From a virus: 64,000 bases of DNA. A program made the translations under genes and the position numbers. The stretch lies in the IMG/VR virus record IMGVR_UViG_3300037193_001894, positions 17,352 to 81,351 of that record. One strand, given 5' to 3'. Each line of letters begins with the position of its first letter. The stretch's first letter is position 1. This document shows, piece after piece, positions 1 to 64,000 of the stretch. The notes beneath the pieces were generated by a model that had not been told where the DNA came from, made no database searches, and worked only from the letters and a program-made list of their open reading frames with translations.

Positions 1-1311
1 CACCCGGTGCTCGATGTGCGCGGTGCACCGGTCGGCGATCCTGGCGGTGCTGGCCACGGCCTCGTCCACGGCCTCGAAGCCGAGGTAGGCCAGCCCTGCA
101 CGGACCTCCGCCTCGCTCTTGACGTAGAGCCCGAGGTCGTGGGCGAACAGGTCGGTCTCGTCCTGCACGTCGGTGTTGGTGTTCGCGGCCACCCACGCCT
201 TGTGCTCGTGGCGGTGCTCGGCGGTCGGGTAGTGCGAGTCCACGGTGGCCACGAGGGGAACGCCGTGCTCGCGGCCGAAGGCAACCATCGCCTCGTTGAC
301 CTTCTTCTGCTCCGGCAGGTCGTTGGGCATGACCTCCAGGTAGAACCGGTCACCGAAGATGCCCCGGAGCCGAGCGAGCCGCTCACGGGCCAGGGCCTCG
401 TCGTCCTCGATCACGGGTACGGCCAGCGGGCCGCGCAGGCAGCCGGAGAGCACGATGATGCCCTCGCTGTGGCGCTCCAGGGTGTCCCAGTCGATCCGGG
501 GGAACTTGCCGTAGAGCCCGTCACGGAAGCCCTCGGTGGAGATGGCCCAGAGGTTGCGCAGGCCCTGGTCGTCGATCGCCAGCAGCGTCAGGTGCCAGTA
601 GCCGTACATCGCCTCGGAGAAGTCGGTCTTGCGGACCAGGTTCTTCTTGCGCTGCTCCAGCGTCATGTCGGCCAGGTCGGAGTCGGACACCCGACGGCCG
701 TCCTCGGTCTCCCACCACTCGGCCATGCGGCGGAAGCGGTCGTCCTGGAAGTAGGCCTCCATGCCGAAGATCGGCTTGATCCCCGCAGCCTCACACTCGC
801 GCTGGAGTGTGGGGTGCCCCGAGCAGACGCCGTGGTCGTTCAGCGAGACGGCGCTCTGGCCGTGCTTGACGACCTCGGAGATGACCTCGGTGAGTCGCGA
901 GCGGCCGTCCATCGGCGAGTACTCGGAGTGGGTGTGCAGGTGCACGAAGCCCGTGGCAGCGCCGGGCATCGCGTCGGCGGCGTCCAGCAGGTCGGTGTAG
1001 TCGGGGAAGGAGGGGAACTCGGACCAGCCCCTGATCAGGCTGTAGAAGCCTCGATCCTCGCTGCGCAGGTCCATGAACCGCTCGGTGGCGATCGCGGCCC
1101 AGCCGCCGCTGTGCAGCGGTGCAGCCAGGGCACCAGCGCCTGCGGCTGCGGCGCGTGCCCAGAACGGTGCGGAGATGTGCAGCAGCGAGTCCGTCACGTA
1201 CCAACGGATGCCGAGGTCGTCCTCCAACAGGCTGTTCGCCGGATAGGTCCGGTGATCCACCATGACGGTCTCGGTCGTGCTGCCGTACGTCTCGATGAGT
1301 GAGTACGACAT
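1..1311 (-). CDS. DNA polymerase III alpha subunit, N-terminal part (cut by window edge)
   Basis: This is the replicative polymerase catalytic subunit of the C family. The frame is open for 437 codons from ATG at 1311 to the left edge, so the palm, fingers and C-terminal parts lie outside. The PHP domain starts at residue 124 with HLHTHSEYS, followed by SLNDHGVCSG, the segment around IKPIFGMEAYF, and LSGCLRGPLA; these are typical DnaE PHP signatures. About 120 residues precede the PHP domain, whereas bacterial DnaE normally starts almost directly with it. The gene follows the putative SSB gene after a strong hairpin at 1330-1380, so it may have its own initiation. Phage-encoded pol III fits the primase, helicase and loader genes nearby. 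The family call is secure; the role of the N-terminal extension is unknown. Confidence 0.93.
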   Translation of the reverse strand, partial: MSYSLIETYGSTTETVMVDHRTYPANSLLEDDLGIRWYVTDSLLHISAPFWARAAAAGAGALAAPLHSGGWAAIATERFMDLRSEDRGFYSLIRGWSEFPSFPDYTDLLDAADAMPGAATGFVHLHTHSEYSPMDGRSRLTEVISEVVKHGQSAVSLNDHGVCSGHPTLQRECEAAGIKPIFGMEAYFQDDRFRRMAEWWETEDGRRVSDSDLADMTLEQRKKNLVRKTDFSEAMYGYWHLTLLAIDDQGLRNLWAISTEGFRDGLYGKFPRIDWDTLERHSEGIIVLSGCLRGPLAVPVIEDDEALARERLARLRGIFGDRFYLEVMPNDLPEQKKVNEAMVAFGREHGVPLVATVDSHYPTAEHRHEHKAWVAANTNTDVQDETDLFAHDLGLYVKSEAEVRAGLAYLGFEAVDEAVASTARIADRCTAHIEHRV

Positions 1312-1329
1312 CGGCTCTCCCTAGAGCAA

Positions 1330-1380
1330 GAGCCCCCTCCCACCCCGATGGGGGTCGCGGTGGGGTGGGAGGGAGCCCTC
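1330..1380 (-). terminator. Hairpin terminator after the putative SSB gene
   Basis: On the minus strand the arm GGGCTCCCTCCCACCCC pairs with GGGGTGGGAGGGGGCTC across a 15-base loop, starting just after the stop codon at 1389. The tail (TTGCTC) is only weakly T-rich. It separates the gene at 1389-2363 from the polymerase gene starting at 1311. Confidence 0.7.
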
Positions 1381-1388
1381 ACGTTCTC

Positions 1389-2363
1389 TCAGTCGATGTC
1401 CGAGACCGACGACGACGCGCCGACCGGGGCGGGCTGGCCCTGGCTGCGGACGCGCTCACGCATCGCCGCCAGGCGGTCCTGGTCAACATCGGTGTCGTCG
1501 TTCTTGGGCACCTCGGGAGCCGAGGACTCGCCCTTCGACGAACCCTCGCCCTTGCTCGGGACCGTCTTGGTCTCGTCGAAGAACCGGGCGTAGAACTCGT
1601 CGCTGGCCCGGTCGGAGAGGATCTTCACGAGGTCGATGTTCTGAGCCTTCATCGACTCCTCGTACTTCTTCCACCGCTCCGTGCCCGGGGCGAGGTTCTC
1701 GGTGATCCCCAGGCCGATGTGGGTGTAGACGGCATCCTTGCCCTCGCCGGTCCGCTTGACCACGAAGTCCTGGTTGCAGATCGTCCCGCCGAACGCCGAG
1801 GCGATCGCCGACAGCCCGTTGAAGTAGTTGCTCGGGGCCATGTTGACCACGACGATCCGGCGCTCCTGGAGGACCTTGCCGGTCGGCTCGCCCTTCTCGT
1901 CCCGCTCGTCGATCTCGCGGATCGCGTCGCGGAAGCCGAGCCGCTTGCCGATCTGCGACTCCTCGATCTCACCGGCCGCAGCCATCTCCTTGGTGCCGAC
2001 GACCTCCTCGCGGATGCAAGCCAGCGCCCAGTTCCGGATGGTCGGCTTGCACGGGCGACCCCACTGGTTGGTGAGCCCCTGGTCGCAGATGTAGCAGTCC
2101 TTGAACTGCCCCTCGAACGCCTCGTCGTACCGGCACACGGCGGGCATCGACTTGGGCCAGTTGCCCTCGTAGTCCTTGGGCTTGTTCTTCGTGGGCACCG
2201 AAGCGTGCTGGTCCACGAAGATCCAGTCGTCCTTGTCGGTGAGGTAGCGCAGGACCTCCTGCTCGCCCTCGTCGATGCTCAGGTACTCGACCCGAGCGAA
2301 GCGACCTCCGCCCTGGTTCTCTGCGGCCTTGGTTGCCTGGTCTCCGCCCTTGCGAAACGCCAT
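1389..2363 (-). CDS. Putative single-stranded-DNA-binding protein (zinc-binding type)
   Basis: 324 residues starting MAFRKGGDQ. The middle has a Cys cluster, CRYDEAFEGQ then DCYICD, around residues 80-95, with further Cys in GRPCKP and ALACIRE, which suggests a zinc-binding insertion like that of T4 gp32-type proteins. The C-terminal 60 residues are low-complexity, rich in Ser, Glu and Asp, and end in VSDID, as expected for an SSB tail that recruits partners. It lies between the J-domain-like gene and DNA polymerase III alpha, a position suited to an abundant replication protein. No OB-fold is provable by eye, so the function is inference from tail, metal motif and neighbours. Otherwise it is a conserved protein of unknown function. 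Confidence 0.45.
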   Translation of the reverse strand: MAFRKGGDQATKAAENQGGGRFARVEYLSIDEGEQEVLRYLTDKDDWIFVDQHASVPTKNKPKDYEGNWPKSMPAVCRYDEAFEGQFKDCYICDQGLTNQWGRPCKPTIRNWALACIREEVVGTKEMAAAGEIEESQIGKRLGFRDAIREIDERDEKGEPTGKVLQERRIVVVNMAPSNYFNGLSAIASAFGGTICNQDFVVKRTGEGKDAVYTHIGLGITENLAPGTERWKKYEESMKAQNIDLVKILSDRASDEFYARFFDETKTVPSKGEGSSKGESSAPEVPKNDDTDVDQDRLAAMRERVRSQGQPAPVGASSSVSDID

Positions 2364-2367
2364 GGGA

Positions 2368-3351
2368 TTACCTGCTCTCTATTGCTGGACGCACGGTGTG
2401 TGCGCTGATCTGGGTGTGCAGTGCTATTGCGGCGCGAGAGGCCAGGTCGGGCGAGACCTGGACCCCCTTGTTGAGGAAGACCACCCACTCCTCGTCCACC
2501 GAGGCAACGGCGTAGGGGTGCGGCTGGTTTCCCATCAGGCCGACGGCGAGCGTCGGGCTGATCCCTCTCTCCGACAACTCGGTGATCAGAGCGGCCTGCC
2601 ACTCGGCGAGCCTCTCGGTATCCCACTTCGTGGTCTTCCAGAGGTAGAACGAATACTGCCAGTCTGCACCGACAGTTTCGTGGTGCGGATCCTCATCGAA
2701 CTCGTCTTCACCAACCGTGTCAAGCGACTCGCCGGAATCACTTGAATCGGTTACGAGGCCACCCGATGTCTCCGGCTCCAACTTGTACCCCCAGTCGTCG
2801 AGCACGGACTCGGCGGTGGTGTAGTCGCCGGTCTCGCTCCTCTTGGACGCCTCGGCGGCAGCCCTCAACTTGAGGGCCTCCTGCACGTACTCGTCGTCGA
2901 GGTACTGCTCGCCCAGAGGGAGCGCGTCGTACGCCCCACGCACCTCGGGGTTGAGCAACTGGGTCATGCAGTAGGTCAGCCGCCGAGAGTCCTGGCCACC
3001 CTTGTCGAAGTAGGCCAGGCGGAGATCCTTGCGGGTCGCACCGACATACGGCCAAGGGATGCCCAGGTCCCGGTAGTAGCGGTTGGGGTCCCACGCGAAC
3101 AGCGGACCGGCCAGCGCCATCGTGCGGCTCGTGGAGCACCTCCGGGGTCCCGACCCAACCAGCGCAGGCTCTGCGCCCGTCCCAGGCCGGTCTGGGGGCT
3201 CGTAGAGCCGCTTGGGGATCGGGTCGTATGCGTCCTCGACGTGCCTGGGGGCACCCTCGCGCACGTAGTTGATCCCAGCGGTGGACGAGCCGAGGTGCTC
3301 CTCGTACTTGCGCACGATGTGGCTGAGGTCCAGTGCCTCGCGGAACGGCAT
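2368..3351 (-). CDS. J-domain-like protein lacking the HPD motif
   Basis: 327 residues from ATG at 3351 (MPFREALDLS), chosen because it starts 4 bases after the upstream stop; an upstream in-frame codon would overlap the previous gene. Residues 91-142 resemble a J domain: RYYRDLGIPW, then ATRKDLRLAY, a loop, and LLNPEVRGAYDAL, which follows the DnaJ pattern of YYxxLGV, AxxxxIKxAYR and L.dp..R..YD. The HPD tripeptide that stimulates Hsp70 ATPase is replaced by DKGGQ. The C-terminal half is acidic and unrecognised. A DnaJ-type zinc-finger protein is encoded separately at 11338-12003. The role is probably replisome remodelling or assembly, by inference. A stretch near 2735-2750 uses TCA and AGT codons and matches part of the palindrome at 8373. 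Confidence 0.6.
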   Translation of the reverse strand: MPFREALDLSHIVRKYEEHLGSSTAGINYVREGAPRHVEDAYDPIPKRLYEPPDRPGTGAEPALVGSGPRRCSTSRTMALAGPLFAWDPNRYYRDLGIPWPYVGATRKDLRLAYFDKGGQDSRRLTYCMTQLLNPEVRGAYDALPLGEQYLDDEYVQEALKLRAAAEASKRSETGDYTTAESVLDDWGYKLEPETSGGLVTDSSDSGESLDTVGEDEFDEDPHHETVGADWQYSFYLWKTTKWDTERLAEWQAALITELSERGISPTLAVGLMGNQPHPYAVASVDEEWVVFLNKGVQVSPDLASRAAIALHTQISAHTVRPAIESR

Positions 3352-3355
3352 CGCG

Positions 3356-3739
3356 CTACTCCTTCTCGGTCTCGTCCGCCAGGTCACCCTCGTCCTGGTC
3401 GGACCACTCGTTGCTGCTGGCGGTCTTGGACACCGCGTCGCCGTCCTCGTTGAGGATCTGGCCGGTGCCGTGCTTCCTGAGGCTCATCTCGTCACCCCCC
3501 TCCACGATGTCGTCGTGCTGGAAGACGTAGAGGTACCTGCGGCCGAAGGGGACCTTGGTGTAGGCGAGCGCGTACTGGTAGTGGAACTGGCCGCGCCTGA
3601 CCACGTTGCCCTCGGAGTCCTTCTCGACGAAGCAGTGGCCCGGCTCGGAGAGGAACGGGTCCAGGGGCAGGTCCAGACGACGCTCGTCGCCGTCGGCCGG
3701 GCCTCCCCAGAACCCTACGGTCGTGGTCATCGTCATCAT
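3356..3739 (-). CDS. Hypothetical protein (127 aa)
   Basis: The ATG at 3739 overlaps the primase stop as ATGA, so this start is preferred over the in-frame ATGs at 3736 and 3730. The product begins MMTMTTTVGFWGGPADGDER, has a compact beta-rich middle (CFVEKDSEGNVV, HYQYALAYTKV, RYLYVFQHDD) and an acidic tail ending in ETEKE. No family is recognised. It sits between primase and the J-domain-like gene and should be co-translated with them. Confidence 0.8.
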   Translation of the reverse strand: MMTMTTTVGFWGGPADGDERRLDLPLDPFLSEPGHCFVEKDSEGNVVRRGQFHYQYALAYTKVPFGRRYLYVFQHDDIVEGGDEMSLRKHGTGQILNEDGDAVSKTASSNEWSDQDEGDLADETEKE

Positions 3740-4923
3740 GCGCACCCCCCGTCGTGCGCCTTGGCCATGCAGCGGTAGCAGGTCAGCGCGTTCGGCCGCT
3801 GCCAGATCACCCAGGGCACGGCCTCGGAGTGCAGGTCCCTCAGGTCGTCGTTGTCCATCTCCCCAGGATCGGCCGAAAACGGGCTTTCCACGGCCCAAAC
3901 GTCGGTGTACTGGGCAACCGTCTCCAAGATGCCCTTCTTGGTCACCTTGCCGCGCCGGTCGGTGAGGTCGAGGTAGGCACCCCAGCCCGCTGGGTCGTTG
4001 TCGAGGTGGAACACCACCCGCTTGTACCGGCCGAGCAACTTGGCCTGCCGCTCGGTGATGTCCGCCCCGAAGGTGGCCACGGTGTGGAAGTCCTCGCGGT
4101 CCTGCACCAGCACGCTGAACGGGCTCTCGAAGACGTTGACCTCCTCGAACCGCTCGGGGGCGTAGTTGAACAGCGTGGAGTCCTTGGGGAAGTCGGTCGA
4201 GGACTTGTACTTCGGGGTCCCGTCGCTGGCCAGCCGTCGCGTCTGCCAGCCCACCAGGTCGCCGCGCCAGAAGTGCGGGATGACGATGCGCTCGCTCGGG
4301 GGCAGGGCCTGCCGGGTGCCGTCGGCCTTCACCCGGAAGCCCATCGGGAACCGCTCGGAGTAGCCGATCTGGAACCGGACGGCGTTCTCCTCGGGGACGC
4401 CCCGGCCACCGACGTTGCGGCCGTCGGCGTCGTACTCGATCGGGTCGGTCACCCAGGGGTGCAGCAGCCGCCACGGGTCCAGCACCTGGGGGTCGTAGAT
4501 CGGCATGGGGGCGCGCTCGCCCTTGGTGCCGTAGAGGGCCTGGAAGAACCGCAGCAGCGCGGAGAGGTCCATGACCTCGCCGTCGGTCCCGGTCTCCTTC
4601 GCCAGCCACTTGCGGGCCTCGGTCGAGGAGCCGCCCCGGTGCTCGGCGATGAACCACAGCAGCCCGCCCGACCGCTTGCACCCCAGGCACTTGAACGTCA
4701 ACTTCTTGTAGTTGAGGGCGGCGGTCGGGTCGTGGTCCTGGTTGCGGTGCTCACCGAGCACGCAGGGGATGATCAACTCCTTGCGGGTCGCGGAGTGGCT
4801 GTGCACCCGCAGTTGGAACTCGTCGAGGAGTTCTCGGCACAGCCGCTCCTTCTCCGGCTCCGGCAGCAGCGCCGCCTCGAAGGGCTGGGAGGAGGGGGCT
4901 TCGCCCCTACGGAACGCCGTCAT
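3736..4923 (-). CDS. DnaG-type DNA primase
   Basis: 395 residues. An N-terminal CHC2-type zinc finger is visible: C54, H59, C79, C82, within PCVLGEH and KCLGCKRSGG. The TOPRIM-like core contains SVLVQDREDFHTVATFGADI and VVFHLDNDPAGWGA, the second supplying the acidic DxD-type metal site. The protein synthesises RNA primers and should work with the DnaB-like helicase encoded two genes upstream. The ATG at 4923 overlaps the HTH gene stop as ATGA. It is shorter than bacterial DnaG (about 600 aa) and lacks an obvious C-terminal helicase-interaction domain. The family call is firm. Confidence 0.9.
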   Translation of the reverse strand: MTAFRRGEAPSSQPFEAALLPEPEKERLCRELLDEFQLRVHSHSATRKELIIPCVLGEHRNQDHDPTAALNYKKLTFKCLGCKRSGGLLWFIAEHRGGSSTEARKWLAKETGTDGEVMDLSALLRFFQALYGTKGERAPMPIYDPQVLDPWRLLHPWVTDPIEYDADGRNVGGRGVPEENAVRFQIGYSERFPMGFRVKADGTRQALPPSERIVIPHFWRGDLVGWQTRRLASDGTPKYKSSTDFPKDSTLFNYAPERFEEVNVFESPFSVLVQDREDFHTVATFGADITERQAKLLGRYKRVVFHLDNDPAGWGAYLDLTDRRGKVTKKGILETVAQYTDVWAVESPFSADPGEMDNDDLRDLHSEAVPWVIWQRPNALTCYRCMAKAHDGGCA

Positions 4924-5243
4924 GACCCCACCACCGCCCGGATCTGCTCCATCTGCTCGGGCGTGCGCTGCGCGCTGTGGTCCACGTACTTGCCGTGCTT
5001 GAGGGTGTGCAGGTTGCCCTTGGGCGCACCGCCCGTGGCGGGCCGGTACTCCTTGTGCCAGGCGAGCACCGCCTCGATGTCGAACATCGCGGCCCGCTTG
5101 CGTCCGCCCGCAGGGCTGGGGGAGATGACCTGCGCGACCATCTCGGGGAACCCGTTGCGGGCTCGCCGCTGGTGCCACATGTAGACCTGGTTGGCCGAGA
5201 CGCCGAGCAGCCTCCCGAGGTCGGTGTACCCCGCTACCTCCAT
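4920..5243 (-). CDS. Small helix-turn-helix DNA-binding protein
   Basis: 107 residues starting MEVAGYTDLGRLLGVSANQV. Residues 7-26 fit a helix-turn-helix (LGRLLGVSANQVYMWHQR), and the FDIEAVLAWH segment resembles phage MerR/excisionase-like domains that read a DNA site. The stop is coupled by ATGA to primase and the start follows the helicase stop by 3 bases. Between helicase and primase genes it could be an origin-binding or replication-accessory protein rather than a classical repressor; this is inference. Confidence 0.65.
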   Translation of the reverse strand: MEVAGYTDLGRLLGVSANQVYMWHQRRARNGFPEMVAQVISPSPAGGRKRAAMFDIEAVLAWHKEYRPATGGAPKGNLHTLKHGKYVDHSAQRTPEQMEQIRAVVGS

Positions 5244-5246
5244 CGC

Positions 5247-6557
5247 CTAGTCCCCCACCGTGATCTCGTGCCGGACACGGTACGAGCCGTGCTCGGGATC
5301 CCAGATGATCTGCCAGTTCTTGATGTCCTCGCGGCGGGCAGCGAGGATCTGGAACTTCGCCACCTTGTTGATCCGCTCGGCCTGGTTCTGGTGCAGGGCG
5401 AACACCCAGTTCGCGGCCCGCTCGACACCGGCCGACTCCGCGAGGTGCTGCATCTCGTGGTAGTCCTGCTTCTTCGCGGCCTCCATGCCAGCCCGGTTGA
5501 TCTGGTGGGCCAGCAGCAGCGCGATCGGGTCCCGGCCGTCCTTGATCAGGTCGGACAACTCGTGGACGTTCTCGTTGAACAACTCGTGCCGGGGCTTGCG
5601 TCCGGGGTTCGGGTGCTCGACGTGGGTCAACTGGTCGATGGCCACCCGCTGCACCCCGAGCATCTTCGCCTCGCGGATCATCATCTCCGGGGTCCTGGAG
5701 CCACGCGGCGGGGCGATGATGTGCAACTGCCCCGGCATGTCGGGGAGCACCTCGTGGATGAACTTGCGGACCTGCTGGACCTGCTCCTCGTCCACGGTGC
5801 CGCGCTGCCAGTGCCGAGGGTTGATCCCCAGGTGCAGGCACACGATCCGGTCCAGGGTCATCTCGACCGAGTTCTCCAGGGTGAACAGGCAGAAGTCGTT
5901 GCCCTGCTCGGCCCACTCGAACTTGGCCACCCGGTCCAGGAAGTAGGACTTGCCGACCTTGGGGCCTGCGGCGACCACCGCCATCTCCCCGGGGTGCACC
6001 CCGCCCGTGTGCTCGTCGATCTGCGGCAGCCCGAAGGTGATGCCCTTGGTGGCCGAGCCCTCCTCGACGCGGCGCTCGTACGCGGCCAGCGCGGTGGTGA
6101 ACCCCTCGGAGGCGAGAGCCCGGTTCGACCGGTCCTGGAGCCGGGCGCTGACGGTGAACAACTCGTTGGTGACCTCGGCCAGCATCTCCACCTTGGTGGT
6201 GACCGGGGCCTGGGCCATCCGGGTGCTGGCGTCCTTGATGAAGGTCTGCCACTCCCGGCCCGCGTAGAGGTCCTTGAGGCTGTCGATCGCGGACTCGATC
6301 GTGTCGATCTCGATGTCCTCGTCGGGGAGTTCGACCTCCTCCTCCTCCAGCGTCTCGCCCCAGGTGGCCAGGAGGAACTCCCGGCTGGGGGCCTGCCGAC
6401 GGCCGGAGTCGAAGTAGTAGTCCAGTGCCCAGGCGACCATCGGCCGCAGCGGCTCGGTGGGCACGCACTCCAGGTCGAGCCCGCGACGGGCCAGGGTCTC
6501 CAGGGCGTCGATGTCGCTCAGGCTGGCGTAGAGCACATCCTCGGAGTGGGTGGTCAT
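5247..6557 (-). CDS. DnaB-like replicative helicase
   Basis: 436 residues from ATG at 6557, which overlaps the DnaC-like stop as ATGA. The RecA-like core begins near residue 170 with ITFGLPQID and HPGEMAVVAAGPKVGKS, the last being Walker A at 198-204. CLFTLENSVEM, VQRVAIDQLTHVEH (Walker B) and IALLLAHQINRAG (DnaB H3 region) follow in order. Residues 1-140 form an N-terminal part richer in acidic residues. It should be a hexameric 5'-3' helicase loaded by its upstream neighbour and contacted by the primase downstream. Length and motif order match the family. Confidence 0.9.
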   Translation of the reverse strand: MTTHSEDVLYASLSDIDALETLARRGLDLECVPTEPLRPMVAWALDYYFDSGRRQAPSREFLLATWGETLEEEEVELPDEDIEIDTIESAIDSLKDLYAGREWQTFIKDASTRMAQAPVTTKVEMLAEVTNELFTVSARLQDRSNRALASEGFTTALAAYERRVEEGSATKGITFGLPQIDEHTGGVHPGEMAVVAAGPKVGKSYFLDRVAKFEWAEQGNDFCLFTLENSVEMTLDRIVCLHLGINPRHWQRGTVDEEQVQQVRKFIHEVLPDMPGQLHIIAPPRGSRTPEMMIREAKMLGVQRVAIDQLTHVEHPNPGRKPRHELFNENVHELSDLIKDGRDPIALLLAHQINRAGMEAAKKQDYHEMQHLAESAGVERAANWVFALHQNQAERINKVAKFQILAARREDIKNWQIIWDPEHGSYRVRHEITVGD

Positions 6558-7369
6558 CCCAGGGCCACCGGTCGGGAGATGTTGTTGAGCGCGTCGCTCT
6601 TGGCGCGCTCGCGCACCCGGATGCGGAAGGACTCCCCGGTGACCTCGTGGTCCAGGCACGCCTCGGCCAGCAGGCTCATCACTGCCCCGCCGTAGCCGGA
6701 GTTCATCTCGTCCATGGAGTAGTTGGTCGTGATGATCGTCGGCCGGGAGTTGGCCACCCGGGACCTGATCACGGTGTCGAAGATCGAGCCAGCGAGTTCG
6801 ACCTTGCCCTTGTACTCCTTGCCCACGTCGTCCACCACGAGCACCCCGGCGTTGGTCACGCGGCGGACGAACCACTCGCGCTCCTCGGCGCTGTGCCAGC
6901 CTGCGGTGTAGGCGTCGAGCATCTCGTTGAACTGGGTGAAGTAGCCGTCGTGCCCGAACGCGATCAGCGACTTGAGCAGCAGGGTCGCCAGCATCGTCTT
7001 GCCGGTGCCCGACTGCTTCCCGAGGAGGATGAAGCCCAGCCCCGCGCTGGTGTAGGCCTTGGCGTTCTCGCCGTACTCCACGATCGCGTTGACGACCGCC
7101 TTGGGGACCTGGCTGTCCACGTCCTGCCAGGTGAGCCGCTGGTACTTCAACCCGACGCCGCAGTGGCGCAGGTGGCAGTACAGCAGCCACTGGCTGGGGC
7201 AGTCGCACTCCGTCTCACCCTCGGGGGAGATGAAGACCTTCTCGCCCTTGCAGGTGATGCACGAGGCGTAGGGGTCCCGCCACAGGTCGGGGTGGCGTCT
7301 GCGGAGCCGGTCGAAGTCGGCGTCAGGCAGCGGCTTGATATGCGACGGCAGGGGCGGCAAGGTCAGCAT
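6554..7369 (-). CDS. DnaC/DnaI-like helicase loader ATPase
   Basis: 271 residues. The N-terminus has a zinc-ribbon-like set of cysteines (C37, C40, C55, C57), as in loaders that bind helicase through a metal domain. The AAA+ core has Walker A GKQSGTGKT at 117-125, Walker B VLVVDDVGKE, a sensor-1-like TIITTNYSMDE and an arginine-rich end (RIRVRERAK). It is directly upstream of, and ATGA-coupled to, the DnaB-like helicase, the expected arrangement for a loader-helicase pair. Confidence 0.9.
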   Translation of the reverse strand: MLTLPPLPSHIKPLPDADFDRLRRRHPDLWRDPYASCITCKGEKVFISPEGETECDCPSQWLLYCHLRHCGVGLKYQRLTWQDVDSQVPKAVVNAIVEYGENAKAYTSAGLGFILLGKQSGTGKTMLATLLLKSLIAFGHDGYFTQFNEMLDAYTAGWHSAEEREWFVRRVTNAGVLVVDDVGKEYKGKVELAGSIFDTVIRSRVANSRPTIITTNYSMDEMNSGYGGAVMSLLAEACLDHEVTGESFRIRVRERAKSDALNNISRPVALG

Positions 7370-7414
7370 GGCTCTCCCGGAGTGCTGATGGTCGGTCGGA
7401 CGCTCTGGCGGGCG

Positions 7415-7822
7415 TCAGGACAGGTTGTCGGCGATGGGTTGTGCGAAGTAGGGGTCGGAGCCCTTGCAGAAGCGGTTCACGGAGATCGGGGCGTTGCGCC
7501 ACATCCCGCCATGGACCTGGAACGCGGCCCTGGAGATGGCGACGGCCTTCTCGATCCCCCAGCGCGAGATGAAGCCCTTGAAGATCCCGGCCTCCTTCTT
7601 CGGGTCCCGCACCTGGGGACCATGCGCCGCCTCGATCTCTCCGACCACGTAGTCCCGCAGGTCCGACCAGTTCCACATGGCCTCGGGCTTGGCCAAGAAG
7701 CCCCGCTGGTCGCTCGCCGGGATCACGGTGACCCGTTCCTCCACCTGGGGGACCGGAGTCGATCGGGTGATCACTCGCCGGGTGGACTGTGCGGTGTCGA
7801 GGTCATTGTCGAAGTCGAGCAT
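7415..7822 (-). CDS. Conserved hypothetical protein (135 aa)
   Basis: Begins MLDFDNDLDTAQ. The N-terminal third is polar; residues 48-130 look folded (MWNWSDLRDYVVGEIEA, GIFKGFISRWGIEKAVAIS, MWRNAPISVNRFCKG) and mostly helical. No family is recognised. It precedes the loader gene by 45 bases, so a role in replication initiation is possible but rests only on position. Confidence 0.75.
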   Translation of the reverse strand: MLDFDNDLDTAQSTRRVITRSTPVPQVEERVTVIPASDQRGFLAKPEAMWNWSDLRDYVVGEIEAAHGPQVRDPKKEAGIFKGFISRWGIEKAVAISRAAFQVHGGMWRNAPISVNRFCKGSDPYFAQPIADNLS

Positions 7823-7852
7823 GGTCGGGCAACTCCTTGGAGAGGTCGTAAC

Positions 7853-8287
7853 TCAGCGGGTGGTCTGATCGTTGCGCAGGAGGGTCTCCCAGAACGGAGT
7901 CCCGATCTTCTCGACGGCCGTGCGCACCAGGGAGTGCTCGGCGGCGAGAAGGGAGGTTGAGGAGATGAGGATCAGGTCGGCCCGGCCCTTGTGGACCATG
8001 GCGACGGTGATCGGCTCGTCGGTCTGGCTCGCGCCCCACTCGGTGACGGGCACGGGGGTGGCGACCAGCCAGTGGTAGTCGTCGAGCCCCACGATGTAAC
8101 CGGCCACCTCGTGGTACGGCTGACTGCCGAGGAACCGGAAGGTGACCTTGCGGCCCTTCAACGCAGCATGGGTGATCTGCTTGTTCGACATGGAGGAGCC
8201 GAGACGACCCCGGGGTGCGAGCGCGCCTCGCGGGCTTTCCGTCACCGTTCCCCCGCTCACACTGCCTCCACCGAAAGAGAGCCCCAT
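7853..8287 (-). CDS. Conserved hypothetical protein, possible Sm-like beta-barrel
   Basis: The frame is open from ATG at 8287 (144 aa) but the start is uncertain. ATG at 8191 (MSNKQITHAALKG) gives a compact 112-residue protein and the extra 32 residues are low-complexity; neither start has a strong Shine-Dalgarno. The core GRKVTFRFLG, VAGYIVGLDDYHWLV, ITVAMVHKGRADLILIS alternates strands in a way that recalls Sm/Hfq-like barrels, though this is only suggestive. The predicted promoter at 8403-8432 with its palindrome lies about 110 bases upstream, making this the first gene of the helicase-primase unit. Confidence 0.65.
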   Translation of the reverse strand: MGLSFGGGSVSGGTVTESPRGALAPRGRLGSSMSNKQITHAALKGRKVTFRFLGSQPYHEVAGYIVGLDDYHWLVATPVPVTEWGASQTDEPITVAMVHKGRADLILISSTSLLAAEHSLVRTAVEKIGTPFWETLLRNDQTTR

Positions 8288-8372
8288 CCCACTCTTGGAC
8301 CAGGAAGGGCGGGATGGGGCACGCAGTGGGCCTCACCTCGTCTGGCGAACCGAGGGGGTTGTAGGTCAAGTC

Positions 8373-8394
8373 GGTCGATTCAAGTGAATCGACC
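8373..8394. promoter_or_regulatory. Perfect 22-bp palindrome, candidate operator
   Basis: Arms GGTCGATTCA and TGAATCGACC flank the dinucleotide AG. It begins about 9 bases below the -10 box of the promoter at 8403-8432, so it would cover the first transcribed bases. That is a typical repressor site position. No T-tract follows, which argues against a terminator. Confidence 0.6.
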
Positions 8395-8402
8395 CAGATC
8401 AC

Positions 8403-8432
8403 ACAGTAGGACCCGGTAACGACGGAGGTCAA
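8403..8432 (-). promoter_or_regulatory. Sigma-70-type promoter for the helicase-primase unit
   Basis: On the minus strand TTGACC (8427-8432) and TACTGT (8403-8408) are separated by 18 bp, matching the actinobacterial TTGACN and TANNNT pattern. Predicted start of transcription is near 8396, with a leader of about 110 bases to the ATG at 8287. Confidence 0.55.
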
Positions 8433-8560
8433 GCACTTCGTGGAGAACCGTGTTCGGCGTGTCGTGGTAACCGATTGAAACGGTACCGGCGAGGCTCTGC
8501 ACGGTTCGGAAGTCCGTGCCCGAGAGAAGGTCTGCTGCCCCGAATCCAGAACGGAAGATA

Positions 8561-8604
8561 GCAGAAAAGAAGGACCCACCGAGCGCGACACGCCCGGTGG
8601 GTCC
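8561..8604 (-). terminator. Rho-independent terminator after the zinc-ribbon gene
   Basis: GGACCCACCG and CGGTGGGTCC form a perfect 10-bp stem (8572-8604) with a 13-base loop, followed on the minus strand by TTCTTTTCT. It lies 10 bases past the stop codon at 8614. This is the clearest intrinsic terminator in the window. Confidence 0.85.
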
Positions 8605-8613
8605 TTGGCTAGA

Positions 8614-8853
8614 TCAAGAAGTTGGCTGAACGGCGGCTTTCTTCTGACCAGACGGCTGCTTGCGCCTCCGCCGAAGGGTCTTGACCTCAGTCCCCTCGGG
8701 CGGCAAGAACGGCGCGATGCACTTGGCGCAGAGATCTTTGTGCACCTCCCCCGAGAGCACACTCCCCTCGAATCTCTGCACCAGCCGCTGCCGCTGCGAA
8801 GCGTTGATCACCGCTCCGCAGCCATCACACTGGTAACCCCGGAACGCACTCAT
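8614..8853 (-). CDS. Small zinc-ribbon protein (79 aa)
   Basis: Start at ATG 8853 (MSAFRGYQCD) overlaps the exonuclease stop as ATGA; an upstream in-frame codon is less likely. Two CxxC pairs (C9/C12 and C42/C45) define a zinc ribbon. The C-terminal 30 residues are basic (TLRRRRKQP, GQKKAA), suited to nucleic-acid contact. It is the last gene of its unit, closed by the terminator at 8561-8604. Specific function unknown. Confidence 0.75.
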   Translation of the reverse strand: MSAFRGYQCDGCGAVINASQRQRLVQRFEGSVLSGEVHKDLCAKCIAPFLPPEGTEVKTLRRRRKQPSGQKKAAVQPTS

Positions 8854-9737
8854 ACCGGCGTCCCCTCCTTCCACAAACCCCCCACATAGAGCCTCTGCCG
8901 AACCGACTCCAGTCGGTAGCGAGTCAGGAACGACAACAGGCCCTCGTACATCGCGCTGGATGGGTCGGTCGGCTCGAACATGGGGAGTTCCGGTAGCGCG
9001 AGACCTTCCGGGGGAGTCCTTAGATCGACCAGCCGCAACGCGACTTGCACCTGCCCCCAGTGTTCTCTAACGGCAGGGTGCTCTACAGCATCCAGGCTCC
9101 ACCCGGACTTCGCAAGATTTTTCAATGCTGTCTTCATCCCGAACCGGGGGACGCCCGGCACACCGTCGGAGATGTCACCGGCCAGGGCCATCGCCAGGGC
9201 CAGATGCTCGGGCTCGCAGCCGTGCTCCTCGCGCACCCGCTGCACGGTCCACCGGTCGGTGTCGGCCCCGCCCGAGGACAGCCGGACCTGCTCCACCTCG
9301 TCGCACAGCAACTGGAGGAAGTCCTTGTCGCTGGAGAGGATCACCGCCCTCTCGCCAGCGGGGCGGTGGTGGACGTACCAGGAGATCAGGTCGTCGGCCT
9401 CGAAGCCCGGCCGGTCGATCTGGTGGATCCCCGACAGCGCCAGGAACTCCCGGGCCAGCGCGAAGGTGCCGCGCTTGCGCTCGTCGAACTCGGGGTCGGG
9501 GGCCTGGAGCCGGTTGGCCTTGTACTCGGGGTAGAGGGCCACCCGGAACGCCGAGCGGCCTCCGTCCCAGCAGACCACCAGCCGGTCCGGGTCCTCCTCG
9601 CGCACGTGCCGCGAGAGGGTGTTGATGAACACCATCAGCGGCCCGGTGTTCACGCCGTCGGCGGACAGAGAGGTGCGGGCCATAGCGTGTACGGCCCGCA
9701 TGGCGAGGTTGTTCCCATCCACGACGAGAGTAGTCAC
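8850..9737 (-). CDS. 5'-3' exonuclease / flap endonuclease
   Basis: 295 residues resembling the N-terminal nuclease domain of DNA polymerase I and T5/T7-type flap exonucleases. Metal-site segments appear in order: LVVDGNNLAMRA (D7), VVCWDGGRSAFR, PGFEADDLISWYV, ILSSDKDFLQL, and the helix-hairpin-helix part LAGDISDGVPGVPRFGMKTA. It would remove RNA primers or degrade DNA 5' ends. Ends by ATGA overlap with the zinc-ribbon gene. No polymerase domain is attached, as is usual in phages. Confidence 0.92.
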   Translation of the reverse strand: MTTLVVDGNNLAMRAVHAMARTSLSADGVNTGPLMVFINTLSRHVREEDPDRLVVCWDGGRSAFRVALYPEYKANRLQAPDPEFDERKRGTFALAREFLALSGIHQIDRPGFEADDLISWYVHHRPAGERAVILSSDKDFLQLLCDEVEQVRLSSGGADTDRWTVQRVREEHGCEPEHLALAMALAGDISDGVPGVPRFGMKTALKNLAKSGWSLDAVEHPAVREHWGQVQVALRLVDLRTPPEGLALPELPMFEPTDPSSAMYEGLLSFLTRYRLESVRQRLYVGGLWKEGTPV

Positions 9738-9741
9738 GTCA

Positions 9742-10275
9742 TCACTCGCCCATCCCGTCCAGGCGCTGGGCGGTGACCCAGCCCATGATCCGGTCCACTG
9801 CGACCTCGGCCATGTCGGTGTGGTCGGCGGTCTCGAACCAGTGCGGGTGCTCGTCCTCGGCCTTCTCCAGCGCCTTGCTGACCTCAGCGACCAAGGTGTC
9901 CCGGTCGGCGTCGTGCATCCGCAGGATCGAGCGGGCGTAGACCAGGCCGTCCAACTGCTCCTCGTACCAGTCCCGGACGGTGTTGCGCCCGTTGAAGGGC
10001 CGGTGGCCCTGGCGGTAGCGCTGGATGCCGACCTGGCGGCGCTCCTCGATGTCGCGGATCAGCAGGGTCTGGTCGTCCTCCAGGGACTCGTCTCCGTCCG
10101 GCAGCACCTGGTCGCCGGGACGGGTCCGCAACGCCTCACCCTCCTCCGAGTCAGTCCAGAGCCAGTCTCCACCGCTCTGCCGATAGACCCGGCCGCACTC
10201 GCGGCAGGTCAACTCGGGAGAGTCGGGGTTCAAGGGGAAGACCCCGGGGTGGGTGCAGGCTTCGGGGCGCTTCAT
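9742..10275 (-). CDS. Conserved hypothetical protein with N-terminal zinc-knuckle
   Basis: 177 residues. The N-terminus MKRPEACTHPGVF plus LTCRECGRVY gives C7/H9/C25/C28-type ligands followed by YRQSGGDWLW, a small zinc-binding module. The remainder is helical and acidic (NTVRDWYEEQLDGLVYARSI, LVAEVSKALEKAEDE). The middle is reminiscent of MazG-like all-alpha folds, but I cannot claim the family. ATG 10275 overlaps the preceding tiny gene's stop as ATGA. Confidence 0.75.
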   Translation of the reverse strand: MKRPEACTHPGVFPLNPDSPELTCRECGRVYRQSGGDWLWTDSEEGEALRTRPGDQVLPDGDESLEDDQTLLIRDIEERRQVGIQRYRQGHRPFNGRNTVRDWYEEQLDGLVYARSILRMHDADRDTLVAEVSKALEKAEDEHPHWFETADHTDMAEVAVDRIMGWVTAQRLDGMGE

Positions 10276-10391
10276 CGGAACGTCACCTCGCCCTTCTGGG
10301 CCTCGACCTCGGTGCGCAGCGAGCGCCAGCCCAGCAGGTTGCCGATCCTGGGGAGGTGGCCGAGCGAGATGCTGCCCTTGCTGACCGGCAC
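10272..10391 (-). CDS. Tiny coupled ORF (39 aa)
   Basis: GTG at 10391 with GAGG 9 bases upstream starts a 39-residue product (MPVSKGSISLGHLPRIGNLL as initiated, ending GEVTFR) whose TGA overlaps the next gene's ATG as ATGA. An ATG at 10399 overlaps the previous stop but opens a different, Arg/Ser/Ala-only frame that looks non-coding. Coupling on the downstream side and plausible composition support a real gene; function unknown. Confidence 0.5.
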   Translation of the reverse strand: MPVSKGSISLGHLPRIGNLLGWRSLRTEVEAQKGEVTFR

Positions 10392-10395
10392 CGGC

Positions 10396-10464
10396 TCATG
10401 CCTCGACCAACTCGGCCAGGTGGAGCCTGCGGAGGGTCTCGCGGCCGAGCGGCTGCTCGCTCAC
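10396..10464 (-). CDS. Tiny coupled ORF (22 aa)
   Basis: GTG at 10464 overlaps the upstream stop as GTGA and encodes MSEQPLGRETLRRLHLAELVEA-like sequence of 22 residues. It fills an otherwise unexplained 70-base gap within a chain of overlapping genes. Could be a leader or coupling peptide rather than a functional protein. Confidence 0.4.
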   Translation of the reverse strand: MSEQPLGRETLRRLHLAELVEA

Positions 10465-10700
10465 AGGCCCTCCACCTTGATCCGCTGCACCATGCCGTCG
10501 GGCAGCCGTCGGCGAGCGGTTCCGTCGCTGCCCACGTCGGAGGCCGTGACCAACTCGAAGTTGTGGATCGCGTCGGCCCGGTCCGGGTGGCTCTCGGTGT
10601 CCTTCGCCAGCGGCTCGCCGTTGTCGCCGTAGAACGTCCAGTACCACTGCCGGGGCGAGTTCGGGTCGCCCTCGTTGCTGTCTCGGAATCTGACTCTCAT
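10461..10700 (-). CDS. DUF1508/YegP-like small protein (79 aa)
   Basis: Starts MRVRFRDSNEGD at ATG 10700, overlapping the upstream stop as ATGA. The segment YWTFYGDNGEPLAKDTESHP followed by DRADAIHNFELV resembles the YegP/DUF1508 repeat (strand-strand-helix with a conserved G-E-xx-A-x-S and S-K-x-x-A spacing). A single repeat is present where many family members have two. The function of the family is not well established. Confidence 0.6.
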   Translation of the reverse strand: MRVRFRDSNEGDPNSPRQWYWTFYGDNGEPLAKDTESHPDRADAIHNFELVTASDVGSDGTARRRLPDGMVQRIKVEGL

Positions 10701-11009
10701 GACCCCTCCTCGGGATCCGGGGCGTCGGCGGTGACCTCGATCAGTTCCGCGTCCCCGGCGTTGATGTGGATGACCGCCTCCGGCTGGAGCGGCAGCAGAG
10801 CGTTGGCGTCGATCCGCAGGGTGAGCCTGGTGACCAGGGCTCCGGCCTTGGTCTTGCCGGTGGGCTTCTTCTGGGTGAGGTTGGTGACCTTGCCCCCCCC
10901 TCAGGATGGGCCGGTCCTTGCTGTCGATGTCGTAGCGGTACGAGGACCAGACCGGCTCGATCGTGGCGTAGAACACCGCATCGACGTACTCGGGCTGCTT
11001 GCTGGTCAT
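10697..11009 (-). CDS. Small protein interrupted by a C8 tract (frameshift or assembly error)
   Basis: The first 39 residues read MTSKQPEYVDAVFYATIEPV and on to DRPILRGG, then a run of eight C (10893-10900; eight G in the mRNA) throws the frame. With seven C the frame continues as KVTNLTQKKPTGKTKAG and ends DAPDPEEGS, its TGA overlapping the next ATG as ATGA, giving 103 residues of normal composition. As written, the frame instead runs through shadow-like sequence into the next gene. So this is a homopolymer sequencing error, a genuine disruption, or a +1 frameshift. Function unknown. Confidence 0.65.
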
Positions 11010-11338
11010 CAGTCCTCCTCGCGAGGCTGGGCGTAGTGGTACCCGGTGAACAGGCCGTCGGCCCAGACCATGGCTGTCTTCATCACCAGGTCGAGGTTGG
11101 CCTGCAACTGCTGCGGGTCCTTGATCTGGAGGTAGGACATCGCCCGGCTGAGGCCGACGTAGGCCGAGGACTTCGGATCAACCACGGACCCGATCAGCGA
11201 CTGCCAGTCCCAGTCCTCCTCGGAGGCGGGCTCGTCGATCTTGGTCGAGACGATCGCCATCAGCCGCTCGAAGTCCTCGTGGTCGGGGATGTCGAACGGC
11301 GGGTCGGGATGGGGCTCGGGACGGATCTGCTCCGTCAT
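11009..11338 (-). CDS. Hypothetical acidic protein (109 aa)
   Basis: ATG at 11338 (MTEQIRPEPH) overlaps the upstream stop as TGATG, and its own stop overlaps the next ATG by one base. An acidic N-terminus is followed by a helical region (FERLMAIVSTKID, SAYVGLSRAMSYLQ, NLDLVMKTAMVWADGL). No family is recognised. Confidence 0.75.
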   Translation of the reverse strand: MTEQIRPEPHPDPPFDIPDHEDFERLMAIVSTKIDEPASEEDWDWQSLIGSVVDPKSSAYVGLSRAMSYLQIKDPQQLQANLDLVMKTAMVWADGLFTGYHYAQPREED

Positions 11339-12003
11339 CAGATCACCCCGTAGAGCCGGGCGTTGACCTTGGCCATCAGGATGGTGTGGGCGAGCCGGGT
11401 GCCGTCGATGATGCCCTGCTGGGCCAGCGCGTGGGCCATCCGCTCGATGTCGGCCAGCGTGTAGTACCGGGCGGTGTGGGCGTCGGGGTCGATCACCTTC
11501 CCGACCCCATCGCAGGCCGAGCACTGCCGGGTCTTGAGTTGTCCCGTCCCCTTGCACTTCGAGCACTTGACCCCGGACGGCAGGCGCTTGAACTCCAGGG
11601 GCTTGCCGTCGAGGAGGAAGTACCCGTGCGGGTACTGCTGGGGGATGGTCGTGCGGCCCCGGCCCTTGCAGTTCGAGCAGGTGCCGGGCCGCTTCTTCTC
11701 CTCGATCTGGACCTTGCCGGTGCCCTTGCAGTGCGGGCAGCGAACGTCGCGCTCCTTGTCCGGCCGGGACCTCCAGCGGAGCCAGTCGGCCCCCTTGCCG
11801 AAGAAGCACTTGGCGACCTCCTGCACCGAGAAGTGCGGGATCTCCAGGCCGGTCTTGGGGTCCTTGTCGAACATCGAGTCGTCGAGCCAGAACCGTCGGC
11901 CGCTGGGGTGGATCAGGTCCATGCTCGACAAGATCAACGGCTCGGACCCGTACCCCACCACCTCGATCGTCGGCTTCTGCTGGGTCTCGGTCTCTGGGCT
12001 CAT
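11338..12003 (-). CDS. DnaJ-type zinc-finger protein (CxxCxGxG repeats)
   Basis: Four CxxCxGxG motifs occur at residues 89-96, 109-116, 147-154 and 161-168 (CPHCKGTG, CSNCKGRG, CSKCKGTG, CSACDGVG), the full cysteine-rich domain of DnaJ that binds two zinc ions and clients. There is no J domain here; a J-like protein is encoded about 8 kb downstream. The C-terminus (ARYYTLADIERMAHALAQQG) could be a MerR-like or other helical domain. Three ATGs are tandem; I choose 12003 because GAGAAGG is then 6 bases upstream. A role as a chaperone in replisome or virion assembly is inference. Confidence 0.8.
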   Translation of the reverse strand: MSPETETQQKPTIEVVGYGSEPLILSSMDLIHPSGRRFWLDDSMFDKDPKTGLEIPHFSVQEVAKCFFGKGADWLRWRSRPDKERDVRCPHCKGTGKVQIEEKKRPGTCSNCKGRGRTTIPQQYPHGYFLLDGKPLEFKRLPSGVKCSKCKGTGQLKTRQCSACDGVGKVIDPDAHTARYYTLADIERMAHALAQQGIIDGTRLAHTILMAKVNARLYGVI

Positions 12004-12028
12004 CATCATCCTTCTCGGGTGCTGGGGA

Positions 12029-12084
12029 AGCCGGTCACCCCGGGGCGGTCTCGGGAGTGCACCCGCCCCGGGGGAGTACCGGCT
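12029..12084 (-). terminator. Long hairpin terminator after the gene at 12083
   Basis: AGCCGGT and ACCGGCT close the outside and CCCCGGGGCGG pairs with CCGCCCCGGGG inside, with small internal mismatches. It overlaps the last base pair of the stop codon. No strong T-tract follows. Confidence 0.65.
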
Positions 12085-12850
12085 ACTTCTTGGAGTTGCG
12101 CGTGTAGAGGCCGACCGAGGGCTTGCCGACCCTGGTCATGCGCTTGATCGCCCGGAGGATGCCGTCGCGGACCTCGGGCTTGTTGGCAGCGTTGGACAGC
12201 GCCTTGGCCTCGTCGAACACCCGGACCTCACGGGTCATCGCGAGGTACTCCTCGCGGGTGATCGCGCCCTCGTCCAGCAGGTCGAGGAGGGCCTCGGGGG
12301 AGGCGTCCACGGAGATGGTGCCGTTGCGGTACTCGCGGCTCCACTCCTTGTTGGTGCCCGGGACCGGGCAGCGCTCGGGGTTGCCCTTCGAGCAGAGGAT
12401 GTAGTGCCCCTCCGAGGTCCGGTCGGTGGCCTCCACGACGACGTGGCCACCACGGACGACGGCCTTGGGGACCGCCACGCCACGCTCCTCGGCGTCCACG
12501 TCCATGTGGGTGCGGATGATGGTCTTGAGCGACTCGTCGCGCTGGCTGATCATGTCGGCGATCACCCCGAGCACCTGGCGCTCCTCGAAGACGGCGGTCT
12601 TCTCCTCGTCGGTCAGCGTGCGCCGGGTGTCGGGCTGGACGGAGGCGAACACGTCCTTGAGCCGGACCAGGGCGTCCTTGACCTCCTCGGTCAACTCGAC
12701 CGGCTTGGGCACCGAGGGGAACGGCACCTCGGTGGTGCGCGCCACGTCGGCGTGGTACGGCTCGACCAGCGCGGTGGTCAGGTCCTTGAGGCTGCCGTGC
12801 TCCTTGAGCACGATCCTGCCCCGCTCGATGTACGGCTCGATCTCGGTCAT
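12083..12850 (-). CDS. Conserved hypothetical protein (255 aa)
   Basis: Begins MTEIEPYIERGRIVL; ATG 12850 is preceded by AAGGAGCG. The first half is acidic and helical (VKDALVRLKDVFASVQ, RQVLGVIADMISQRDE), the second has a His/Cys-containing strand region (GHYILCSKGN, RCPVPGT) and a basic C-terminus (AIKRMTRVGKPS, LYTRNSKK). I do not recognise the family. It stands alone between two hairpins with its own predicted promoter, so its expression is probably independent of both the lysis genes upstream and the operon downstream. Confidence 0.75.
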   Translation of the reverse strand: MTEIEPYIERGRIVLKEHGSLKDLTTALVEPYHADVARTTEVPFPSVPKPVELTEEVKDALVRLKDVFASVQPDTRRTLTDEEKTAVFEERQVLGVIADMISQRDESLKTIIRTHMDVDAEERGVAVPKAVVRGGHVVVEATDRTSEGHYILCSKGNPERCPVPGTNKEWSREYRNGTISVDASPEALLDLLDEGAITREEYLAMTREVRVFDEAKALSNAANKPEVRDGILRAIKRMTRVGKPSVGLYTRNSKK

Positions 12851-12886
12851 GGTGGCGCTCCTTGCCTGGTTCTCTCTGACTCCGCC

Positions 12887-12916
12887 AGACTACCAAGCAT
12901 TCCCGGGGTTACACAA
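12887..12916 (-). promoter_or_regulatory. Candidate promoter for the gene at 12083-12850
   Basis: TTGTGT (12911-12916) and TAGTCT (12887-12892) lie 18 bp apart on the minus strand, directly below the lysis terminator and about 37 bases above the start codon. The -10 fits TANNNT; the -35 is a weaker match. Confidence 0.45.
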
Positions 12917-12934
12917 GAATCCTTGGGGACAAAG

Positions 12935-12972
12935 AGAGGAGCCCCGGCTGCCGTCCTAACCGGGGCTCCTCT
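12935..12972 (-). terminator. Terminator of the lysis cassette
   Basis: AGAGGAGCCCCGG and CCGGGGCTCCTCT form a perfect 13-bp stem with a 12-base loop, followed on the minus strand by CTTTGTCC. It starts 20 bases past the holin-like gene's stop at 12993. Confidence 0.8.
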
Positions 12973-12992
12973 GGTTCTGGCGAACCGGACGC

Positions 12993-13535
12993 TCAGCGCC
13001 TGATCCTGCGCAGGCGGTAGGCGAGCCCCACAGACACGCCCCCTGCCACCGTCAACGGTCCCCAGACGCTCGGCCCGGAGAACACCAGGACCGTAGCGAG
13101 CGTGACCACCAGCATGACCTCACCGAGCCCCATGATGCCGCCCTCGCCGCGCACCGGGCCACCCCCGGCCCCTCCGGGTGCCGTCACCGGGTCGTAGCGA
13201 GGTGTGGTGCGGATCGAGCCGACCAGGGTGGTGAGCGTGCCGAGGAAGGTCACGACGACGGTCACCTGGTCGGGGGTCCAGTGCAGTACTCCGAGGCTGA
13301 CGCAGAAGACCACCCCGGACCGGCCCAGGTCGGTGAGGACCATCACCGGGAAGGGCTTTGTCAGGAAGCCCTTGGCCACCGCGAGGATCGCGATGAACAG
13401 GGCTACCAGGTTGGTCTGCTGGTCGCCGGAGAGGCTGAACAGCCCGAGAGCGATCGCCACGACGACGAAACTCTCGAACGCATCCAGGAGCAGCGCGGGC
13501 TCCCGGACCAGTGCCTTGAAACGGTCCACCGTCAC
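12993..13535 (-). CDS. Holin-like membrane protein
   Basis: 180 residues from GTG 13535, which overlaps the endolysin stop as GTGA. Hydrophobic segments are visible around FVVVAIALGLFSL, NLVALFIAILAVA, VVFCVSLGVLHW, VTVVVTFLGTLTTLVG, then a Gly/Pro linker (APGGAGGGPVRGEGG) and two more hydrophobic stretches, VMLVVTLATVLVF and a Gly-rich one before a basic tail RLRRIRR. Multiple membrane segments, charged tail and coupling to the endolysin fit a holin that times lysis at the cytoplasmic membrane. The linker suggests a fusion of two small membrane proteins. A lysis-related role is inferred from context. Confidence 0.75.
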   Translation of the reverse strand: MTVDRFKALVREPALLLDAFESFVVVAIALGLFSLSGDQQTNLVALFIAILAVAKGFLTKPFPVMVLTDLGRSGVVFCVSLGVLHWTPDQVTVVVTFLGTLTTLVGSIRTTPRYDPVTAPGGAGGGPVRGEGGIMGLGEVMLVVTLATVLVFSGPSVWGPLTVAGGVSVGLAYRLRRIRR

Positions 13536-14488
13536 TGTCCTCCTGATTCGATCTGGTCGTCGTTCACCACGACGGTGAACGACACGTCCATGGCCTCCAG
13601 CAGGCCCTTGATCTCCTGCGGGGTGGCCCCCTGGTCGATCTTGTCGATGGCGTCGCGGAGTAGGCCCTTGATGGCCCGGTCGCGGCGGTAGGAGCCCTCC
13701 ATGAAGGCGTCCAGCCGCCGCAGCACCTGCGCGACCGAGACCGACTTGTCGGGGTGGGGGTAGATGTCGTCGCTGAGTTGCATCTCGTCCTCCTGCGGGG
13801 GCTGTTCGTCCTGGATGCCGAAGCGGCGGACCTCGGCCCGCCCGGATGATGTGGTGTAGCCGAGCCGGTCGATCTTGCGGGTGGGAGCCCAGGTCTTGTG
13901 CTCCATGTGGTAGCCCGAGAGGTCCGCGCTCCGGGCTGGCCGCTTGCCCTCGCCGTTGATGCGCCAGATCGCGTGGGTCAGCCCGGCGTTGGCCCGGCCC
14001 ATGAACTCGCGGAAGGTCATGCTCTTGCCGGTGCGCCGGTTGGTGTACGTGCGGTCCCAGACCGCCTCGGACAGCCCGCCCTCGTACTCGGTGCCCCAGG
14101 CGTAGGGCCGGGCGTTGTCCTTGGGGATCGTGTAGGAGCCCATCGGCCCCCGGACCGTCAGCGGGCCTCCGTAGCCGGGGTGGTTGGCCAGCCCCAGGCA
14201 CTTGATCCGGTAGACGAGATCGACGCCTGCGGTGCCGTTGCACAGGGGACCGCCCAGGGCCGAGGTGCCGACCGTGACCAGGTGCAGGCCGGGCGTCGGG
14301 TTGCTCGGCGTCGGGTTGGAGACGATGTGGTGCGAGGTGACCGCGAAGGGGCGCAGCGCGTTCCACCGGTCGCCGGAGACGGGACGGCCCTCGACCACCT
14401 CGATGGAGACCTCCGGCACGCCGAAGTCGAGCAGCACGTCCTTGACGATCCTGGCCCGCTCGATCGCCCGATCGCGTCCGGCGCTCAT
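13532..14488 (-). CDS. Endolysin, N-acetylmuramoyl-L-alanine amidase-like
   Basis: 318 residues from ATG 14488 (MSAGRDRAIE). A PGRP/amidase-type domain covers about residues 40-230: the first zinc ligand is in VTSHHIVSNP (H53/H54), then ALGGPLCNGTAGVDLVYRI, NARPYAWGTEYEGG (the conserved W-G-E-G part), and GYHMEHKTWAPTRKIDRLGY with the second His and basic residues. The C-terminal 90 residues form a helical region (VAQVLRRLDAFMEGSYRRD) likely to bind cell wall. It should cut the amide between muramic acid and the stem peptide at lysis. It is coupled on both sides to small lysis genes. Confidence 0.85.
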   Translation of the reverse strand: MSAGRDRAIERARIVKDVLLDFGVPEVSIEVVEGRPVSGDRWNALRPFAVTSHHIVSNPTPSNPTPGLHLVTVGTSALGGPLCNGTAGVDLVYRIKCLGLANHPGYGGPLTVRGPMGSYTIPKDNARPYAWGTEYEGGLSEAVWDRTYTNRRTGKSMTFREFMGRANAGLTHAIWRINGEGKRPARSADLSGYHMEHKTWAPTRKIDRLGYTTSSGRAEVRRFGIQDEQPPQEDEMQLSDDIYPHPDKSVSVAQVLRRLDAFMEGSYRRDRAIKGLLRDAIDKIDQGATPQEIKGLLEAMDVSFTVVVNDDQIESGGQ

Positions 14489-14643
14489 CGGTCGATCCCG
14501 TTCGACTCGTCGTCGAGGTCGTCGATCGCCTCGTACAGGACCTGGCCGAGCACGGCCTGCTCGGGACCCACCTCGTTCGGGTGGTCCAGGCCCGCCTCGG
14601 GGTCGGTGTCGATCGCGGGCAGGTCTACTGGCTGCTCTGACAT
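14485..14643 (-). CDS. Small acidic protein leading the lysis cassette (52 aa)
   Basis: ATG 14643 is preceded by GAGGGGTGGGAT. The product (MSEQPVDLPAIDTDPEAGLD and on to DESNGIDR) is strongly acidic, without membrane segments. Its TGA overlaps the endolysin ATG as ATGA. It is the first gene after the 37-bp element at 14676-14712. The role is unknown; it might serve mainly to couple translation. Confidence 0.65.
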   Translation of the reverse strand: MSEQPVDLPAIDTDPEAGLDHPNEVGPEQAVLGQVLYEAIDDLDDESNGIDR

Positions 14644-14664
14644 ATCCCACCCCTCTGAATGACG

Positions 14665-14703
14665 AAGCGCCCCTGCACCCCTTCAAGGGGCTCAGGGACG
14701 CTT
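14665..14703 (-). terminator. Imperfect hairpin between DinG-like helicase and lysis cassette
   Basis: On the minus strand AAGCGTCCCTGAGCCCCTT can pair with AAGGGGTGCAGGGGCGCTT with a few mismatches. It overlaps most of the 37-bp element at 14676-14712, so it might be part of that element rather than a terminator. Confidence 0.4.
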
Positions 14704-14712
14704 CGACAGCAG
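14676..14712 (-). repeat. 37-bp late-unit element, copy a (before the lysis cassette)
   Basis: Minus strand CTGCTGTC, 20 bp, GAAGGGGTG; both boxes match the consensus exactly. It ends 32 bases above the ATG at 14643. This is the only copy in the replication half, and it precedes the only late-type genes there. Confidence 0.75.
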
Positions 14713-14727
14713 ACCGGTTGAAATGGT
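14713..14727. promoter_or_regulatory. 15-bp site related to 8470-8484
   Basis: ACCGGTTGAAATGGT differs from ACCGATTGAAACGGT at 8470-8484 at only two positions, with ACC and GGT ends in dyad symmetry. It touches the stop codon of the helicase gene and abuts the 37-bp element copy a. A protein-binding site is possible. Confidence 0.35.
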
Positions 14728-16655
14728 CAGTTTGCGTAGAACTCCTTGACCGTGGAGAAGTCGGTGGCCCGGGGGCTGCCCGGCAGGCCCTTGACGATCT
14801 TGCCGCCCCAGCCGGTGTTGGTGAGCCTGGAGTCGAGGATGGCCACGACGCCCTTGTCCTCGGCGGTGCGGATCAGACGGCCGTAGCCCTGGACAAGGGT
14901 CAGCGTCATCATCGGGATGGTCAGGTCCCGGAAGGACGACCCGCCGAGCCGCTCGACCTGCTCGGAGCGGGCCGCGAAGACCGGCTCGGTCGGCACCGGG
15001 AAGGGCAACTTGTCGATGACGACCAGGCGGCAGGTGTCGCCCTGGAAGTCCACCCCGGTGAAGAACGACTTGAGCGCGAACAGCACCGAGTGGGTGTCCT
15101 CGACGAACCGAGCCGCCAGGTCCTTGTTCGAGCCCTGGCCCTGGACCAGCGGGGTGTAGCCCTGCATCTCCAGCCACGGCGAGAGGGTGTCGTACGCGGC
15201 CTGCATCGAGGCGCGGCTGGTGAACAGCATCAGAGCGCCACCGCCAGCGGCCGAGATCAACTCCTGCATCGCCACGCCGGACCAGGACAGCCAGGCAGCC
15301 CGCTCCTTGGGGGAGGGGATCGCCCGGTCCGGGGTGTAGAGCAGCGCCTGCTTGGTGTAGTCGAACGGGGTGCCGACGTTCATCGACTCGGTGGTCTCGG
15401 GGAGCCCGAGCCGGTCCTTGATGAAGGAGAAGTCCCCGTTGACCGAGAGCGTCGCGGAGATGAGCACGGACGGGGTGGTGTCCCACAGCCACGCGGCAAG
15501 GTAGGAGCCGACGTGCACCGGGGCCGTCTTGATCAGGGTCTGCTTGCCCGCCCGGTTCTCGGTGACCTCGGTCCAGCGGACCAGCAGGTCGTCGTCCATC
15601 GTCATGGCGTCCACGAGCCGGTCGGCGTAGTTGTTGGCCCGCTTGACCAGCCGGGTGCGCTTGGTCTCCTCCTTGACATCGCCACGGCTGATCGTGATCT
15701 CGTCGATCTCCTCGGCGAACGCACGCAGGGCCTCGACCAACTCCATGAACACCTCGGAGTTGTCCACGAAGAACCGCAGCGGGAGCCGCTCCCTGTCGCC
15801 CTTCTCGTCGATGAGCGCCCAGACCTCCTCGGTCTTCATCGCCACCTCGGTGTCGTTCTTGAGGGCGACGCCCTGGACGGCGGCGAAGGTGTTGACCTCG
15901 CCGACCATCGCGGTGATGCCGGTCTTGCGGACCTCGCTGCCCAGCGCGTTGGTGGCGTACTCCTCGGTCTCGTGGGCCTCGTCGATCAGCACCAGGTCGT
16001 ACTCGCCGAGCATCGTGGCGTAGCCGTCGGTCATCTCGCGGACCTTGAGGTCGGCCATCAGCATCGCGGTGTTGGTCACCACGACCTGGGCCTCGCGGCC
16101 CTTCGCCTTGGCCTTCTCGGCGAAGCAGACCTCGCCGAAGGGGCACTTGCGCTTGCCGGGGCACTCGTTGGAGGTCGAGGCGACGTAGGAGAACTCCTCC
16201 TTGGTCACGGGGGTCTCGAAGTGCTCGCGGTCCCCGGTGTGGTTGTCGTCGGCCTCCAACTCGTCCAGCATCGCCTTGAGGTGGGGAACGCGGGCCTGGG
16301 CCTTGGGGTCCACGGCCTTGGCCCGGCAGAAGTAGTTGGACCGGCCCTTGACCAGCGCCCAGGTGAACGGGACGCCGAGGTGCTCCTGGAGGAACGGCAC
16401 GTCCTTGTTGGCGTACTGCTCCATCAGCGCGATCGTGGCGGTGGCGACGATGGTCTTCTTGCCGCCGAGGATGGCGGGGATCATCGTGGCCAGCGACTTG
16501 CCGGTGCCGCAGCCAGCCTCGGCCAGCCCGTGCCCGCCCTCGGCGATGATCTTCTCCACGAAGGCGGCGAGGGCCTGCTGCTGGGGGCGCTCGGTGTAGC
16601 CGGGCAACTTCGCGGCGAGCACCTTCTCTGCGTCTGCGAAGGTCTTGATCGTCAT
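14727..16655 (-). CDS. XPD/DinG-like superfamily 2 helicase with Fe-S cysteines
   Basis: 642 residues from ATG 16655, which has AGGAGA 6 bases upstream. Q-motif-like ERPQQQALAAFV precedes Walker A AEAGCGTGKSLA; DEAH box is VLIDEAHETEE; motif III-like VLISATLS; motif VI-like QGYGRLIRT. Four cysteines between motifs I and II (YFCRAK, ECPGKRKCPFGEVC) are placed as in the iron-sulphur domain of XPD/DinG helicases. It should be a 5'-3' DNA helicase acting in repair or recombination. The frame stays open for 74 more codons to an ATG at 16877; see the separate entry. Confidence 0.88.
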   Translation of the reverse strand: MTIKTFADAEKVLAAKLPGYTERPQQQALAAFVEKIIAEGGHGLAEAGCGTGKSLATMIPAILGGKKTIVATATIALMEQYANKDVPFLQEHLGVPFTWALVKGRSNYFCRAKAVDPKAQARVPHLKAMLDELEADDNHTGDREHFETPVTKEEFSYVASTSNECPGKRKCPFGEVCFAEKAKAKGREAQVVVTNTAMLMADLKVREMTDGYATMLGEYDLVLIDEAHETEEYATNALGSEVRKTGITAMVGEVNTFAAVQGVALKNDTEVAMKTEEVWALIDEKGDRERLPLRFFVDNSEVFMELVEALRAFAEEIDEITISRGDVKEETKRTRLVKRANNYADRLVDAMTMDDDLLVRWTEVTENRAGKQTLIKTAPVHVGSYLAAWLWDTTPSVLISATLSVNGDFSFIKDRLGLPETTESMNVGTPFDYTKQALLYTPDRAIPSPKERAAWLSWSGVAMQELISAAGGGALMLFTSRASMQAAYDTLSPWLEMQGYTPLVQGQGSNKDLAARFVEDTHSVLFALKSFFTGVDFQGDTCRLVVIDKLPFPVPTEPVFAARSEQVERLGGSSFRDLTIPMMTLTLVQGYGRLIRTAEDKGVVAILDSRLTNTGWGGKIVKGLPGSPRATDFSTVKEFYAN

Positions 16656-16877
16656 GGCTGTCTCCTGGTGTCGGGCTCTCTGGCTGGTCTCAGCGTACAC
16701 CAAGGAATCTGGGTGCGCGACACCGGAGATAGAAAAAACTCTGGGGGCTCGGCAGGCCGGGTCGCCGTGCACCCAGGCCCCGTAGTGCACCGAGTCCGGA
16801 TCCGACTCCTTGGTCCACCCGCCGTTGGCGATCCCGACCGGGTGCGAGCAGGACTCCACCGCCACCTCAGCGCTCAT
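16656..16877 (-). other. In-frame N-terminal extension or separate small ORF before the helicase
   Basis: ATG at 16877 overlaps the upstream gene's stop as ATGA and begins MSAEVAVESCSHPVGIANGG, continuing through HYGAWVHGDPACRAPRVF, which looks like a real small Cys/His protein. There is no stop before the helicase ATG. The last 30 codons use AGA, GTT, TTT, TCT, TTG and ACA and contain a T6 tract, unlike the flanking genes, as if non-coding. Either a 716-residue helicase exists or a small gene has lost its stop. Confidence 0.5.
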
Positions 16878-17095
16878 GCGTTCTCCTCGTACCAGCAGCG
16901 GAGCCGGTCGGCCTCGATGTCGGCCGAGGCCTGCGTCGGATGGGCCTGCTTGATCTTCCCCAGCCCCGGGCGCTGCCCCGGGAAGGAGCCGGTCGCCCGA
17001 TCGTAGACACCGTAGACCACCTTGCGGGGGCCGACCGGGATCGGCTTGACGATGAACCGGACCGCGCCGGTCGGCAGCGTCCTCTCGGGGGTCAC
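16874..17095 (-). CDS. Hypothetical protein (73 aa)
   Basis: GTG 17095 overlaps the metalloprotease-like gene's stop as GTGA. The product starts MTPERTLPTGAVRFIVKPIP as initiated and ends RLRCWYEENA; VVYGVYDRATGSFPG resembles short beta-hairpin proteins that follow DUF1508-like patterns, but the match is weak. Coupled on both sides. Confidence 0.7.
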   Translation of the reverse strand: MTPERTLPTGAVRFIVKPIPVGPRKVVYGVYDRATGSFPGQRPGLGKIKQAHPTQASADIEADRLRCWYEENA

Positions 17096-17856
17096 GAGGC
17101 CTCCAGGGCTCGGGCGGTGGCCAGCGCGTGGGTGCGGGGCTTGGAGCCGGACGGCCCGAACCGTCCCGCCTTGACGTTGGCCCGGATCGCCTCCGCCGCC
17201 TGGTGCCGGGCGGTGTAGCCGACCAGCCTGCGCTGCGCGGCCTCGCGCTGGCTCTCGGCCTGGGCCTTCTCCTGGCGCTTGGCGGCAGCGGCCTGCCGGG
17301 ACCGCTCGGCCTGGGTGACCACCGGATGCCCGGGCTTCGGCACGTCGGCCATGGTGTACCGGACCCGCTTGGCCTTGAACGAGGCCCGCAGGGTGTCGGC
17401 GTGCGTCTTGCCCATCTGGTAGCGGACCAGGGTGAGCAGCACCCCGGCGAACTCCGGCCCGTGGTGGGCGTGGTGGTAGCCGGTCAGGCAGTGCGCGATC
17501 TCGTGGAGGATCACCACCTCGCTGCGGCGGTGGACCTGGCTGACGGTGATCTCGCCGTACGCCCCGTGCGAGCCCCGGCCCGCGACCACGGTGATCTTGC
17601 GTCGCCCCCAGCGGGACTGGAACCAGGCGGCGCTGGTCACGGCGTCCACGTAGGCCTGGGTGGCGGCGACGGTCGGGCACTTCATCTGGACGGACTTGCC
17701 GTCCTCGATGACTCCCCATCCGGCGACGTGCTGGGTGTCCACGAGGTGCTTGGTCGCCGTCCGGCTGACCCGGAGGTCCCTGATCGCGTCCTCGGCGTCG
17801 TAGAGCCGCTGGCGCTGGTTGTCCCGGGCCTGGCCGGGGCGCAGTGCGTTCGGCAT
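17092..17856 (-). CDS. Putative zinc metalloprotease (HExxH)
   Basis: 254 residues. The motif VVILHEIAHCLTGY places H118, E119 and H122 in an HExxH zinc site, with a likely third ligand in HHAHHGPEF near residue 132, the arrangement seen in SprT-like and related minimal metallopeptidases. The preceding ITVSQVHRR and AYVDAV segments form the strand region. Residues 175-254 are a basic, Ala/Gln/Arg-rich coiled-coil tail (ERSRQAAAAKRQEKAQAESQ) likely to bind nucleic acid. Substrate unknown; SprT-like proteases act on DNA-protein crosslinks, which would suit a replication region, but this is inference. Confidence 0.72.
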   Translation of the reverse strand: MPNALRPGQARDNQRQRLYDAEDAIRDLRVSRTATKHLVDTQHVAGWGVIEDGKSVQMKCPTVAATQAYVDAVTSAAWFQSRWGRRKITVVAGRGSHGAYGEITVSQVHRRSEVVILHEIAHCLTGYHHAHHGPEFAGVLLTLVRYQMGKTHADTLRASFKAKRVRYTMADVPKPGHPVVTQAERSRQAAAAKRQEKAQAESQREAAQRRLVGYTARHQAAEAIRANVKAGRFGPSGSKPRTHALATARALEAS

Positions 17857-17857
17857 C

Positions 17858-18160
17858 TCAGAGCAGCCCCTTCGCGTTCGCGATCCGGGTGACCTCGGTC
17901 TTCTGGGTCGGGTAGGCCGTGAAGGGCTTCAAGTGCCGGTTCGCCTCCAGGGTCTTCTCCCAGCCCGCGAGGGCCTCCCACTCCACGAGGTGGATCCGGT
18001 AGGCGGCACCCCGGACGTTCTTGACCTTCTCGACCCGGGCGACGGTGACGGTTGCCATCTGTCCCCCGAACGGGTCGAAGGTGCGGCGCTGGAGCCGATC
18101 GCCGGGCTCCAGGTCCCGGGGGATCACCCGGGTCGTGTACTCGAATGTCTCGTCCGTCAT
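17858..18160 (-). CDS. Hypothetical protein (100 aa)
   Basis: ATG 18160 (MTDETFEYTTRVIP) is preceded by GGGAGAG. A small beta-rich domain is suggested by DLEPGDRLQRRTFDPFG, MATVTVARVEKVKNV and YRIHLVEWEALAGWEK. It is the first gene below the 18161-18437 intergenic region and precedes the metalloprotease-like gene by 1 base. Family not recognised. Confidence 0.72.
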   Translation of the reverse strand: MTDETFEYTTRVIPRDLEPGDRLQRRTFDPFGGQMATVTVARVEKVKNVRGAAYRIHLVEWEALAGWEKTLEANRHLKPFTAYPTQKTEVTRIANAKGLL

Positions 18161-18224
18161 GACTCTCCCTGGTGTCGTGCTGGCCCCTCTGGCGGGGGCA
18201 GGACCACTGCCGGTCCCTGGGACC

Positions 18225-18230
18225 ATCTTA
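18225..18230 (-). promoter_or_regulatory. Candidate -10 box TAAGAT
   Basis: TAAGAT on the minus strand is preceded by GGAATGTGG; no TTGAC-like -35 is found at 17-18 bp. It would serve the gene at 17858-18160. Weak evidence. Confidence 0.3.
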
Positions 18231-18376
18231 CCACATTCCTTGGAGTGGCCTTTTCTCACAGGATTCCGGGGGTGGGGGCCATTAGGCCTAGTAAGGCTTG
18301 ACAGGCTTATTAGGCTCTACCAAGTCGGACAGGCTCTCCTGGCCAGAGCGGTTCTAAAGACAGATACCCCGGTCTA

Positions 18377-18397
18377 TTAGAGCCCGAAGGGCTCTAA
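18377..18397 (-). terminator. Hairpin TTAGAGCCC / GGGCTCTAA
   Basis: A perfect 9-bp stem with a 3-base loop; on the minus strand the pairing can also be read as GAGCCC-TTCG closing, a stable tetraloop. It starts 41 bases past the stop at 18438 but has no T-tract. Confidence 0.6.
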
Positions 18398-18437
18398 CAA
18401 GGTGCCCTCCCTCGTGCCGCTCCGTGAGGTTGCAGCA

Positions 18438-18866
18438 TCAACCGTTCGGACGGAGCATCCCGGAGCCCTGGGCCATGGCCTGGGAGACCATCTCGCTACG
18501 CTGCTGCCGCATCTGCTCGGCCATCTGGAGGACCAGCGAGGTGATCTCGTCCTCCTCCACGTGCATCGGGGCCATGGCCATCAGCGGGACCTTCGAGGCG
18601 GCACCGAGGAAGCCCGAGTCCATGGCCAGGTAGATCGCCATCATCGGCTGGGGCTGGCCCTGCTGGTCTGGGACAACCACCATCGAGACCGCGAAGCAGA
18701 GGTCCTCGGCCACCTCGTCGCAGGCGTTGCGGACCATCACCGCCGTCGAGGACACCAGGTCCTTCTTGGGGATGTTGAACCGGAGCGGCGGCAGCGGCCG
18801 GTCGTTCAGGACCGCCTCCTGGGCGTCCAGGAACGCCTCCTGGATCTCGGGGTTCTCGTCGCTCAT
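18438..18866 (-). CDS. Hypothetical protein (142 aa)
   Basis: ATG 18866 overlaps the SNF2-like gene's stop as ATGA. Sequence starts MSDENPEIQEAFLDAQEAVL; the middle has a strand-rich part (FAVSMVVVPDQQGQPQPMMA, IYLAMDSGFLG) and the end is Met/Gln-rich and helical (VLQMAEQMRQQRSEMVSQAM). No family recognised. It ends a transcription unit that starts near 20826. Confidence 0.75.
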   Translation of the reverse strand: MSDENPEIQEAFLDAQEAVLNDRPLPPLRFNIPKKDLVSSTAVMVRNACDEVAEDLCFAVSMVVVPDQQGQPQPMMAIYLAMDSGFLGAASKVPLMAMAPMHVEEDEITSLVLQMAEQMRQQRSEMVSQAMAQGSGMLRPNG

Positions 18867-20479
18867 GCGCGGGCTCTCTTTCTGGGGTTCCGGGCGATCT
18901 GGAGCATCTGGCGACGCTCCGCTGCGGTGATGAAGTCCTCCCCGGAGTCGGTGTCGTCGAGGAGGGTGTCCTGCTGGGCGTTGCGCTCGATCATCGCGTT
19001 GGCGACGGTCTCCTCCACCGTCTGGTGGACGAAGAAGGTCATGCAGGTCGTGGACTCGGCCTCGGAGTCGATCCGGTGGGTGCGGTTGATCCGCTGGGTG
19101 CGGTTGGCGAAGGTCAGCGCCGACTCGTACTCGACAACGTAGGTGGCCTGGGGTAGGTTCACGCCTCTCGCCCCGGCGTCTGAGGAGAGCAGCACGGCCG
19201 GGTTCGGGCTCGACTTGAACTTGGCCCGCTCGATGGAGGTCTCCTCCAACGACATCCCGCCCCAGGTCAGGTAGACCTCGAACTTCTTCTTCCTCAGCGC
19301 CCTCGCCAGCAGGGGCAGCACGGACGGACCGAAGAAGGAGAACACGACGGCCTTGGCACCCTGCCCATGAACGACCGGCTCCAGGTAGTCGATCAGGCCC
19401 TGCTCCTTCACGGCGCTGACGGACCTGAAATAATCTTCCCCGAGTTCCTCGACGAGCATCCGGGCCAACCGGCTGCTGCCGTGCTTCGCGGAGTGGATGA
19501 TGCTCTCGGGATGGTTGGCCACCATCCGCTTGATCGTGTGCAGGCCGGGCACCGGCTCGGCCCCGGGCTCCTGGAGGTCGCAGACCATCTCGTAGAGGTC
19601 GCGCTGGTCGTCGGCCATGGTGAACCAGCGGCTCTCCTCGACCTGCTTGGGGAACTCCGCCATCACCTCGGGGTCGGACTTGCGCACCCGCAGGATCATC
19701 GGCTTGGCGATCTCGGCGAACCTCGGCATCCGGTCCTTGTAGTAGTGCGGACGGCCGTACGGGTCGCGGCTGCGGACGAACCACTCGAACTCCTTGACCA
19801 GCGGCATCGACTTGGGGTCGGCCAGCCGGAGTTGGCTGTAGGCGTCCTCGTAGTCGCGCTCGATGGGCGTGGCGGTCATCTCCAGCACCCGGGTGACCTC
19901 ACCCTTGCGCATCGCCCCCAGGGAGCGGAACCAGGACTTGTAGTTGTCGGACTCGCGGTTCTTGACCTTGGTGGACTCGTCGTAGACCACGAGCACCCGC
20001 TTGCCCTTGAACATCTCCATCAGCGGCCCGTCGGCCAGCGACTTGCCCCGCTTGCCGGGCACCCGGACGACCTTGGACAGGTCGGCCTTCCCGGTCTCGT
20101 AGGTGGTGATCAGCACCTGCGGCAGCCCGTTCTTCTCCAGGCGCTTCATCCGGCCGGTGCCGTGGTGCACCGCCGCGCTCAGCCGGGTGAACTTGGCGAA
20201 GTCCGAGGGCCACTCGTCGGCGGTGATCTTGCCCTTCTCGGCCACCAGCAGCACGTGGTCGATCTTGTCGTCCTCGAACATGAACGCGGACAGCGCCATG
20301 GCCAAGTGGGACTTGCCGGTGCCGGTGTCCCACACGGCCATGACGCCGCCGCCCTGCTCCAACTTGAGGTAGGCCCGGGCGATCCCGTCCTCCTGGAAGC
20401 CGTACAGCCCCCGGGGAGAGTGGTAGAGCGCGCCGTCGGGCCACCCCGGCTCCGGGGCCTCCACGGGCTCGGCGCTCAC
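18863..20479 (-). CDS. SNF2-like superfamily 2 helicase/ATPase
   Basis: 538 residues from GTG 20479, overlapping the upstream stop as GTGA. Motifs in order: LYGFQEDGIARAYL (Q-like), VWDTGTGKSHLAMA (motif I), VLLVAEKGKI (Ia), VLVVYDESTKVKN (motif II, DEST in place of DEAH), LEMTATPIE (III), AVVFSFFGP (IV), LLSSDAGARGVNLPQ (V) and RTQRINRTHRIDSE (VI). These define an SNF2/Swi2-type DNA translocase as found in many phages. It may remodel protein-DNA complexes or assist recombination. A TGAAATAATCT 11-mer on the plus strand at 19426 falls inside the gene. Confidence 0.88.
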   Translation of the reverse strand: MSAEPVEAPEPGWPDGALYHSPRGLYGFQEDGIARAYLKLEQGGGVMAVWDTGTGKSHLAMALSAFMFEDDKIDHVLLVAEKGKITADEWPSDFAKFTRLSAAVHHGTGRMKRLEKNGLPQVLITTYETGKADLSKVVRVPGKRGKSLADGPLMEMFKGKRVLVVYDESTKVKNRESDNYKSWFRSLGAMRKGEVTRVLEMTATPIERDYEDAYSQLRLADPKSMPLVKEFEWFVRSRDPYGRPHYYKDRMPRFAEIAKPMILRVRKSDPEVMAEFPKQVEESRWFTMADDQRDLYEMVCDLQEPGAEPVPGLHTIKRMVANHPESIIHSAKHGSSRLARMLVEELGEDYFRSVSAVKEQGLIDYLEPVVHGQGAKAVVFSFFGPSVLPLLARALRKKKFEVYLTWGGMSLEETSIERAKFKSSPNPAVLLSSDAGARGVNLPQATYVVEYESALTFANRTQRINRTHRIDSEAESTTCMTFFVHQTVEETVANAMIERNAQQDTLLDDTDSGEDFITAAERRQMLQIARNPRKRARA

Positions 20480-20793
20480 TCGACCGGTACGGGTCGGCTC
20501 AGCAGGTCCCACCAGACCTGGGAGCCGTCCTCGTCGAGGCGCTCCTCCAGCGGGATGCAGTGCACCATCTCGTCGCCGTCGTAGAGCACGACGATGAGGT
20601 CAGGGTCCTGGAGCGGGCACATCGGAGGGAAGTGCCCGACGAAGGAGACCCGACCGTCGCGGATGAAGCGGGACGCGGGAACGCGGACCCCGTTGTACTC
20701 CATCGACCAGGGCTGGCGGGAGTGCAGGGCGCGCTCGACCAGTCGCCAGCGCATGAGCGCCTGAGCGATCTGGATCTCCAGCGAGCGGTCCAC
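20476..20793 (-). CDS. Hypothetical protein (105 aa)
   Basis: Start GTG 20793 is chosen because GGAGG lies 5 bases upstream; longer TTG/GTG starts lack this. The product has a helical N-terminus (IQIAQALMRWRLVERAL) and a strand-rich remainder (WSMEYNGVRVPAS, DLIVVLYDGDEMVHCIP). Its TGA is coupled to the SNF2-like gene by GTGA. First gene of the unit whose candidate promoter is at 20826-20855. Confidence 0.65.
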   Translation of the reverse strand: MDRSLEIQIAQALMRWRLVERALHSRQPWSMEYNGVRVPASRFIRDGRVSFVGHFPPMCPLQDPDLIVVLYDGDEMVHCIPLEERLDEDGSQVWWDLLSRPVPVE

Positions 20794-20825
20794 GGTGTCC
20801 TCCACAGGATTTCTTGCTAGTGGCA

Positions 20826-20857
20826 AGGTTACCCATGGACCCTTGCTTTAGTCCATG
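20826..20857 (-). promoter_or_regulatory. Candidate promoter overlapped by an inverted repeat
   Basis: TGGACT (20850-20855) and TAACCT (20826-20831) are 18 bp apart on the minus strand. The inverted repeat CATGGAC / GTCCATG (20834-20840 and 20851-20857) overlaps the spacer and the -35 box. It lies between the end of the virion genes and the start of the SNF2 unit. Confidence 0.45.
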
Positions 20858-20874
20858 CTGTTGCGCTATGGGTC

Positions 20875-21408
20875 TCAGGCCCCTATCCCGACCTCCTGGA
20901 CGACCTCGGCGTACCCCTCGCCCTTGTAGACCAGCACCCGGGCTGGCTCCATCCGGACTCCCCAGCCTCGCTCGCCCACGATGATCTCGGTGAACTCCGG
21001 GGGCTCCAGCCCCACCTGCTGGGCGACCTCGGCATAGGAGGTCCGATCCTGGTAGGTCGAGTCGTAGCCGACCAACTCCTCCACCAGGGCGTACCCCTCG
21101 CGGGTGGAGACCGCCGTCTGGGAGACCTCCTGCGCCACCTCGGCGTACGACGTGCGGTCCTGGTAGAACGAGTCGTAGCCGATCAGTTCGGCGACCGAGG
21201 AGTACCCCTCCCGGGTGGAGGTGGCCACCAGCGCGACCTGCTGGGCCACCTCAGCGTACGAGGTCCGATCGTGGTAGATCGAGTCGTAGCCGATCAACTC
21301 AGCGACGGAGGCGTAGCCCTCCTGCTGAGGGGTGCCAGGGATCGGCTCGGAGGCCCCGGCGTCCTCGCCGTAGACCCCTTCGCCGTAGACGCCCTCGCCG
21401 TAGGCCAT
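20875..21408 (-). CDS. Repeat protein at the end of the tail operon (177 aa)
   Basis: ATG 21408 (MAYGEGVYGEG) overlaps the upstream stop as TGATG. Residues about 30-140 are three tandem 37-residue repeats, each made of EGYASVAELIGYDS-type and TSYAEVAQQVALVA-type halves, and the C-terminus repeats the theme again (GEGYAEVVQEVGIGA). The 111-bp DNA repeat is clear but diverged at third positions, so it is maintained by selection. Related half-repeats occur in the 81-residue product at 24059. Probably a virion or receptor-binding accessory; function unknown. Confidence 0.75.
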   Translation of the reverse strand: MAYGEGVYGEGVYGEDAGASEPIPGTPQQEGYASVAELIGYDSIYHDRTSYAEVAQQVALVATSTREGYSSVAELIGYDSFYQDRTSYAEVAQEVSQTAVSTREGYALVEELVGYDSTYQDRTSYAEVAQQVGLEPPEFTEIIVGERGWGVRMEPARVLVYKGEGYAEVVQEVGIGA

Positions 21409-23192
21409 CAGGACACGCGGAAGGCGTCTAGTGCGACACGGGCCTGTCCCGTCCCCAGGAACCTCCCGAACCCGACGTACGCCGGGGTGAAGGTGATGGC
21501 CAGAGACACCTCGGTCCGGAGGGTCGGCGCGAGCCGGTGCCCCTGCCACACGGATGCGTAGTAGGTGTTCCCGCCCTTGCGGATCGAGGCCCACGTCGGG
21601 ACCCCGAGATGCCAGTTGTTGTTGGCGCTGTTGATGATGGCCGTGGTGGTCCCGTTGACCCAGGCGGTGATCTGTCGGATACGTGCAGTGGCTTCGGCGG
21701 ACGGCCCCGAGTCGAGGCTGATGCCGATCCCGTTCCCCGCCGAGTCCACGATGTACGGACCCCAGAACTGCCGGTCGGCGGTCCCGCCGTGCTCCGCCAG
21801 GGTGGTCACCCGGAAGTCACCTGCCGGGACGGGCTGGTGGATACCCTGCTCCACCGCCTGGCCGGTCGGGATGTCGAACAGCACGCACCCCGGAGCGAGG
21901 GTCTTGTCCAGGACCACCCACGATGCGGTCCCGAGGTTCTTCTTCGTCCACTTCGCGTTCAGGCCGCTGATCGGACCCGACATACCAGAGGCGTCGTTGA
22001 ACTCGTCGTCCTTCGCGTTCGCCGTCACCAACTGGGCTCGGTGGTCTGGCGTCCCGTCGCCCTGCGAAGAGGCGGCTCCGCCGATGACCTTCCCCCCGCC
22101 ACCGCTCGGGGAGATGGAGAACTCGATCAGACCGAGATCGAACCAGGTGTCGCTGGTCATCCCCATCAGCGTGATGTTGCCGTCCGTGGTCACCTGGATG
22201 CGAGCCTCGCCGAGGTCGTTCCGCCCCATCAAGCCGAACTGGGCAACGAGTGGGCGATGCCCAACAGGAAGCGTGGCGAAGTTGCTGGCGGTGGTGAAGG
22301 CCGTCGTGCCAGAGTTCCGCACCGCACCCCGGACCTGGGCCACGTCCCCCACCAGTCGGTACTGGGGGGCCTCGCCCCACCGATTGGAGTTCGACGCCCA
22401 GCCGGTGTTCAGCGGCAGCGGCTGCCAGTTGGTGACGGTGAGCGTCGCACCAGAGCCCGCGTTGGCGACCCCTCCGACTCCATACACGCACACCGTCGTC
22501 CCGGCCAGGAAGTTCCCGCTGGCGGGCTTCAACGTCAGCGAGGTCAGCGCAGCAGTGCTCTCCCACATCAGCGAGGTCTTGCCGTTCCAACTGACCCCGG
22601 AGGTCACCGTGGACCAGTCACTCTGGAGCACCTTGTGGTGGGTCGTCGAGCGGTAGTTCGGGATGACGATGCGCCCCGCACCGAAGTACCCTGCGGCCTG
22701 AGTCGATCCCGGGAGGAACCCCAGACTCTGGTCGTCTCCAACCGACACGTCATGGGCCGAGGAACTGGCGTAGTGGTGCTTGCGGCGGTAGTTGGCTGCC
22801 GTCGCGTCGCCGTTCACGACCCCCTGCAACTCCACCGATGCCGCCGCTGCCGTCCCCCGGGCAACGAAGTCCACCACGAGGCTGTCGTACTCGGCAGCGA
22901 GGTCGGTCGAAGTCAGGTCAATCGTCGCCGCATCTGCGGAGAGGGTGACCTTCTTCAAGAGGGTCATCCCTGCTCCCCCCGACGCGGATGGGACGGTCAG
23001 CCAGTTCCCCCAGGCCGCACCGTCCCACCGCTCGATCGCACCGTGGTCCGAGCAGGGGTAGAGAGTGCCCGCCACCAGAGGGGCTGACGGGCGCGAGGCG
23101 TGGTTGCCTGGGGGCAGCAGCAGGGACTCGATGGCAGCGTTGACCTGAGCGCCCCACACGTCGCTGGGGCCGGGGGTAGGCAGGCTAGGCAT
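21408..23192 (-). CDS. Minor tail protein with C-terminal carbohydrate-binding-like domain
   Basis: 594 residues starting MPSLPTPGPSDVWGAQVN, the common N-terminus of phage appendage proteins. A short module around VAGTLYPCSDHGAIERWDGAAWG is followed by beta-rich domains (residues 75-340) and a C-terminal segment (KDDEFNDASGMSGPISGLNA to ARVALDAFRVS) that resembles laminin-G/concanavalin-type jelly rolls: WTKKNLGTASWVV, FWGPYIVDSAGNGIGI, RFLGTGQARVALD. Likely host-surface binding. Exact family cannot be fixed by eye. Confidence 0.75.
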   Translation of the reverse strand: MPSLPTPGPSDVWGAQVNAAIESLLLPPGNHASRPSAPLVAGTLYPCSDHGAIERWDGAAWGNWLTVPSASGGAGMTLLKKVTLSADAATIDLTSTDLAAEYDSLVVDFVARGTAAAASVELQGVVNGDATAANYRRKHHYASSSAHDVSVGDDQSLGFLPGSTQAAGYFGAGRIVIPNYRSTTHHKVLQSDWSTVTSGVSWNGKTSLMWESTAALTSLTLKPASGNFLAGTTVCVYGVGGVANAGSGATLTVTNWQPLPLNTGWASNSNRWGEAPQYRLVGDVAQVRGAVRNSGTTAFTTASNFATLPVGHRPLVAQFGLMGRNDLGEARIQVTTDGNITLMGMTSDTWFDLGLIEFSISPSGGGGKVIGGAASSQGDGTPDHRAQLVTANAKDDEFNDASGMSGPISGLNAKWTKKNLGTASWVVLDKTLAPGCVLFDIPTGQAVEQGIHQPVPAGDFRVTTLAEHGGTADRQFWGPYIVDSAGNGIGISLDSGPSAEATARIRQITAWVNGTTTAIINSANNNWHLGVPTWASIRKGGNTYYASVWQGHRLAPTLRTEVSLAITFTPAYVGFGRFLGTGQARVALDAFRVS

Positions 23193-23198
23193 CGCTCA

Positions 23199-24059
23199 TC
23201 ACGTCCAGGTCGCGGCGCTCGTGACCAACCGCTGTCGAGAGAGGGCCAACTGGGCGTTGACCGGCGTGGTGCGTCGCAGGGTCAGCACCGGGGAGATCGC
23301 CTGCGCCGCCAGGTTCGCCACCGACACTCCGGGGCTGGCGGCTGCAACGAAGGTGGTGCCGTCCGCCGACAGCGTGTGCTGTCCGACCTGGGAGGGGCTC
23401 ACCTCGGTCAGGGCCTGCATGAAGACCTTGATCCCGGACGCGGCCAGGCTGGGGCTGTCGTTCTTGACCCGGAAAGTCTTGTCCCCGGTCGAGTTCTGCT
23501 GGACGTTGCCCCAGTCGAAGTGCGTGGGGTGGTTGTCCAGCGGCTCGTCCAGGGTCGGGTGCCACAGCCGCATCCGGTGCAGGGCCTGGCCGGTGGTGGC
23601 CTTGCCGTAAAGGTGGATCGAGGTGGCCCGTGCGTCTCCGGTGTTCGCCTTGAGCCGGATCATCTGGTAGTTGGCCGCTCCGGCTCCGGCCAGGTCGTAG
23701 ATGTCGGAGCGGTACCGGGTAGCCACCTGGTTGATAGTGGTCGGGATCGCGGCGTCGATCAGGGTCCAGGTGCCGTCGATCAGGGTGGTGGAGTCGTTCG
23801 ACCCCTCCATCCGCCAGGTGACCCCAGCGCCCCACGCCGAGTCGATGTAGATGTGGCTGATGTCCATCCGGTAGGGGAAGACGAAGCCGATGTAAACGGA
23901 GTCGTAGCCGTCCACGTTCGCGGCGGACTCGTCGTTGAAGTACGTCTTGGAGGCGCTGATCTCCGTCACCACGTTCGAGCCGTTGATGAAGTAGACCCGG
24001 CTCCCGTCTCGGTCGTACTCGATCTTGGGTGCGGGCAGGTCCGCGTGTGATCCGGCCAT
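23199..24059 (-). CDS. Minor tail protein, paralogue of 24301-25107
   Basis: 286 residues beginning MAGSHADLPAPKIEYDRDGS. A beta-rich N-terminal domain (YDSVYIGFVFPYRMDISHIY, WRMEGSNDSTTLIDGTWTLI) looks like a discoidin/F5-8-type sandwich; a conserved block IHLYGKATT...RLWHPTLDEPLDNHP...FDWGNV is shared with the paralogue (LHLYGKRSE, FWHPTLNQPLSDSP, LDWGNR). Part of the distal tail cluster. Confidence 0.75.
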   Translation of the reverse strand: MAGSHADLPAPKIEYDRDGSRVYFINGSNVVTEISASKTYFNDESAANVDGYDSVYIGFVFPYRMDISHIYIDSAWGAGVTWRMEGSNDSTTLIDGTWTLIDAAIPTTINQVATRYRSDIYDLAGAGAANYQMIRLKANTGDARATSIHLYGKATTGQALHRMRLWHPTLDEPLDNHPTHFDWGNVQQNSTGDKTFRVKNDSPSLAASGIKVFMQALTEVSPSQVGQHTLSADGTTFVAAASPGVSVANLAAQAISPVLTLRRTTPVNAQLALSRQRLVTSAATWT

Positions 24060-24304
24060 CAGGTCACATCTCCTTCATAGGACTGGGCCGTTGCGTCGGC
24101 CTGATTCAGGATCACGATCCGGTTGATCGTCGGCACAATCGGTGTGCCCCACCCCTTCTGGGGCACGAGTACGTCCAGCGTGGGGGGTATCTCGAACCCG
24201 ACGTTGAGGACCGCCTCGAAGGTCGCATCGGGGCTGGAGGCAAGGAACGACGACGGGTCGAACCCGACGTTCTCGTATGCCTCCACGGTGGCGTCCTGAC
24301 TCAT
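24059..24304 (-). CDS. Small repeat-containing tail protein (81 aa)
   Basis: ATGA-coupled to the upstream gene and TGATG-coupled downstream. Starts MSQDATVEAYENVGFDPSSF and contains a second copy, DATFEAVLNVGFEI, plus DATAQSYEGDVT at the end, resembling the half-repeats of the 20875-21408 product. The segment VPQKGWGTPIVPTINRIVIL parallels VGERGWGVRMEPARVLVY in that protein, so the two are homologous small genes placed after paralogous tail genes. Confidence 0.7.
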   Translation of the reverse strand: MSQDATVEAYENVGFDPSSFLASSPDATFEAVLNVGFEIPPTLDVLVPQKGWGTPIVPTINRIVILNQADATAQSYEGDVT

Positions 24305-25107
24305 GAGACCCAGCCTCCCGCCGTGGCGTAGATGCGCTGGGTCCAGAGGCTCAAGACTGCCGTGGCCAGCAGGCTCTGCTGGATGGTGACCAGCCCGCTG
24401 ATCTCCCCAGGGGCGAGGGACGGGATGACGGCAGCGGCCCCCAGGGGGCCTCCCTCGTAGGCGAACTGGTGCTGGCTGACGAAGGTGGGGTTGGCGTCGG
24501 TCAGGGCCTCCATCCCGACCGTGATGTTGGTCGCCGTGACCAGGTTCGAGACGTTCTTGACTCGGACCTGGCGGGACTCCGAGGTGCCCCGAGGCCGGTT
24601 CCCCCAGTCCAGGTGCGCGGGCGAGTCGCTCAGCGGCTGGTTCAGCGTCGGGTGCCAGAACTCCAGCCGATCGGAGTCCTCAGACCTCTTGCCGTACAGA
24701 TGCAGCGTGGCGATCTGCGAGGAGGAGAGTTGCGCGGAGTGGCTCATCAGGACCCGCATGGTCTTGACGTTCACCAGGGGCTGCGGAACTGCGGCGACGA
24801 GCGTCCGGTATCCGGGGATGGCCGTCCCCCGGTGGGAGATCGAGCCTCGCCCAGTCCAGGTCCCGTCGTAGCCGTTGGTGGTGTCCTCGGAGGTCTCCAC
24901 GGTGCTGATGAACCGGTACTGCCCACCGAAGGCCCCGGCATCCGCGAAGTAGTGGGTGATGGTGACCCGCTTCGGGAAGAAGAACATCACCCAGTTATTG
25001 CCGCTCCGGTTCACCACGTCGCCGCTGTTCTCGTTGTTCATCACCTTCAACTCGGCAGCGGTCACCGGGACCACGGTCTGGGTGCCGCTGGGCATGGTGT
25101 AGGCCAC
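24301..25107 (-). CDS. Minor tail protein, paralogue of 23199-24059 (start uncertain)
   Basis: The first conventional start is GTG 25107 (268 aa), but homology to the paralogue extends upstream: IAGNYPDVPGPRIAYDRDGT aligns with MAGSHADLPAPKIEYDRDGS. The codon matching the paralogue's ATG is ATC at 25165-25167, with AAGGAGG 9 bases before it and a stop (TGA) at 25183-25185. True initiation may therefore be at a non-canonical AUC. The shared block LHLYGKRSE...FWHPTLNQPL...LDWGNR confirms the family. Confidence 0.75.
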   Translation of the reverse strand: MAYTMPSGTQTVVPVTAAELKVMNNENSGDVVNRSGNNWVMFFFPKRVTITHYFADAGAFGGQYRFISTVETSEDTTNGYDGTWTGRGSISHRGTAIPGYRTLVAAVPQPLVNVKTMRVLMSHSAQLSSSQIATLHLYGKRSEDSDRLEFWHPTLNQPLSDSPAHLDWGNRPRGTSESRQVRVKNVSNLVTATNITVGMEALTDANPTFVSQHQFAYEGGPLGAAAVIPSLAPGEISGLVTIQQSLLATAVLSLWTQRIYATAGGWVS

Positions 25108-25156
25108 CGTGCCGTCCCGGTCGTAGGCGATCCGGGGGCCGGGGACATCGGGGTAG

Positions 25157-25618
25157 TTACCGGCGATCTGAACCAGCCTCCTTCAGCAGGAACCAGGCCT
25201 CCAGGCCTGCCTCGTGGTCCGGGGCGTCCACCTTCCGGCCCCGATTGAGTGCAGGGCGACAGCCGGGTGGACGCAGGGCAACTGCGGAGCGACCCTTGAC
25301 CTGCTCCTCCGTGAAGAGGTAGGTCGAGCCTCCGGCGATCACTGCGAGGATGTCGAACCCGCCCTCGCACGGCGTGCGATCCTCCTGGTCACGAGTCGAT
25401 CGCCGGGTCACCCTCACGTCGGCGTCCCAGCGGTCTCGGCCCGTGTTGTAGCAGGCCAACTTCACCTGCACGCGCTTCAGCACGCCATCGGTATCGGTGA
25501 TGAGGTCGTAGCCCTGAGCGTGCCCCCAGGGCACAGAGATTCCGACGCCCTTCTCCGCAGCAGCGGCGGCGAAGCGCATCTCGGCTGCGGTCCCCGCACC
25601 GCACGGTGTCCATCCCAT
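25157..25618 (-). CDS. PD-(D/E)XK endonuclease of the intron/homing type
   Basis: 153 residues. GTAAEMRFAAAAAEKGVGISV, then GYDLITDTDGVLKRVQVKLA, then FDILAVIAGGSTYLFTEEQV follow the pattern of PDDEXK_5-type group I intron endonucleases: candidate catalytic residues E13, D38 and Q51-V-K53. The gene is inserted between two tail genes, TGATG-coupled at its 5' end. Its product would cut double-stranded DNA at a specific site and spread the gene. No intron is visible, so it looks free-standing. Confidence 0.72.
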   Translation of the reverse strand: MGWTPCGAGTAAEMRFAAAAAEKGVGISVPWGHAQGYDLITDTDGVLKRVQVKLACYNTGRDRWDADVRVTRRSTRDQEDRTPCEGGFDILAVIAGGSTYLFTEEQVKGRSAVALRPPGCRPALNRGRKVDAPDHEAGLEAWFLLKEAGSDRR

Positions 25619-26247
25619 CAGACCCTCCTCACGCGGACCTGGACCACCAGGTCGGATCCTGCTGCGTCGGTGCCCACCTGGTCGATGTCGATGGTCAGGT
25701 AGTCCTCGACCTCCAGCACAGGGTCATTCGGGGTCGCCGTGCTGGTGTTGCCTCCGGCCGGGATGGTCGGCTGCGACGCCTGGCTGGTGAAGATCGTGTT
25801 GCCGTTCTTGTTCACGTCCACGATCAGCGGCTGCCCGGCCGGTGGCGTGCCCACCGAGACCCGGATCACCTCGATGACCGACGCCTCCTCGATGTAGAAG
25901 CGCAGGTTCCCGACCTGCGGGCTGGCCATCCCAGCCAGGGTGAACGAGAACGTCTCCTTGTCGAAGTCGGTGTTGCCGACCGAGACGTTCTCGAAGTAGA
26001 TCTCCTGGGTGGAGCCCGACGGGGTGACGCCGATCCGCACGATCTGGGGCTGGTCGAGGTAGAAGTCGATCACCCCGTCCTCGATCGTGAACGGGTTCGG
26101 CAGGGGCGTCCCGCCGACGGACTCGGAGTAGATCGCCTCCATGATCAGGTCGGTGGTGCCGGGGTCCAGCAGGCGCACGATGCTGTTGGTCATCAGGTTG
26201 CCTGCGTCGTCCTGGACCGGCCGGTGGAAGTGCTCTCGGGTGGGCAT
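25618..26247 (-). CDS. Tail/baseplate-associated protein (209 aa)
   Basis: Starts MPTREHFHRPVQDDAGNLMT; ATG 26247 is preceded by AAGGAA. The N-terminus (HRPVQDDAGNLMTNSIVRLL, PLPNPFTIEDGVIDFYLDQP, VRIGVTP) is typical of phage appendage attachment domains with a short beta-sandwich; the C-terminal half is another beta domain (NTIFTSQASQP, YLTIDIDQVGTDAAGSDLVV). Member of the distal tail cluster; exact role unknown. Confidence 0.72.
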   Translation of the reverse strand: MPTREHFHRPVQDDAGNLMTNSIVRLLDPGTTDLIMEAIYSESVGGTPLPNPFTIEDGVIDFYLDQPQIVRIGVTPSGSTQEIYFENVSVGNTDFDKETFSFTLAGMASPQVGNLRFYIEEASVIEVIRVSVGTPPAGQPLIVDVNKNGNTIFTSQASQPTIPAGGNTSTATPNDPVLEVEDYLTIDIDQVGTDAAGSDLVVQVRVRRV

Positions 26248-26256
26248 GTCGATTCC

Positions 26257-28794
26257 TTACTCGGAGGCCGGGACGGCGGACGGGATGACGAGGGACTCGC
26301 CGAGGACGATGTTGGTGCCGTAGACCGAGGAGGAGGCCCGGGCTTCGCCCTCCCAGACACCTCGGGGCTGGTCGCCGTCGAGGTACCCCTGCTCGAACTC
26401 GGTGAGGTCGAGACCGTTGTCGGTGACGAACGCGCAGTCCACGTAGATCACGGTGCCCGAAGGGGGCGGGGGCGCGTACCCGGCGTCGCCGATCTGCGGA
26501 GCCGAGGCGAACTCGATGAACAGCAGCCAGTGCGTGGCCTGGTCGCTGGTCGCGGTGTTGAGGTAGCGGAACGGCTCCCACTCCACCCCCGGCCCGATGC
26601 GTACCGGGAAGGAGATCGAGTCCTCCTTGACGAAGACGCTCACGCCGTACGGGCGCTCGTAGTACCGGGCGTACAGCGTCACCCAGATCTCGTCGTCGGG
26701 GCTGGAGATCTGGACCTCGCCGGAGAGCGTCCGGAACTCGGGGATCCGGAACATGCCGTGGTGCTCGCCCTGGAGGTCGCCCTGCTCGGGGCCGTCGGGT
26801 CCCTTGACCAGCAGGCCCGCCCGCTGCCCCGTCGATCCGACGGTGTACTTGAACACCCGGTTGCCGTGGTGGGAGTTGTTCACCTCCACCATCTCGATGG
26901 CGACCATGTTGAACTCGACCGCGAGGATCTCCACCGAGGGGTTGGCCTCGATGTTGACCTGCAACCCCTCGCTGACCATCCAGGACTTGAGCAGCGCGAA
27001 GGTCTGCGGGGTGCCGAAGTAGTAGGCCAGCGGCGTCGCCCAGTCCCCCGTGGTGGCATCCGCCGTCCGAGGGATGAGGTAGCCGTTCACGTCGAGGGCG
27101 CGGAAGAACTCGTCGGAGAAGGTGATCGAGTACTCCTGGACCGTCCCGTCCCCGGTCACCGGGATCTGCTCGTTGCCGAGCATGTAGGTCTGGCTGACCG
27201 AGCCGAGGTACCAGGACCAGACCGCATCGGCGGTGCTGCGGACCCGGACCTTCATCTCCATCGCGAGCACGTCGGTCATCGTGGTGCGGCCCTCGGGCAA
27301 GGAGACCACCGCCGAGGGGCTGCTCGACCAGGCCTCAGCGAGCCGGACTCCGGTGGCGTCGTCGCCGTCGGTCCACGGGTGCGTGCCGCTCGATCCGACC
27401 GCCACGAAGTCCCCGGCGATCGCACTCATCGCGGCGGGCTGGGCCGAGGCCTGGGTGATGTCGGGATCGGCGGTGTCGAGCCCGCCGTAGAGCGAGAAGT
27501 GCAGGATCGTGCAGTGGTCCTGGTAGGTGGGGTTCTCGCTGAACTGGTCGAGCCAGGACCAGCCGAAGTAGCCGTTCCCGTTCGGGGTGATGACCGGGAG
27601 GATCCAGTCCTCGTAGCCGGAGAGGGTGTAGTGGTTCTCCACCGCGTCCTGGCTGCTGACCTCCGAGTCGAGGTGCAGGGTCGGCGCGGTGTACTCGTGG
27701 GTGGCCGTGAGGGTGTCGTCGAGGATGAGCAGTTGCAGGGTGCGTCCGATCTCGGTGTTCTCGAACGGGTCGCTCTGGTCGAGGTCGATGACGGTGACGA
27801 AGTTGCCGGGCTTCCACTCCTGGAGCCACCAGATGTAGGAGCCGCGAGAGCCCCGGGTCTGGGCCAGGATCACGTCGGGGTCCGCCACGAGGTCCGTGCC
27901 GTTCCACCGGAACCGGCGCAGGATCAGCCGGTCGGAGAGGTCGCTGGCCGAGTTGTTGTAGGTGGTCTCCTGGATCGCGGCGATGACCGAGCCGTCGCTG
28001 GCCCCGCAGGTGTTGACGAAGCCGGTGACGCCGTTGGAGGACGTGTAGGTGTAGGTGTAGAAGTCGGCGGTCTGGTCGAGCAGAGTCCCGGAGTAGTCGT
28101 AGACCCGGAAGTACTGGTGGTCGCCGCTTTGGAGGTAGTCGGTCTGCACCTTGACCGCGAACACGCCGGTTCCGAGTGTGTGAGCCCTGCCGGGCGACCA
28201 GGAGTCCTTCGCCCCCAGCGGGACCACGAAGGACAGGTCCGGGAGGATGGTCTCCCCGTCCCCGGCGATGTCGAACCGGATCAGGAAGACGCCCCGGTGC
28301 TCGGTGGCCCCGTTGTTGGTCCAGCCATTCACGAAGATGACGCCGTGCACCGTGTTGCCGGTGCGCCACCAGGAGTCCGCCCAGTCCGAGTACGACGGCC
28401 TGGCGTCGAGCACCGTGGCCCACTCGGCGGGCAGGTTCTCCGAGGAGAAGATGACGGTCGGGGCCACGTCGTCGGCGGAGGGGTTCTGCGCGACAGCATC
28501 GGTCGCGGGCTTGTCCTTGACGATGCCCGCAGCCAACTGCCCCGGGCTGCCGTCGCCGATCGAGTTGGTGACCAGCACCACCCCTCCCCCGATCGGGTGG
28601 TACTGCGGCACGTGCGGCTGCTGGTCGGCGAGGTACTTGCGGTCGGAGACGCCCTGGGAGCCCAGCCGGGCGTTGACCAGCGCCCCGGAGGCGACCAGCA
28701 CCCGGTCGTCGGCCAGGGGGTAGCCCTCCGGCGTGTAGCCCCACTGCCCGAAGGTGTTCGGGGCCAACTTGGTGACGGCGAGGGTCTCAGCCAC
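26257..28794 (-). CDS. Large minor tail protein (845 aa)
   Basis: GTG 28794 has GGGAGG 6 bases upstream and overlaps the previous stop by 8 bases. The N-terminal 450 residues contain repeated beta-propeller-like segments (GVVLVTNSIGDGS, VHGVIFVNGWTNNG, YFRVYDYSGTLLDQ, NFVTVIDLDQSDPF, HCTILHFSLYGGLD), each a reporting-strand pattern typical of propellers. The C-terminal half is beta-sandwich-like. A host-surface-binding role is probable; no catalytic motif seen. Confidence 0.72.
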   Translation of the reverse strand: MAETLAVTKLAPNTFGQWGYTPEGYPLADDRVLVASGALVNARLGSQGVSDRKYLADQQPHVPQYHPIGGGVVLVTNSIGDGSPGQLAAGIVKDKPATDAVAQNPSADDVAPTVIFSSENLPAEWATVLDARPSYSDWADSWWRTGNTVHGVIFVNGWTNNGATEHRGVFLIRFDIAGDGETILPDLSFVVPLGAKDSWSPGRAHTLGTGVFAVKVQTDYLQSGDHQYFRVYDYSGTLLDQTADFYTYTYTSSNGVTGFVNTCGASDGSVIAAIQETTYNNSASDLSDRLILRRFRWNGTDLVADPDVILAQTRGSRGSYIWWLQEWKPGNFVTVIDLDQSDPFENTEIGRTLQLLILDDTLTATHEYTAPTLHLDSEVSSQDAVENHYTLSGYEDWILPVITPNGNGYFGWSWLDQFSENPTYQDHCTILHFSLYGGLDTADPDITQASAQPAAMSAIAGDFVAVGSSGTHPWTDGDDATGVRLAEAWSSSPSAVVSLPEGRTTMTDVLAMEMKVRVRSTADAVWSWYLGSVSQTYMLGNEQIPVTGDGTVQEYSITFSDEFFRALDVNGYLIPRTADATTGDWATPLAYYFGTPQTFALLKSWMVSEGLQVNIEANPSVEILAVEFNMVAIEMVEVNNSHHGNRVFKYTVGSTGQRAGLLVKGPDGPEQGDLQGEHHGMFRIPEFRTLSGEVQISSPDDEIWVTLYARYYERPYGVSVFVKEDSISFPVRIGPGVEWEPFRYLNTATSDQATHWLLFIEFASAPQIGDAGYAPPPPSGTVIYVDCAFVTDNGLDLTEFEQGYLDGDQPRGVWEGEARASSSVYGTNIVLGESLVIPSAVPASE

Positions 28795-31700
28795 GAGGCA
28801 CCTCCCTGATCCACTGGGTCGCCACGACCGTGCCTCCCTCGGCCTCCCAGCCGTCGGTGTTGCCGCTCTCGCCACCGGGGTTGATCGAGAGGTTCCGCCA
28901 GAACGCCGTGGGGGTCTCCACGACCGGGGGCTCCTGGAGCAGGAACTGCCGGTAGAGGAACCACCAGTTCTCCGGGATGGGCTTGCTCCAGGTCTTGAAC
29001 ATCGGGCTGTCGGTGACCGCAGGGAACTGGTCGTACGGCGTCTGGTTCGGCCCGCCGTGCTCGATGGTCTCGCGGGGCATCGCGCCCAACTCCATCGTGG
29101 AGTACCAGGGCCGGATCAGCAGCGCGCTCACGTGGGCGTTCTGGCGGTAGGAGCGGACCCGGAAGCGCAGGCTGGAGCCGTCCCCGACATCCTGGGTCTC
29201 CGAGGGCACCGAGGGGAACAGGAAGGCCGCGTGCGGGTTGTTGCGGATGTCGAAGACCCGGTACCAGGTGTTGCCGTCGTCGTTGGAGAACTCCCACACG
29301 ATGGGGTCCTCGAACAGCGAGATGTTGTCCACGTAGAAGGTGTCGCGGGTCGCGCCCTCCTGGTAGAGCCGGACCGAGACCCGGCCGTCGTAGCCCTCGA
29401 AGCCCTCGGCCTGGTTGACCAGCGCCACGTCGTCCCAGGTCGGCGCGTACGGCGCGGGGTCGGACGCCTCGATGGCGTCCCAGGTGCCCAGCGCCTCCAC
29501 GTCGGCCCAGGTGCGGCCGGGGTCGGGGACGGACCCGCCCTCGCCGACGGTGTGTCCGACGTACCACTCGGTGATCCGGCCGGGCTGGGCGTAGGCGACC
29601 TCATCGGCGAGCACCTCGCCGGTCTCCGCGACGATCTGGAGGTGCAGCGGCCCACCGAGGTTGGTCGGCGCGTACACCCGGGCCGCAGCGTAGATCCGGC
29701 CACCCACGGCGGGGTAGAGGAACTGGCTGCTCTCGATGCCCCCGGTCGAGGCCGGGGTGCCCTCCAGGGTGTCGGCAGCCAGGTCGTCCCAGACCGGCAG
29801 GTTCGGGTCCGGCTCGGACCCCTCGATGTCGTTCCAGGTGCCCATCTGCTCGATGAAGTTCCAGAACCCGTTCGAGGCCAGGGAGTCCCCGGCGACCGCC
29901 ACCCGGTCCACCCGCACGGTGGTGCCGATGTCGGTGTTGAGGTCGCTGCTCTGGGTGATCTGAGCCCCGCCGTAGCGCCTCCAGCGCAGCAGCCGGGGGT
30001 CGTTGAAGTCCGGGTCCGAGAGCATCTGGTGGGGAGGCGTCTGAGAGGTGGCGAACTGGATCCCCCGGACGTTGCGGCGCGAGGAGAGCACCTTGCTGGT
30101 GGCCTCGACGTAGCCGCCGATCAGGGAAGCGGCAGTGAGCCCGGAGGGGCTGTCGAGACGCCAAGGCCGAGCGCTGGTCTCCAGCACGTCCATGTCGTGG
30201 AAGTGGAGCAGGTACTCCTCGGTGTCGTCGGCGGCGGTGTAGTCCACCTTGAACATCCGGATCGAGTTCAGCCCGACGAAGTAGGCCACCTTCGCGGTGT
30301 GCCGGACCTCGATGGTCTCGTAGTAGTGCCGACCGACCTGGGTGAAGCGCGGGGCCTGCCGGACGCCCTGGTGCCAGGGGATCAGGTTGAACGAAGGGCT
30401 CAGCGCCTTGAGCCGGTCCTGCGCGTTCGGGTCCTCGGCGTAGAGCGCCTCGGTCGGGGTGTACTCGGGGTAGACGTTCTCCGAGTGGACGAGGTTCATC
30501 AGGCGCTGCTGGTCGGCGAACCGGACCACCGCCCCGAGGTCCTGGTTGACCTTCGCGCCGGAGCCGCCCGGGGATGCCTCGGAGGCCCCGCTCACGTTGC
30601 GGAGCGCGACCGAGTTCTCGTAGGTCTCGCGGGTGAACACCTTGACCTTGCGGGTCATCGGGAAGATCGAGGAGTAGGGCTGGGCGACGAGGTTGGTGAA
30701 CTCGAACTTGAAGAAGCGGGCGAGCACCGGGTCGAACTTCAAGAGCCCCTTGTGCAACTTGAAGTCGCGGTTGATCGGGGTCCACTCCAGGGACTCGTAG
30801 ATGTCGCCGGGGCCACCGACGAACCCCCACGGGTTGATCGAGTCGTCGCCGACGGTGCGGGTGTCGGGGTTCTGCCGGAGCAGCGCGTTGCGGGTGTGGT
30901 CCGGCCGCTCCTCGCCGATCTCCGGGCGGGCCAGGAACTCCCCGAGGGTGTCGGCGGACAGGAACTCCTCGCCGTCGAACGCGCCCTGCTTGAGGATCGC
31001 CCCGGCCAGGATGTACCCGCCCCGGCCCACGTCGGCGTTGGAGTCCTTGCGCAGCGCCCCGAACCTCAGGGTCCCGGCCAGGTCCTGGTCGGCGAACGGG
31101 AGCCCGGTCGCGAGGTCGATCCCGCTGGCCTGGGGGACGTACGGCGCAGCGGACGCCCCGGCGTTGAAGTCCGGCATCAGCATCTGCACCTGGTCGCCCT
31201 CGGAGACCACCACGACGCGCAGCGAGTCGTTGACGACGAAGGTCGCCGGGGCCGCGAGCGTCGCGCCCCGGACGGTGGCCACGATCTGGCTGTCCTTCCA
31301 CTCGACCCGGAGGCCGGGCCAGTCGATGAACACCCGGGGGTCGGTGGAGGTGGAGGCGAACTGCGGCTGGATGGCCAGCCCGACCCACCAGTCCTTGGCC
31401 GGGTCCCACTGGATCATCGTGTTGTCGATGTCGAGGTAGCCGAAGTCCTCGGCGGGGAACAGGACGCCGCTGGCCTTGGAGGACACCGCGCCACGGGGCT
31501 GGAGGCCCGGGAAGCGCAGCGGGGAGTCGGAGGCCTCGAAGCCCCCGGACAGGTCGAGCGCCTGGGCGGAGTAGTAGAGGTTGACGCTGACCCCGGAGGT
31601 GGTCGGGTCCACCTCGAAGCGGTCCACCGTCTGGGGTCCGCCGTTGCCGTCCCGGGCGTCGGCGTAGAGGTTGACCACGGCGTACGGCACCGGCTGGGGC

Positions 31701-32512
31701 TCGCACTTCCAGATGTCGTCCTCGCCGACGCGCTGCGACTTGGGGGTCCGGGCGATCGCGGCCCTGGTCGGCCAGAGGATGTCCGAGGCGCTGTACTGGC
31801 GCAGCACGAAGTCCACCGGGGAGCCGAGCAGGTCGGTGGAGGAGGAGAAGGTCTCGGCCAGGTCCACCTGCTGGGTGGGGGTGAGGTCGCCCGGCAGGTC
31901 GGTGCGGTCGGCGACGGTGTGGCCGACCTGGAAGTCCTGCACGGCCAGCGAGTAGTTGACCGGATCCCCACGGCGGTCCCGGGGGACGCCCTTGGTGGGG
32001 ATGCGGGTGAGCACCAGCCGGAACCGGCTGGCCTTGATGTTGCGCGAGTGCACGTTCACGTCGTGCCAGTGGCCCGCGCCCCGGTGCTGGTGGTGGCGGT
32101 GGGTGTTGTCGAAGACGCCCTCGTGGACCACCTTCGGGGTGGAGTCCTTGAGGGTGACCACCACCGGCTTGCCGTTGCGCTTGCGGCGGACCGGACGCCA
32201 CTCCTCGTACCGCTCGTTGTAGTACTGGAGCCAGGCCCGGCAGGGGAAGTTCGACAGCCTGAACTGGAACTTGTTGACCAACTTGGTCGTGTTCAGGCTC
32301 ACCTCCATCACCTCGCGGATCGGCGAGGTGGCCCGGCGCTGCGGGGTGGCCCAGAACCGGTTCGGGGAGTCCCACTTGGTGCCGCCCAGGGCAGCAGTGT
32401 TGGCCTCGTAGAGGCTCTTGAGGTCCTCCAGCGGCACGCCGTCGATGTAGAGCCGGGAGAGCACCTCTCCGTTCAGGCCCGGGGCCACGGAGATCGCGGG
32501 GATCTTAGCCAT
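28787..32512 (-). CDS. Very large tail/baseplate protein (1241 aa)
   Basis: ATG 32512 (MAKIPAISVAPGLN) overlaps the upstream stop by 8 bases; a longer in-frame start is less likely. It begins with MAKIPAISVAPGLNGEVLSR-type attachment sequence and contains several jelly-roll-like domains. Two copies of a W-x-x-(V/I)-E-x-(L/M)-G-T-W-(D/N)-x-I-E-x-S-(D/E)-P motif occur around 29450-29520 and 29785-29850 (GTWDAIEASDP, GTWNDIEGSEP), with a third in the neighbouring 32505 gene. Probably a structural baseplate or fibre component. Confidence 0.75.
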   Translation of the reverse strand: MAKIPAISVAPGLNGEVLSRLYIDGVPLEDLKSLYEANTAALGGTKWDSPNRFWATPQRRATSPIREVMEVSLNTTKLVNKFQFRLSNFPCRAWLQYYNERYEEWRPVRRKRNGKPVVVTLKDSTPKVVHEGVFDNTHRHHQHRGAGHWHDVNVHSRNIKASRFRLVLTRIPTKGVPRDRRGDPVNYSLAVQDFQVGHTVADRTDLPGDLTPTQQVDLAETFSSSTDLLGSPVDFVLRQYSASDILWPTRAAIARTPKSQRVGEDDIWKCEPQPVPYAVVNLYADARDGNGGPQTVDRFEVDPTTSGVSVNLYYSAQALDLSGGFEASDSPLRFPGLQPRGAVSSKASGVLFPAEDFGYLDIDNTMIQWDPAKDWWVGLAIQPQFASTSTDPRVFIDWPGLRVEWKDSQIVATVRGATLAAPATFVVNDSLRVVVVSEGDQVQMLMPDFNAGASAAPYVPQASGIDLATGLPFADQDLAGTLRFGALRKDSNADVGRGGYILAGAILKQGAFDGEEFLSADTLGEFLARPEIGEERPDHTRNALLRQNPDTRTVGDDSINPWGFVGGPGDIYESLEWTPINRDFKLHKGLLKFDPVLARFFKFEFTNLVAQPYSSIFPMTRKVKVFTRETYENSVALRNVSGASEASPGGSGAKVNQDLGAVVRFADQQRLMNLVHSENVYPEYTPTEALYAEDPNAQDRLKALSPSFNLIPWHQGVRQAPRFTQVGRHYYETIEVRHTAKVAYFVGLNSIRMFKVDYTAADDTEEYLLHFHDMDVLETSARPWRLDSPSGLTAASLIGGYVEATSKVLSSRRNVRGIQFATSQTPPHQMLSDPDFNDPRLLRWRRYGGAQITQSSDLNTDIGTTVRVDRVAVAGDSLASNGFWNFIEQMGTWNDIEGSEPDPNLPVWDDLAADTLEGTPASTGGIESSQFLYPAVGGRIYAAARVYAPTNLGGPLHLQIVAETGEVLADEVAYAQPGRITEWYVGHTVGEGGSVPDPGRTWADVEALGTWDAIEASDPAPYAPTWDDVALVNQAEGFEGYDGRVSVRLYQEGATRDTFYVDNISLFEDPIVWEFSNDDGNTWYRVFDIRNNPHAAFLFPSVPSETQDVGDGSSLRFRVRSYRQNAHVSALLIRPWYSTMELGAMPRETIEHGGPNQTPYDQFPAVTDSPMFKTWSKPIPENWWFLYRQFLLQEPPVVETPTAFWRNLSINPGGESGNTDGWEAEGGTVVATQWIREVPRG

Positions 32513-33878
32513 GCGGCACGGCCTCCATCCGGGGCTCCGAGAAGGGGTGCGAGACGAGCACGCCCTCCGAGGCGTACCGAGCCGCCAGCGCACGGCGGGG
32601 GTCCATGATCGACCGGTCGGCGGTGAACCGCTCGCGGGTGCCGTCGCGGTAGGTCACCAGTTGGTCGGTGCGGGTGTCGGTGATCGGCCCTCGGCCTGGC
32701 TCGTCCTTGGCGTCGTCGTTGGGGTCGAAGGAGTACGACTTCACCGCGACCACCTCGGGGTTGTACGACCACTCCGCAGCCTGCTGGACAGACCACGGGG
32801 GCTTCGGGATCGAGCGGCGGTCGGAGGCGAGCAGGCCCTCCAACTCCTGGCGCAGCGAGAGCGGGTACGGCTCGATCCCCTCGGGGGTGATCAGGTCGCC
32901 GCGAGGGGCCACCCGGGTGGAGACCTCCCAGTAGTTGGAGTCGGCCACCAGGTTGGTGATCGGCGCGTCGCGGTGCAGGGCCACGCCGTCGGGGTTGACC
33001 GTCAGCAGGACGCTGGCGGGCTTGAGCACGTTGAGCACCCGGATGATGGCGCTCATGTCCTCGGCCCGCTGCCGGTCCGCCTCGTCCTGGCCGTCCTCGT
33101 CGGCGATCCGGATGTAGTCCTTCTTCGGGTGCACGACGACCTCGGCCCGGGTGTTGATCCCGGTGCGGCCGATGGTCACGATGTCCTCGACCTGGCTCCA
33201 CGACGGCAGGTTCGGGCTGGGGTTGGACTGCTCGATCTGGTCCCAGGTGCCCAGGGCCTCGACCTCGTTCCAGGTGAGCCCGGTGCTGCCGGTGCCGAAC
33301 GTGTCGAGCAGGCTCCAGACCTCGTAGATCTCGCACTCGACCTGGGTGATCGCCTCGGCCGCAGCCTTGATGCCCGGCAGCGTCGCCCCGAGGTTGATCG
33401 CGGAGGCCAGCCTGTAGATCCGGTCCCGGAACGCCGCGTCGCGGTTCTCGATCTGGTCCCACTCGTTCGGCGTGGCCGTGTCGGTGTGGGGGTTGATCCA
33501 GAGCAGTTCGTTGGCGAAGCGCGAGATCCCGAAGATCGCCCCGTAGAACCGGTCGAGGTCGTAGAAGTGCGTGCTCTGCAAGGCGTTCTGGAACTGCACG
33601 ACCGTGTTGCGCTTGCGCAGTTGCCCGGCCCCGGACTCGCCGAGCAGGGCCTTCATCAGCCGGACCAGGTGGCTGTCCTCGCGCAGGTCGTAGAGGTTGT
33701 CCGGGAAGTGCGCCAGCCGGTCGCTGACGGACTTGTCCGGGATGGCCATGCCGGTGGCCGAGGAGAGGCCGGTGACCTGCGGGGTGCTCGGGTCGATCTG
33801 GGTGGACATGATGTCCTGGAACGGCCGGTCGGTGCCGTCGAAGAACGGCTCGTTCTGGGTGAAGATCGCCTCGGTCAT
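32505..33878 (-). CDS. Baseplate/tail protein (457 aa)
   Basis: ATG 33878 overlaps the baseplate-J stop as TGATG. The order gp25-like wedge, baseplate J, then this gene matches contractile-tail operons where a third baseplate protein (phage tail protein I/gpI-like role) follows J. Sequence features: helical N-terminus (LVRLMKALLGESGAGQLRKR), DLDRFYGAIFGISRF, and the motif TWNEVEALGTWDQIEQSNPS also found twice in the next protein. The assignment as wedge partner of J is from position. Confidence 0.72.
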   Translation of the reverse strand: MTEAIFTQNEPFFDGTDRPFQDIMSTQIDPSTPQVTGLSSATGMAIPDKSVSDRLAHFPDNLYDLREDSHLVRLMKALLGESGAGQLRKRNTVVQFQNALQSTHFYDLDRFYGAIFGISRFANELLWINPHTDTATPNEWDQIENRDAAFRDRIYRLASAINLGATLPGIKAAAEAITQVECEIYEVWSLLDTFGTGSTGLTWNEVEALGTWDQIEQSNPSPNLPSWSQVEDIVTIGRTGINTRAEVVVHPKKDYIRIADEDGQDEADRQRAEDMSAIIRVLNVLKPASVLLTVNPDGVALHRDAPITNLVADSNYWEVSTRVAPRGDLITPEGIEPYPLSLRQELEGLLASDRRSIPKPPWSVQQAAEWSYNPEVVAVKSYSFDPNDDAKDEPGRGPITDTRTDQLVTYRDGTRERFTADRSIMDPRRALAARYASEGVLVSHPFSEPRMEAVPHG

Positions 33879-35749
33879 CACAGGCCCCCGAACGAGTTCT
33901 CCGCCCGCAGCACCTTGACTGCGGAGTGGAACACCGGCAACTCCCCGTCGCCGAACCGCAGGTCGGAGGGTCGCCCGGTGGCATCGACGAACGACTGCGT
34001 GACGACGCCCTCGACCATCCGCTGCACGCCGACGGTGTAGCCGTTCGGGGCGGCGGAGTTGTACCCGGCGTGGTCGCCGCCGTGCAGGAAGCGCACGTTG
34101 TCCACGCCCGGGACGTTGTGGACGATCTGGAGCAGGTCGGAGATCTGCACCCGGCCCTGGAAGCCAGCCCGGACGAAGTGCTCGCCCAGCGCCCGGTCGA
34201 TCTCGGAGTTCACCACCGGCTGGTTGGCCCGGGGCTCGTACATGATCGCCAGGGAGAGCCGCAGTTCGACCAACTTCGCCTGGTGGGTCCTGGCGTCCAC
34301 CCCGAGCAGCCGCCAGCGCTCCACGGCCGTCTGGATGCTCGCCACCATGGCGTTGTAGAGGTAGGGCGCGGTGCTCTGCCCGCCGACCGTGAAGACCGCG
34401 CCGTCGGGCGGCAGGTAGCCGACGGCGTTGTGCCACTCCAGGCCGAACGCGGAGGTCGGGGTGTAGCCGAAGGCGTCGTCCTGGTGCACCACCCGGTAGG
34501 CGTAGCGGACGGTCTCCCCGCCGATCGTGGCCTCGGTCCCCATCGGGTTCGCTGCGGTCGCCAGGCCGAACACCTGGCCGCTGACGCTCAGCGTCGAGGG
34601 CACGGCCATGATCGGGCCGAAGGCGAGCGGGACGAAGACGTTGCCGATGGCCGGAGGGGTCTCGTCGAAGCGGCGGAACTTGTGCCGCGACAGGGGGTCC
34701 ACCGTGGGCAGCGCGATGTCGTTGAAGACGTTGGTGGAGTTGAACACGACGGTCTGCACCGCAGACTGAGCCCGACGGCCTCCGACCCAGAGGTCCACCC
34801 GGTTGGTGATGCCCGACTCCGGCCGGTTGCGGCTGGCCAGAGGCTGGTACTCGAAGTCCACCTCGATCATGGTCTCGTCGGGGATCTTGGTGGCGTCGAG
34901 CACGTTGACCTTCGGCGGGTTGACCGTGGTGTCCCAGGAGTAGTCGCGGCCCTTGAGCGCGATGTCTCCGGCGTCGATGTTCTCCCCGACGAACACCGGC
35001 TCGCTGTAGATGTAGAAGGCGTCGTCCACGGTGGTCTGGCCGACCCCGGCGACGATCTGCACCTGCTCGCGGCGCTTCTTGCTAGCGCCGATCACGTTGG
35101 CGGCGTAGCAGTTCGGGTCGTCCAGGGCGACGCCGAGGTACATCTGCTCGGTGCCCGCGAGGTTGCGGAAGACCGTCTTCTTCCAGCGGGTCCGCAGTTC
35201 CTCGTCGGTCTCCTGCGAGGTGCCCCCGGTCAGCGGGCTGACGTTGGCCACCGAGCCGACCCCGGCGATCGGGGTGGAGATGGCCGTCAGAGCGTTGGCC
35301 GCGAGGTTGCCAGACGGGCCGCTCTCGACCGCCTGGACGGCCACGGTGACGCTCATCGCCCCGGGCTCGATGTAGGCCCCCGAGACGGTCTGCACGACCA
35401 CCGGGGGCGTCGTGGTGGAGGTGATCTCGGTGTTGACCGGGATGAAGACCGTGCTGGTCAGCGAGGAGGACGCGGCGCGGGTGAACACCACGGTGCCCGA
35501 GGCCCGCTTGCCCGCCAGCCGCGCCAAGCCGAACAACTGCACGAAGTCGTCGAGGTCGGCCTCGATCTTCGAGTCGATGTCGTACTGGTAGGACAGCAGG
35601 TAGGAGTCGATGTAGGCCTCGGCCACGGACTCCGACACCGCGTCGATGATCTTGCGGGTGGTGGTGCCTACCGAGGTGTCGAGTTCGGGATCGGTCAGCC
35701 GCAGGGTGGAGATGATCTGGCTGGCCACATCGTTGATTCGCGCCGTCAC
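33878..35749 (-). CDS. Baseplate J-like protein
   Basis: 623 residues from GTG 35749, overlapping the wedge gene's stop as GTGA. Key features of the family: N-terminal helices (IIDAVSESVAEAYIDSYLLS), DLDDFVQLFGLARLAGKRAS, TVFIPVNTEITSTT, the GNLAANALTAISTPIAGVGS motif and GGTSQETDEELRTRW, all characteristic of Mu gp47/P2 gpJ-type wedges. It forms the baseplate wedge of a contractile tail. Strong call. Confidence 0.9.
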   Translation of the reverse strand: MTARINDVASQIISTLRLTDPELDTSVGTTTRKIIDAVSESVAEAYIDSYLLSYQYDIDSKIEADLDDFVQLFGLARLAGKRASGTVVFTRAASSSLTSTVFIPVNTEITSTTTPPVVVQTVSGAYIEPGAMSVTVAVQAVESGPSGNLAANALTAISTPIAGVGSVANVSPLTGGTSQETDEELRTRWKKTVFRNLAGTEQMYLGVALDDPNCYAANVIGASKKRREQVQIVAGVGQTTVDDAFYIYSEPVFVGENIDAGDIALKGRDYSWDTTVNPPKVNVLDATKIPDETMIEVDFEYQPLASRNRPESGITNRVDLWVGGRRAQSAVQTVVFNSTNVFNDIALPTVDPLSRHKFRRFDETPPAIGNVFVPLAFGPIMAVPSTLSVSGQVFGLATAANPMGTEATIGGETVRYAYRVVHQDDAFGYTPTSAFGLEWHNAVGYLPPDGAVFTVGGQSTAPYLYNAMVASIQTAVERWRLLGVDARTHQAKLVELRLSLAIMYEPRANQPVVNSEIDRALGEHFVRAGFQGRVQISDLLQIVHNVPGVDNVRFLHGGDHAGYNSAAPNGYTVGVQRMVEGVVTQSFVDATGRPSDLRFGDGELPVFHSAVKVLRAENSFGGL

Positions 35750-36177
35750 AGGGTCACCGTCCGGTTGAGTTCCACGTCCAGCCCGGCCTGAGTGGTCAGG
35801 CTGATCCGGATCGAGATCGAGTCGTCACGCACCTGGGCCTCGATGTCGTTGACCTTCCGCACCACGTCGGCCGTGGCGAAGCGGCTGCGGCGTCCGTTGA
35901 GCATGTCCTGGTAGACCTCCTGGTCCTGGATCGCGATGTACTGCGCGATCACCCGGGACACCTCGGAGCGCACCTGGAACTCCATGTCCTCGGTCAGGGG
36001 CTGGCCGATGTAGTCGATGAGCACCGAGCCCCATCGGTCCCCGTGGAACCGGTCGGTGCCCCAGCGCTCCCCAAGGGCCAGCGAGAGGTCCTGCCGGACC
36101 TTCGTCGCTCCGGAGACCACGGCGTGGCCGGACTGACCGACCACCAGGTCCCCGTTGCTGAGCGCGAGAGTCTTCAT
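35746..36177 (-). CDS. Baseplate wedge protein, gp25-like
   Basis: 143 residues. SGATKVRQDLSLALGERWGTD and RWGSVLIDYIGQPL correspond to the LL.T..GERvm.P.yG conserved part of T4 gp25/XkdS-type proteins, followed by an EDMEFQVRSEVSRVIAQYIA helix. ATG 36177 has GGAGG 7 bases upstream and lies 11 bases below copy b of the 37-bp element. GTGA-coupled to baseplate J. Confidence 0.85.
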   Translation of the reverse strand: MKTLALSNGDLVVGQSGHAVVSGATKVRQDLSLALGERWGTDRFHGDRWGSVLIDYIGQPLTEDMEFQVRSEVSRVIAQYIAIQDQEVYQDMLNGRRSRFATADVVRKVNDIEAQVRDDSISIRISLTTQAGLDVELNRTVTL

Positions 36178-36188
36178 CCGTGCACCTC

Positions 36189-36225
36189 CATCCCTTCATG
36201 GGCCTCACCGGGGGACCGACAGCGA
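36189..36225 (-). repeat. 37-bp late-unit element, copy b
   Basis: Minus strand TCGCTGTC, 20 bp, GAAGGGATG. It ends 11 bases above the wedge gene's ATG, so the proximal box is immediately next to the Shine-Dalgarno. The upstream gene's stop is 7 bases away. Confidence 0.65.
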
Positions 36226-36231
36226 ATGCGC

Positions 36232-36588
36232 TCAGTCCAGCGACCTGGTGAACGAGGCCCCCTCCTCGACGACCAGCCCGAGTTCGAGCAGCGCGTCGAG
36301 GATCTCGATGGTCAGCGGGTCAGCACCGTCCCGGGGCGCGGTGATCACGGGCGGGGTCGGCTTGCTCGCCTTGGTCAGGAAGACCCATCCGCCGAACTGC
36401 TTGGTGATCGTCCAGACATCGCCCGGCTTCGGCCACGCGCCGCCGCCCATGCGGCTGAGCACGGACACCTGGACCTCCATGCCCTGGCTGTCGCGGCACA
36501 GCGCGAAGCCGTGGTCGGAGATTATTTCATGTACCTGGACGCGCTTCACGTCGAACCCGACGCCTCGGGTCATCGGCTGCCTGGCCAT
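36232..36588 (-). CDS. Small baseplate-operon protein (118 aa)
   Basis: Starts MARQPMTRGVGFDVKRVQVH. The pattern VQVHEIISDHGFALCRDSQGMEVQVSVL, then KPGDVWTITKQFGGWVFLTK, is a short OB-like barrel as in phage baseplate spike-associated proteins. TGATG-coupled to the hub gene. The codons GAA ATA ATC within HEII belong to a TGAAATAATCT word (36519-36529) that occurs three times in the window. Confidence 0.65.
   Translation of the reverse strand: MARQPMTRGVGFDVKRVQVHEIISDHGFALCRDSQGMEVQVSVLSRMGGGAWPKPGDVWTITKQFGGWVFLTKASKPTPPVITAPRDGADPLTIEILDALLELGLVVEEGASFTRSLD
36519..36529. repeat. AT-rich 11-mer TGAAATAATCT, copy 1
   Basis: On the minus strand TGAAATAATCT, preceded by A as in the copy at 46894. 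Inside the gene at 36232-36588, where it forces a rare ATA codon. Confidence 0.5.
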
Positions 36589-39500
36589 CAGACCAGCACC
36601 TCCTGGTCACCGGGCCGGAACGGGCCTCCCGGCAGGTCGGGGATCACGGGGTTGACCGGGGCGTTCCCGGCCCCGCGCCCAGGCTGGTAGCCCGACGCCA
36701 GCGGCAGCCCGAACAGGGCGTGGTTCTTGTCGGCCTCGCCGCGTGGCATGTACGCCGGGGCGGCGATGTTGACCATCGTGTCGAACCGGCCACCCTCGCC
36801 GAACGAGAACGAGTGGGTCACCGTGGTGATGTAGGCCTGGAAGTCGAAGGCCGGGGCCTGGAGCAGCAGGCCGGGCCAGGCCTCCGGCATCCAGGTCATC
36901 GGGATGTCGGAGTTGTACTGGTAGGCCCACTGCCGCATGAACATGTAGACGGCCGAGAAGAACTCCGCCTTCGGACCCACCAGCCCGTCCATCATCTGGA
37001 AGTCCGGCCGGGCTCCGAACCGCTTGTAGACCCACTGGGCGAACCCCGGGGCGTCCTTGGGCTTGATCCCGAACAGCCCGGCCATCATGTCGGGGCTGTC
37101 GATGTTGGCCACGCCCAGCGTGGTGGTCGGGAGCAGGGCCTCCTGGACGAAGTTGGTGTAGACCCCGCCGTTGGACAGGTCCAGGCCCGCCGTCTCACCG
37201 GTCTGGGTGAACTGGTGGGTGACGAAGTGGTCGTCGGACCAGATGACGTTGAAGTCCTGGATCTCGATCGGCTCGACCCGCAGTTTCCCGGCCGTGCCCC
37301 ACAGCCCGTAGTAGTCGGGGAACCAGCCGATCAGGTCGCCGTTCGGGGCCGAGCAGAACGAGCGCATCGTCGAGGAGAACAGGTTCTTGATGTAGGGCAG
37401 CAAGGGCTGGTCGTTGAGCATCGTGCGGACCCCGGTGAGCGCGTTGGCGAGCACGCTCTGCGAGGAGGTCGCGTCGAAGATCGGGTACCACGGGGCGTCC
37501 CCGAACAGGGCGTCGATCGGGTCGTTCGGGTTGTACCCCGGCAGTTCGCTGGCGGGAGGCGGGTCCGTCCAGCCGTCGGTGATGCCCCCGGTCGTCCCGG
37601 CCCCTCCGGTCGTCCCGTCGCTGGCCGTGGAGGACCACATCCCGTCGGTGATGAACTTCGCCGGATCCACGTCGTTGCCGTAGCGGTAGGGGGCCGAGCG
37701 GACCTCCAGGTGCAGGTGGTCGCCGAACGACCGGCCGGTGTCGCCGACCTCGCCCAACTTGGTGCCGGTGGTGACCTTCTGCCCCTCGGAGACGCTGACC
37801 TGGCTCAGGTGCCCGTAGATCACCTGGAAGTCGCCGACCTGCTGGGTCACCGAGAGGCCATAGTCCCCGTTGCTCCCGGCCTGGACGATCCGGCCGTTGT
37901 CGATCGCCTCCACCCGGTCCCCGGTCACCGCGAACCCGAAGTCGATGCCGGTGTGGTAGCCCGCCGCCCAGGAGCCCTTCGCCCGGTACGGGGTGGTGAT
38001 CGAGTTGGCCTCCACCGGCCAGTGCCGGGTCCCGCCCACCTGCACCGAGGACGAGTCCCCAGTGGTGATCGGGCCTCCGCCTGAACCGGCGTACGCCAGC
38101 GCCGGGATCAGCCCGCCGAAGTCCCAGTAGGACTGGGAGTTGCTCGTCACCCCTGCCGGGACACCGGAGCGGTGCGCCCCGACGGTCTTCTTGCCGTCGC
38201 CGAGACTCATCTCGACGTGGTAGGTGCCCGAGGGCTGGCCGTTGCGCGAGACGAACAGCAGCGCCCCGGGAGTGCGCAGCGCCTCGGACACGGAGATCCG
38301 CCTGCACCAGCCCGCCTGTGCCGCCGAGGTGCGCGGCGTCCCCGCGAGGTGCCCCAGGGTGTCCAGCACCACCCTCTGCACGAACGAGGAGCAGTCCAGT
38401 CCGGGCGGAGGGTTCTGGGTCAGGATGTCCAGCCGGGTCCCGCCGTACTGCTGGGTGTAGCGGATGTTGGGGTAGCGCTCGACGAGGCTGAGCGCCACCC
38501 CGAGGGCGTTGAGCCCGGTGCGCACCGAGGAGTTGCCCGAGCGGGGCGGACGGCCGGTCGGCCCACCTCGGTCGTCGGCCTCCTGCCTCTTGGTCTTCAA
38601 CATCTTCCGGACCAGGGCGTAGGCCATGTCCTCGTACTGGGCGTACCGGTCGGGGTAGGCCGAGACCTGCACGTCCTGGGCCAGAGCGCCGAGGCTCATC
38701 TTCTGCCAGCCGGAGTGATCGAACAGCCCGGGAGTGCCGCCAGCGGTGCCGCCGTGCAGGAACTTCTTCGTCGAGGAGGCAGGGTTCATCCGCTCGGCGA
38801 TCGTCCCCCAGGAGGCCCGCTGCTGGAACAGGCCCACCGAGTCGTGGTCGCCAGCGGCCGACCCGTCGTTGGGGAAGTTCTTCGACTCGGGGTACTTGTC
38901 CGAGGCGAGGTTGCGCAGCCCGGTCTCCACCATCGACACCGCGAGCGCGGTGGCCAGCACCTTGGCCTCGTAGCCCCTCGCGGCCTTGTTCGCCGCGATC
39001 AGGTCGTAGGCGGTGCTGACGATCAACTCGGCGTTCTTGCGCTGCACCCGGTCCAGGGTGTGACCGGCGAAGGTGGTCTGCGACCCCAGGGTGCCCAGGA
39101 AGCCTCCGGGCACGTCGGGGTAGTTGGCGAGGTCGGCCTCGCTGCCACCGACGCCCGCCGAGTCAGCGACGCCGCCGAAGGTCGCCCCAGTCCCGAGGGA
39201 GGCCTTGTACTCGGCGGCGAGCCGGTCCGACTCCTCGGTCCACACGTCGGCCTGCTGAGCCATCTTGACGACGATCTCGTACCAGTCCTGAGGGATCTTC
39301 CCGATGTGCACCTTCGAGCGCGGCCAGCCGACGACCTTCTCCAGGACGGTCTGGATGACGTTGAGGATCGAGCCGTCCACGTCCTTGCGGGCCTGGGTCA
39401 GCGCGGTCATCACCATGGTCTGGCTCTGTGCCGTGAAGGAGTCCCAGTACCAGTACTGGAGCCGCTTGAGCGAGCACGAGGCGGAGATCGGCACCTCGCG

Positions 39501-39773
39501 AGGCCAGGCGGTCTTGAGCGGCACCGAGTTGAGCAGGCCGGTGAAGGTGCGCACCCAGGCGACCCGGCGCATGAACACCACGATCCGGTCGTTGGGCATG
39601 AACACCCCGTCGTACTTGCGCCGGGCGTTCATCAGCGTGAAGTCGAAGGTGCTCACCCCGTCCGAGCGGCGCACCATCGTGCCCCCGGTCAGGTCGCCGG
39701 ACACGTCGATGACGCCGTGCTTCTCGCTCTCGATGTAGCACCGGATCCCGGGGCTGTAGATCAACGTGGGCAT
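36588..39773 (-). CDS. Baseplate hub / tail-associated lysin with three hydrolase domains
   Basis: 1061 residues. An N-terminal hub part (residues 1-180: DGVSTFDFTLMNARRKYDG, MPNDRIVVFMRRV) resembles gpD/gp27-like proteins. Then a lysozyme-like transglycosylase around 270-340 (AVSMVETGLRN, DSVGLFQQRASWG); an NlpC/P60 domain around 440-540 (Cys in GLDCSSFVQ, His in TYHVEMSLG); an M23 endopeptidase around 590-700 with HTGID (H-x3-D), YGHLSQ and HLHLE (H-x-H). The C-terminal third returns to hub-like sequence. It should open peptidoglycan during infection at the baseplate tip. All catalytic residues of the three domains appear present. Confidence 0.9.
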   Translation of the reverse strand: MPTLIYSPGIRCYIESEKHGVIDVSGDLTGGTMVRRSDGVSTFDFTLMNARRKYDGVFMPNDRIVVFMRRVAWVRTFTGLLNSVPLKTAWPREVPISASCSLKRLQYWYWDSFTAQSQTMVMTALTQARKDVDGSILNVIQTVLEKVVGWPRSKVHIGKIPQDWYEIVVKMAQQADVWTEESDRLAAEYKASLGTGATFGGVADSAGVGGSEADLANYPDVPGGFLGTLGSQTTFAGHTLDRVQRKNAELIVSTAYDLIAANKAARGYEAKVLATALAVSMVETGLRNLASDKYPESKNFPNDGSAAGDHDSVGLFQQRASWGTIAERMNPASSTKKFLHGGTAGGTPGLFDHSGWQKMSLGALAQDVQVSAYPDRYAQYEDMAYALVRKMLKTKRQEADDRGGPTGRPPRSGNSSVRTGLNALGVALSLVERYPNIRYTQQYGGTRLDILTQNPPPGLDCSSFVQRVVLDTLGHLAGTPRTSAAQAGWCRRISVSEALRTPGALLFVSRNGQPSGTYHVEMSLGDGKKTVGAHRSGVPAGVTSNSQSYWDFGGLIPALAYAGSGGGPITTGDSSSVQVGGTRHWPVEANSITTPYRAKGSWAAGYHTGIDFGFAVTGDRVEAIDNGRIVQAGSNGDYGLSVTQQVGDFQVIYGHLSQVSVSEGQKVTTGTKLGEVGDTGRSFGDHLHLEVRSAPYRYGNDVDPAKFITDGMWSSTASDGTTGGAGTTGGITDGWTDPPPASELPGYNPNDPIDALFGDAPWYPIFDATSSQSVLANALTGVRTMLNDQPLLPYIKNLFSSTMRSFCSAPNGDLIGWFPDYYGLWGTAGKLRVEPIEIQDFNVIWSDDHFVTHQFTQTGETAGLDLSNGGVYTNFVQEALLPTTTLGVANIDSPDMMAGLFGIKPKDAPGFAQWVYKRFGARPDFQMMDGLVGPKAEFFSAVYMFMRQWAYQYNSDIPMTWMPEAWPGLLLQAPAFDFQAYITTVTHSFSFGEGGRFDTMVNIAAPAYMPRGEADKNHALFGLPLASGYQPGRGAGNAPVNPVIPDLPGGPFRPGDQEVLV

Positions 39774-40399
39774 CAGACTCCGGGCTCCCCGATCTCGTTG
39801 CCGACCCGGACGCCCTGCGAGGCGACGGCTGCCGGGGCCGACCCGTTCAGCGCGGCCTGGATCGCCGGGGCCTGGTTGCCGTTCAACTGCACGCCGGTCG
39901 GATAGAAGTACTGGGTCTCCTCCGAGCGCACAGCGGCGAGGTCACCCTGGACGATCGAGATGTCGAAGTCCTCGTTCCAGTCGATGTGCTCCCGGGAGCA
40001 CTCGAAGGTGATGGCGGGCGAGTAGACCATCTCCCCGAGCACCTTGCCGAACTCGGCCCCGCTCGTCGGCACCCCGGCCCTGCGGAAGTTGCGGGAGGGC
40101 ACCTCCACCAGCATCTGCGGCGTGGTCTTCTGCTTGAGGTCGAGGTCGAGGGCGTGCTCGGAGAAGCCCATCAGGTAGCGGCTGAGCGAGCGCCGCTCGG
40201 CCTGGCCGATCAGGTCCACCACCACGGCGAACTGGGTCGGGGCGGTGCGGTGCGGGTAGAACGCCCGGGAGGCCCGGGCCTGGGACTCCTCGGCCACCAT
40301 CTCGAACCCGAAGGTCACCTGCTTGGCCCGCACCCGGTACACCCGGCGCTGGCCGTCCTTGGTGTAGGACAGCGTGCAGTTGAGCCCGCTCCTGGCCAC
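39773..40399 (-). CDS. Baseplate/tail protein (208 aa)
   Basis: GTG 40399 directly abuts the upstream TAG. Sequence starts MARSGLNCTLSYTKDGQRRV as initiated. Segments KQVTFGFEMVAEESQAR, PTQFAVVVDLIGQAERRSLS, RYLMGFSEHALD and PSRNFRRAGVPTSGAEFGKV suggest a beta-rich structural protein like tail hub connector or LysM-less distal proteins. Located between hub and tape measure, the usual place of such connectors. Confidence 0.7.
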   Translation of the reverse strand: MARSGLNCTLSYTKDGQRRVYRVRAKQVTFGFEMVAEESQARASRAFYPHRTAPTQFAVVVDLIGQAERRSLSRYLMGFSEHALDLDLKQKTTPQMLVEVPSRNFRRAGVPTSGAEFGKVLGEMVYSPAITFECSREHIDWNEDFDISIVQGDLAAVRSEETQYFYPTGVQLNGNQAPAIQAALNGSAPAAVASQGVRVGNEIGEPGV

Positions 40400-40645
40400 C
40401 TAGAACACCTCCTCCTGGGCGAAGGGCCGGTCGAGGTCTGCATCCTCGAACACGCTCTCCTCGACACCCTGCTCGGGGGCGAAGTCGGGCACGCTGAGCC
40501 GGGCGTAGGTCGCCTCGTCGATGTCGTGGGCCATCCCGCCCTCGGTGAAGGCGAAGCCGGACATCACCACGCCGACGCGGTTCGTCGGCGGCAGCGGCAT
40601 GGAGACCCGCACGTCGGATCCCCACTGAGCATCGTCGCGCTCCAT
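40400..40645 (-). CDS. Small tail protein (81 aa)
   Basis: ATG 40645 (MERDDAQWGSDVRVSMPLPP) overlaps the upstream stop as TGATG. Acidic C-terminus (VFEDADLDRPFAQEEVF). No family recognised; its place in the tape measure-hub interval suggests a distal tail component. Confidence 0.7.
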   Translation of the reverse strand: MERDDAQWGSDVRVSMPLPPTNRVGVVMSGFAFTEGGMAHDIDEATYARLSVPDFAPEQGVEESVFEDADLDRPFAQEEVF

Positions 40646-41328
40646 CAGACCCCCGCCTCCGCTCCGCGCAGTGCCGCCGCGCCCTTGGGCGACGACCCGT
40701 CCACGGAGTCCTTGACGCTGCCGTAGTAGTCGCCGAAGTTGCCGTTGTACTCCGAGGGCTTCCAGCCCACGCCCTGGGAGATGCGGCTGATGTAGCCGTT
40801 GATCGCCTTGGCCCTGGCCTTGTCGAGCATCCCGTTGGAGGACCCGGCCCGGACCAGGGCGTCGGAGGCCTCCTGCACCACCTGGAGGGTCAGCACGTAG
40901 CCGTGGGAGAACTTGCCGGTGCTCAGCGAGATCACGCCGCCGTCGGGGTCGGCGATGTCCTTGATGTAGACCCGGAACCGCCAGTTCTCCGGAGGGTAGG
41001 CGAACACCGCTGGCCGGTGCATCTTGGCGTGCTGCTGGGCGTCGCGGGCCTGCCACTCCATCATCTGCCGGATCCGCAGCGTGAACCTCTTGGCCAGCCG
41101 CCAGGAGCGCCCCTCGTGCTCAGCGGTGCCGTCGGCCCTGCTGCGGTCCTCGCCGAACAGGCCCTGGATGGTGATGTCGGAGAGCGTGGCCCCGTTGACC
41201 TGCACCACGCGCCCGCCGACGGTGTTGGTCACCGAGGTGTTGACCTTGAAGTTCCAGTCAATGGACTGCGGGTCGATCCGGAACCGGATCCCCATCCCGT
41301 CGGGGAAGCCCAGCGTCGCGAAGCCCAT
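40645..41328 (-). CDS. Tail/baseplate connector protein (227 aa)
   Basis: Starts MGFATLGFPDGMGIRFRIDP; includes VNTSVTNTVGGRVVQVNGAT, SDITIQGLFGEDRS and FRVYIKDIADPDGGVISLST. The strand pattern GGRVVQVxGxxxSDITIxGxxG is typical of phage hub/distal tail proteins that thread onto the tube. TGATG-coupled to the tape measure gene. Exact equivalent unknown. Confidence 0.72.
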   Translation of the reverse strand: MGFATLGFPDGMGIRFRIDPQSIDWNFKVNTSVTNTVGGRVVQVNGATLSDITIQGLFGEDRSRADGTAEHEGRSWRLAKRFTLRIRQMMEWQARDAQQHAKMHRPAVFAYPPENWRFRVYIKDIADPDGGVISLSTGKFSHGYVLTLQVVQEASDALVRAGSSNGMLDKARAKAINGYISRISQGVGWKPSEYNGNFGDYYGSVKDSVDGSSPKGAAALRGAEAGV

Positions 41329-43547
41329 CAGCCACCACCCATCGCCCCGGAGCCCCGGTGGGTGGGCTTGCGCGGCTCGCCGTCGGCGTCCTCGGCGTAG
41401 CCGGAGACGCGGAGCAGCCTGCTGGCCTCGGGGGACAGGTCGATCTGGACCCGGGTCCCCTTCCAGCCCTTGCTGTTGCCGCCCGGCTTGTCGCCGGGGT
41501 GCTCCTTGAAGTACTCCTCCGCGCTCTGCCCGACGGACGCACCCTTGCCCTTCTGCTTGGCCTCCTTCGCGGCCTTCTTCCGGGCGGTGCCGTCCACCTC
41601 CCCTCCGGTGAACGCGCCGATGTCCTCGCCGCCGTACTCCCCGCCGACGAACTTGGCCTGGCCGCTCTGCAACTGCCCGGAGTAGTACTTGATGGCCTCC
41701 TCCAGCGAGACCACCTTCGAGCCCTTGGGGCCACGGACCTGGACCTTCTGGTCCTTCTGGGAGTCCTCGCTGAGGCCCTGGAGCATCGCCTCCATCGCGC
41801 CCGAGCGGCTCTTGGTCTTCTCGGCCTGGCCGATGTACGCCTCGGTGGCACCGGCCGCAGACGACCCGAACAGGCCGTTGCCGTGCTCGCGGAGTTCACC
41901 CTGCCAGTCCTTGGCGTTGATCAGGCCCTGCTTGCCCTTCTTGGCCGCGACGCCCTTCGAGCCCCGGGCGGTGGACTTGCCGCTGAGGTCGGTCTTGCCG
42001 ACGTTGGCCTGCTTCTGGGCGGAGACGGCACCAGCGGTCTGGCCGTTCAACTCCCGGATCAGGTGCATGGTCGCGTCCTGGTGGGACCGGAACTGCATCC
42101 CGTAGAACTGCGAGGCCATCTGCTGGAAGGCCACCGGGTCGAGGTCTCCGGCCCGGTTCCAGAACTCGGTGGCGATCGCCTCGGACTCGGCCGACGGGTC
42201 GGCCTGGAGCGCCTCGGAGCGGCTCTTGATCTCGTTGTTGAGCCAGCGCCACAGGCCGGGGTCGTAGCCCTCGATGTAGGACTGCAAGGTCTGCGCGCCC
42301 ATCTGGGATGCCGCGTTGTTCACCCGGGTGGGGTTGGTGCGCTCCATCGTGTTGAGTTGGTTCAGCGAGACGCCCATGCTGCCCGCGAGCATGTAGCGGT
42401 AGGAGTTGTTGCTCATCTGGCCCGACGGGTCGAGGTGCTGGAAGCCCCGACCACCCATGGTCATCGCCTGGGCGCGGTTCTCGGCCACGGTGGTCGAGGA
42501 CGCCCCGAAGCCCGACTGGATCGCGGTGTTCACCAGTTCGGTCAACTGCGCCCGAGCCTGCTGGGCGTTCACCCCGGCGTCGCCAGCGGACAGGGAGAGG
42601 TCGTCGAGCGCGTCCTTGAGTTGCATCAGGTCGGTGTTGGCGCTGCGCGAGGCGACCGAGAGCACCTGGAGCGACTCGGGCACCGAGGCCCCGAACGCCT
42701 CCTTGGACTGGTACATGAAGTCCATGGCGTCCTCGCGGTTCTGCGCCATGTCGTCGGAGCCGTTGTTGTAGCCCAGCGCGGTCGCGCCCTTGAACGCCTG
42801 CCGGGCCTCCTGCTCGTTGAACAGCCGCCCGTACTCGACGCGCTGCCACTCCTCGCCCATCCGCTCGCCGATGGCCTCGATGTGGCCACCCGAGCCGCCG
42901 ACGCTGCGGTAGAAGTTGTTCTTGTTGATCTGCGACTGGTACTCGCTGATCAGGTTGGCCCCGAGTTGCAAGGCCGGGACCGCGCTGACCGCGCCGCCCC
43001 AGATCTTGTTGCTCAGCCCCGGCCCGTAGCCGCCCTGGGGCACGTACGGGGTCCTGGGGGTGCCACCGGGCTGCGGAGCACCTGCCGGAGCGCCAGCGCC
43101 CCCGCCAGAGCCTCCAGAGCCGCCTCCGGCCGATCCTCCGGTGGGTCCCGACGGGGCTCCCGAGCCCCCGCCCTGGCCCGGGATGATCTGCTGCGCGGGA
43201 GAGGAGCCGGTCTGCACCGGCTGTCCGGCTCGGGCCTGGGGGTCGAGGCCACTGCTCGCGTCCCAGCCCCGGAGGCCGAGCACCTGCCGACCGGCGCTCC
43301 TGACGCTGGAGGTCATCCCCGCGAGGTTGTCCCAGGACTGCTGGGGGCCGACCGAGGCCTTGAGGCTGCCCAGCGCGGCCGAGCGCGACCGGACGGACTG
43401 CGGGGCGGTGTCGCCGAGCAGCGACTGCATCGCCGCAGTCTGCTGGCGCTGCGACTCCACGATCTGATCCACGGAGTTCTGGAACGCCTGCACCACAGGG
43501 CCGAGGGCGTCCACCCCGCTCTCGGGCCGATCGAGTCCGACAGCCAT
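41328..43547 (-). CDS. Tape measure protein
   Basis: 739 residues from ATG 43547, overlapping the upstream stop as TGATG. It is the first long gene after the tail assembly chaperones, and has the usual composition: helical, Ala/Gln/Ser-rich, with a Gly/Pro/Ser linker near residues 125-165 and long helices (FYRSVGGSGGHIEAIGERMG, AQQARAQLTELVNTAIQ, RENRAQAMTMGG). It sets tail length. It lacks an obvious transglycosylase domain; the wall hydrolases are in the hub protein instead. Confidence 0.85.
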   Translation of the reverse strand: MAVGLDRPESGVDALGPVVQAFQNSVDQIVESQRQQTAAMQSLLGDTAPQSVRSRSAALGSLKASVGPQQSWDNLAGMTSSVRSAGRQVLGLRGWDASSGLDPQARAGQPVQTGSSPAQQIIPGQGGGSGAPSGPTGGSAGGGSGGSGGGAGAPAGAPQPGGTPRTPYVPQGGYGPGLSNKIWGGAVSAVPALQLGANLISEYQSQINKNNFYRSVGGSGGHIEAIGERMGEEWQRVEYGRLFNEQEARQAFKGATALGYNNGSDDMAQNREDAMDFMYQSKEAFGASVPESLQVLSVASRSANTDLMQLKDALDDLSLSAGDAGVNAQQARAQLTELVNTAIQSGFGASSTTVAENRAQAMTMGGRGFQHLDPSGQMSNNSYRYMLAGSMGVSLNQLNTMERTNPTRVNNAASQMGAQTLQSYIEGYDPGLWRWLNNEIKSRSEALQADPSAESEAIATEFWNRAGDLDPVAFQQMASQFYGMQFRSHQDATMHLIRELNGQTAGAVSAQKQANVGKTDLSGKSTARGSKGVAAKKGKQGLINAKDWQGELREHGNGLFGSSAAGATEAYIGQAEKTKSRSGAMEAMLQGLSEDSQKDQKVQVRGPKGSKVVSLEEAIKYYSGQLQSGQAKFVGGEYGGEDIGAFTGGEVDGTARKKAAKEAKQKGKGASVGQSAEEYFKEHPGDKPGGNSKGWKGTRVQIDLSPEASRLLRVSGYAEDADGEPRKPTHRGSGAMGGG

Positions 43548-43903
43548 CAGACCCACTCCCCTGGCACGGGGCGCTCGCCGTCAGCGCCGGAGACGCTGAT
43601 CTCGTCCTGGCCCATCATCTGCGCGAGCAGGGCCAACTCGTCATCGGCGATGTCGGAGGGGGACTGCCAGCGCACGCCGGAGTAGTCGTACTCCACACCG
43701 TCCTGGGCCAGGGAGTCCTCGGCTTCGAGGTCGGCAGCCTCGCCGGGGAAGTACTCGGGGAAGACCTCGGCCGGGCTGGCACCTGCTGCGATCTGGGCCA
43801 GCCGGAAGTCGCTGACGAAGCGCTCGCCCTTGTCGAGGGTGTCCTGACGCTGGAGGAGTTCCAGCCCGATCTCCTGCACCACCGACAGCCTCCTTCCTCG
43901 CAT
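43547..43903 (-). CDS. Second tail assembly chaperone (gpT-like part)
   Basis: 118 residues if initiated at ATG 43903, which has GGAGG 6 bases upstream. The frame is also open upstream without interruption to the slippery heptamer at 43972-43978, giving an additional SVSPSRIDDWLEHQLRLVER leader, so it can be made as the C-terminal part of a gpG-gpGT fusion. Rich in helices and acidic residues (FVSDFRLAQIAAGASPAEVF, DDELALLAQMMGQ). Ends TGATG-coupled to the tape measure. Confidence 0.75.
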   Translation of the reverse strand: MRGRRLSVVQEIGLELLQRQDTLDKGERFVSDFRLAQIAAGASPAEVFPEYFPGEAADLEAEDSLAQDGVEYDYSGVRWQSPSDIADDELALLAQMMGQDEISVSGADGERPVPGEWV

Positions 43904-44598
43904 CAGCCCCCTCCGCTCGACGAGACGGAGTTGGTGCTCTAGCCAGTCGTCGATTCGGCTGGGGCTGACGCTTTTCCCATGGCCTCCACGACACTGGTGG
44001 TCTTCATCTCCAGTTCGAGGTACTTGAGGTAGACGGCCTCGATGGTGAACTGGAACCAGCGGGCCTTGACGTAGTTGAAGCGCTGGTACGCCCAGGCGAA
44101 GTCGTTGGAGTCCGCAGCCACCGGGACCGGCAGGTCCGAGCCGTCCACCTTCTGCGTGGCCAGGGCGACCATCGCGGTGCGGTAGGCGAGCCCGGCTCCC
44201 ATCGTCTGGTCGTACTCCTTGGTCAGCAGGGTGACCGCGAGCAGTTCATCGACGGTGAGGGTCCGGATCACGAACTTGTGGCCGAGCCACTCGAACTCCC
44301 GAGACAGCGACCCGATGAAGGCCAGGCCGTGGAAGTCGTCGCGGTAGCGCGGGTCGAACTCCGGAAGCCGGTTGCCCTCCTCGTCCAGCAGCGGCCCAAC
44401 CTCCTCCTCCGGCACGGGGTCGAAGATGCTGGGTCGGGCCTGTGCGAGGTCGAAGGGGGCGAAGCCCTCCTCGTCGGTCTGCGGCTCAGGCGACTCCTTG
44501 GCCTGCGGGTCGGAGGGGAAGTCCAGGCCGAGGTCGAGGGTCTCCTCGTGGAACTCGTCCTGCAACTCCTGCGACCCGTCGCCCGGGGGCAACGGCAT
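43547..44598 (-). CDS. Predicted tail assembly chaperone fusion by -1 frameshift
   Basis: Joining 44598-43973 to the -1 frame from 43972 to 43547 gives a gpG-GT type fusion. At the junction the ribosome meets G GGA AAA (43978-43972), a canonical slippery heptamer, and the -1 frame has no stop from there to 43547. Most tailed phages make these chaperones this way, as minor fusion and major short form. A downstream stimulatory structure was not evaluated. Confidence 0.75.
43939..44598 (-). CDS. Tail assembly chaperone (gpG-like)
   Basis: 219 residues from ATG 44598 with AAGGAGAG upstream. Starts MPLPPGDGSQELQDEFHEET; N-terminal 70 residues are acidic, then a folded part: GLAFIGSLSREFEWLGHKFV, IRTLTVDELLAVTLLTKEY, GAGLAYRTAMVALATQKVD and WFQFTIEAVYLKYLELE. 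The pattern HxFxIRTLTxxExL is common to tail chaperones. Located between tube and tape measure as required. Contains the frameshift site in its last codons. Confidence 0.85.
   Translation of the reverse strand: MPLPPGDGSQELQDEFHEETLDLGLDFPSDPQAKESPEPQTDEEGFAPFDLAQARPSIFDPVPEEEVGPLLDEEGNRLPEFDPRYRDDFHGLAFIGSLSREFEWLGHKFVIRTLTVDELLAVTLLTKEYDQTMGAGLAYRTAMVALATQKVDGSDLPVPVAADSNDFAWAYQRFNYVKARWFQFTIEAVYLKYLELEMKTTSVVEAMGKASAPAESTTG
43972..43978 (-). other. Slippery heptamer GGGAAAA
   Basis: Read as G GGA AAA in the gpG frame, 13 codons before its stop, matching X XXY YYZ. A -1 slip continues in an open frame into the second chaperone. Confidence 0.8.
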
Positions 44599-44618
44599 GT
44601 TGGCTCTCCTTCTCGGGA

Positions 44619-45131
44619 TCAGCGGCGGCGGTTGAGCGGGGAGGTGTGGGTGTAGGCCACGGTGATCCCCTTGGTGACCGCGAGCGCCCCGACGGTAACG
44701 GTGTCCCCGTCGTTGATGTCCACGATCACGCAGTTGTGGTAGACCTTGCCCCGCCAGCGGCCTGGCTGCCGCTCGGTGCCCGGGGGCTTGATGATCTGCT
44801 GGCAGGTGACGTACTGCGGGTCGGCCGCGAGACGCCGGAAGATCTCGACGATGTTGTAGGTGCCCGCCAGCCCGGCCAACTGCTCCCAGACGGCGGTGTT
44901 CCACAACTCGCGGACGGTCAGCATCAGCGTGCCGCCCTGGAGCACGCGGCTGGTCGCGATCTCGACCGGGTGCTCGTAGCCGATGGGGTGGATGAACTGG
45001 TACGGCTGACCCAGGTCGGAGAACGCCCGCTGCCCGGAGTCCTCGATGCCCTCGCAGAACGCGATGGGCTTCCCTCGGTACTGGAACGTGGTGTAGCCGG
45101 AACCGACTACACGGACCTTGGTGTTGGGCAT
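44619..45131 (-). CDS. Tail tube protein
   Basis: 170 residues (MPNTKVRVVGSGYTTFQYRG). Directly downstream of the sheath gene and upstream of the chaperones, the conserved place of the tube. Strand-rich with IGYEHPVEIATSRVLQGGTL, TVRELWNTAVWEQLAG and VIVDINDGDTVTVGALAV, as in T4 gp19-like and related tubes. High-copy structural protein. Confidence 0.82.
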   Translation of the reverse strand: MPNTKVRVVGSGYTTFQYRGKPIAFCEGIEDSGQRAFSDLGQPYQFIHPIGYEHPVEIATSRVLQGGTLMLTVRELWNTAVWEQLAGLAGTYNIVEIFRRLAADPQYVTCQQIIKPPGTERQPGRWRGKVYHNCVIVDINDGDTVTVGALAVTKGITVAYTHTSPLNRRR

Positions 45132-45152
45132 CTCTCGGCCGATCCTTCCGGG

Positions 45153-46646
45153 TTAGGCTGCTGCGTCCTGCTCCTCGATGAGGATCTCGCTCGTGCTGAG
45201 GTCCATCGAGAAGGAGACGGTGATGTAGTTGAGGGGCAGGAACGGGCGGTAGGTGAACTGGGCCTCGATCGCCGTCGGGTCCCCGCTGGGCAGGGACTGC
45301 TGGCGGACCTGGAGGTCGAGCCACTCGCGCAGCACCAGGTCGGTCTCGGCCGCGTCGAGGATCCCGGTCAGGATGCCCTTGACCCGGATGGTCATCTCGT
45401 CGTCGATCGGGTCACCGATCAGGTCGGCCGCGATGATGCCCTCGGAGACCAACTGGTAGAGCGTGTCCTGCGAGCGGGTGACGCTGATCTCGCGGGTGAG
45501 CAGGCTCGTCGGGTCGGTGGAGATCCCGTGCCGGACGACCAGCCGGTTGGACCGGCCTACCTCGGTGACCGCCACCCCGGCCGCAGACAGGGTGTTCTTG
45601 AAGGTCCGCGTCATCTCGCTCTTGACCGTGGTCGGGATGCCGCTGAACCCGTAGATCTGCTGCTGGGTCAGGCCCCGGTTGAGGTCCGAGGCCGCGAGCC
45701 GCCCGGCGTACGCCGCCGCCAGGTACTGGCCACCGACCTCGGTGGTCTGGCCGAGGTTGTTGTTGTAGAGGTGCATCCGGTTCGGGAACGCCAGCATCAC
45801 CCGCTTGGAGCCCACCGCAGCGGCCACCTCGTCGAAGGACGTGCCCGAGTCGTCGTAGAGCGTGTCCGCCCCCACGAAGGCGATCCGGCCGAAGCCGGAG
45901 GCTGCCTGGGTCTCGCAGTGGGTGCGGGCGTCGGAGACCAGCCCGGCGAAGCCCGAGGTGTAGGCCGTCCCGTCGGTGTCGGGGGCCGCGAAGACCGGCA
46001 CCAGCAGCGTCGTGGAGTAGGACTCCTGCAACTTGGTGTAGGCCTGCTGGAACCGGGTGCGCAGGTTGATCTCGGTCGTGGTCGGCTCCACGGCCAGGCA
46101 GACCACGGTGCCCGCGCCGTTCTCGAACGCGATCCTGGCAGCCAGGGACACCGGGCTGGCGACCTGGGATCCGTCCGGGTCGCTGGGCAGCGAGGAGAGC
46201 ATCGCCGGGCCGTAGATCTGCTCGACCGAGTAGTACTCGTCGAAGCGCTGCGGGGAGTAGTAGGTCTCGTCGGCGTAGGAGTAGGAGACGGTGACGACCT
46301 CCCCCTCGGTGACGGCCGTCGATGCCCCGACTCGGGCGATCGTGGTGGACTCGCTGGCGGTGGCTCCGCGCACCAGCGCGTAGTCGGTGTTCTCCACCAG
46401 GACCGTGCCGTCGGCCTTGGTCACCACGAGGTCCGGGCTGGTGTCGCTGTCGGGCAGCACGCCCTTGTTCAGCAGCGGCTTGGCCGTCGTCGTCAGCGTG
46501 ACCGACTCGGTGGAGACCTGGTACCCCCGAGCCTGGCCAACAACGGTGACGGTCGTGGTCGGCACGCCGACGGGGGTGACGATGCCCTCGGCGTTCCCCC
46601 GGACATAGACCCCGGGCGGGTTGTACTGAGTGAAGTCAACAGTCAC
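45153..46646 (-). CDS. Contractile tail sheath protein
   Basis: 497 residues from GTG 46646 with GGAGGA upstream. N-terminal NPPGVYVRGNAEGIVTPVGV is the typical sheath start (PGVYV), the middle has SGFAGLVSDARTHCETQ and a nucleotide-binding-like strand pattern RIAFVGADTL, and the C-terminus RPFLPLNYITVSFSMDLST is the hallmark sheath end that hands over to the tube. This gene shows the phage is a myovirus. The unit is preceded by copy c of the 37-bp element. Confidence 0.92.
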   Translation of the reverse strand: MTVDFTQYNPPGVYVRGNAEGIVTPVGVPTTTVTVVGQARGYQVSTESVTLTTTAKPLLNKGVLPDSDTSPDLVVTKADGTVLVENTDYALVRGATASESTTIARVGASTAVTEGEVVTVSYSYADETYYSPQRFDEYYSVEQIYGPAMLSSLPSDPDGSQVASPVSLAARIAFENGAGTVVCLAVEPTTTEINLRTRFQQAYTKLQESYSTTLLVPVFAAPDTDGTAYTSGFAGLVSDARTHCETQAASGFGRIAFVGADTLYDDSGTSFDEVAAAVGSKRVMLAFPNRMHLYNNNLGQTTEVGGQYLAAAYAGRLAASDLNRGLTQQQIYGFSGIPTTVKSEMTRTFKNTLSAAGVAVTEVGRSNRLVVRHGISTDPTSLLTREISVTRSQDTLYQLVSEGIIAADLIGDPIDDEMTIRVKGILTGILDAAETDLVLREWLDLQVRQQSLPSGDPTAIEAQFTYRPFLPLNYITVSFSMDLSTSEILIEEQDAAA

Positions 46647-46681
46647 TGGAGTCCTCCGAACGTGCTGGTCCTACGACCTGT

Positions 46682-46718
46682 CACTCCTTCGGAGGCGTCG
46701 TCAGAGGTTCGACAGCAG
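46682..46718 (-). repeat. 37-bp late-unit element, copy c (before the sheath gene)
   Basis: Minus strand CTGCTGTC, 20 bp, GAAGGAGTG. It ends 35 bases above the sheath GTG and begins 5 bases below the upstream stop. CTCCGAAGGAG forms a small hairpin around the proximal box. Confidence 0.7.
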
Positions 46719-46723
46719 CACGC

Positions 46724-47374
46724 TCAGTGCCAGTCGCCCGGCCCGAACCCGGGCACGGTCACCTCGGCCGGGTCCTCGTCGGGACCCAGGGCCACCACGC
46801 TGCTCAGGACGACCTTCGAGAGCGGGGCCAGGTTGCCGCTGGTGTTGTCGGAGACGAACTCCCCGATGACCTCCATGTTGATGGTCCGCTCGTAGATTAT
46901 TTCATCTGTTCCCCAGGGTGTGCCCGGGGCTGCGGCGTTGCCTCGCGGCTCGATCTCGTCGAAGTCGAAGTTGGCCGCGATGAAGTCGTTGCTCTCGACG
47001 TGCTGGCGGAACCGAGCCCGGAGCGGGTCCTGTCGGCCGAAAGCGAAGACCTTGACCAACTCGTCGTAGAGCCGGTCGCGCTCGCGGGAGGTCAGCGCGG
47101 TGATCGTGAACGAGGCGTACCCCGAGAACCGCCAGCGGGTGAACGGGATGAAGGTGCCGTCCTGGTTCTCGCCGAACTCCTTGTGGTCCACGCCCGCGAT
47201 CGAGAGTTTCCCGGTGTCCTCGTAGTCCACCCAGATGCCGGGGTAGTTCATCTTGTCCGCAGGCCACTCGATCGAGCAGTGCACGTCCCGGAAGTCCTGC
47301 ACCGGGTACTGGGCGTCGAAGGTCTCCTTGATCCCCTCGACCAGCATGGTCTTGAGCCGGGCCAGGTAACTCAT
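46724..47374 (-). CDS. Tail terminator/neck-like protein (216 aa)
   Basis: Starts MSYLARLKTMLVEGIKETFD; ATG 47374 overlaps the upstream stop as ATGA. FRDVHCSIEWPADKMNYPGI, WVDYEDTGKLSIAG, FTRWRFSGYASFTITALTSR and RDRLYDELVKVFAFGR follow the tail-terminator/gpU pattern of an alpha-beta protein with a late conserved R-x-x-L-x-D. Immediately upstream of the sheath unit. Contains the copy of TGAAATAATCT at 46894-46904 (rare ATA codon in DEII). Confidence 0.75.
   Translation of the reverse strand: MSYLARLKTMLVEGIKETFDAQYPVQDFRDVHCSIEWPADKMNYPGIWVDYEDTGKLSIAGVDHKEFGENQDGTFIPFTRWRFSGYASFTITALTSRERDRLYDELVKVFAFGRQDPLRARFRQHVESNDFIAANFDFDEIEPRGNAAAPGTPWGTDEIIYERTINMEVIGEFVSDNTSGNLAPLSKVVLSSVVALGPDEDPAEVTVPGFGPGDWH
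46894..46904. repeat. AT-rich 11-mer TGAAATAATCT, copy 2
   Basis: Minus strand ATGAAATAATCT, sharing 12 bases with copy 1. In the coding frame it reads GAA ATA ATC. Confidence 0.5.
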
Positions 47375-47787
47375 CGGATGTGCCTCACCTTCACGGTCGG
47401 AGCGCCCAACTCCATCAGGGCAACGGCTCGGTGGTGGCCCTCGACCAGCGTCGGGCCATTCTCGTGGTCGTCATCGTCGGGGTCGGGGTGCCGCACGTCC
47501 ACCGGCTCCCGCTGGCCGTTGCGTGCCAGGTCCTTCTTGAGGTGCTCGATGTAGGTGCGCGCTCCGCCGTGCTTGACCTCCTCGGAGTGGGCACCCAGGT
47601 CCTCCATTGACACCTCGCCGTCGTAGGAGTCGTAGTCCTCGGAGGCCTGGTCCCAGGCGAACTCCATGTGCGGGCGCAACTCGTGCACCTTGCAGTCGAA
47701 GTCGCCGGAGTGGTAGCGCTTGAACTCCTCCATCGGCACCTCGGTAGTGGAGCCGTGCTCGATGGCTGTCCTCCATAGCAGGCTCAT
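47371..47787 (-). CDS. ParB-like/sulfiredoxin-fold protein, MSLLWR family (138 aa)
   Basis: Starts MSLLWRTAIEHGSTTEVPME. The C-terminal GPTLVEGHHRAVALMELGAP with VKVRHIR resembles the ParB/Srx nuclease-like motif G-x-H-R-x-x-A. Its first six residues recur in the gene at 48506-48979, although the rest differs. Placed among neck and tail genes, ATGA-coupled both sides. It could be a virion-associated enzyme; no proof. Confidence 0.65.
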   Translation of the reverse strand: MSLLWRTAIEHGSTTEVPMEEFKRYHSGDFDCKVHELRPHMEFAWDQASEDYDSYDGEVSMEDLGAHSEEVKHGGARTYIEHLKKDLARNGQREPVDVRHPDPDDDDHENGPTLVEGHHRAVALMELGAPTVKVRHIR

Positions 47788-48506
47788 CGCTGGTACTCCG
47801 CCCCGTGCACGAACTGCCGCCAGCGGTCGTCGGCGATGTAGATCCGGATCGGGATGATGCCGTTCCACTGGCAGGCCAGGGTGAGCGCGTTGTTGAGGAA
47901 CAGCCGGGGCTCCAGGCCGGGGTGCCTCCAGCGGACCCCGACGTTGCCCCGGGCGATCGCCCCGGCCACCTTGCCCACGGTGGTCATCGGGGCTGCTGCC
48001 TCCCGCACCGCGATCCGGCCGGGGGCACCGGGGTAGGAGGCGGGCCGGTCCTCGACCACCATCGGCTGGCCGGTGACGGGGTTGCGCTTGTACTTGGTGA
48101 TCCGCTGGCCCTTGCGCGCCGCCTTGCGGAAGATCAGCACCTGGGTCTTGCCCGAGACGGTGGTGCGGACCTTGGCCTTGGGGTTCTTCGCCCGCTCCTT
48201 GCCGGTGGGGTCGTCGATCCACATCGGGATGACCTTCCCGGCCAGGTTGTTCATCGTGAACGGCCGGATGCCCTTCTCCTGGAACCAGACGTAGTTGTCG
48301 CTCCAGCGCAGCCCGAAGTAGTCCTTGCCGTACAGCGGCTGGAGCCTCGACGCCGACTGGCCCGAGTTCTTCGGCATCTTGCGGCGGGCCTCGGCCACCG
48401 CCATGTTGGCGATGTTCCGGGCGCGGTTCGGCCGCAGGCCCTGCACGTACATGACCAGCCGGTCAGGGGTGCCGGAGACCTGGATCTCGGGGGTGTTGGC
48501 CAGCAT
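47784..48506 (-). CDS. Neck/tail completion protein (240 aa)
   Basis: Begins MLANTPEIQVSGTPDRLVMY. RNIANMAVAEARRKMPKNSG, GLRWSDNYVWFQEKGIRPFT and AKVIPMWIDDP recall HK97 gp10/neck type proteins (strand-helix with a conserved F-x-E-x-G-x-x-P). Basic middle (AKVRTTVSGKTQVLIFRKAA). Position between head-tail connectors and terminator supports a neck role. Coupled to both neighbours. Confidence 0.72.
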   Translation of the reverse strand: MLANTPEIQVSGTPDRLVMYVQGLRPNRARNIANMAVAEARRKMPKNSGQSASRLQPLYGKDYFGLRWSDNYVWFQEKGIRPFTMNNLAGKVIPMWIDDPTGKERAKNPKAKVRTTVSGKTQVLIFRKAARKGQRITKYKRNPVTGQPMVVEDRPASYPGAPGRIAVREAAAPMTTVGKVAGAIARGNVGVRWRHPGLEPRLFLNNALTLACQWNGIIPIRIYIADDRWRQFVHGAEYQR

Positions 48507-48979
48507 CAGCCGTCCTCCATCCGGGGGTCAACGTAGCCGCCCAGGGAGCCGTCCTCGTTCCAGTGGCGCACCCGGTCAGGGTGGTCCAGGGCGTACTGGC
48601 CGAGCGGCCCGGAGTCGATCCGGTCTCGGAACTCCTGGATGTGCTGCTGCCGGTGCTGCTCGTGCTCCTCGGGGTAGAACAGCCGCTCGTGCTCGTGGTC
48701 CCAGTTCTGCTGGGCGTACCCCTTGATCCGGTCCATGGTGGGGCCGTGGGTGCACTCTCGGGCGCTCGGGCAGGACTTGTAGGCCACCTCCTGGGTGTGG
48801 CCCCGCTCCGGGCGCTGCGGATCGCGGAGGTGGAAGTGGTCGTGCAGACCCGGTTCGTCGGGGTAGTCCTCGTCGTAGTGCGCCCGCAGGTAGTCGTGCG
48901 CGGTCTGCTGGACGTACTCCTCCGACGGCTCGCCGTAGTCGCGCCCATGCAGGGCCGCGCTCCTCCACAGCAGGCTCAT
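48506..48979 (-). CDS. Second MSLLWR protein (157 aa)
   Basis: Starts MSLLWRSAALHGRDYGEPSE. Very rich in His, Glu, Asp and Arg (DHFHLRDPQRPERGHTQEVA, HEQHRQQHIQEFRDRI), with a Cys pair in YKSCPSARECTHG. It shares the MSLLWR-x-A-x-x-HG start with the gene at 47371. The composition suggests a metal-binding or charged linker protein; function unknown. Confidence 0.65.
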   Translation of the reverse strand: MSLLWRSAALHGRDYGEPSEEYVQQTAHDYLRAHYDEDYPDEPGLHDHFHLRDPQRPERGHTQEVAYKSCPSARECTHGPTMDRIKGYAQQNWDHEHERLFYPEEHEQHRQQHIQEFRDRIDSGPLGQYALDHPDRVRHWNEDGSLGGYVDPRMEDG

Positions 48980-49230
48980 CCGTCGCCGTCCCCGTTCCCG
49001 TTGGCCTCGTCCTGCTTGACCTCAGCCCGCGAGGCTTGGTACGCCGACCAGTGTCCGACGAAGTTGGCCCACACGCTCATCAGGGCCACCCACAGGACCG
49101 ACTCGCCCCACCACAGGACGGTGGGGACCACCAGCAGTCCCCAGATGACGGTGGTCACCAGGTGGAAGGTGCTCAACTGCTTCGGGGTGGGGGTCGGGGT
49201 CTTCTCGTTGATCTTGCTCAGCAGGCCCAT
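48976..49230 (-). CDS. Small membrane protein (84 aa)
   Basis: ATG 49230 (MGLLSKINEKTPTPTPKQLS) overlaps the upstream stop as TGATG. Two hydrophobic helices: LVTTVIWGLLVVPTVLWW and VLWVALMSVWANFVGHW, then an acidic tail (DEANGNGDGDG). Its place in the neck cluster is unusual for a membrane protein; it could be a second holin-like or superinfection-related protein. Confidence 0.65.
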   Translation of the reverse strand: MGLLSKINEKTPTPTPKQLSTFHLVTTVIWGLLVVPTVLWWGESVLWVALMSVWANFVGHWSAYQASRAEVKQDEANGNGDGDG

Positions 49231-49943
49231 CAGTCGTCTCCTACTGGGATCAGCGGTGCGCGGATGATCTCGAACGTGGAGAAGTCCACGGGGACCTTGC
49301 TCGCCGTCGCCAGCACGGCGTCCACGGTGGCCCTGTTCGGAGGGATCAGGTAGGCCACCGAGGTCGGGTCCTCCAGCGAGGCCCTGGCGTGGTTGTAGCC
49401 GATCGCGTCGGCGCTCTGGAGCGGCATCCCGAAGCCGGTGCGCAGGGTGACCCGCTGCGGCACCCGGAGTTGGAACCGGTTGCCGTTGCCCCGGAACACG
49501 TAGTCGCCGCTGCGCACCCGGAAGTCGGGGGTGCTCTCCACCGAGAGGTCCTCGGGCTTGGCGATGCCCCGGGCCTGCTTGGTCTCGCCCTCGTCGGAGT
49601 CGGAGAAGATCGCGGGCCGGACGATCCGGGCCTTGAACCCGCCCTCGAAGGTCGTGCCGAAGCACTCCGGGCAGCGGTGCTCGATCGGCTGGTTGTAGGT
49701 CTCGGCGATCTTCTGCTCGATCGGGTCCGAGGATCCGTAGCAGCGCGAGCATCGGGCCACCAGACCGGCCTCGTGGTCGGCGATGTGCCAGAGCAGCACG
49801 AAGACGGCGTACTCCCCGACCTGGTAGATCGCCTGGGAGTGCCGCATCCGCTCCTGCTCGACGGCCCAGTCCTGCTGGTCGCGGACGTAGTAGGGCTGGG
49901 CCGTGGGCACGTCGGTGGACACCGGGGGCTCGCGGTACGTCAT
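49230..49943 (-). CDS. Neck/connector-region protein with zinc ribbon (237 aa)
   Basis: ATG 49943 is preceded by AAGGGG at a good distance; a GTG 6 bases earlier is possible. Residues 65-98 have two CxxC pairs (ARCSRCYGSS and HRCPECFGTT), a zinc ribbon. The C-terminal part is strand-rich (FRVRSGDYVFRGNGNRFQLR, VPVDFSTFEIIRAPLIPVGD). It begins the neck unit below copy d of the 37-bp element. No family fixed. Confidence 0.7.
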   Translation of the reverse strand: MTYREPPVSTDVPTAQPYYVRDQQDWAVEQERMRHSQAIYQVGEYAVFVLLWHIADHEAGLVARCSRCYGSSDPIEQKIAETYNQPIEHRCPECFGTTFEGGFKARIVRPAIFSDSDEGETKQARGIAKPEDLSVESTPDFRVRSGDYVFRGNGNRFQLRVPQRVTLRTGFGMPLQSADAIGYNHARASLEDPTSVAYLIPPNRATVDAVLATASKVPVDFSTFEIIRAPLIPVGDD

Positions 49944-49968
49944 GCCCACCCCTTCCGATCGGTCACCT

Positions 49969-50005
49969 CACCCCTTCGCAGGGCTCAGGCCGGGCCGGAC
50001 AGGAG
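49969..50005 (-). repeat. 37-bp late-unit element, copy d
   Basis: Minus strand CTCCTGTC, 20 bp, GAAGGGGTG; a second CACCCCTTC (plus strand) lies at 49946-49954 near the start codon. CCCTGCGAAGGG around the proximal box can form a 4-bp stem with a GCGA loop. Begins 2 bases after the stop at 50008. Confidence 0.7.
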
Positions 50006-50007
50006 AG

Positions 50008-51051
50008 TCAGACCAGCACGGACGCCCGCAGCGAGTGCAGGGGCAGCCCGACCACCAGCGCGTCCTCGATCGCGTGGGAGATGGCCTCGTGCCCCATCTC
50101 GTTCGGGTGGGTGCCGTCGGGCAGCAGCATCGTCTGCTTGTCCCAGTAGGGCTCCACATCGACCGGGATCACGTTGGGGAACTCCCGGGCCACCTCGTCG
50201 ATGAGCGCGTTGAACGCCGCACATGCCGCGTCCGAGCCCTTGGTGGCCGCGCCCGTGGACCAGTCGGCCAGCATCGGCTCCTTGACCAGCACGATCGGGA
50301 TCGGGTTGGCCTCCTGGCGCAGCACCACGTCCAGGCTCATGTTGCCGCTGCCTCCGGTCCTGGTCAGCCGGATGGTGTGCCCGGCGCACCGGGCCGGGAC
50401 CTTCCAGCCGTAGGCGATCCCGTTCTGGGAGATGGCCGGGTGGAGGCGGTTGGAGAGGTTGAGGGTGGCCAGGGTCTCGTTGGCGGTCTCGTCGGTGACC
50501 CGCACGGTGGCGGCGTTGCTCTCCGGACGACCCCGGAGCATGACGTACTCCCGGCCCACGGCTGGGAACTGGACGTACGCGCCCACGTCGTCCGAGCCCT
50601 TCCAGCCGCCGCCGTCAGAGCCCTCGGCGTAGCCCCCGGAGGTCTTCCAGCCGGTGCCCCCGTAGGTGAACGTGGCCGCGTCCTGCTCCAGCCGCCTGGA
50701 TGCGCTCAGGGTGGCGCAGATGCCCCGCAGGGCGTTCCGGGCCGTCTCCAGGTACAGCGGGTTGGCTCCGTCGATCCTCAGGGTGTTCAGCAGCGCCTGG
50801 ACCAGCACGACGCCCCGGGTGCCGACCTGCCACGTCTTGCCGCCCTGGGAGCCGTAGACGTTGGACAGCACCTGCTCGGCCTCGGCCCCGTTCGCCCCGC
50901 GCTGCCAGTAGTCCTTGTCGCCGAAGTCGCAGCCCATCTCGCGGGCGACCAGCATCGGGTAGCGCTTGGAGTTGTCGGGCAGGCCGTAGCCGTTGGTCCA
51001 CGAGTGGCCGTAGACGAACAGGTCCACGTCGCGCAGCAGGGTGGTGGTCAT
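50008..51051 (-). CDS. SGNH/GDSL-type hydrolase, virion-associated
   Basis: 347 residues. Block I FVYGHSWTNGYG places the nucleophile Ser17 in G-x-S-x-T-x-G; block V DGTHPNEMGH supplies D312 and H315 (D-x-x-H-P). A beta-sandwich insert (residues 120-230) precedes the C-terminal catalytic half. It is an esterase or lipase-like hydrolase, placed among fibre genes, so it may remove acyl groups from host surface glycans or lipids. Catalytic triad is complete. Confidence 0.85.
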   Translation of the reverse strand: MTTTLLRDVDLFVYGHSWTNGYGLPDNSKRYPMLVAREMGCDFGDKDYWQRGANGAEAEQVLSNVYGSQGGKTWQVGTRGVVLVQALLNTLRIDGANPLYLETARNALRGICATLSASRRLEQDAATFTYGGTGWKTSGGYAEGSDGGGWKGSDDVGAYVQFPAVGREYVMLRGRPESNAATVRVTDETANETLATLNLSNRLHPAISQNGIAYGWKVPARCAGHTIRLTRTGGSGNMSLDVVLRQEANPIPIVLVKEPMLADWSTGAATKGSDAACAAFNALIDEVAREFPNVIPVDVEPYWDKQTMLLPDGTHPNEMGHEAISHAIEDALVVGLPLHSLRASVLV

Positions 51052-51059
51052 GGGTCTCC

Positions 51060-51683
51060 TCAGAAGGCCGTGATGCGACGGATCATGATCTCGCAGCCAC
51101 CGAAGTCGGGCACGAGGTTCAGGGCTGCTCCGGAGGTCTGGGAGGCCCAGACCCGGAGGGTGTCCCCAGCGGCGAGCACCTGCTCGCTCTGCGCCGAGAG
51201 CGTGGTGGAACCAGCCGCTGCTCCTGACCGGTTGTCACCTGCGACCGAGGCCGAGGTGCCGGTGGGGACGGCGGTGGTGTTCTTGGTGACGATGACCGCT
51301 CGACGACCGCTAGAGCCGTTGTCGAAGGTGATGTTGGTCGAGACCGAGTAGAGCCCCGCCGTGGCCACCGTGAAGTCCCGGTCGGTGGACACCGAGATGT
51401 CGCCGTAGGAGTAGTCGCTGGTGCCGAACGCGACCTGCTCGAAGGCACCCGAGGCGATCGACGCGGTGCCGACCTTGTAGCGCCGGATCGCCACCAGGGC
51501 CGACCCGATCACGACCCAGGCTGCCTGCACCGGGTCGTAGATGCGGTAGGCCCTGGTGTCGGTCTCGTAGATGACCTGACCGCCCACCGCAGGGGGTCGG
51601 GTCGTCGAGGTGCACACGTACGCGCTCGACCCCGGGTTCAGCGGGATGGAGACCCCGCCGATCTTGACCATCGCGACGCCCAT
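51060..51683 (-). CDS. Fibre-tip protein with C1q/TNF-like domain (207 aa)
   Basis: ATG 51683 (MGVAMVKIGGVSIPLNPGSS). A short module YVCTSTTRPPAVGGQVIYET-DTRAYRIYD is also found in the 58101 product. Residues 80-207 look like a C1q/TNF jelly roll: FEQVAFGTSDYSYGDISVST, FTVATAGLYSVSTNITFDNG, VIVTKNTTAVPTG, AAGDTLRVWASQTSGAALNL. Such domains trimerise and bind surfaces. The fold call is inference. Confidence 0.7.
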   Translation of the reverse strand: MGVAMVKIGGVSIPLNPGSSAYVCTSTTRPPAVGGQVIYETDTRAYRIYDPVQAAWVVIGSALVAIRRYKVGTASIASGAFEQVAFGTSDYSYGDISVSTDRDFTVATAGLYSVSTNITFDNGSSGRRAVIVTKNTTAVPTGTSASVAGDNRSGAAAGSTTLSAQSEQVLAAGDTLRVWASQTSGAALNLVPDFGGCEIMIRRITAF

Positions 51684-51685
51684 CG

Positions 51686-51859
51686 TCAGTCCTTCGTCGT
51701 CTCGGAAGCCTGGTTGGACACGTCGGTGCCGGAGACCACCGTGCGTCCGCCGATCGTCTTGGTCGAGCCGGGGCGTCGTACGCCGCGCCCATTGACGCCG
51801 ATGGGGCTCTCGATGGCAGTGGGCCAGAGGCCGTCGAGTTCGGGGACCTGGATCGTCAT
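51686..51859 (-). CDS. Small protein between spike and fibre-tip genes (57 aa)
   Basis: ATG 51859 overlaps the spike gene's stop as ATGA. Product MTIQVPELDGLWPTAIESPI and on to SNQASETTKD. Hydrophilic C-terminus; no domain. Perhaps an attachment or chaperone peptide for the neighbouring fibres. Confidence 0.65.
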   Translation of the reverse strand: MTIQVPELDGLWPTAIESPIGVNGRGVRRPGSTKTIGGRTVVSGTDVSNQASETTKD

Positions 51860-54552
51860 GCAATCTCCTGGAGGATGAGGGTGGTGTCGGGCTGGATGGT
51901 CACGGTCGAGGCCGCCACCTCGGAGCGGAAGTCGAGCCGGAAGGTGCCTGCGGCGTTGACCCTGATCTCGCCCTCGATCACGAAGCCGTAGTCGGTGTTG
52001 GCGGCGGCGACGCCGGTCGTGGAGGCGGCCACGACGTTCAGGGCGGACTGGGCCTGGTGGGTGTAGGTCGTCGCGGTCAGGCCGTAGATCAGCGTCTCCC
52101 AGCGGATGCCGGTGGCCGTCGCCGTCCCGCCCATCGTGAGCCCGATGCCGGTGCCGGTCGCGGCGGTGCGGTACTGGCCCCTGACCTTGAAGTGGTACAC
52201 CTTGCCCGCCTCGACGTTCACCGACAGGCCGCTGGCCGCGTAGGTGACGGAGGTCGAGGTGGGGGCGGTGGTCAGCCTGCTGGTCAGCGGAGCAACGCGC
52301 CGCCCGCCCTCCAGGTACTGCCCCGTGGCGTTGATCGCCGAGAGCACCGCGCCGGTGCTGTCCTGGTTCTGCTGGAGGTCTCCGGTCTGGCTGGCCAGGC
52401 CCTTCTGGATGACCGGCACCCCTGCGGTGGTGGCCGGGCGGAACGTCTGGGTCGCCGTCCAGGACTGAGCCGAAGCCAGGGACGCACCGCTGATCTGGGT
52501 GGGGGTCGCGTCGTCGTCCCACCAGATCGTGCCGTCCGGGGCTCCTGCGGGCTCCGAGGTGGCGATCGGGATGACCGGACGGGGATGGGTCCAGGCCCCG
52601 TCGAAGATGCGGATGGCCTTCATCTCGGTGTCGTAGACGCTGTGGCCCTGCCCGGCTGGCCACGGGTATCCCAGGGACCAGACCGGCTGGAGCAGGTTGC
52701 CTGCGATGTGGAACTCCAGGGCCGTCGTGCCCCAGGTGCCCGTGCTCGGGTAGTCGGTGCGGAAGACCTGGCCCCCGAACGAGGTGCCCTGCTCGACGAA
52801 GACCTCGGCCCCTGCCGCCTCGGCTGCGGAGTCGAAGTCGGTGGGCCGGGTCCAGGCCCCCGTCTGCACCACCCAGATGCCGTTGTTGTAGCCGTCGCCG
52901 CCACCCAACGCGCCCTTGAGGTACACCAGCACCCGGTCGCCAGTGACGCAGGAGACCCCATCGAGGGTCTGATGCCCGGAGAGGGTCGGGTTGCCGCTGC
53001 TCGCCTTGACCCGGTAGCGGTTCTTGGTGGCGTCGGTGCTGCCTCCTCCACCGCCCGTGCCGTAGCCGACCCAGCCGATGTTCCCTCCGGAGCCGGACTC
53101 CTTGACGTACAGCGTGGTGCTGGAGCCCCCGTCCTTGCGGATGAAGGTCGAGCCGACATCGGCGGTGATGACGGCCTCGGGAGAGCCGGAGCCGACCAGG
53201 TGGGCGACGTTGCCGCTGCCCGTCGAGTCGTCGTAGTACTGGCCGGAGTTGCCCTCCAGGAGGTTGCCGTTCACCAGGCAGTCGGCGGAGTTGCCGGTGA
53301 TGTGGACCCCGAACTGGGACAACTTCGGTGCCCGGGAGTCCGTCACCTGGTTGCCGGTGATGACCGTGCCGCTGCCGTTGTAGACGGTGATGCCGTTCCA
53401 GAACTGGCCCACGTTCCTGACCACGTTGGCCGTGACCGCCGTGCCCGGCACTCCCACCACCTGGATGCCGTGGTGGCCCGGCTCGATGACCGAGTTGCCG
53501 ACCACCGTGCAGCCGCCCCCGGTCGAGGTGGACACGTCGATGCCCTTCTGGGCGGGGGAGTAGACCTGGTTGCCGACGATGGTCTGGTGGGAGCCGCCGT
53601 CCATGCAGATGCCGGTGATCGCGCAGTCCTTGATGACGTTGCCGCTCACCGCGACCCGGACCGCGTTGCCGGTGTCGATGGCGTTGCCGCCCACGTTGAG
53701 CACCGAGCAGTCGGAGACCACGACATCGGTGTTGGCAGCCCCGCCGAGCGCGATGCCGATGTAGCCGGAGGCATCCACCTCGCAGCCGTCGATCCGCACG
53801 TCCGAGGAGGCCCCGACCAGCGCGATGCCGATGCCCGAGGCCGACTTGACCTGGCAGTTCTCCAGCGAGTAGTTGCTGCCCCAGACCGCGATCCCCGTGT
53901 AGGTCCCTGTGTCGAGGTCGTCGCCCACCCCGGAGTCCACCACCCGCACGTTGCGGAGGGTGACCCCCACGCACTGGTAGGAGTTGATCCCCCGGGTGCG
54001 GACGTTCTTGATCTCGACGTTCTCGATGAGCGCGTTGACGGCGGTGACCAGAGACAGCCCGTTCGAGGTCCCGGTGGCGCTGGCCTTGTTCCCGTCCAGG
54101 GTCAGGTCGCGGACCGCGAAGTTGGTCTGCCCGCCAGCGGGGTAGTCCAGGATGTGCTGGTTCGCCACCGCCATCATCTTGATGGTGGCCGCGCCCCGGC
54201 CCCCGCCCATCAGGGTGACGTTGGTCCGCATCAGCACCGGGGCGTTGACCATGTAGGTGCCGGGCGGGAACCAGACGATCCCGCCCCCTGCGGTCGAGGC
54301 AGCGGACGAGGCGTTGTTGATCGCCGTGAGGTCGTTGGTCGAGCCGTCCCCGGTAGCCCCGTAGTCCTTGACGTTGAAGAAGACCGTCGGGTGGGTGTGA
54401 CCCGCGAGGGACACCTCGACCTCTGCGGCCGTGCCGGTCCGGGTGTACCACTTCCCGGCCCGGGGATAGATGATCCCCCACCCGGCCCCGGGCGCAGCCG
54501 GAGCCGAGGCCACCTCCTTGACTTGAGGTGCGGACGCGAAAGGCTTACCCAC
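51856..54552 (-). CDS. Tail spike with pectate-lyase-like beta-helix
   Basis: 898 residues from GTG 54552 with GGAGAG upstream. FFNVKDYGATGDGSTNDLTA near residue 58 is the standard start of Pectate_lyase_3-type helices; rungs follow (NVTLMGGGRGAATIKMMAVA, ALIENVEIKNVRTRGINSYQ, IVVSDCSVLNVGGNAIDTGN, TIVGNQVYSPAQKGIDVSTS). An AGHTHP HxH motif lies at residues 52-54. The C-terminal part (residues 520-898) has repeat sections and a beta-sandwich end. Likely a depolymerase or receptor-binding spike; catalytic residues not identified. Confidence 0.82.
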   Translation of the reverse strand: MGKPFASAPQVKEVASAPAAPGAGWGIIYPRAGKWYTRTGTAAEVEVSLAGHTHPTVFFNVKDYGATGDGSTNDLTAINNASSAASTAGGGIVWFPPGTYMVNAPVLMRTNVTLMGGGRGAATIKMMAVANQHILDYPAGGQTNFAVRDLTLDGNKASATGTSNGLSLVTAVNALIENVEIKNVRTRGINSYQCVGVTLRNVRVVDSGVGDDLDTGTYTGIAVWGSNYSLENCQVKSASGIGIALVGASSDVRIDGCEVDASGYIGIALGGAANTDVVVSDCSVLNVGGNAIDTGNAVRVAVSGNVIKDCAITGICMDGGSHQTIVGNQVYSPAQKGIDVSTSTGGGCTVVGNSVIEPGHHGIQVVGVPGTAVTANVVRNVGQFWNGITVYNGSGTVITGNQVTDSRAPKLSQFGVHITGNSADCLVNGNLLEGNSGQYYDDSTGSGNVAHLVGSGSPEAVITADVGSTFIRKDGGSSTTLYVKESGSGGNIGWVGYGTGGGGGSTDATKNRYRVKASSGNPTLSGHQTLDGVSCVTGDRVLVYLKGALGGGDGYNNGIWVVQTGAWTRPTDFDSAAEAAGAEVFVEQGTSFGGQVFRTDYPSTGTWGTTALEFHIAGNLLQPVWSLGYPWPAGQGHSVYDTEMKAIRIFDGAWTHPRPVIPIATSEPAGAPDGTIWWDDDATPTQISGASLASAQSWTATQTFRPATTAGVPVIQKGLASQTGDLQQNQDSTGAVLSAINATGQYLEGGRRVAPLTSRLTTAPTSTSVTYAASGLSVNVEAGKVYHFKVRGQYRTAATGTGIGLTMGGTATATGIRWETLIYGLTATTYTHQAQSALNVVAASTTGVAAANTDYGFVIEGEIRVNAAGTFRLDFRSEVAASTVTIQPDTTLILQEIA

Positions 54553-54591
54553 GTTGGCTCTCCATCAGGTGATCGGTCAGGGTGGCGAGGG

Positions 54592-56298
54592 TCAGCCCAT
54601 CACCACCGTGCGCAGCGCGCTGGCGGCGTACGCCACGTCGGCGGTCACGCCGATGGAGTTGGCCCCGATGACCCGCCACGACATCAGCACGTCGGCACCG
54701 TCGGCAACGGTGCGGAACATCGCCTGCACGTCGGTGGTGTTGAGGTTGTGGGTGATCGTCGCCTCGACTCCGGCCGTGAGCGCCCCCAGGTCGGCCGCGT
54801 ACTTGCCGACCGCGCCCAGGTTGGTCCGGGCGGCTGCCGCCGTGGTCGCCCCGGTACCACCCTTGGTGACCGGGACGTTGCCGACCGTGATGTTGTCGGC
54901 GTTGACCGTGATCGAGCCGTCGGCAGCCACCACGTCGAAGGTGCTGCCGGTCAGCGTCAGACCGGCCCCGGCCACGTAGGTGACGCCACCGGTCGAGAAC
55001 GCGGTCCAGTTCTGGGTCCAGGCCCCGGGCGCTCCGGCCGGGGTCGCCTGCTGGATGTAGATGTACCCGGCCCGGGTGCCCTCCGCGACCGCGACCGTGG
55101 TGCCGTCGAGGATCTCGCCGGTCGCGTCGGCGTCGGTGGCCCGGGTCGCGGCGACGGCCGCGCCGTTCCAGACGTAGATGCCGTTCTGGCTGGTCGTCGT
55201 CTGCGCCGTGGCCAGGAACCGGTCGTTCGCCGCCATCGCCACACCGTCGAGCGAGGCCCCGGGGGAGGCCAGGTTGACGTTGGTCGTGGTGGCGACGCGC
55301 ACCGGGTCCTTGCTCCCGGCCATGCCCTGCCGGGCGGCGTCGAGTTCGGACCGGATCACGAAGTCGTTGGCTGCGCTGGAGGCGGCACCGTTGGTGATCC
55401 GCTGGCCACCCATGCCCACCGCAGAGGTCGGAGCCGCGATCTGGTCGAGCCGGTAGTTGCCCGGCATCGCCTGGGCTGCACCGTTGCCCAGGGTGCGCAT
55501 CGACGGGGTGGCGGCAGCGCCGTCCTTGTTGGCCGCTGCCACCTTGGCGTCGGTGACCGCCAGAGCCGCGATGGTCGGGTTGGGGTAGGTGCCGGTCAGG
55601 TCGCCGCCCGCACCGCCGCTGGGGGCGCGGGAGTCGCTCAGCCGGGAGTCGTCGGCCCGGACCACCTGCGTGGTGTTGCTGGTGCCCGAGGTGGCCACCG
55701 GGAGCCGGGCGATGTCGAGCGTCCCGGCGTTCACGTCCGAGGCGTTGTGCGTGTGGGAGGTGTTCGCCTTGCCCGCCAGCGCCGTGTCCAGGCCGGTCAC
55801 GTCGGAGGTGGCCAGCGCCGCGTTGACCCAGCCGGTGCCGTTGTACCGGACCACGTTGCCGGTGGCGGCAGCCGAGATCGTGACATCGGACAGCGTGCCC
55901 AGGGCGTGGGTGTGGTTGCCCAGGGCCACCGTGGTGCCGGTGGTGCCGGTCGGGATCCGGGCGATCGCGAACGTGCCGGAGGTGACATCGCCAGCGGCGT
56001 GCGCGTGGCCCAGGGCCGAGTAGGAGCCGTCGTGGTTGTGGTTGCCCACCGCCACCGTGGTCGCGGTCGTGCCGGTCGGCAGTTCGGCGAAGGCGACCTT
56101 GCCGCTCGCGTCCAGGGTGCAGACCGAGAGCCAGGCCCCGTTGTGGTAGATCTTGAGCCGGTTGGGGTTGACCGAGGTGTCCACCCACAACTGGTTGTTC
56201 CCGGGAGAGGTCGGGGCTGTCCCGGACGCCTCGGGCACAAACCCGATGACCGGGATCTTCATCAGGTCGATCTGCGACCCGAACTTCTTGGCAGCCAT
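54592..56298 (-). CDS. Long tail fibre protein with HxH motifs
   Basis: 568 residues. N-terminus MAAKKFGSQIDLMKIPVIGF attaches, then many HxH motifs: HNH 87-89, HAH 98-100, HTH 129-131 and HTH about 184-186, as in T4 gp37-type needles where His triads bind iron. Repeats such as ARIPTGTTGTTVALGNHTHA and VTGLDTALAGKANTSHTHN show typical fibre pseudo-repeats. The C-terminal part (KGGTGATTAAAARTNLGAVG) ends in a small domain. Host-receptor binding fibre. Confidence 0.85.
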   Translation of the reverse strand: MAAKKFGSQIDLMKIPVIGFVPEASGTAPTSPGNNQLWVDTSVNPNRLKIYHNGAWLSVCTLDASGKVAFAELPTGTTATTVAVGNHNHDGSYSALGHAHAAGDVTSGTFAIARIPTGTTGTTVALGNHTHALGTLSDVTISAAATGNVVRYNGTGWVNAALATSDVTGLDTALAGKANTSHTHNASDVNAGTLDIARLPVATSGTSNTTQVVRADDSRLSDSRAPSGGAGGDLTGTYPNPTIAALAVTDAKVAAANKDGAAATPSMRTLGNGAAQAMPGNYRLDQIAAPTSAVGMGGQRITNGAASSAANDFVIRSELDAARQGMAGSKDPVRVATTTNVNLASPGASLDGVAMAANDRFLATAQTTTSQNGIYVWNGAAVAATRATDADATGEILDGTTVAVAEGTRAGYIYIQQATPAGAPGAWTQNWTAFSTGGVTYVAGAGLTLTGSTFDVVAADGSITVNADNITVGNVPVTKGGTGATTAAAARTNLGAVGKYAADLGALTAGVEATITHNLNTTDVQAMFRTVADGADVLMSWRVIGANSIGVTADVAYAASALRTVVMG

Positions 56299-56308
56299 CC
56301 GCCGTCTC

Positions 56309-56773
56309 CTATCTGAATACGCGAGCGACGCCCGCTGTGGGGTAGTACCAATCGACCTCGATCGTGTTGGGGTCCAGAGGTCGGACGTATCCCTCGATCG
56401 GCTCGTTGCTGGTGTCGAACAACTCCACGCTGAGCGCGTAGGTCCCGAGACCGTGGCTGATCAGCCACGTCGTGGAGGGTGTTGCGAAGGAGTACTCCAG
56501 GAGGAGCGCTCCTGGACCTGCCAGGCCGGGCTCGCCCTGGAGACCCTGGGGACCCATCGGCCCGGTCGGACCTGCTGGGCCGTCGCTGGAGATGACCAGC
56601 ACGTCCTGCACGGCGTCGGCCTCACGCTGCTGCACCACCGGGGCCATCGGATCGGGGGCGTCGAACAGCAGGAAGTCGGAGGCCGCGTCGTCGGAGTCTT
56701 CGATGTAGGTCTTGATCGGCTCGTCCCAGACCAGCACGTCCGGGAGGGTCGGCTCCTCGACCACCTGGGTCAT
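56309..56773 (-). CDS. Fibre-associated protein with collagen-like segment (154 aa)
   Basis: Starts MTQVVEEPTLPDVLVWDEPI. A short G-x-y stretch (GPAGPTGPMGPQGLQGEP) near residues 65-85 links an acidic N-terminus to a small beta domain (YSFATPSTTWLISHGLGTYA, VRPLDPNTIEVDWYYPTAGV) of the type found at fibre tips. ATGA-coupled to the upstream gene. Confidence 0.75.
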   Translation of the reverse strand: MTQVVEEPTLPDVLVWDEPIKTYIEDSDDAASDFLLFDAPDPMAPVVQQREADAVQDVLVISSDGPAGPTGPMGPQGLQGEPGLAGPGALLLEYSFATPSTTWLISHGLGTYALSVELFDTSNEPIEGYVRPLDPNTIEVDWYYPTAGVARVFR

Positions 56774-57216
56774 GGGGCCACCACCAGGGTCGTGGCCGGG
56801 TCCACCTGGACCTTGCCGTCGAGCAGCCGGTGGGGCACCCCGTCGGGGTCGAACACCACCAGGTCGTAGAGGTACCTGCCGATGCCGAACGCGGCGGTCT
56901 GGGTGCCGGTCATGATGATGTCGATGCGGCCGTTGGACGGGTCCAGCGGATCCGTCGGGCTCGCCGGGTTGCGGCCGAAGATGATCCCGCCGTTGACGGT
57001 GGTGAGGTCCACCAGCGCCTGCGGGTCATCGGTGGCCGTGCGCGCCTGCAACCGGCCCGACCAGCCGGTCAGGTCGTAGGGGTCCCCGGGCAGGGGCCTG
57101 CCCAGCGCGTCCCGCGCCGGGTTGCCGTTGGTGTCGCGGGCACCCCGGTGCCAGGTGAAGCCCGTGCGGAACGGGATGCCCTGCTCGATGGAGAGATCGC
57201 GTGGCGCTGCGGTCAT
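56770..57216 (-). CDS. BppU-like baseplate/fibre attachment protein (148 aa)
   Basis: ATG 57216 has GGAGG upstream. YDLTGWSGRLQARTATDD, ALVDLTTVNGGIIFG and TQTAAFGIGRYLYDLVVFDP follow the BppU N-terminal type Ig-like fold (W-x-x-R/L-Q-x-R ... G-G-I ... YDL-x-V). Probably attaches receptor-binding parts. ATGA-coupled downstream. Confidence 0.72.
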   Translation of the reverse strand: MTAAPRDLSIEQGIPFRTGFTWHRGARDTNGNPARDALGRPLPGDPYDLTGWSGRLQARTATDDPQALVDLTTVNGGIIFGRNPASPTDPLDPSNGRIDIIMTGTQTAAFGIGRYLYDLVVFDPDGVPHRLLDGKVQVDPATTLVVAP

Positions 57217-57226
57217 CGCGTCCTCC

Positions 57227-58096
57227 TCAGTAGAAGCGGGTCCAGTACCGGGGACGGGCGGCGATGGAGCCAGCAACCCGGGTCGGTCCGTACCGGCCGA
57301 AGACGCCACCGGAGACCAGCACCCGAGGACGGCCGAGCCCCATGTTCGCGATCTTGAACGTCTGCAACTGCTGGCCGAGCATCGACTCCTCGGAGGCCAG
57401 GACGCTCTGCCAGCGCTCCATGTAGTCGCGACGGTCCAGCCGGGAGACCGCCCCCGAGCCCATGAACATCGGCTGCTCGACGTAGGAGCGGATCAGGTGC
57501 TTGACCGCCTCGACGTAGGTCGCGGTCTCCAGCAGCGAGCCCCACCGGTCCACCGGGAACGACGCCCCGCCGTCGCCGTCGATGGTGTAGGTCTGGAACG
57601 GCTGGCTGACCGTGTTGAGCCGCCCGACGCCGATCCGGAGCAACTGGGCGATCCGGCCCCGGCCGAAGTGGGACTGGAAGTAGGTCTGGAGGTTCGGGCC
57701 ACCCAGCGGGGAGTCGAACAGGTCGGCGAACCGGATCCACACCGAGTCCACCACGTCCTTCATCTGCGGGCTCAGTTGGTCGTACGCGGGGTTGGCCTGG
57801 CCGACCTCGACGTAGGTCCGGTACTCCTGGGCCGTGCCGTCGATGACGTACTCCCAGACCAGCGTGTAGAGCCCGGGCTCACCACTCTCCGACGAGGACA
57901 TGGAGACCTCATACAGCCCCACCCCCACGTTGGTGGCAGCCCGGGAGAACACCTCTGCGGGGGTCTCCCCCTCGCTGAGCATCGTCAGCGTGACCGCGCC
58001 GTCGGCATTGGCCGGGACGCCGACCCGATGGATGGCAAGCCCGAGCACATCAGTCGCGTACTGACTGATGTACTGGCGCTCGCGCAGGTCGGGCAT
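57227..58096 (-). CDS. Head-tail connector/adaptor-like protein (289 aa)
   Basis: Starts MPDLRERQYISQYATDVLGL. An N-terminal Ig-like beta domain (AIHRVGVPANADGAVTLTML, YTLVWEYVIDGTAQEYRTYV) is fused to a helical C-terminal half (LLETATYVEAVKHLIRSYVE, YMERWQSVLASEESMLGQQL) reminiscent of connector helical bundles. The N-terminal domain resembles the preceding BppU-like product, so it might instead be a fibre network protein. Confidence 0.6.
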   Translation of the reverse strand: MPDLRERQYISQYATDVLGLAIHRVGVPANADGAVTLTMLSEGETPAEVFSRAATNVGVGLYEVSMSSSESGEPGLYTLVWEYVIDGTAQEYRTYVEVGQANPAYDQLSPQMKDVVDSVWIRFADLFDSPLGGPNLQTYFQSHFGRGRIAQLLRIGVGRLNTVSQPFQTYTIDGDGGASFPVDRWGSLLETATYVEAVKHLIRSYVEQPMFMGSGAVSRLDRRDYMERWQSVLASEESMLGQQLQTFKIANMGLGRPRVLVSGGVFGRYGPTRVAGSIAARPRYWTRFY

Positions 58097-58100
58097 CAGG

Positions 58101-58742
58101 TCACTCCAGGAACAGGACGACGGCCTTGAGGCCGATGACGTGGATGCCGTTGTTCGAGAGCGTCGCGACCTCGGCCCTGGCCTGGATCGAGTGACTGCCC
58201 GCCGCGACCCCCGTGCGGAAGCCGAGCAGCGGGAACATCACCTCGGTGTTGCCGCTGGTCTCCGAGGCCCCGTAGTCGGCGAACCGGTAGACGTTGGAGT
58301 AGCCGAAGTTGCACGAGGTCCCGTCGATCCACGGGGTGATCGTGATGGCCTGCTTGATGTTGGCCTCTTGGCGCACCCGGGCGACCATCAGCACGCCCAG
58401 CGACGCGGGCCGGGTCAGGGTGACCGAGCCGAGGGTGAAGGTCGCAGCCACGCCCTTGCCGAGCATCTGGCTGGGGAAGGTGTCCACCGTCGCGGCGCGG
58501 CCGTAGTCCTGGGTCGGCACGAAGGTGGTGCCGTCGAAGACCAGCGTCCGCAGCGTGTCGGTCTCGACGATCTTCATCCCGGTCTTGGCAGCGTCCCACG
58601 AGGGCCGGGTCGTCGAGGTGCAGACGAAGTGGCCCGGGAAGGCCTCCAGGATGTCGAAGTTGTCCACGAAGTCCTGGCGCAGGAACGGGTCGTCCCCCAG
58701 CGGCCTCTTGAGTTCCAGCCGGGGAGTCAGCGGCATAGGCAT
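58101..58742 (-). CDS. Fibre/decoration protein with CTSTTRP module (213 aa)
   Basis: Two tandem ATGs (58742, 58736). MPMPLTPRLELKRPLGDDPF leads to FVCTSTTRPSWDAAKTGMKI VETDT-type module also seen at 51060. The rest is a beta-sandwich (FTLGSVTLTRPASLGVLMVA, GNTEVMFPLLGFRTGVAAGS, SIQARAEVATLSNNGIHVIG) like head-fibre or minor tail proteins. First gene below copy e of the 37-bp element. Confidence 0.7.
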   Translation of the reverse strand: MPMPLTPRLELKRPLGDDPFLRQDFVDNFDILEAFPGHFVCTSTTRPSWDAAKTGMKIVETDTLRTLVFDGTTFVPTQDYGRAATVDTFPSQMLGKGVAATFTLGSVTLTRPASLGVLMVARVRQEANIKQAITITPWIDGTSCNFGYSNVYRFADYGASETSGNTEVMFPLLGFRTGVAAGSHSIQARAEVATLSNNGIHVIGLKAVVLFLE

Positions 58743-58770
58743 GGACGAGTTCCTCTCTGTGGCCCTGCTT

Positions 58771-58807
58771 CACCCCTTCGCAGCCCTCGGGTGGGGCTCG
58801 ACAGCAG
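58771..58807 (-). repeat. 37-bp late-unit element, copy e
   Basis: Minus strand CTGCTGTC, 20 bp, GAAGGGGTG, both boxes exact. It ends 28 bases above the ATG at 58742 and begins 8 bases below the WhiB stop. Confidence 0.75.
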
Positions 58808-58815
58808 GGGCCGGA

Positions 58816-59121
58816 TCAGGCGACGGGAGCCCCTCCACGCCGCTTGAGCATCTGCCGCCGCTGGCGCTCGGTCAGCCCCGCACGGAAGCCGTGCTGGATC
58901 GGCTCCTCCAGCGCCCGTTCGAGGCAGATCTCGCGGACGGCGCACTCCTCGCACATCGCGGCGAGGAAGGACATCACGCTCTTGGCCGACTTGACCCGGA
59001 CCCGGCGCTCGTCGCGACTCTCTCCCGGGTACCTCGACGGGTGGACCTGGGTGAAGTGCACCTCCGGGTCCACCGTCCCGCAGGACGCCTGGTCCATCCA
59101 CTCAGTGCTCTTGACTGCCAC
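58816..59121 (-). CDS. WhiB-family transcription factor
   Basis: 101 residues from GTG 59121 with GGAGG upstream. The four cluster cysteines are C14, C57, C60 and C66 (ASCG; AAMCEECAVREICLE), the C-x(n)-C-x2-C-x5-C pattern of WhiB proteins that hold a [4Fe-4S] cluster. W8 and D10 precede C14 as usual, and the end GFRAGLTERQRRQMLKRR replaces the GVWGG turn and basic C-terminal motif. WhiB proteins bind the primary sigma factor and redirect RNA polymerase; phage WhiB can repress or activate. It stands alone between two copies of the 37-bp element. Restricted to actinobacteria and their phages. Confidence 0.88.
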   Translation of the reverse strand: MAVKSTEWMDQASCGTVDPEVHFTQVHPSRYPGESRDERRVRVKSAKSVMSFLAAMCEECAVREICLERALEEPIQHGFRAGLTERQRRQMLKRRGGAPVA

Positions 59122-59147
59122 GGAAACCCCCTCCGCTGGTCGCTCCT

Positions 59148-59184
59148 CACCCCTTCGCAGCCGAGAACGTGGCCTAGACAGCAA
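59148..59184 (-). repeat. 37-bp late-unit element, copy f (before the WhiB gene)
   Basis: Minus strand TTGCTGTC, 20 bp, GAAGGGGTG. It ends 26 bases above the WhiB GTG and its distal end overlaps the first 4 bases of the hairpin at 59181-59217. Confidence 0.7.
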
Positions 59185-59217
59185 ACAGCCCCTCCGGGCA
59201 GGGGAGGGGCTGTTTGC
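59181..59217 (-). terminator. Strong hairpin after the FN3 gene
   Basis: GCAAACAGCCCCTCC and GGAGGGGCTGTTTGC form a perfect 15-bp stem with a 7-base loop. No T-tract follows, yet it starts 9 bases past the stop at 59227. Confidence 0.75.
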
Positions 59218-59226
59218 TGATGGGGC

Positions 59227-60306
59227 TCAGAGAGGCGTGGCCGCAGCCGAGGTCTTGGAGATGCCGCTGCCCGCCTCGTTGGTCGGGGTGACCGTGACGG
59301 TGACCGCGACGCCCGAGTCCAGCCCGGTGAGCAGCGCCGTGAGCACGTCGCCGACCACAGCCTCCTCACCGGAGGAGGCCCTGACCACGAAGCCGTCCGC
59401 GTCGCCCCAGGTCGGGGCCGTCCAGTCCACGTCGAGTTGCCCCGCGACTCCGGTGGCCGCAGCCGTGACGGAGCCGACCGGGCCGGTGGTGCCGCCCGTG
59501 CCCGCCTTGACCTCGCCCCGGGCGTTGTAGATCGGGTTGACCCGGTTCTCCGGGGTGACGGTGGTCGGGTGGCCCGGACCGGCCTGGTCGGGGTTGAGCG
59601 GGGTGACGGCATCGGACCAGTCGGAGTAGTCGCCCACCCCGTTGTCGTTGACCGCCGCGACCCGGAACTTGTAGGCCTGGCTCGGGGTCAGGTTGTTGAC
59701 GAACTTGCTGGTGGCGTTGCGCCCGGCGAAGGCCACGCCGGTCGTGGAGCCCTCGACCCGGTAGCCCCGGATCGGAGCCCCGGCCGGGTCCGCCACGGCC
59801 ACCCAGGTCACCGTGGCACCCCGTGCACCGGCCGCGACGGTCGGCTTGGCGGGAGTGCCCGGCATGTTCGCCGTGGTCGTCTGGAGGGCGACCTTGGGGT
59901 TCTGGGTGTCGAGGTTCTCCGACTGCCACTGGTTGGACTGGTCGATCTCCACGCCATCGCTGACGGGGCGGTCGGTCCAGGTGGTGTCCACGTTGCTCGC
60001 GGACGGGTCCAGCGACGGCGGGCGGTAGGCCGGGTCGGCGTGGTTGGCCGGAGCGCCGGAGGACTGGGTGTCCGTCGTCCCCGTGAGGTACTGGGTGGGG
60101 TCGTCGGTGTGGTGCTCGTTCTCGCCCCCCTGCGCGCCGGTCGTGTCGGGCTGCGTGGCAGCCGAGTTGCTCGGGTCGTCCACACCTCCACCACCCGTGA
60201 CGGTGGTGTCGCGGTTCGAGGCCCGGTCAGCGGTAGACGTGCCGGTGCCCCCGCCGCTGACTGCGGTGGTGTCGCGAGTGCCGGACTCAGTTGGTGTCTC
60301 GGACAT
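59227..60306 (-). CDS. Fibronectin-type-III virion protein (359 aa)
   Basis: Residues 1-145 are disordered, Thr/Asp/Ser/Gly-rich (MSETPTESGTRDTTAVSGGG). Residues about 148-240 form an FN3 domain (PAKPTVAAGARGATVTWVAV, IRGYRVEGSTTGVAFAG, YKFRVAAVNDNGVGDYSDWS), and a second FN3-like domain follows to the end (GQLDVDWTAPTWGDADGFVV, TVTVTPTNEAGSGISK). Located right after capsid-region genes; such Ig/FN3 proteins often decorate heads and bind surface glycans. A decoration role is inference. Confidence 0.75.
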   Translation of the reverse strand: MSETPTESGTRDTTAVSGGGTGTSTADRASNRDTTVTGGGGVDDPSNSAATQPDTTGAQGGENEHHTDDPTQYLTGTTDTQSSGAPANHADPAYRPPSLDPSASNVDTTWTDRPVSDGVEIDQSNQWQSENLDTQNPKVALQTTTANMPGTPAKPTVAAGARGATVTWVAVADPAGAPIRGYRVEGSTTGVAFAGRNATSKFVNNLTPSQAYKFRVAAVNDNGVGDYSDWSDAVTPLNPDQAGPGHPTTVTPENRVNPIYNARGEVKAGTGGTTGPVGSVTAAATGVAGQLDVDWTAPTWGDADGFVVRASSGEEAVVGDVLTALLTGLDSGVAVTVTVTPTNEAGSGISKTSAAATPL

Positions 60307-60349
60307 TCCTCATTCGCTTCCTGTGTGGGACGACCCGAGCGGGCCGTGC

Positions 60350-61009
60350 TTACTTCTTGTACTCGACGATGCCCTTGCGAGCCTGGCCCTTCTTCTCGGC
60401 CGCGACGATGCGCTTGAACTCCTTGTCGTCGGCCTTGTCCAACTCCTTCTGGACCTCGGGCACGGTGTGCTCGTCGGGGTTGTAGGACCCCTTCGAGGAC
60501 GAGCCCTTCGAGCCACCGTCGCCGTCGCCGGAGCCGCCGTCGCCGCTCTCGTTGACGGCGTGCGGGACCTCGCCGCTCTGCGCCTTCGGGTCGTTGTCCT
60601 TGGCGGTCGTGGCCGCGTCGAGCGCGTCCTCGCCCTCCTCGGTGCCGCTGCGCTCACGGAGCGTCTCGGCTGCCTGCTGGCGCTCGGCGTCGTCGGAGAC
60701 CTCCGGGTACGCCCCGTCGTTCTCCTCCAGGTCCGTGGCCGCACGGGCGTCGGCGGCGTTGAAGGTGTCGGTGACGTTGCGCAGGTCCTCGTGCGGGCCG
60801 GGACCCACGTCGGAGGTGTCCAGCGTGCCGGTCATCGCCGTGGGGTCGGGGGTGGCCCCGGACTCCTCGTTGTAGACGCCGGTCGCCTCGGACGAGGGGA
60901 TGACGTTCTCCCCCGCCTTGGGGCTGTCCGAGGCCTGCCCGGACTCCTGCTCGTTCCCGGCCGTGTTCTGGTCCTGGTACGAGCCCTTGTTGTTGGCGGT
61001 GATGCCCAT
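60350..61009 (-). CDS. Disordered acidic protein (219 aa)
   Basis: ATG 61009 with AAGGAG upstream. Almost entirely low-complexity, rich in Asp, Glu, Ser, Gly and Ala (MGITANNKGSYQDQNTAGNE; GDGGSGDGDGGSKGSSSKGS), with a short ordered-looking C-terminus (VPEVQKELDKADDKEFKRIV, KKGQARKGIVEYKK). A scaffold-like or internal head role is possible given its acidic nature and place, unproven. Confidence 0.7.
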   Translation of the reverse strand: MGITANNKGSYQDQNTAGNEQESGQASDSPKAGENVIPSSEATGVYNEESGATPDPTAMTGTLDTSDVGPGPHEDLRNVTDTFNAADARAATDLEENDGAYPEVSDDAERQQAAETLRERSGTEEGEDALDAATTAKDNDPKAQSGEVPHAVNESGDGGSGDGDGGSKGSSSKGSYNPDEHTVPEVQKELDKADDKEFKRIVAAEKKGQARKGIVEYKK

Positions 61010-61040
61010 GAGTCGTGCTCCTTACTGTGGGGGTGGGAGG

Positions 61041-61586
61041 TTACTGCTGCTGCCGCTCGGGGGTCCCCATGGTGACGCGGACCCACTTGCGCACACTGCT
61101 TGTACCCTCTTGCTCCTCGGAGGGAACGTACTGCGATGCCAGCGCCTGGTGCTGCTGGCACAGCGGCGGGTGGTCGTTCTTGGTCTGCTCCCGCACCGGA
61201 ACGTCTGCCCCGCAGCGGCCCTGACCTCGGCTGTCCGGCCCCACACAGGGCATCGAGATCACGTCGTTCTGGGCCACGTCGTCGATGCTGGCGAGGGCCT
61301 GCTGAGCCGCTCCCGAGGAACGCTTCTCGAAGGCCTCTCGCTGACGCAGGACAGCCTGGTCGAACACCTCCTCCAGCGAGGCGTCCATCTTCTCGATGAT
61401 CCCTCTCTGGAGCAGCCGGATGAACGGCACGGAGTTCGCGATGGACTCGGGCACGATCTGGATGTCGCCGCCTGCGGGGTCGCCCGACGGCTGCCACTCC
61501 ACGTACTCTGAGCCCTTGGCATCTGAGGACAGCACGACCACCTGCTTCTTGGTGTTCCGTGCCGCCACCTGCGTCGTCAACTGCAT
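61041..61586 (-). CDS. Head-region hypothetical protein (181 aa)
   Basis: ATG 61586 has GGAGG 5 bases upstream; a TTG 12 bases earlier is less likely. Starts MQLTTQVAARNTKKQVVVLS; strand-rich first part (KGSEYVEWQPSGDPAGGDIQ IV), then a long helix (LQRGIIEKMDASLEEVFDQA VLRQ), then two Cys in ISMPCVGPDSRGQGRCGADV and one near PPLCQQHQ with His, perhaps a zinc site. Head-completion or structural; unknown. Confidence 0.7.
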   Translation of the reverse strand: MQLTTQVAARNTKKQVVVLSSDAKGSEYVEWQPSGDPAGGDIQIVPESIANSVPFIRLLQRGIIEKMDASLEEVFDQAVLRQREAFEKRSSGAAQQALASIDDVAQNDVISMPCVGPDSRGQGRCGADVPVREQTKNDHPPLCQQHQALASQYVPSEEQEGTSSVRKWVRVTMGTPERQQQ

Positions 61587-61624
61587 GAGAGCCTCCAAGG
61601 CTGATCGGGGGAACTTGGGTGTTC

Positions 61625-61661
61625 CACCCCTTCACCGGGCTCAGGAACGCTCAGACAGCAG
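61625..61661 (-). repeat. 37-bp late-unit element, copy g
   Basis: Minus strand CTGCTGTC, 20 bp, GAAGGGGTG, both boxes exact. The distal box overlaps the last codons and stop of the upstream gene; the proximal box is 38 bases above ATG 61586. Confidence 0.75.
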
Positions 61662-63003
61662 GCCGGACCAGCGCGAGCACGTCGTCGAGGTCCACGCTGG
61701 TGGTGGGCTCCCAGTACCCACGGGCTGCGATCGAGGCCACCGACTGAGGCGGGTACAGCCTGCGCTCGCTCGTGTCGGCGATCTGACCGGTCCCGTCGGG
61801 GTGCTCGATCAGGAACCGGTTCGGCCCCTGCTGGGCGATGACCTTCCCCTGCATGGCTCCTCCTAGGATGCGCTCTAAGTTTCCTTGGTAGCGTACCGCA
61901 TTCCGCAGGAAGTGGTCCTTGACATCGAGGGGCACCCCCGAGTGGGGGTGGTCCGTGTGCACCCAGGGGACCCCCTTGTCGTTGAGGTGCTCCTTGAGCC
62001 GCTCCACCGCAGCCTCGTGGCGACCGCCGCGCAGCACCGCGTAGTGCAGGTCGTGCAGGCTGACGCCGCCGTGGAACTGGGCCTCGGTGTAGTCGCCGAA
62101 CCCGCGATCCCGGTCCAGGTGGTGGTCCTTGTGGATCTGGATCCTGTGCGCGGCGTCCCGCTCCGGGGTGTTGCGCTCATACTCGTCGAGGTCGGTGTTC
62201 CACTTCGACCGCAGCGGGATGGCGTGCTCGTTGAACGCCTGCACCGGCTGGGGGCGGACGTGCATGTGGTTGTTCAGCGAGTCCCCCACGCAGGCGGTCG
62301 TCCGGTGCCACACCACCGGCTTCTTGAGCACCAGCAGGTGCCTGCCGTAGTGGTGGGCCAGGGTGTTGCGCAGCGGGTGGTGGGCCAGGATCCCGTACAC
62401 GGGCCTGGCGTGGCTGGGATGGTCCGGAGGGTGCCCGTCCTCGGGCTCGGCGCTGTCGGAGTCGTAGCCCATCATCGTGGCGGTCTCGTGCCACTCCCTG
62501 CCCGCCTCGCTGGGGTAGCCGAAGTGCATGTGCTCGACCCCGGCCCGGGTCTCCTCGTGCAGCATCCCGTTGGAGGTGCCGGACTCGAACTGCGACTTGT
62601 AGCGGCCGTCGTGGAGCACGCTGCCGAGCACGTGGGTGTCCACCGCGATGCAGGGGGTCCCCCGGGAGACGTGGTGCTTGATCCGATCGACCATCTTCGT
62701 GAACCGGTGGTAGTTGTCCCCGTCGTCCAGCCCGTCGTGGTGATCCCACGACCAGTCCATGTCGTAGCCGCTGCCGAAGCCTCCGTCCAGGAACGGGTTG
62801 TGGTGCGTCCCGGCCAGGCTCCCCCAGACGTTGGGGTTGCTCCGCTCGTGGTAGAGCGGGTGGCCCGGGCGGGTCCCCTCTGGCGGCAGCAGGCTGTGCC
62901 CCGGCATCCCGGGCAGCGACGGCTGGCCAGGGTCCTGCGTCCCGAACCCGTAGTGGTCCAGGATCTTCGGCGGCTTCCACCCGCGCAGTTCGTCCTTCGG
63001 CAT
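61651..63003 (-). CDS. DUF3626-like protein with fused C-terminal part (450 aa)
   Basis: ATG 63003 (MPKDELRGWKPPKILD) has GGAGG 6 bases upstream. Residues 85-330 match the DUF3626 pattern: QFESGTSNGML, RAGVEHMHFGY, RPVYGILAHH, a YGRHLLVLKKPVVWHRTTAC block, GDSLN, and AQFHGGVSLHDLHYAV. The enzymatic role of that family is not established. The last 67 residues, from ATG 61854 with AGGAGG 4 bases upstream, form a separate small domain (GPNRFLIEHPDGTGQIADTS). The junction uses CAA, GGA, TTA and CTA codons, unlike the rest, as if it were once intergenic. Confidence 0.65.
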   Translation of the reverse strand: MPKDELRGWKPPKILDHYGFGTQDPGQPSLPGMPGHSLLPPEGTRPGHPLYHERSNPNVWGSLAGTHHNPFLDGGFGSGYDMDWSWDHHDGLDDGDNYHRFTKMVDRIKHHVSRGTPCIAVDTHVLGSVLHDGRYKSQFESGTSNGMLHEETRAGVEHMHFGYPSEAGREWHETATMMGYDSDSAEPEDGHPPDHPSHARPVYGILAHHPLRNTLAHHYGRHLLVLKKPVVWHRTTACVGDSLNNHMHVRPQPVQAFNEHAIPLRSKWNTDLDEYERNTPERDAAHRIQIHKDHHLDRDRGFGDYTEAQFHGGVSLHDLHYAVLRGGRHEAAVERLKEHLNDKGVPWVHTDHPHSGVPLDVKDHFLRNAVRYQGNLERILGGAMQGKVIAQQGPNRFLIEHPDGTGQIADTSERRLYPPQSVASIAARGYWEPTTSVDLDDVLALVRPAV

Positions 63004-63013
63004 CCGCCACCTC

Positions 63014-63050
63014 CATCCCTTCGCAGTTCCGGGGCTCGCCGGGACAGCAG
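63014..63050 (-). repeat. 37-bp late-unit element, copy h
   Basis: Minus strand CTGCTGTC, 20 bp, GAAGGGATG. It ends 10 bases above ATG 63003 and its distal end overlaps the capsid terminator at 63049-63085 by 2 bases. Confidence 0.7.
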
Positions 63051-63085
63051 AACCCCCGGCCTGCACGAGGCGGGCCGGGGGTTCT
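63049..63085 (-). terminator. Terminator after the capsid gene
   Basis: AGAACCCCCGGCC and GGCCGGGGGTTCT form a perfect 13-bp stem with an 11-base loop, 18 bases past the stop at 63104. The following minus-strand bases (GCTGTCCC) are not T-rich. Confidence 0.75.
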
Positions 63086-63103
63086 TGTGGGTGCGCTGGA
63101 GGA

Positions 63104-64000
63104 TCAGACCTTGGTGATGGTCGCGATGCCCCGGGGGTTGAGGATGGCCATGGAGACCATCTCGTCGAAGACCCAGCCCTTCCAGAACGCCTCCACCATG
63201 TGGTTCTCCTCCACGTCGAGCGAGTAGAGAACCGGGAAGACGCCGAGGAAGTTGGGCTCCGGCGTGAGGAACACCTTGCCCTGCGGCACGATGATCGAGC
63301 GCTGGATCTGGAACTCGCCGAACGACGTGATGGTCTCACCAGCGACCACACGGTCCTTGAACGCCCAGCCGGTCTGGTTGATGTCCCACCGGTAGAGGTC
63401 GCGGAAGTCGAACGGGTTGATCAGGATCCGGGCCGACTGCAACTCGTGCAGGTCGGTCATCGCCACGGCGCTGTAGAGGGAGCCCGGCGTGAGGTAGCCC
63501 GAGGCCTCCAGGATGTCGTGGTTGGGGGTGACCGTGTGGTCGGGACGGGTGGCGTAGTCCTCGACGGCTGCCTGGAGCAGCACCAGGAGGCGCGAGTCCT
63601 CCTGCTTGAGGATGGCCTGCTTGGTCTCGTCCTGGGCCTGCTCGACCGCGTTGATGCGGAGGTAGAACAGGTCCTCCTTGCGGATCGCCGGACGCGAGGC
63701 GATGCGGAAGAACCGCACCGGGACGCGCTTGCCCTCGAACGGGGTCACGCGGACCTCGCCCTCGGTGCCCGACATGATGTAGGCCTGACCGAGGTCGTCC
63801 CACACGTCGTACTCGACCGGGGTGCCCGGCGTCACCGGGTCCTCGATCAGGACGTTGCGCGTGATGCCCTGGTAGCGCAACTTGAGTTGGATGGGACCGA
63901 CCATGCCGACGCCGAGGCGCTTGATGCCGTTCACCTCGTCCTGGAGGACGAGCGCCATCTTGCGGACCTTGGCCTCGTGGGTGAGTCCGGCACCCCCCTC
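63104..64000 (-). CDS. Major capsid protein (5' end cut by window edge)
   Basis: The frame is open from the right edge; 298 codons are inside before the stop. Internal ATG 63958 is probably not the start because coding continues upstream (THEAKVRKMALVLQDEVNGI). HK97-fold-like order: GPIQLKLRYQGITRNVLIED, the long helix EQAQDETKQAILKQEDSRLL, the domain with SARILINPFDFRDLYRWDIN and a P-loop-like VLYSLDVEENHMVEAF, then WVFDEMVSMAILNPRGIA. Position at the head of the virion genes and abundance-type sequence support the call. Portal and terminase would lie to the right. Confidence 0.8.
   Translation of the reverse strand, partial: EGGAGLTHEAKVRKMALVLQDEVNGIKRLGVGMVGPIQLKLRYQGITRNVLIEDPVTPGTPVEYDVWDDLGQAYIMSGTEGEVRVTPFEGKRVPVRFFRIASRPAIRKEDLFYLRINAVEQAQDETKQAILKQEDSRLLVLLQAAVEDYATRPDHTVTPNHDILEASGYLTPGSLYSAVAMTDLHELQSARILINPFDFRDLYRWDINQTGWAFKDRVVAGETITSFGEFQIQRSIIVPQGKVFLTPEPNFLGVFPVLYSLDVEENHMVEAFWKGWVFDEMVSMAILNPRGIATITKV

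What the first reader, a model, noticed from the sequence alone, without database searches (positions are those of the whole stretch)
14676..63050. An exactly 37-bp bipartite intergenic element occurs eight times in front of late genes
On the minus strand the consensus is CTGCTGTC, exactly 20 bp, GAAGGGGTG. Copies: 14676-14712, 36189-36225, 46682-46718, 49969-50005, 58771-58807, 59148-59184, 61625-61661, 63014-63050. All share the length of 37 bp, orientation, and lie 10-38 bases above a start codon and mostly within 2-15 bases of the upstream stop. The 20-bp middle is only partly conserved (a GGGCTCAGG-type core on the plus strand in three copies). Fixed spacing between two boxes argues for recognition of both on one DNA face or one RNA fold, not for unrelated hairpins. 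Seven copies head virion units and one heads the lysis cassette; none is in replication intergenic regions. It may be a late promoter for a modified polymerase, or a leader that binds a phage regulator. It resembles in spirit the start-associated sequences of some mycobacteriophages (established idea; the sequence itself is different).
Basis: partly seen in the sequence, partly recalled or inferred. Interest (0 to 1): 0.92.

Follow-up and report, generated by a model that had tools for sequence, protein, structure and literature searches.

The report
Late-gene promoter of actinobacterial contractile-tailed phages
A rigid 37-41 base DNA signal sits in front of the virion and lysis genes of a whole family of large phages of actinobacteria and is most likely their late-gene start switch; no published description of it was found in the papers searched.

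Summary
All eight copies are real, at the stated coordinates and strand (0.33 ± 0.62 expected by chance). A ninth lies outside the window in the same 81-kb viral record. The phage is an uncultured relative of mycobacteriophages Myrna and I3/Bxz1 and Rhodococcus phage E3. In related viral genomes the same element occurs 11-17 times per record, on the coding strand only. The two boxes are spaced at 20 bp in 79 pairs, with at most 2 pairs at any other gap. Alignment extends it to T[CG]CTGTC-N10-yNAGnCC-N3-GAAGGGGTG-RRGG. It heads 31 of 119 late-gene orthologues and 0 of 73 non-late ones (p = 8e-8). No RNA structure is conserved. Drifted versions occur in the cultured phages Myrna, I3 and E3. Relatives also carry a separate sigmaA-like repeated promoter, confined to the block of small genes. 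The phages lack a detectable sigma region 2 but share a syntenic sigma-region-4-like protein. Best reading: a late promoter with a -35-like box, read by host RNA polymerase redirected by that phage factor. Promoter function is well supported by sequence evidence; the identity of the factor is inferred.

The parts
63014..63050 (-). Late-promoter element copy (box A 63043-63050, box B 63014-63022), directly behind a terminator-like hairpin; heads the gene that starts near 63003 (DUF3626 domain)
61625..61661 (-). Element copy (box A 61654-61661, box B 61625-61633); overlaps the upstream gene end by 11 nt; heads gene 61041-61586
59148..59184 (-). Element copy directly behind hairpin AGCCCCTCC..GGAGGGGCT; heads the WhiB-like gene 58816-59121
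58771..58807 (-). Element copy; heads gene 58101-58742 (unknown), followed by the orthologue of E3 structural protein gp107
49969..50005 (-). Element copy; heads 49230-49943, orthologue of E3 structural protein gp108
46682..46718 (-). Element copy; heads the tail sheath gene 45153-46646
36189..36225 (-). Element copy (3 mismatches); heads the baseplate genes (35746-36177, then the baseplate wedge 33878-35749)
14676..14712 (-). Element copy; heads a short gene (14485-14643) and a 318-aa gene with a weak endolysin match (13532-14488)
58816..59121 (-). WhiB-like regulator gene (PF02467, 48.5 bits against a cut-off of 23.6), itself headed by a copy; possible co-factor
63051..63081 (-). GC-rich hairpin AACCCCCGGCC...GGCCGGGGGTT ending at the first base of the 63014-63050 copy; terminator-like
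   Evidence: sequence

Best explanation
The element is the late promoter of this phage family. Box A (T[CG]CTGTC) plays the part of a -35 element, and the region yNAGnCC-N3-GAAGGGGTG plays the part of the -10 and start region. If box A bases 3-8 are placed at -35 to -30, the conserved purine just after box B (position 38) falls at +1, and the transcript begins right before the ribosome binding site. Late in infection host RNA polymerase is redirected to these sites. The most likely specificity factor is the phage's own sigma-region-4-like protein (record 10037-10414, minus strand, outside the window), which would bind the polymerase beta flap and box A in place of host sigmaA region 4. What reads box B is unknown: either host sigmaA region 2 working at an unusual -10, or an unrecognised phage partner. 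Shown by sequence: the element, its rigid geometry, its restriction to late genes, its conservation, and the wide presence of the sigma-4-like protein. Inferred: promoter activity, the start site, timing, and the link between the protein and the element.
For: (1) Rigid spacing. In relatives the pattern gave 6/27/34/44 matches with 0/1/2/3 mismatches at gap 20, with no coding-strand hits at 0-1 mismatches and at most 5 at 2 mismatches at other gaps from 8 to 32. Scored boxes gave 79 pairs at gap 20 and at most 2 at any other gap, and at most 1 per gap on the reverse strand. (2) The central bases were not used to pick sites, yet A21, G22, C24 and C25 are conserved, and sequence downstream of position 41 is not. 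(3) Whole records: 9-17 sites each above 21 bits, nothing between 9 and 21 bits, and no reverse-strand site above 9 bits. (4) Late genes only: 31 of 119 late orthologues against 0 of 73 others, p = 8e-8. The tail sheath carries it in all six records and the baseplate gene in five; MCP-operon, prohead protease and LysM genes carry it in most records that hold those genes. (5) Among sites with at least 35 nt of non-coding sequence upstream, 26 of 50 have a hairpin ending at the element, against 736 of 2787 control positions. (6) Window 46-64 kb holds no sigma70-type promoter match. (7) Relatives carry a different sigmaA-like repeated promoter almost only in the small-gene block. (8) Each group has its own spacer and box B dialect, and Myrna, I3 and E3 have drifted versions: leave-one-out scores 19.8, 20.0 and 11.7 bits against 4.0, 4.6 and 0 on the reverse strand, as expected of DNA sites co-evolving with a protein. 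(9) A sigma-4-like protein is conserved in synteny; its model (pLDDT 90.6) matches -35 binding domains of M. tuberculosis sigma factors, e.g. the RslA partner and SigD. (10) No RNA fold.
Against: No transcript data exist here. Box B (GAAGGGGTG) is GC-rich and does not look like a melting -10 element. No sigma region 2 was found in any of these phages, so the sigma-4-like protein cannot be a complete sigma by itself. The Foldseek E-values are weak (best sigma-4 match 0.05, though probability is 1.00). The hairpin enrichment is only twofold. Phages in which no such element was detected (Finch, Stormageddon) still encode a related sigma-4-like protein or other sigma-like domains, so the protein could serve another purpose. 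The weight matrix was trained partly on the records then scanned, so one search is not fully independent (searches are).
Confidence: 0.72

Rival explanations
1. A DNA-binding activator, for example the sigma-4-like protein acting as an Ltr/ArpU-type late regulator or the WhiB-like protein, binds the element, and host sigmaA polymerase starts from an unrecognised -10 nearby.
For: Small late activators that switch on phage late operons are known (Ltr, RinA, Alt; PMC13123087). A WhiB-like gene is present and is itself headed by a copy.
Against: No TATAAT-like hexamer is conserved in or near the element. At the many sites where the start codon is only 9-12 nt from box B there is no room downstream for a separate -10.
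Confidence: 0.15
2. An RNA element in the 5' leader: a translation or stability signal, or a binding site for a phage RNA-binding protein, like the start-associated sequences of cluster K phages.
For: Always on the coding strand and close to start codons. Box B resembles an extended Shine-Dalgarno sequence (sequence).
Against: No consensus fold in 83 sites and mean folding z only -0.39. Rfam finds nothing. Distance to the start varies widely and a separate Shine-Dalgarno follows. The 20-bp spacer tolerates any sequence but no length change in the group that holds this window. Hairpins directly upstream would end transcription before it.
Confidence: 0.08
3. A repressor or antiterminator site, like the stoperators of cluster A phages or nut/put sites.
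For: Short, asymmetric, oriented, repeated and intergenic, as stoperators are (PMC3029335).
Against: Restricted to late genes at a set place before the start. Cluster C relatives show no integrase or prophage functions (PMC3029335). Two boxes at fixed spacing rather than one 13-bp site.
Confidence: 0.04

Closest known systems
T4 late promoters with the split sigma gp55 + gp33
   Same: Class of late genes each with its own short promoter, read by host RNA polymerase with phage sigma-like parts; gp33 (112 aa) is a sigma-4 mimic on the beta flap, gp55 docks where sigma domain 2 docks (PMC2988020).
   Different: T4 late promoters have only a TATAAATA -10 box and no -35 (recalled from general knowledge, not tested here). 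Here the strongest box is at the -35 position, the -10 region is GC-rich, and the phage protein has a recognisable sigma-4 helix-turn-helix. No sigma-region-2 partner was found.
Start-associated sequences (SAS/ESAS), cluster K mycobacteriophages
   Same: Short, oriented, repeated sequence before phage genes.
   Different: SAS is GGGATAGGAGCCC at the ribosome binding site, 3-7 nt from the start, in non-structural genes; the sequence, position, spacing and gene class all differ (PMC3203893).
18-bp intergenic motif of Microbacterium cluster EC phages
   Same: Repeated, oriented motif 21-30 bp before start codons in phages that encode a sigma factor; function not known (PMC7302621).
   Different: Sequence TAGaCTCTaGGTgTaAgC, one block, mostly before non-structural genes.
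Ltr / RinA / Alt late regulators of Gram-positive phages
   Same: Small phage protein switching on late genes.
   Different: Known sites are direct repeats upstream of a normal sigmaA promoter (PMC13123087).

Membership tests
Phage late promoter class (functional kind) | Present before late genes and absent before early/replication genes | tested here: met
   31/119 late against 0/73 non-late orthologues, p = 8e-8
Phage late promoter class (functional kind) | Two boxes at promoter-like fixed spacing, oriented with transcription | tested here: met
Phage late promoter class (functional kind) | Transcription starts at it, late in infection | not testable with these tools
   no transcript data
Host sigmaA (TTGACA-17-TATAAT) promoter | -35/-10 consensus hexamers | tested here: not met
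   no match in 46-64 kb; no such hexamers in the alignment
T4-type late promoter | A single TATAAATA -10 box without a -35 box | tested here: not met
   the alignment shows a GC-rich box B and a strong upstream box
SAS/ESAS | GGGATAGGAGCCC 3-7 nt before the start, non-structural genes | tested here: not met
Structured RNA leader / riboswitch | Conserved secondary structure or a known RNA family | tested here: not met
Sigma-70 family (for the 125-aa protein) | Region 4 (-35 binding) domain | tested here: met
   PF08281 27.1 bits, cut-off 25.7; fold match to mycobacterial sigma -35 binding domains (weak E-value)
Sigma-70 family (for the 125-aa protein) | Region 2 (-10 binding and core docking) | tested here: not met
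   no PF04542 match in 11 phage records while controls rang
Single-subunit phage RNA polymerase promoter | Phage encodes such a polymerase | tested here: inconclusive
   no PF00940 match, but the control did not ring

The most novel reading that the evidence does not exclude
A late-transcription system in which a stand-alone, phage-encoded sigma region 4 replaces the host's region 4 on RNA polymerase and, with an unknown partner that reads a GC-rich start box, selects a promoter class with a new -35 box (CTGTC) and a non-canonical -10. It would be an actinobacterial counterpart of the T4 split sigma, evolved separately and shared by the Bxz1/Myrna/E3 superfamily.
Probability: 0.4. Interest if true: 0.82.

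Novelty: new variant of a known kind. Interest (0 to 1): 0.64.

Why it matters
Cluster C mycobacteriophages (Bxz1, I3, Myrna) make up most of the sequenced relatives found here, yet no description of how they turn on their virion genes was found in the papers searched. This gives a defined sequence, its copies in cultured phages and a named candidate factor, so the question becomes directly testable. If true, it adds a promoter class with a new -35 and -10 to the known ways of redirecting actinobacterial RNA polymerase, and it gives an annotation rule for the late operons of a large, mostly uncultured phage group.

Tried and rejected
RNA fold and covariation: none. Rfam: none. Hairpin between the C tract of the spacer and the G tract of box B: C25 is fixed, but positions 22 and 24 do not keep pairing and alifold gives no pair. 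A leader peptide starting at the GTG/ATG that ends box B: reading on from each copy gives no consistent frame or stop. Plain sigma70 promoter: rejected. A first hairpin test limited to loops of 3-8 nt gave no enrichment (10/29 against 89/258); it was replaced by a test allowing longer loops and position-matched controls, so that line is weaker evidence. Pattern hits L001/L005 in unrelated contigs look like chance or another phage and were excluded. A scan for close relatives of the sigma-4-like protein found none, because it diverges too fast. The motif was not recovered in Finch or Stormageddon. The EM motif in Skog locked partly onto another repeat, so only its individual sites are used. Look-ups near the window by megablast and by one 742-aa protein gave nothing.
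Full report
Observation. The pattern CTGCTGTC-N20-GAAGGGGTG with up to three mismatches occurs exactly eight times in the window, at the coordinates given, all on the minus strand; shuffled sequence gives 0.33 on average and never more than 3. The window is positions 17352-81351 of an 81,351-base IMG/VR record, and a ninth copy is at 4140-4176 of that record. The copies lie 10-38 nt before a start codon.

Which phage. The major capsid protein is 63-64% identical to those of mycobacteriophages Phabba, Myrna and HyRo and Rhodococcus phage E3. Tail sheath, baseplate wedge, tape measure, head decoration and other structural families are recognised, as are DnaB, DnaG, DnaC-like and 5'-3' exonuclease genes. 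So this is an uncultured contractile-tailed phage of the Bxz1/Myrna/E3 group. All predicted genes in the record run on the minus strand, so the strand bias of the element among intergenic places is expected; its place and spacing are not.

Relatives. Eighty contigs encoding close capsid relatives were fetched. In these, gap 20 alone is enriched: 6, 27, 34 and 44 matches with 0, 1, 2 and 3 mismatches, against none with 0-1 mismatches and at most 5 with 2 mismatches at any other gap from 8 to 32. Aligning 109 distinct sites gives T[CG]CTGTC (positions 2-8), weak yNAGnCC (19-25, with C25 99% and A21 55%), GAAGGGGTG (29-37), then purines to position 41, with no conservation beyond. The central bases played no part in choosing the sites. 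Whole records hold 9-17 copies (G000 9, G001 11, G002 14, G005 16, G006 17, G007 16). Their scores are above 21 bits, with nothing between 9 and 21 bits and nothing above 9 bits on the reverse strand.

Place and gene class. The same genes are headed in different phages: tail sheath in all six, the baseplate gene (E3 gp121 orthologue) in five, and in most records that hold them a gene of the capsid operon, the prohead protease and a LysM-like gene. Using E3 gene order as the yardstick for late and non-late genes, 31 of 119 late orthologues have the element directly upstream and 0 of 73 others do (p = 8e-8). The distance from box B to the start codon is at least 9 nt at all but two sites (-3), mostly 9-40 nt, with a tail to about 110 nt; the two negative and the few larger values come from doubtful gene starts. 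Where there is non-coding sequence upstream, a hairpin ends at the element in 26 of 50 sites, against 736 of 2787 control positions; two window copies show this plainly.

A second promoter class. In three relatives another repeated sequence is among the top dyads: TTGAC...TAGTCT in G007, TTGTACTCC...GTAGTAG in G002, and TTGAC...TAACCT in G005. It lies about 70 nt before starts, almost only within the block of small genes (G007 mostly 19-66 kb, G002 34-80 kb), whereas the present element lies at 72-135 kb plus 14 kb, and at 87-144 kb plus 26 kb. It is sigmaA-like. Two promoter classes with separate territories are what an early/late switch predicts.

DNA or RNA. No consensus structure is found in 83 sites, the mean folding z-score is -0.39, and no strong co-variation links box positions. 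Rfam finds nothing. Rigid length with a free sequence fits protein recognition of two DNA sites about two helical turns apart.

Cultured relatives. A matrix trained only on environmental relatives finds Myrna sites such as ACCCTGTG-N20-GAAGAGGTGAGG and I3 sites such as AGCCTGTA-N20-TAATAGATGAAGG and GACCTGTC-N20-GAATAGATGAG. Refitting within each genome with leave-one-out scoring gives 19.8 (Myrna), 20.0 (I3), 11.7 (E3) and 19.0 bits (G008), against 4.0, 4.6, 0 and 8.2 on the reverse strand and at most 5.4 in shuffled regions of these four; Finch and Stormageddon give nothing. E3 sites read TGCTGTC...CAATAGG and stand before, among others, gp76, gp84, gp87, gp98 (endolysin), gp99, gp100 and gp204, nearly all annotated structural or lysis genes. 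In G008 some sites appear to have a 21-bp spacer. Box A is the better conserved part between groups (CTGT); box B drifts (GAAGGGGTG, GAATAGRTG, GAAAGGGTA, CAATAGGYA).

Candidate factor. E3 gp160 is annotated as 'putative RNA polymerase sigma-70 factor, region 4'. Its homologue here is record 10037-10414 (minus strand), 125 aa, PF08281 at 27.1 bits, above the curated cut-off. Homologues are found in G002, G005, G006, G007, G008 and in I3, Myrna, Skog and E3; the 60-kb fragment G001 shows none. Where the neighbourhood was read they lie downstream of the Holliday junction resolvase and exonuclease genes and next to a DUF7236 gene. The helix-turn-helix stretch is NPVxxYATxGLKK here and TPVQQYSDxGLKK in cluster C. 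The predicted structure (pLDDT 90.6) matches -35 binding domains of M. tuberculosis sigma factors with probability near 1 but modest E-values. No sigma region 2 was found in eleven of these phages while controls rang. The protein is therefore a stand-alone region 4. T4 gp33 is a precedent for a small sigma-4 mimic on the beta flap acting with a separate region-2 part (PMC2988020).

Mechanism. If box A bases 3-8 are the -35 hexamer, the canonical 17-bp spacer puts the -10 hexamer at positions 26-31 and the start at position 38, which is nearly always a purine, right after box B. Transcripts would begin just before the Shine-Dalgarno sequence, and about nine nucleotides, roughly the least room a ribosome binding site needs, is the smallest credible distance seen. 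This geometry is an inference. That the sigma-4-like protein reads box A is a reasoned guess (about 0.5); what reads box B is unknown.

What is known. No description of this element was found in the open papers searched. The comparison with SAS (PMC3203893) fails on sequence, position and gene class. The Microbacterium cluster EC motif (PMC7302621) is the nearest parallel in setting. The finding is best filed as a new variant of a known kind, a phage late promoter class, with a candidate factor.

Limits. There are no expression data. Gene calls are my own. Late and non-late labels rest on E3 gene order. The matrix was partly trained on records it was then used to scan; searches are free of that.

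Noticed in passing
Relatives G007 (oriented 19-66 kb), G002 (34-80 kb), G005 (57-83 kb): A second repeated promoter-like sequence, sigmaA-like (TTGAC/TTGTAC ... TAGTCT/TAACCT), about 70 nt before start codons with a recurring CGACTCC leader, confined almost entirely to the small-gene (probably early) block.
   Followed up: partly
G002 oriented 102256 and G007 oriented 84715 (L008:6026-6062, L003:6464-6500): The copy before the LysM-like gene carries an inverted box B in its spacer, so the element becomes a near-palindrome that also scores on the other strand; possible two-way promoter.
   Followed up: no
L010:8999-10414 and homologues in L116-L142: Conserved gene trio: sigma-4-like protein, small DUF7236 protein, and a ~220-aa protein with CxxC and helix-turn-helix-like segments, upstream of the terminase gene.
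   Followed up: partly
window 58816-59121 (-): WhiB-like regulator gene inside the virion region, itself headed by a copy of the element; E3 has one among its structural genes too (gp75).
   Followed up: partly
window 62177-63003 (-): DUF3626 domain protein in the gene directly after the major capsid gene.
   Followed up: no
I3 (W06), G025, G009, Stormageddon (W04), Finch (W03): Other strongly repeated dyads: I3 GGAATGA-N16-GTTATACT, Stormageddon CTTGC-N15-TGTGTATATT, Finch TGTAACG-N17-GACATAC, and in G025/G009 an AGAGC-N27-GTTCGA dyad that may reflect tRNA gene arrays.
   Followed up: no
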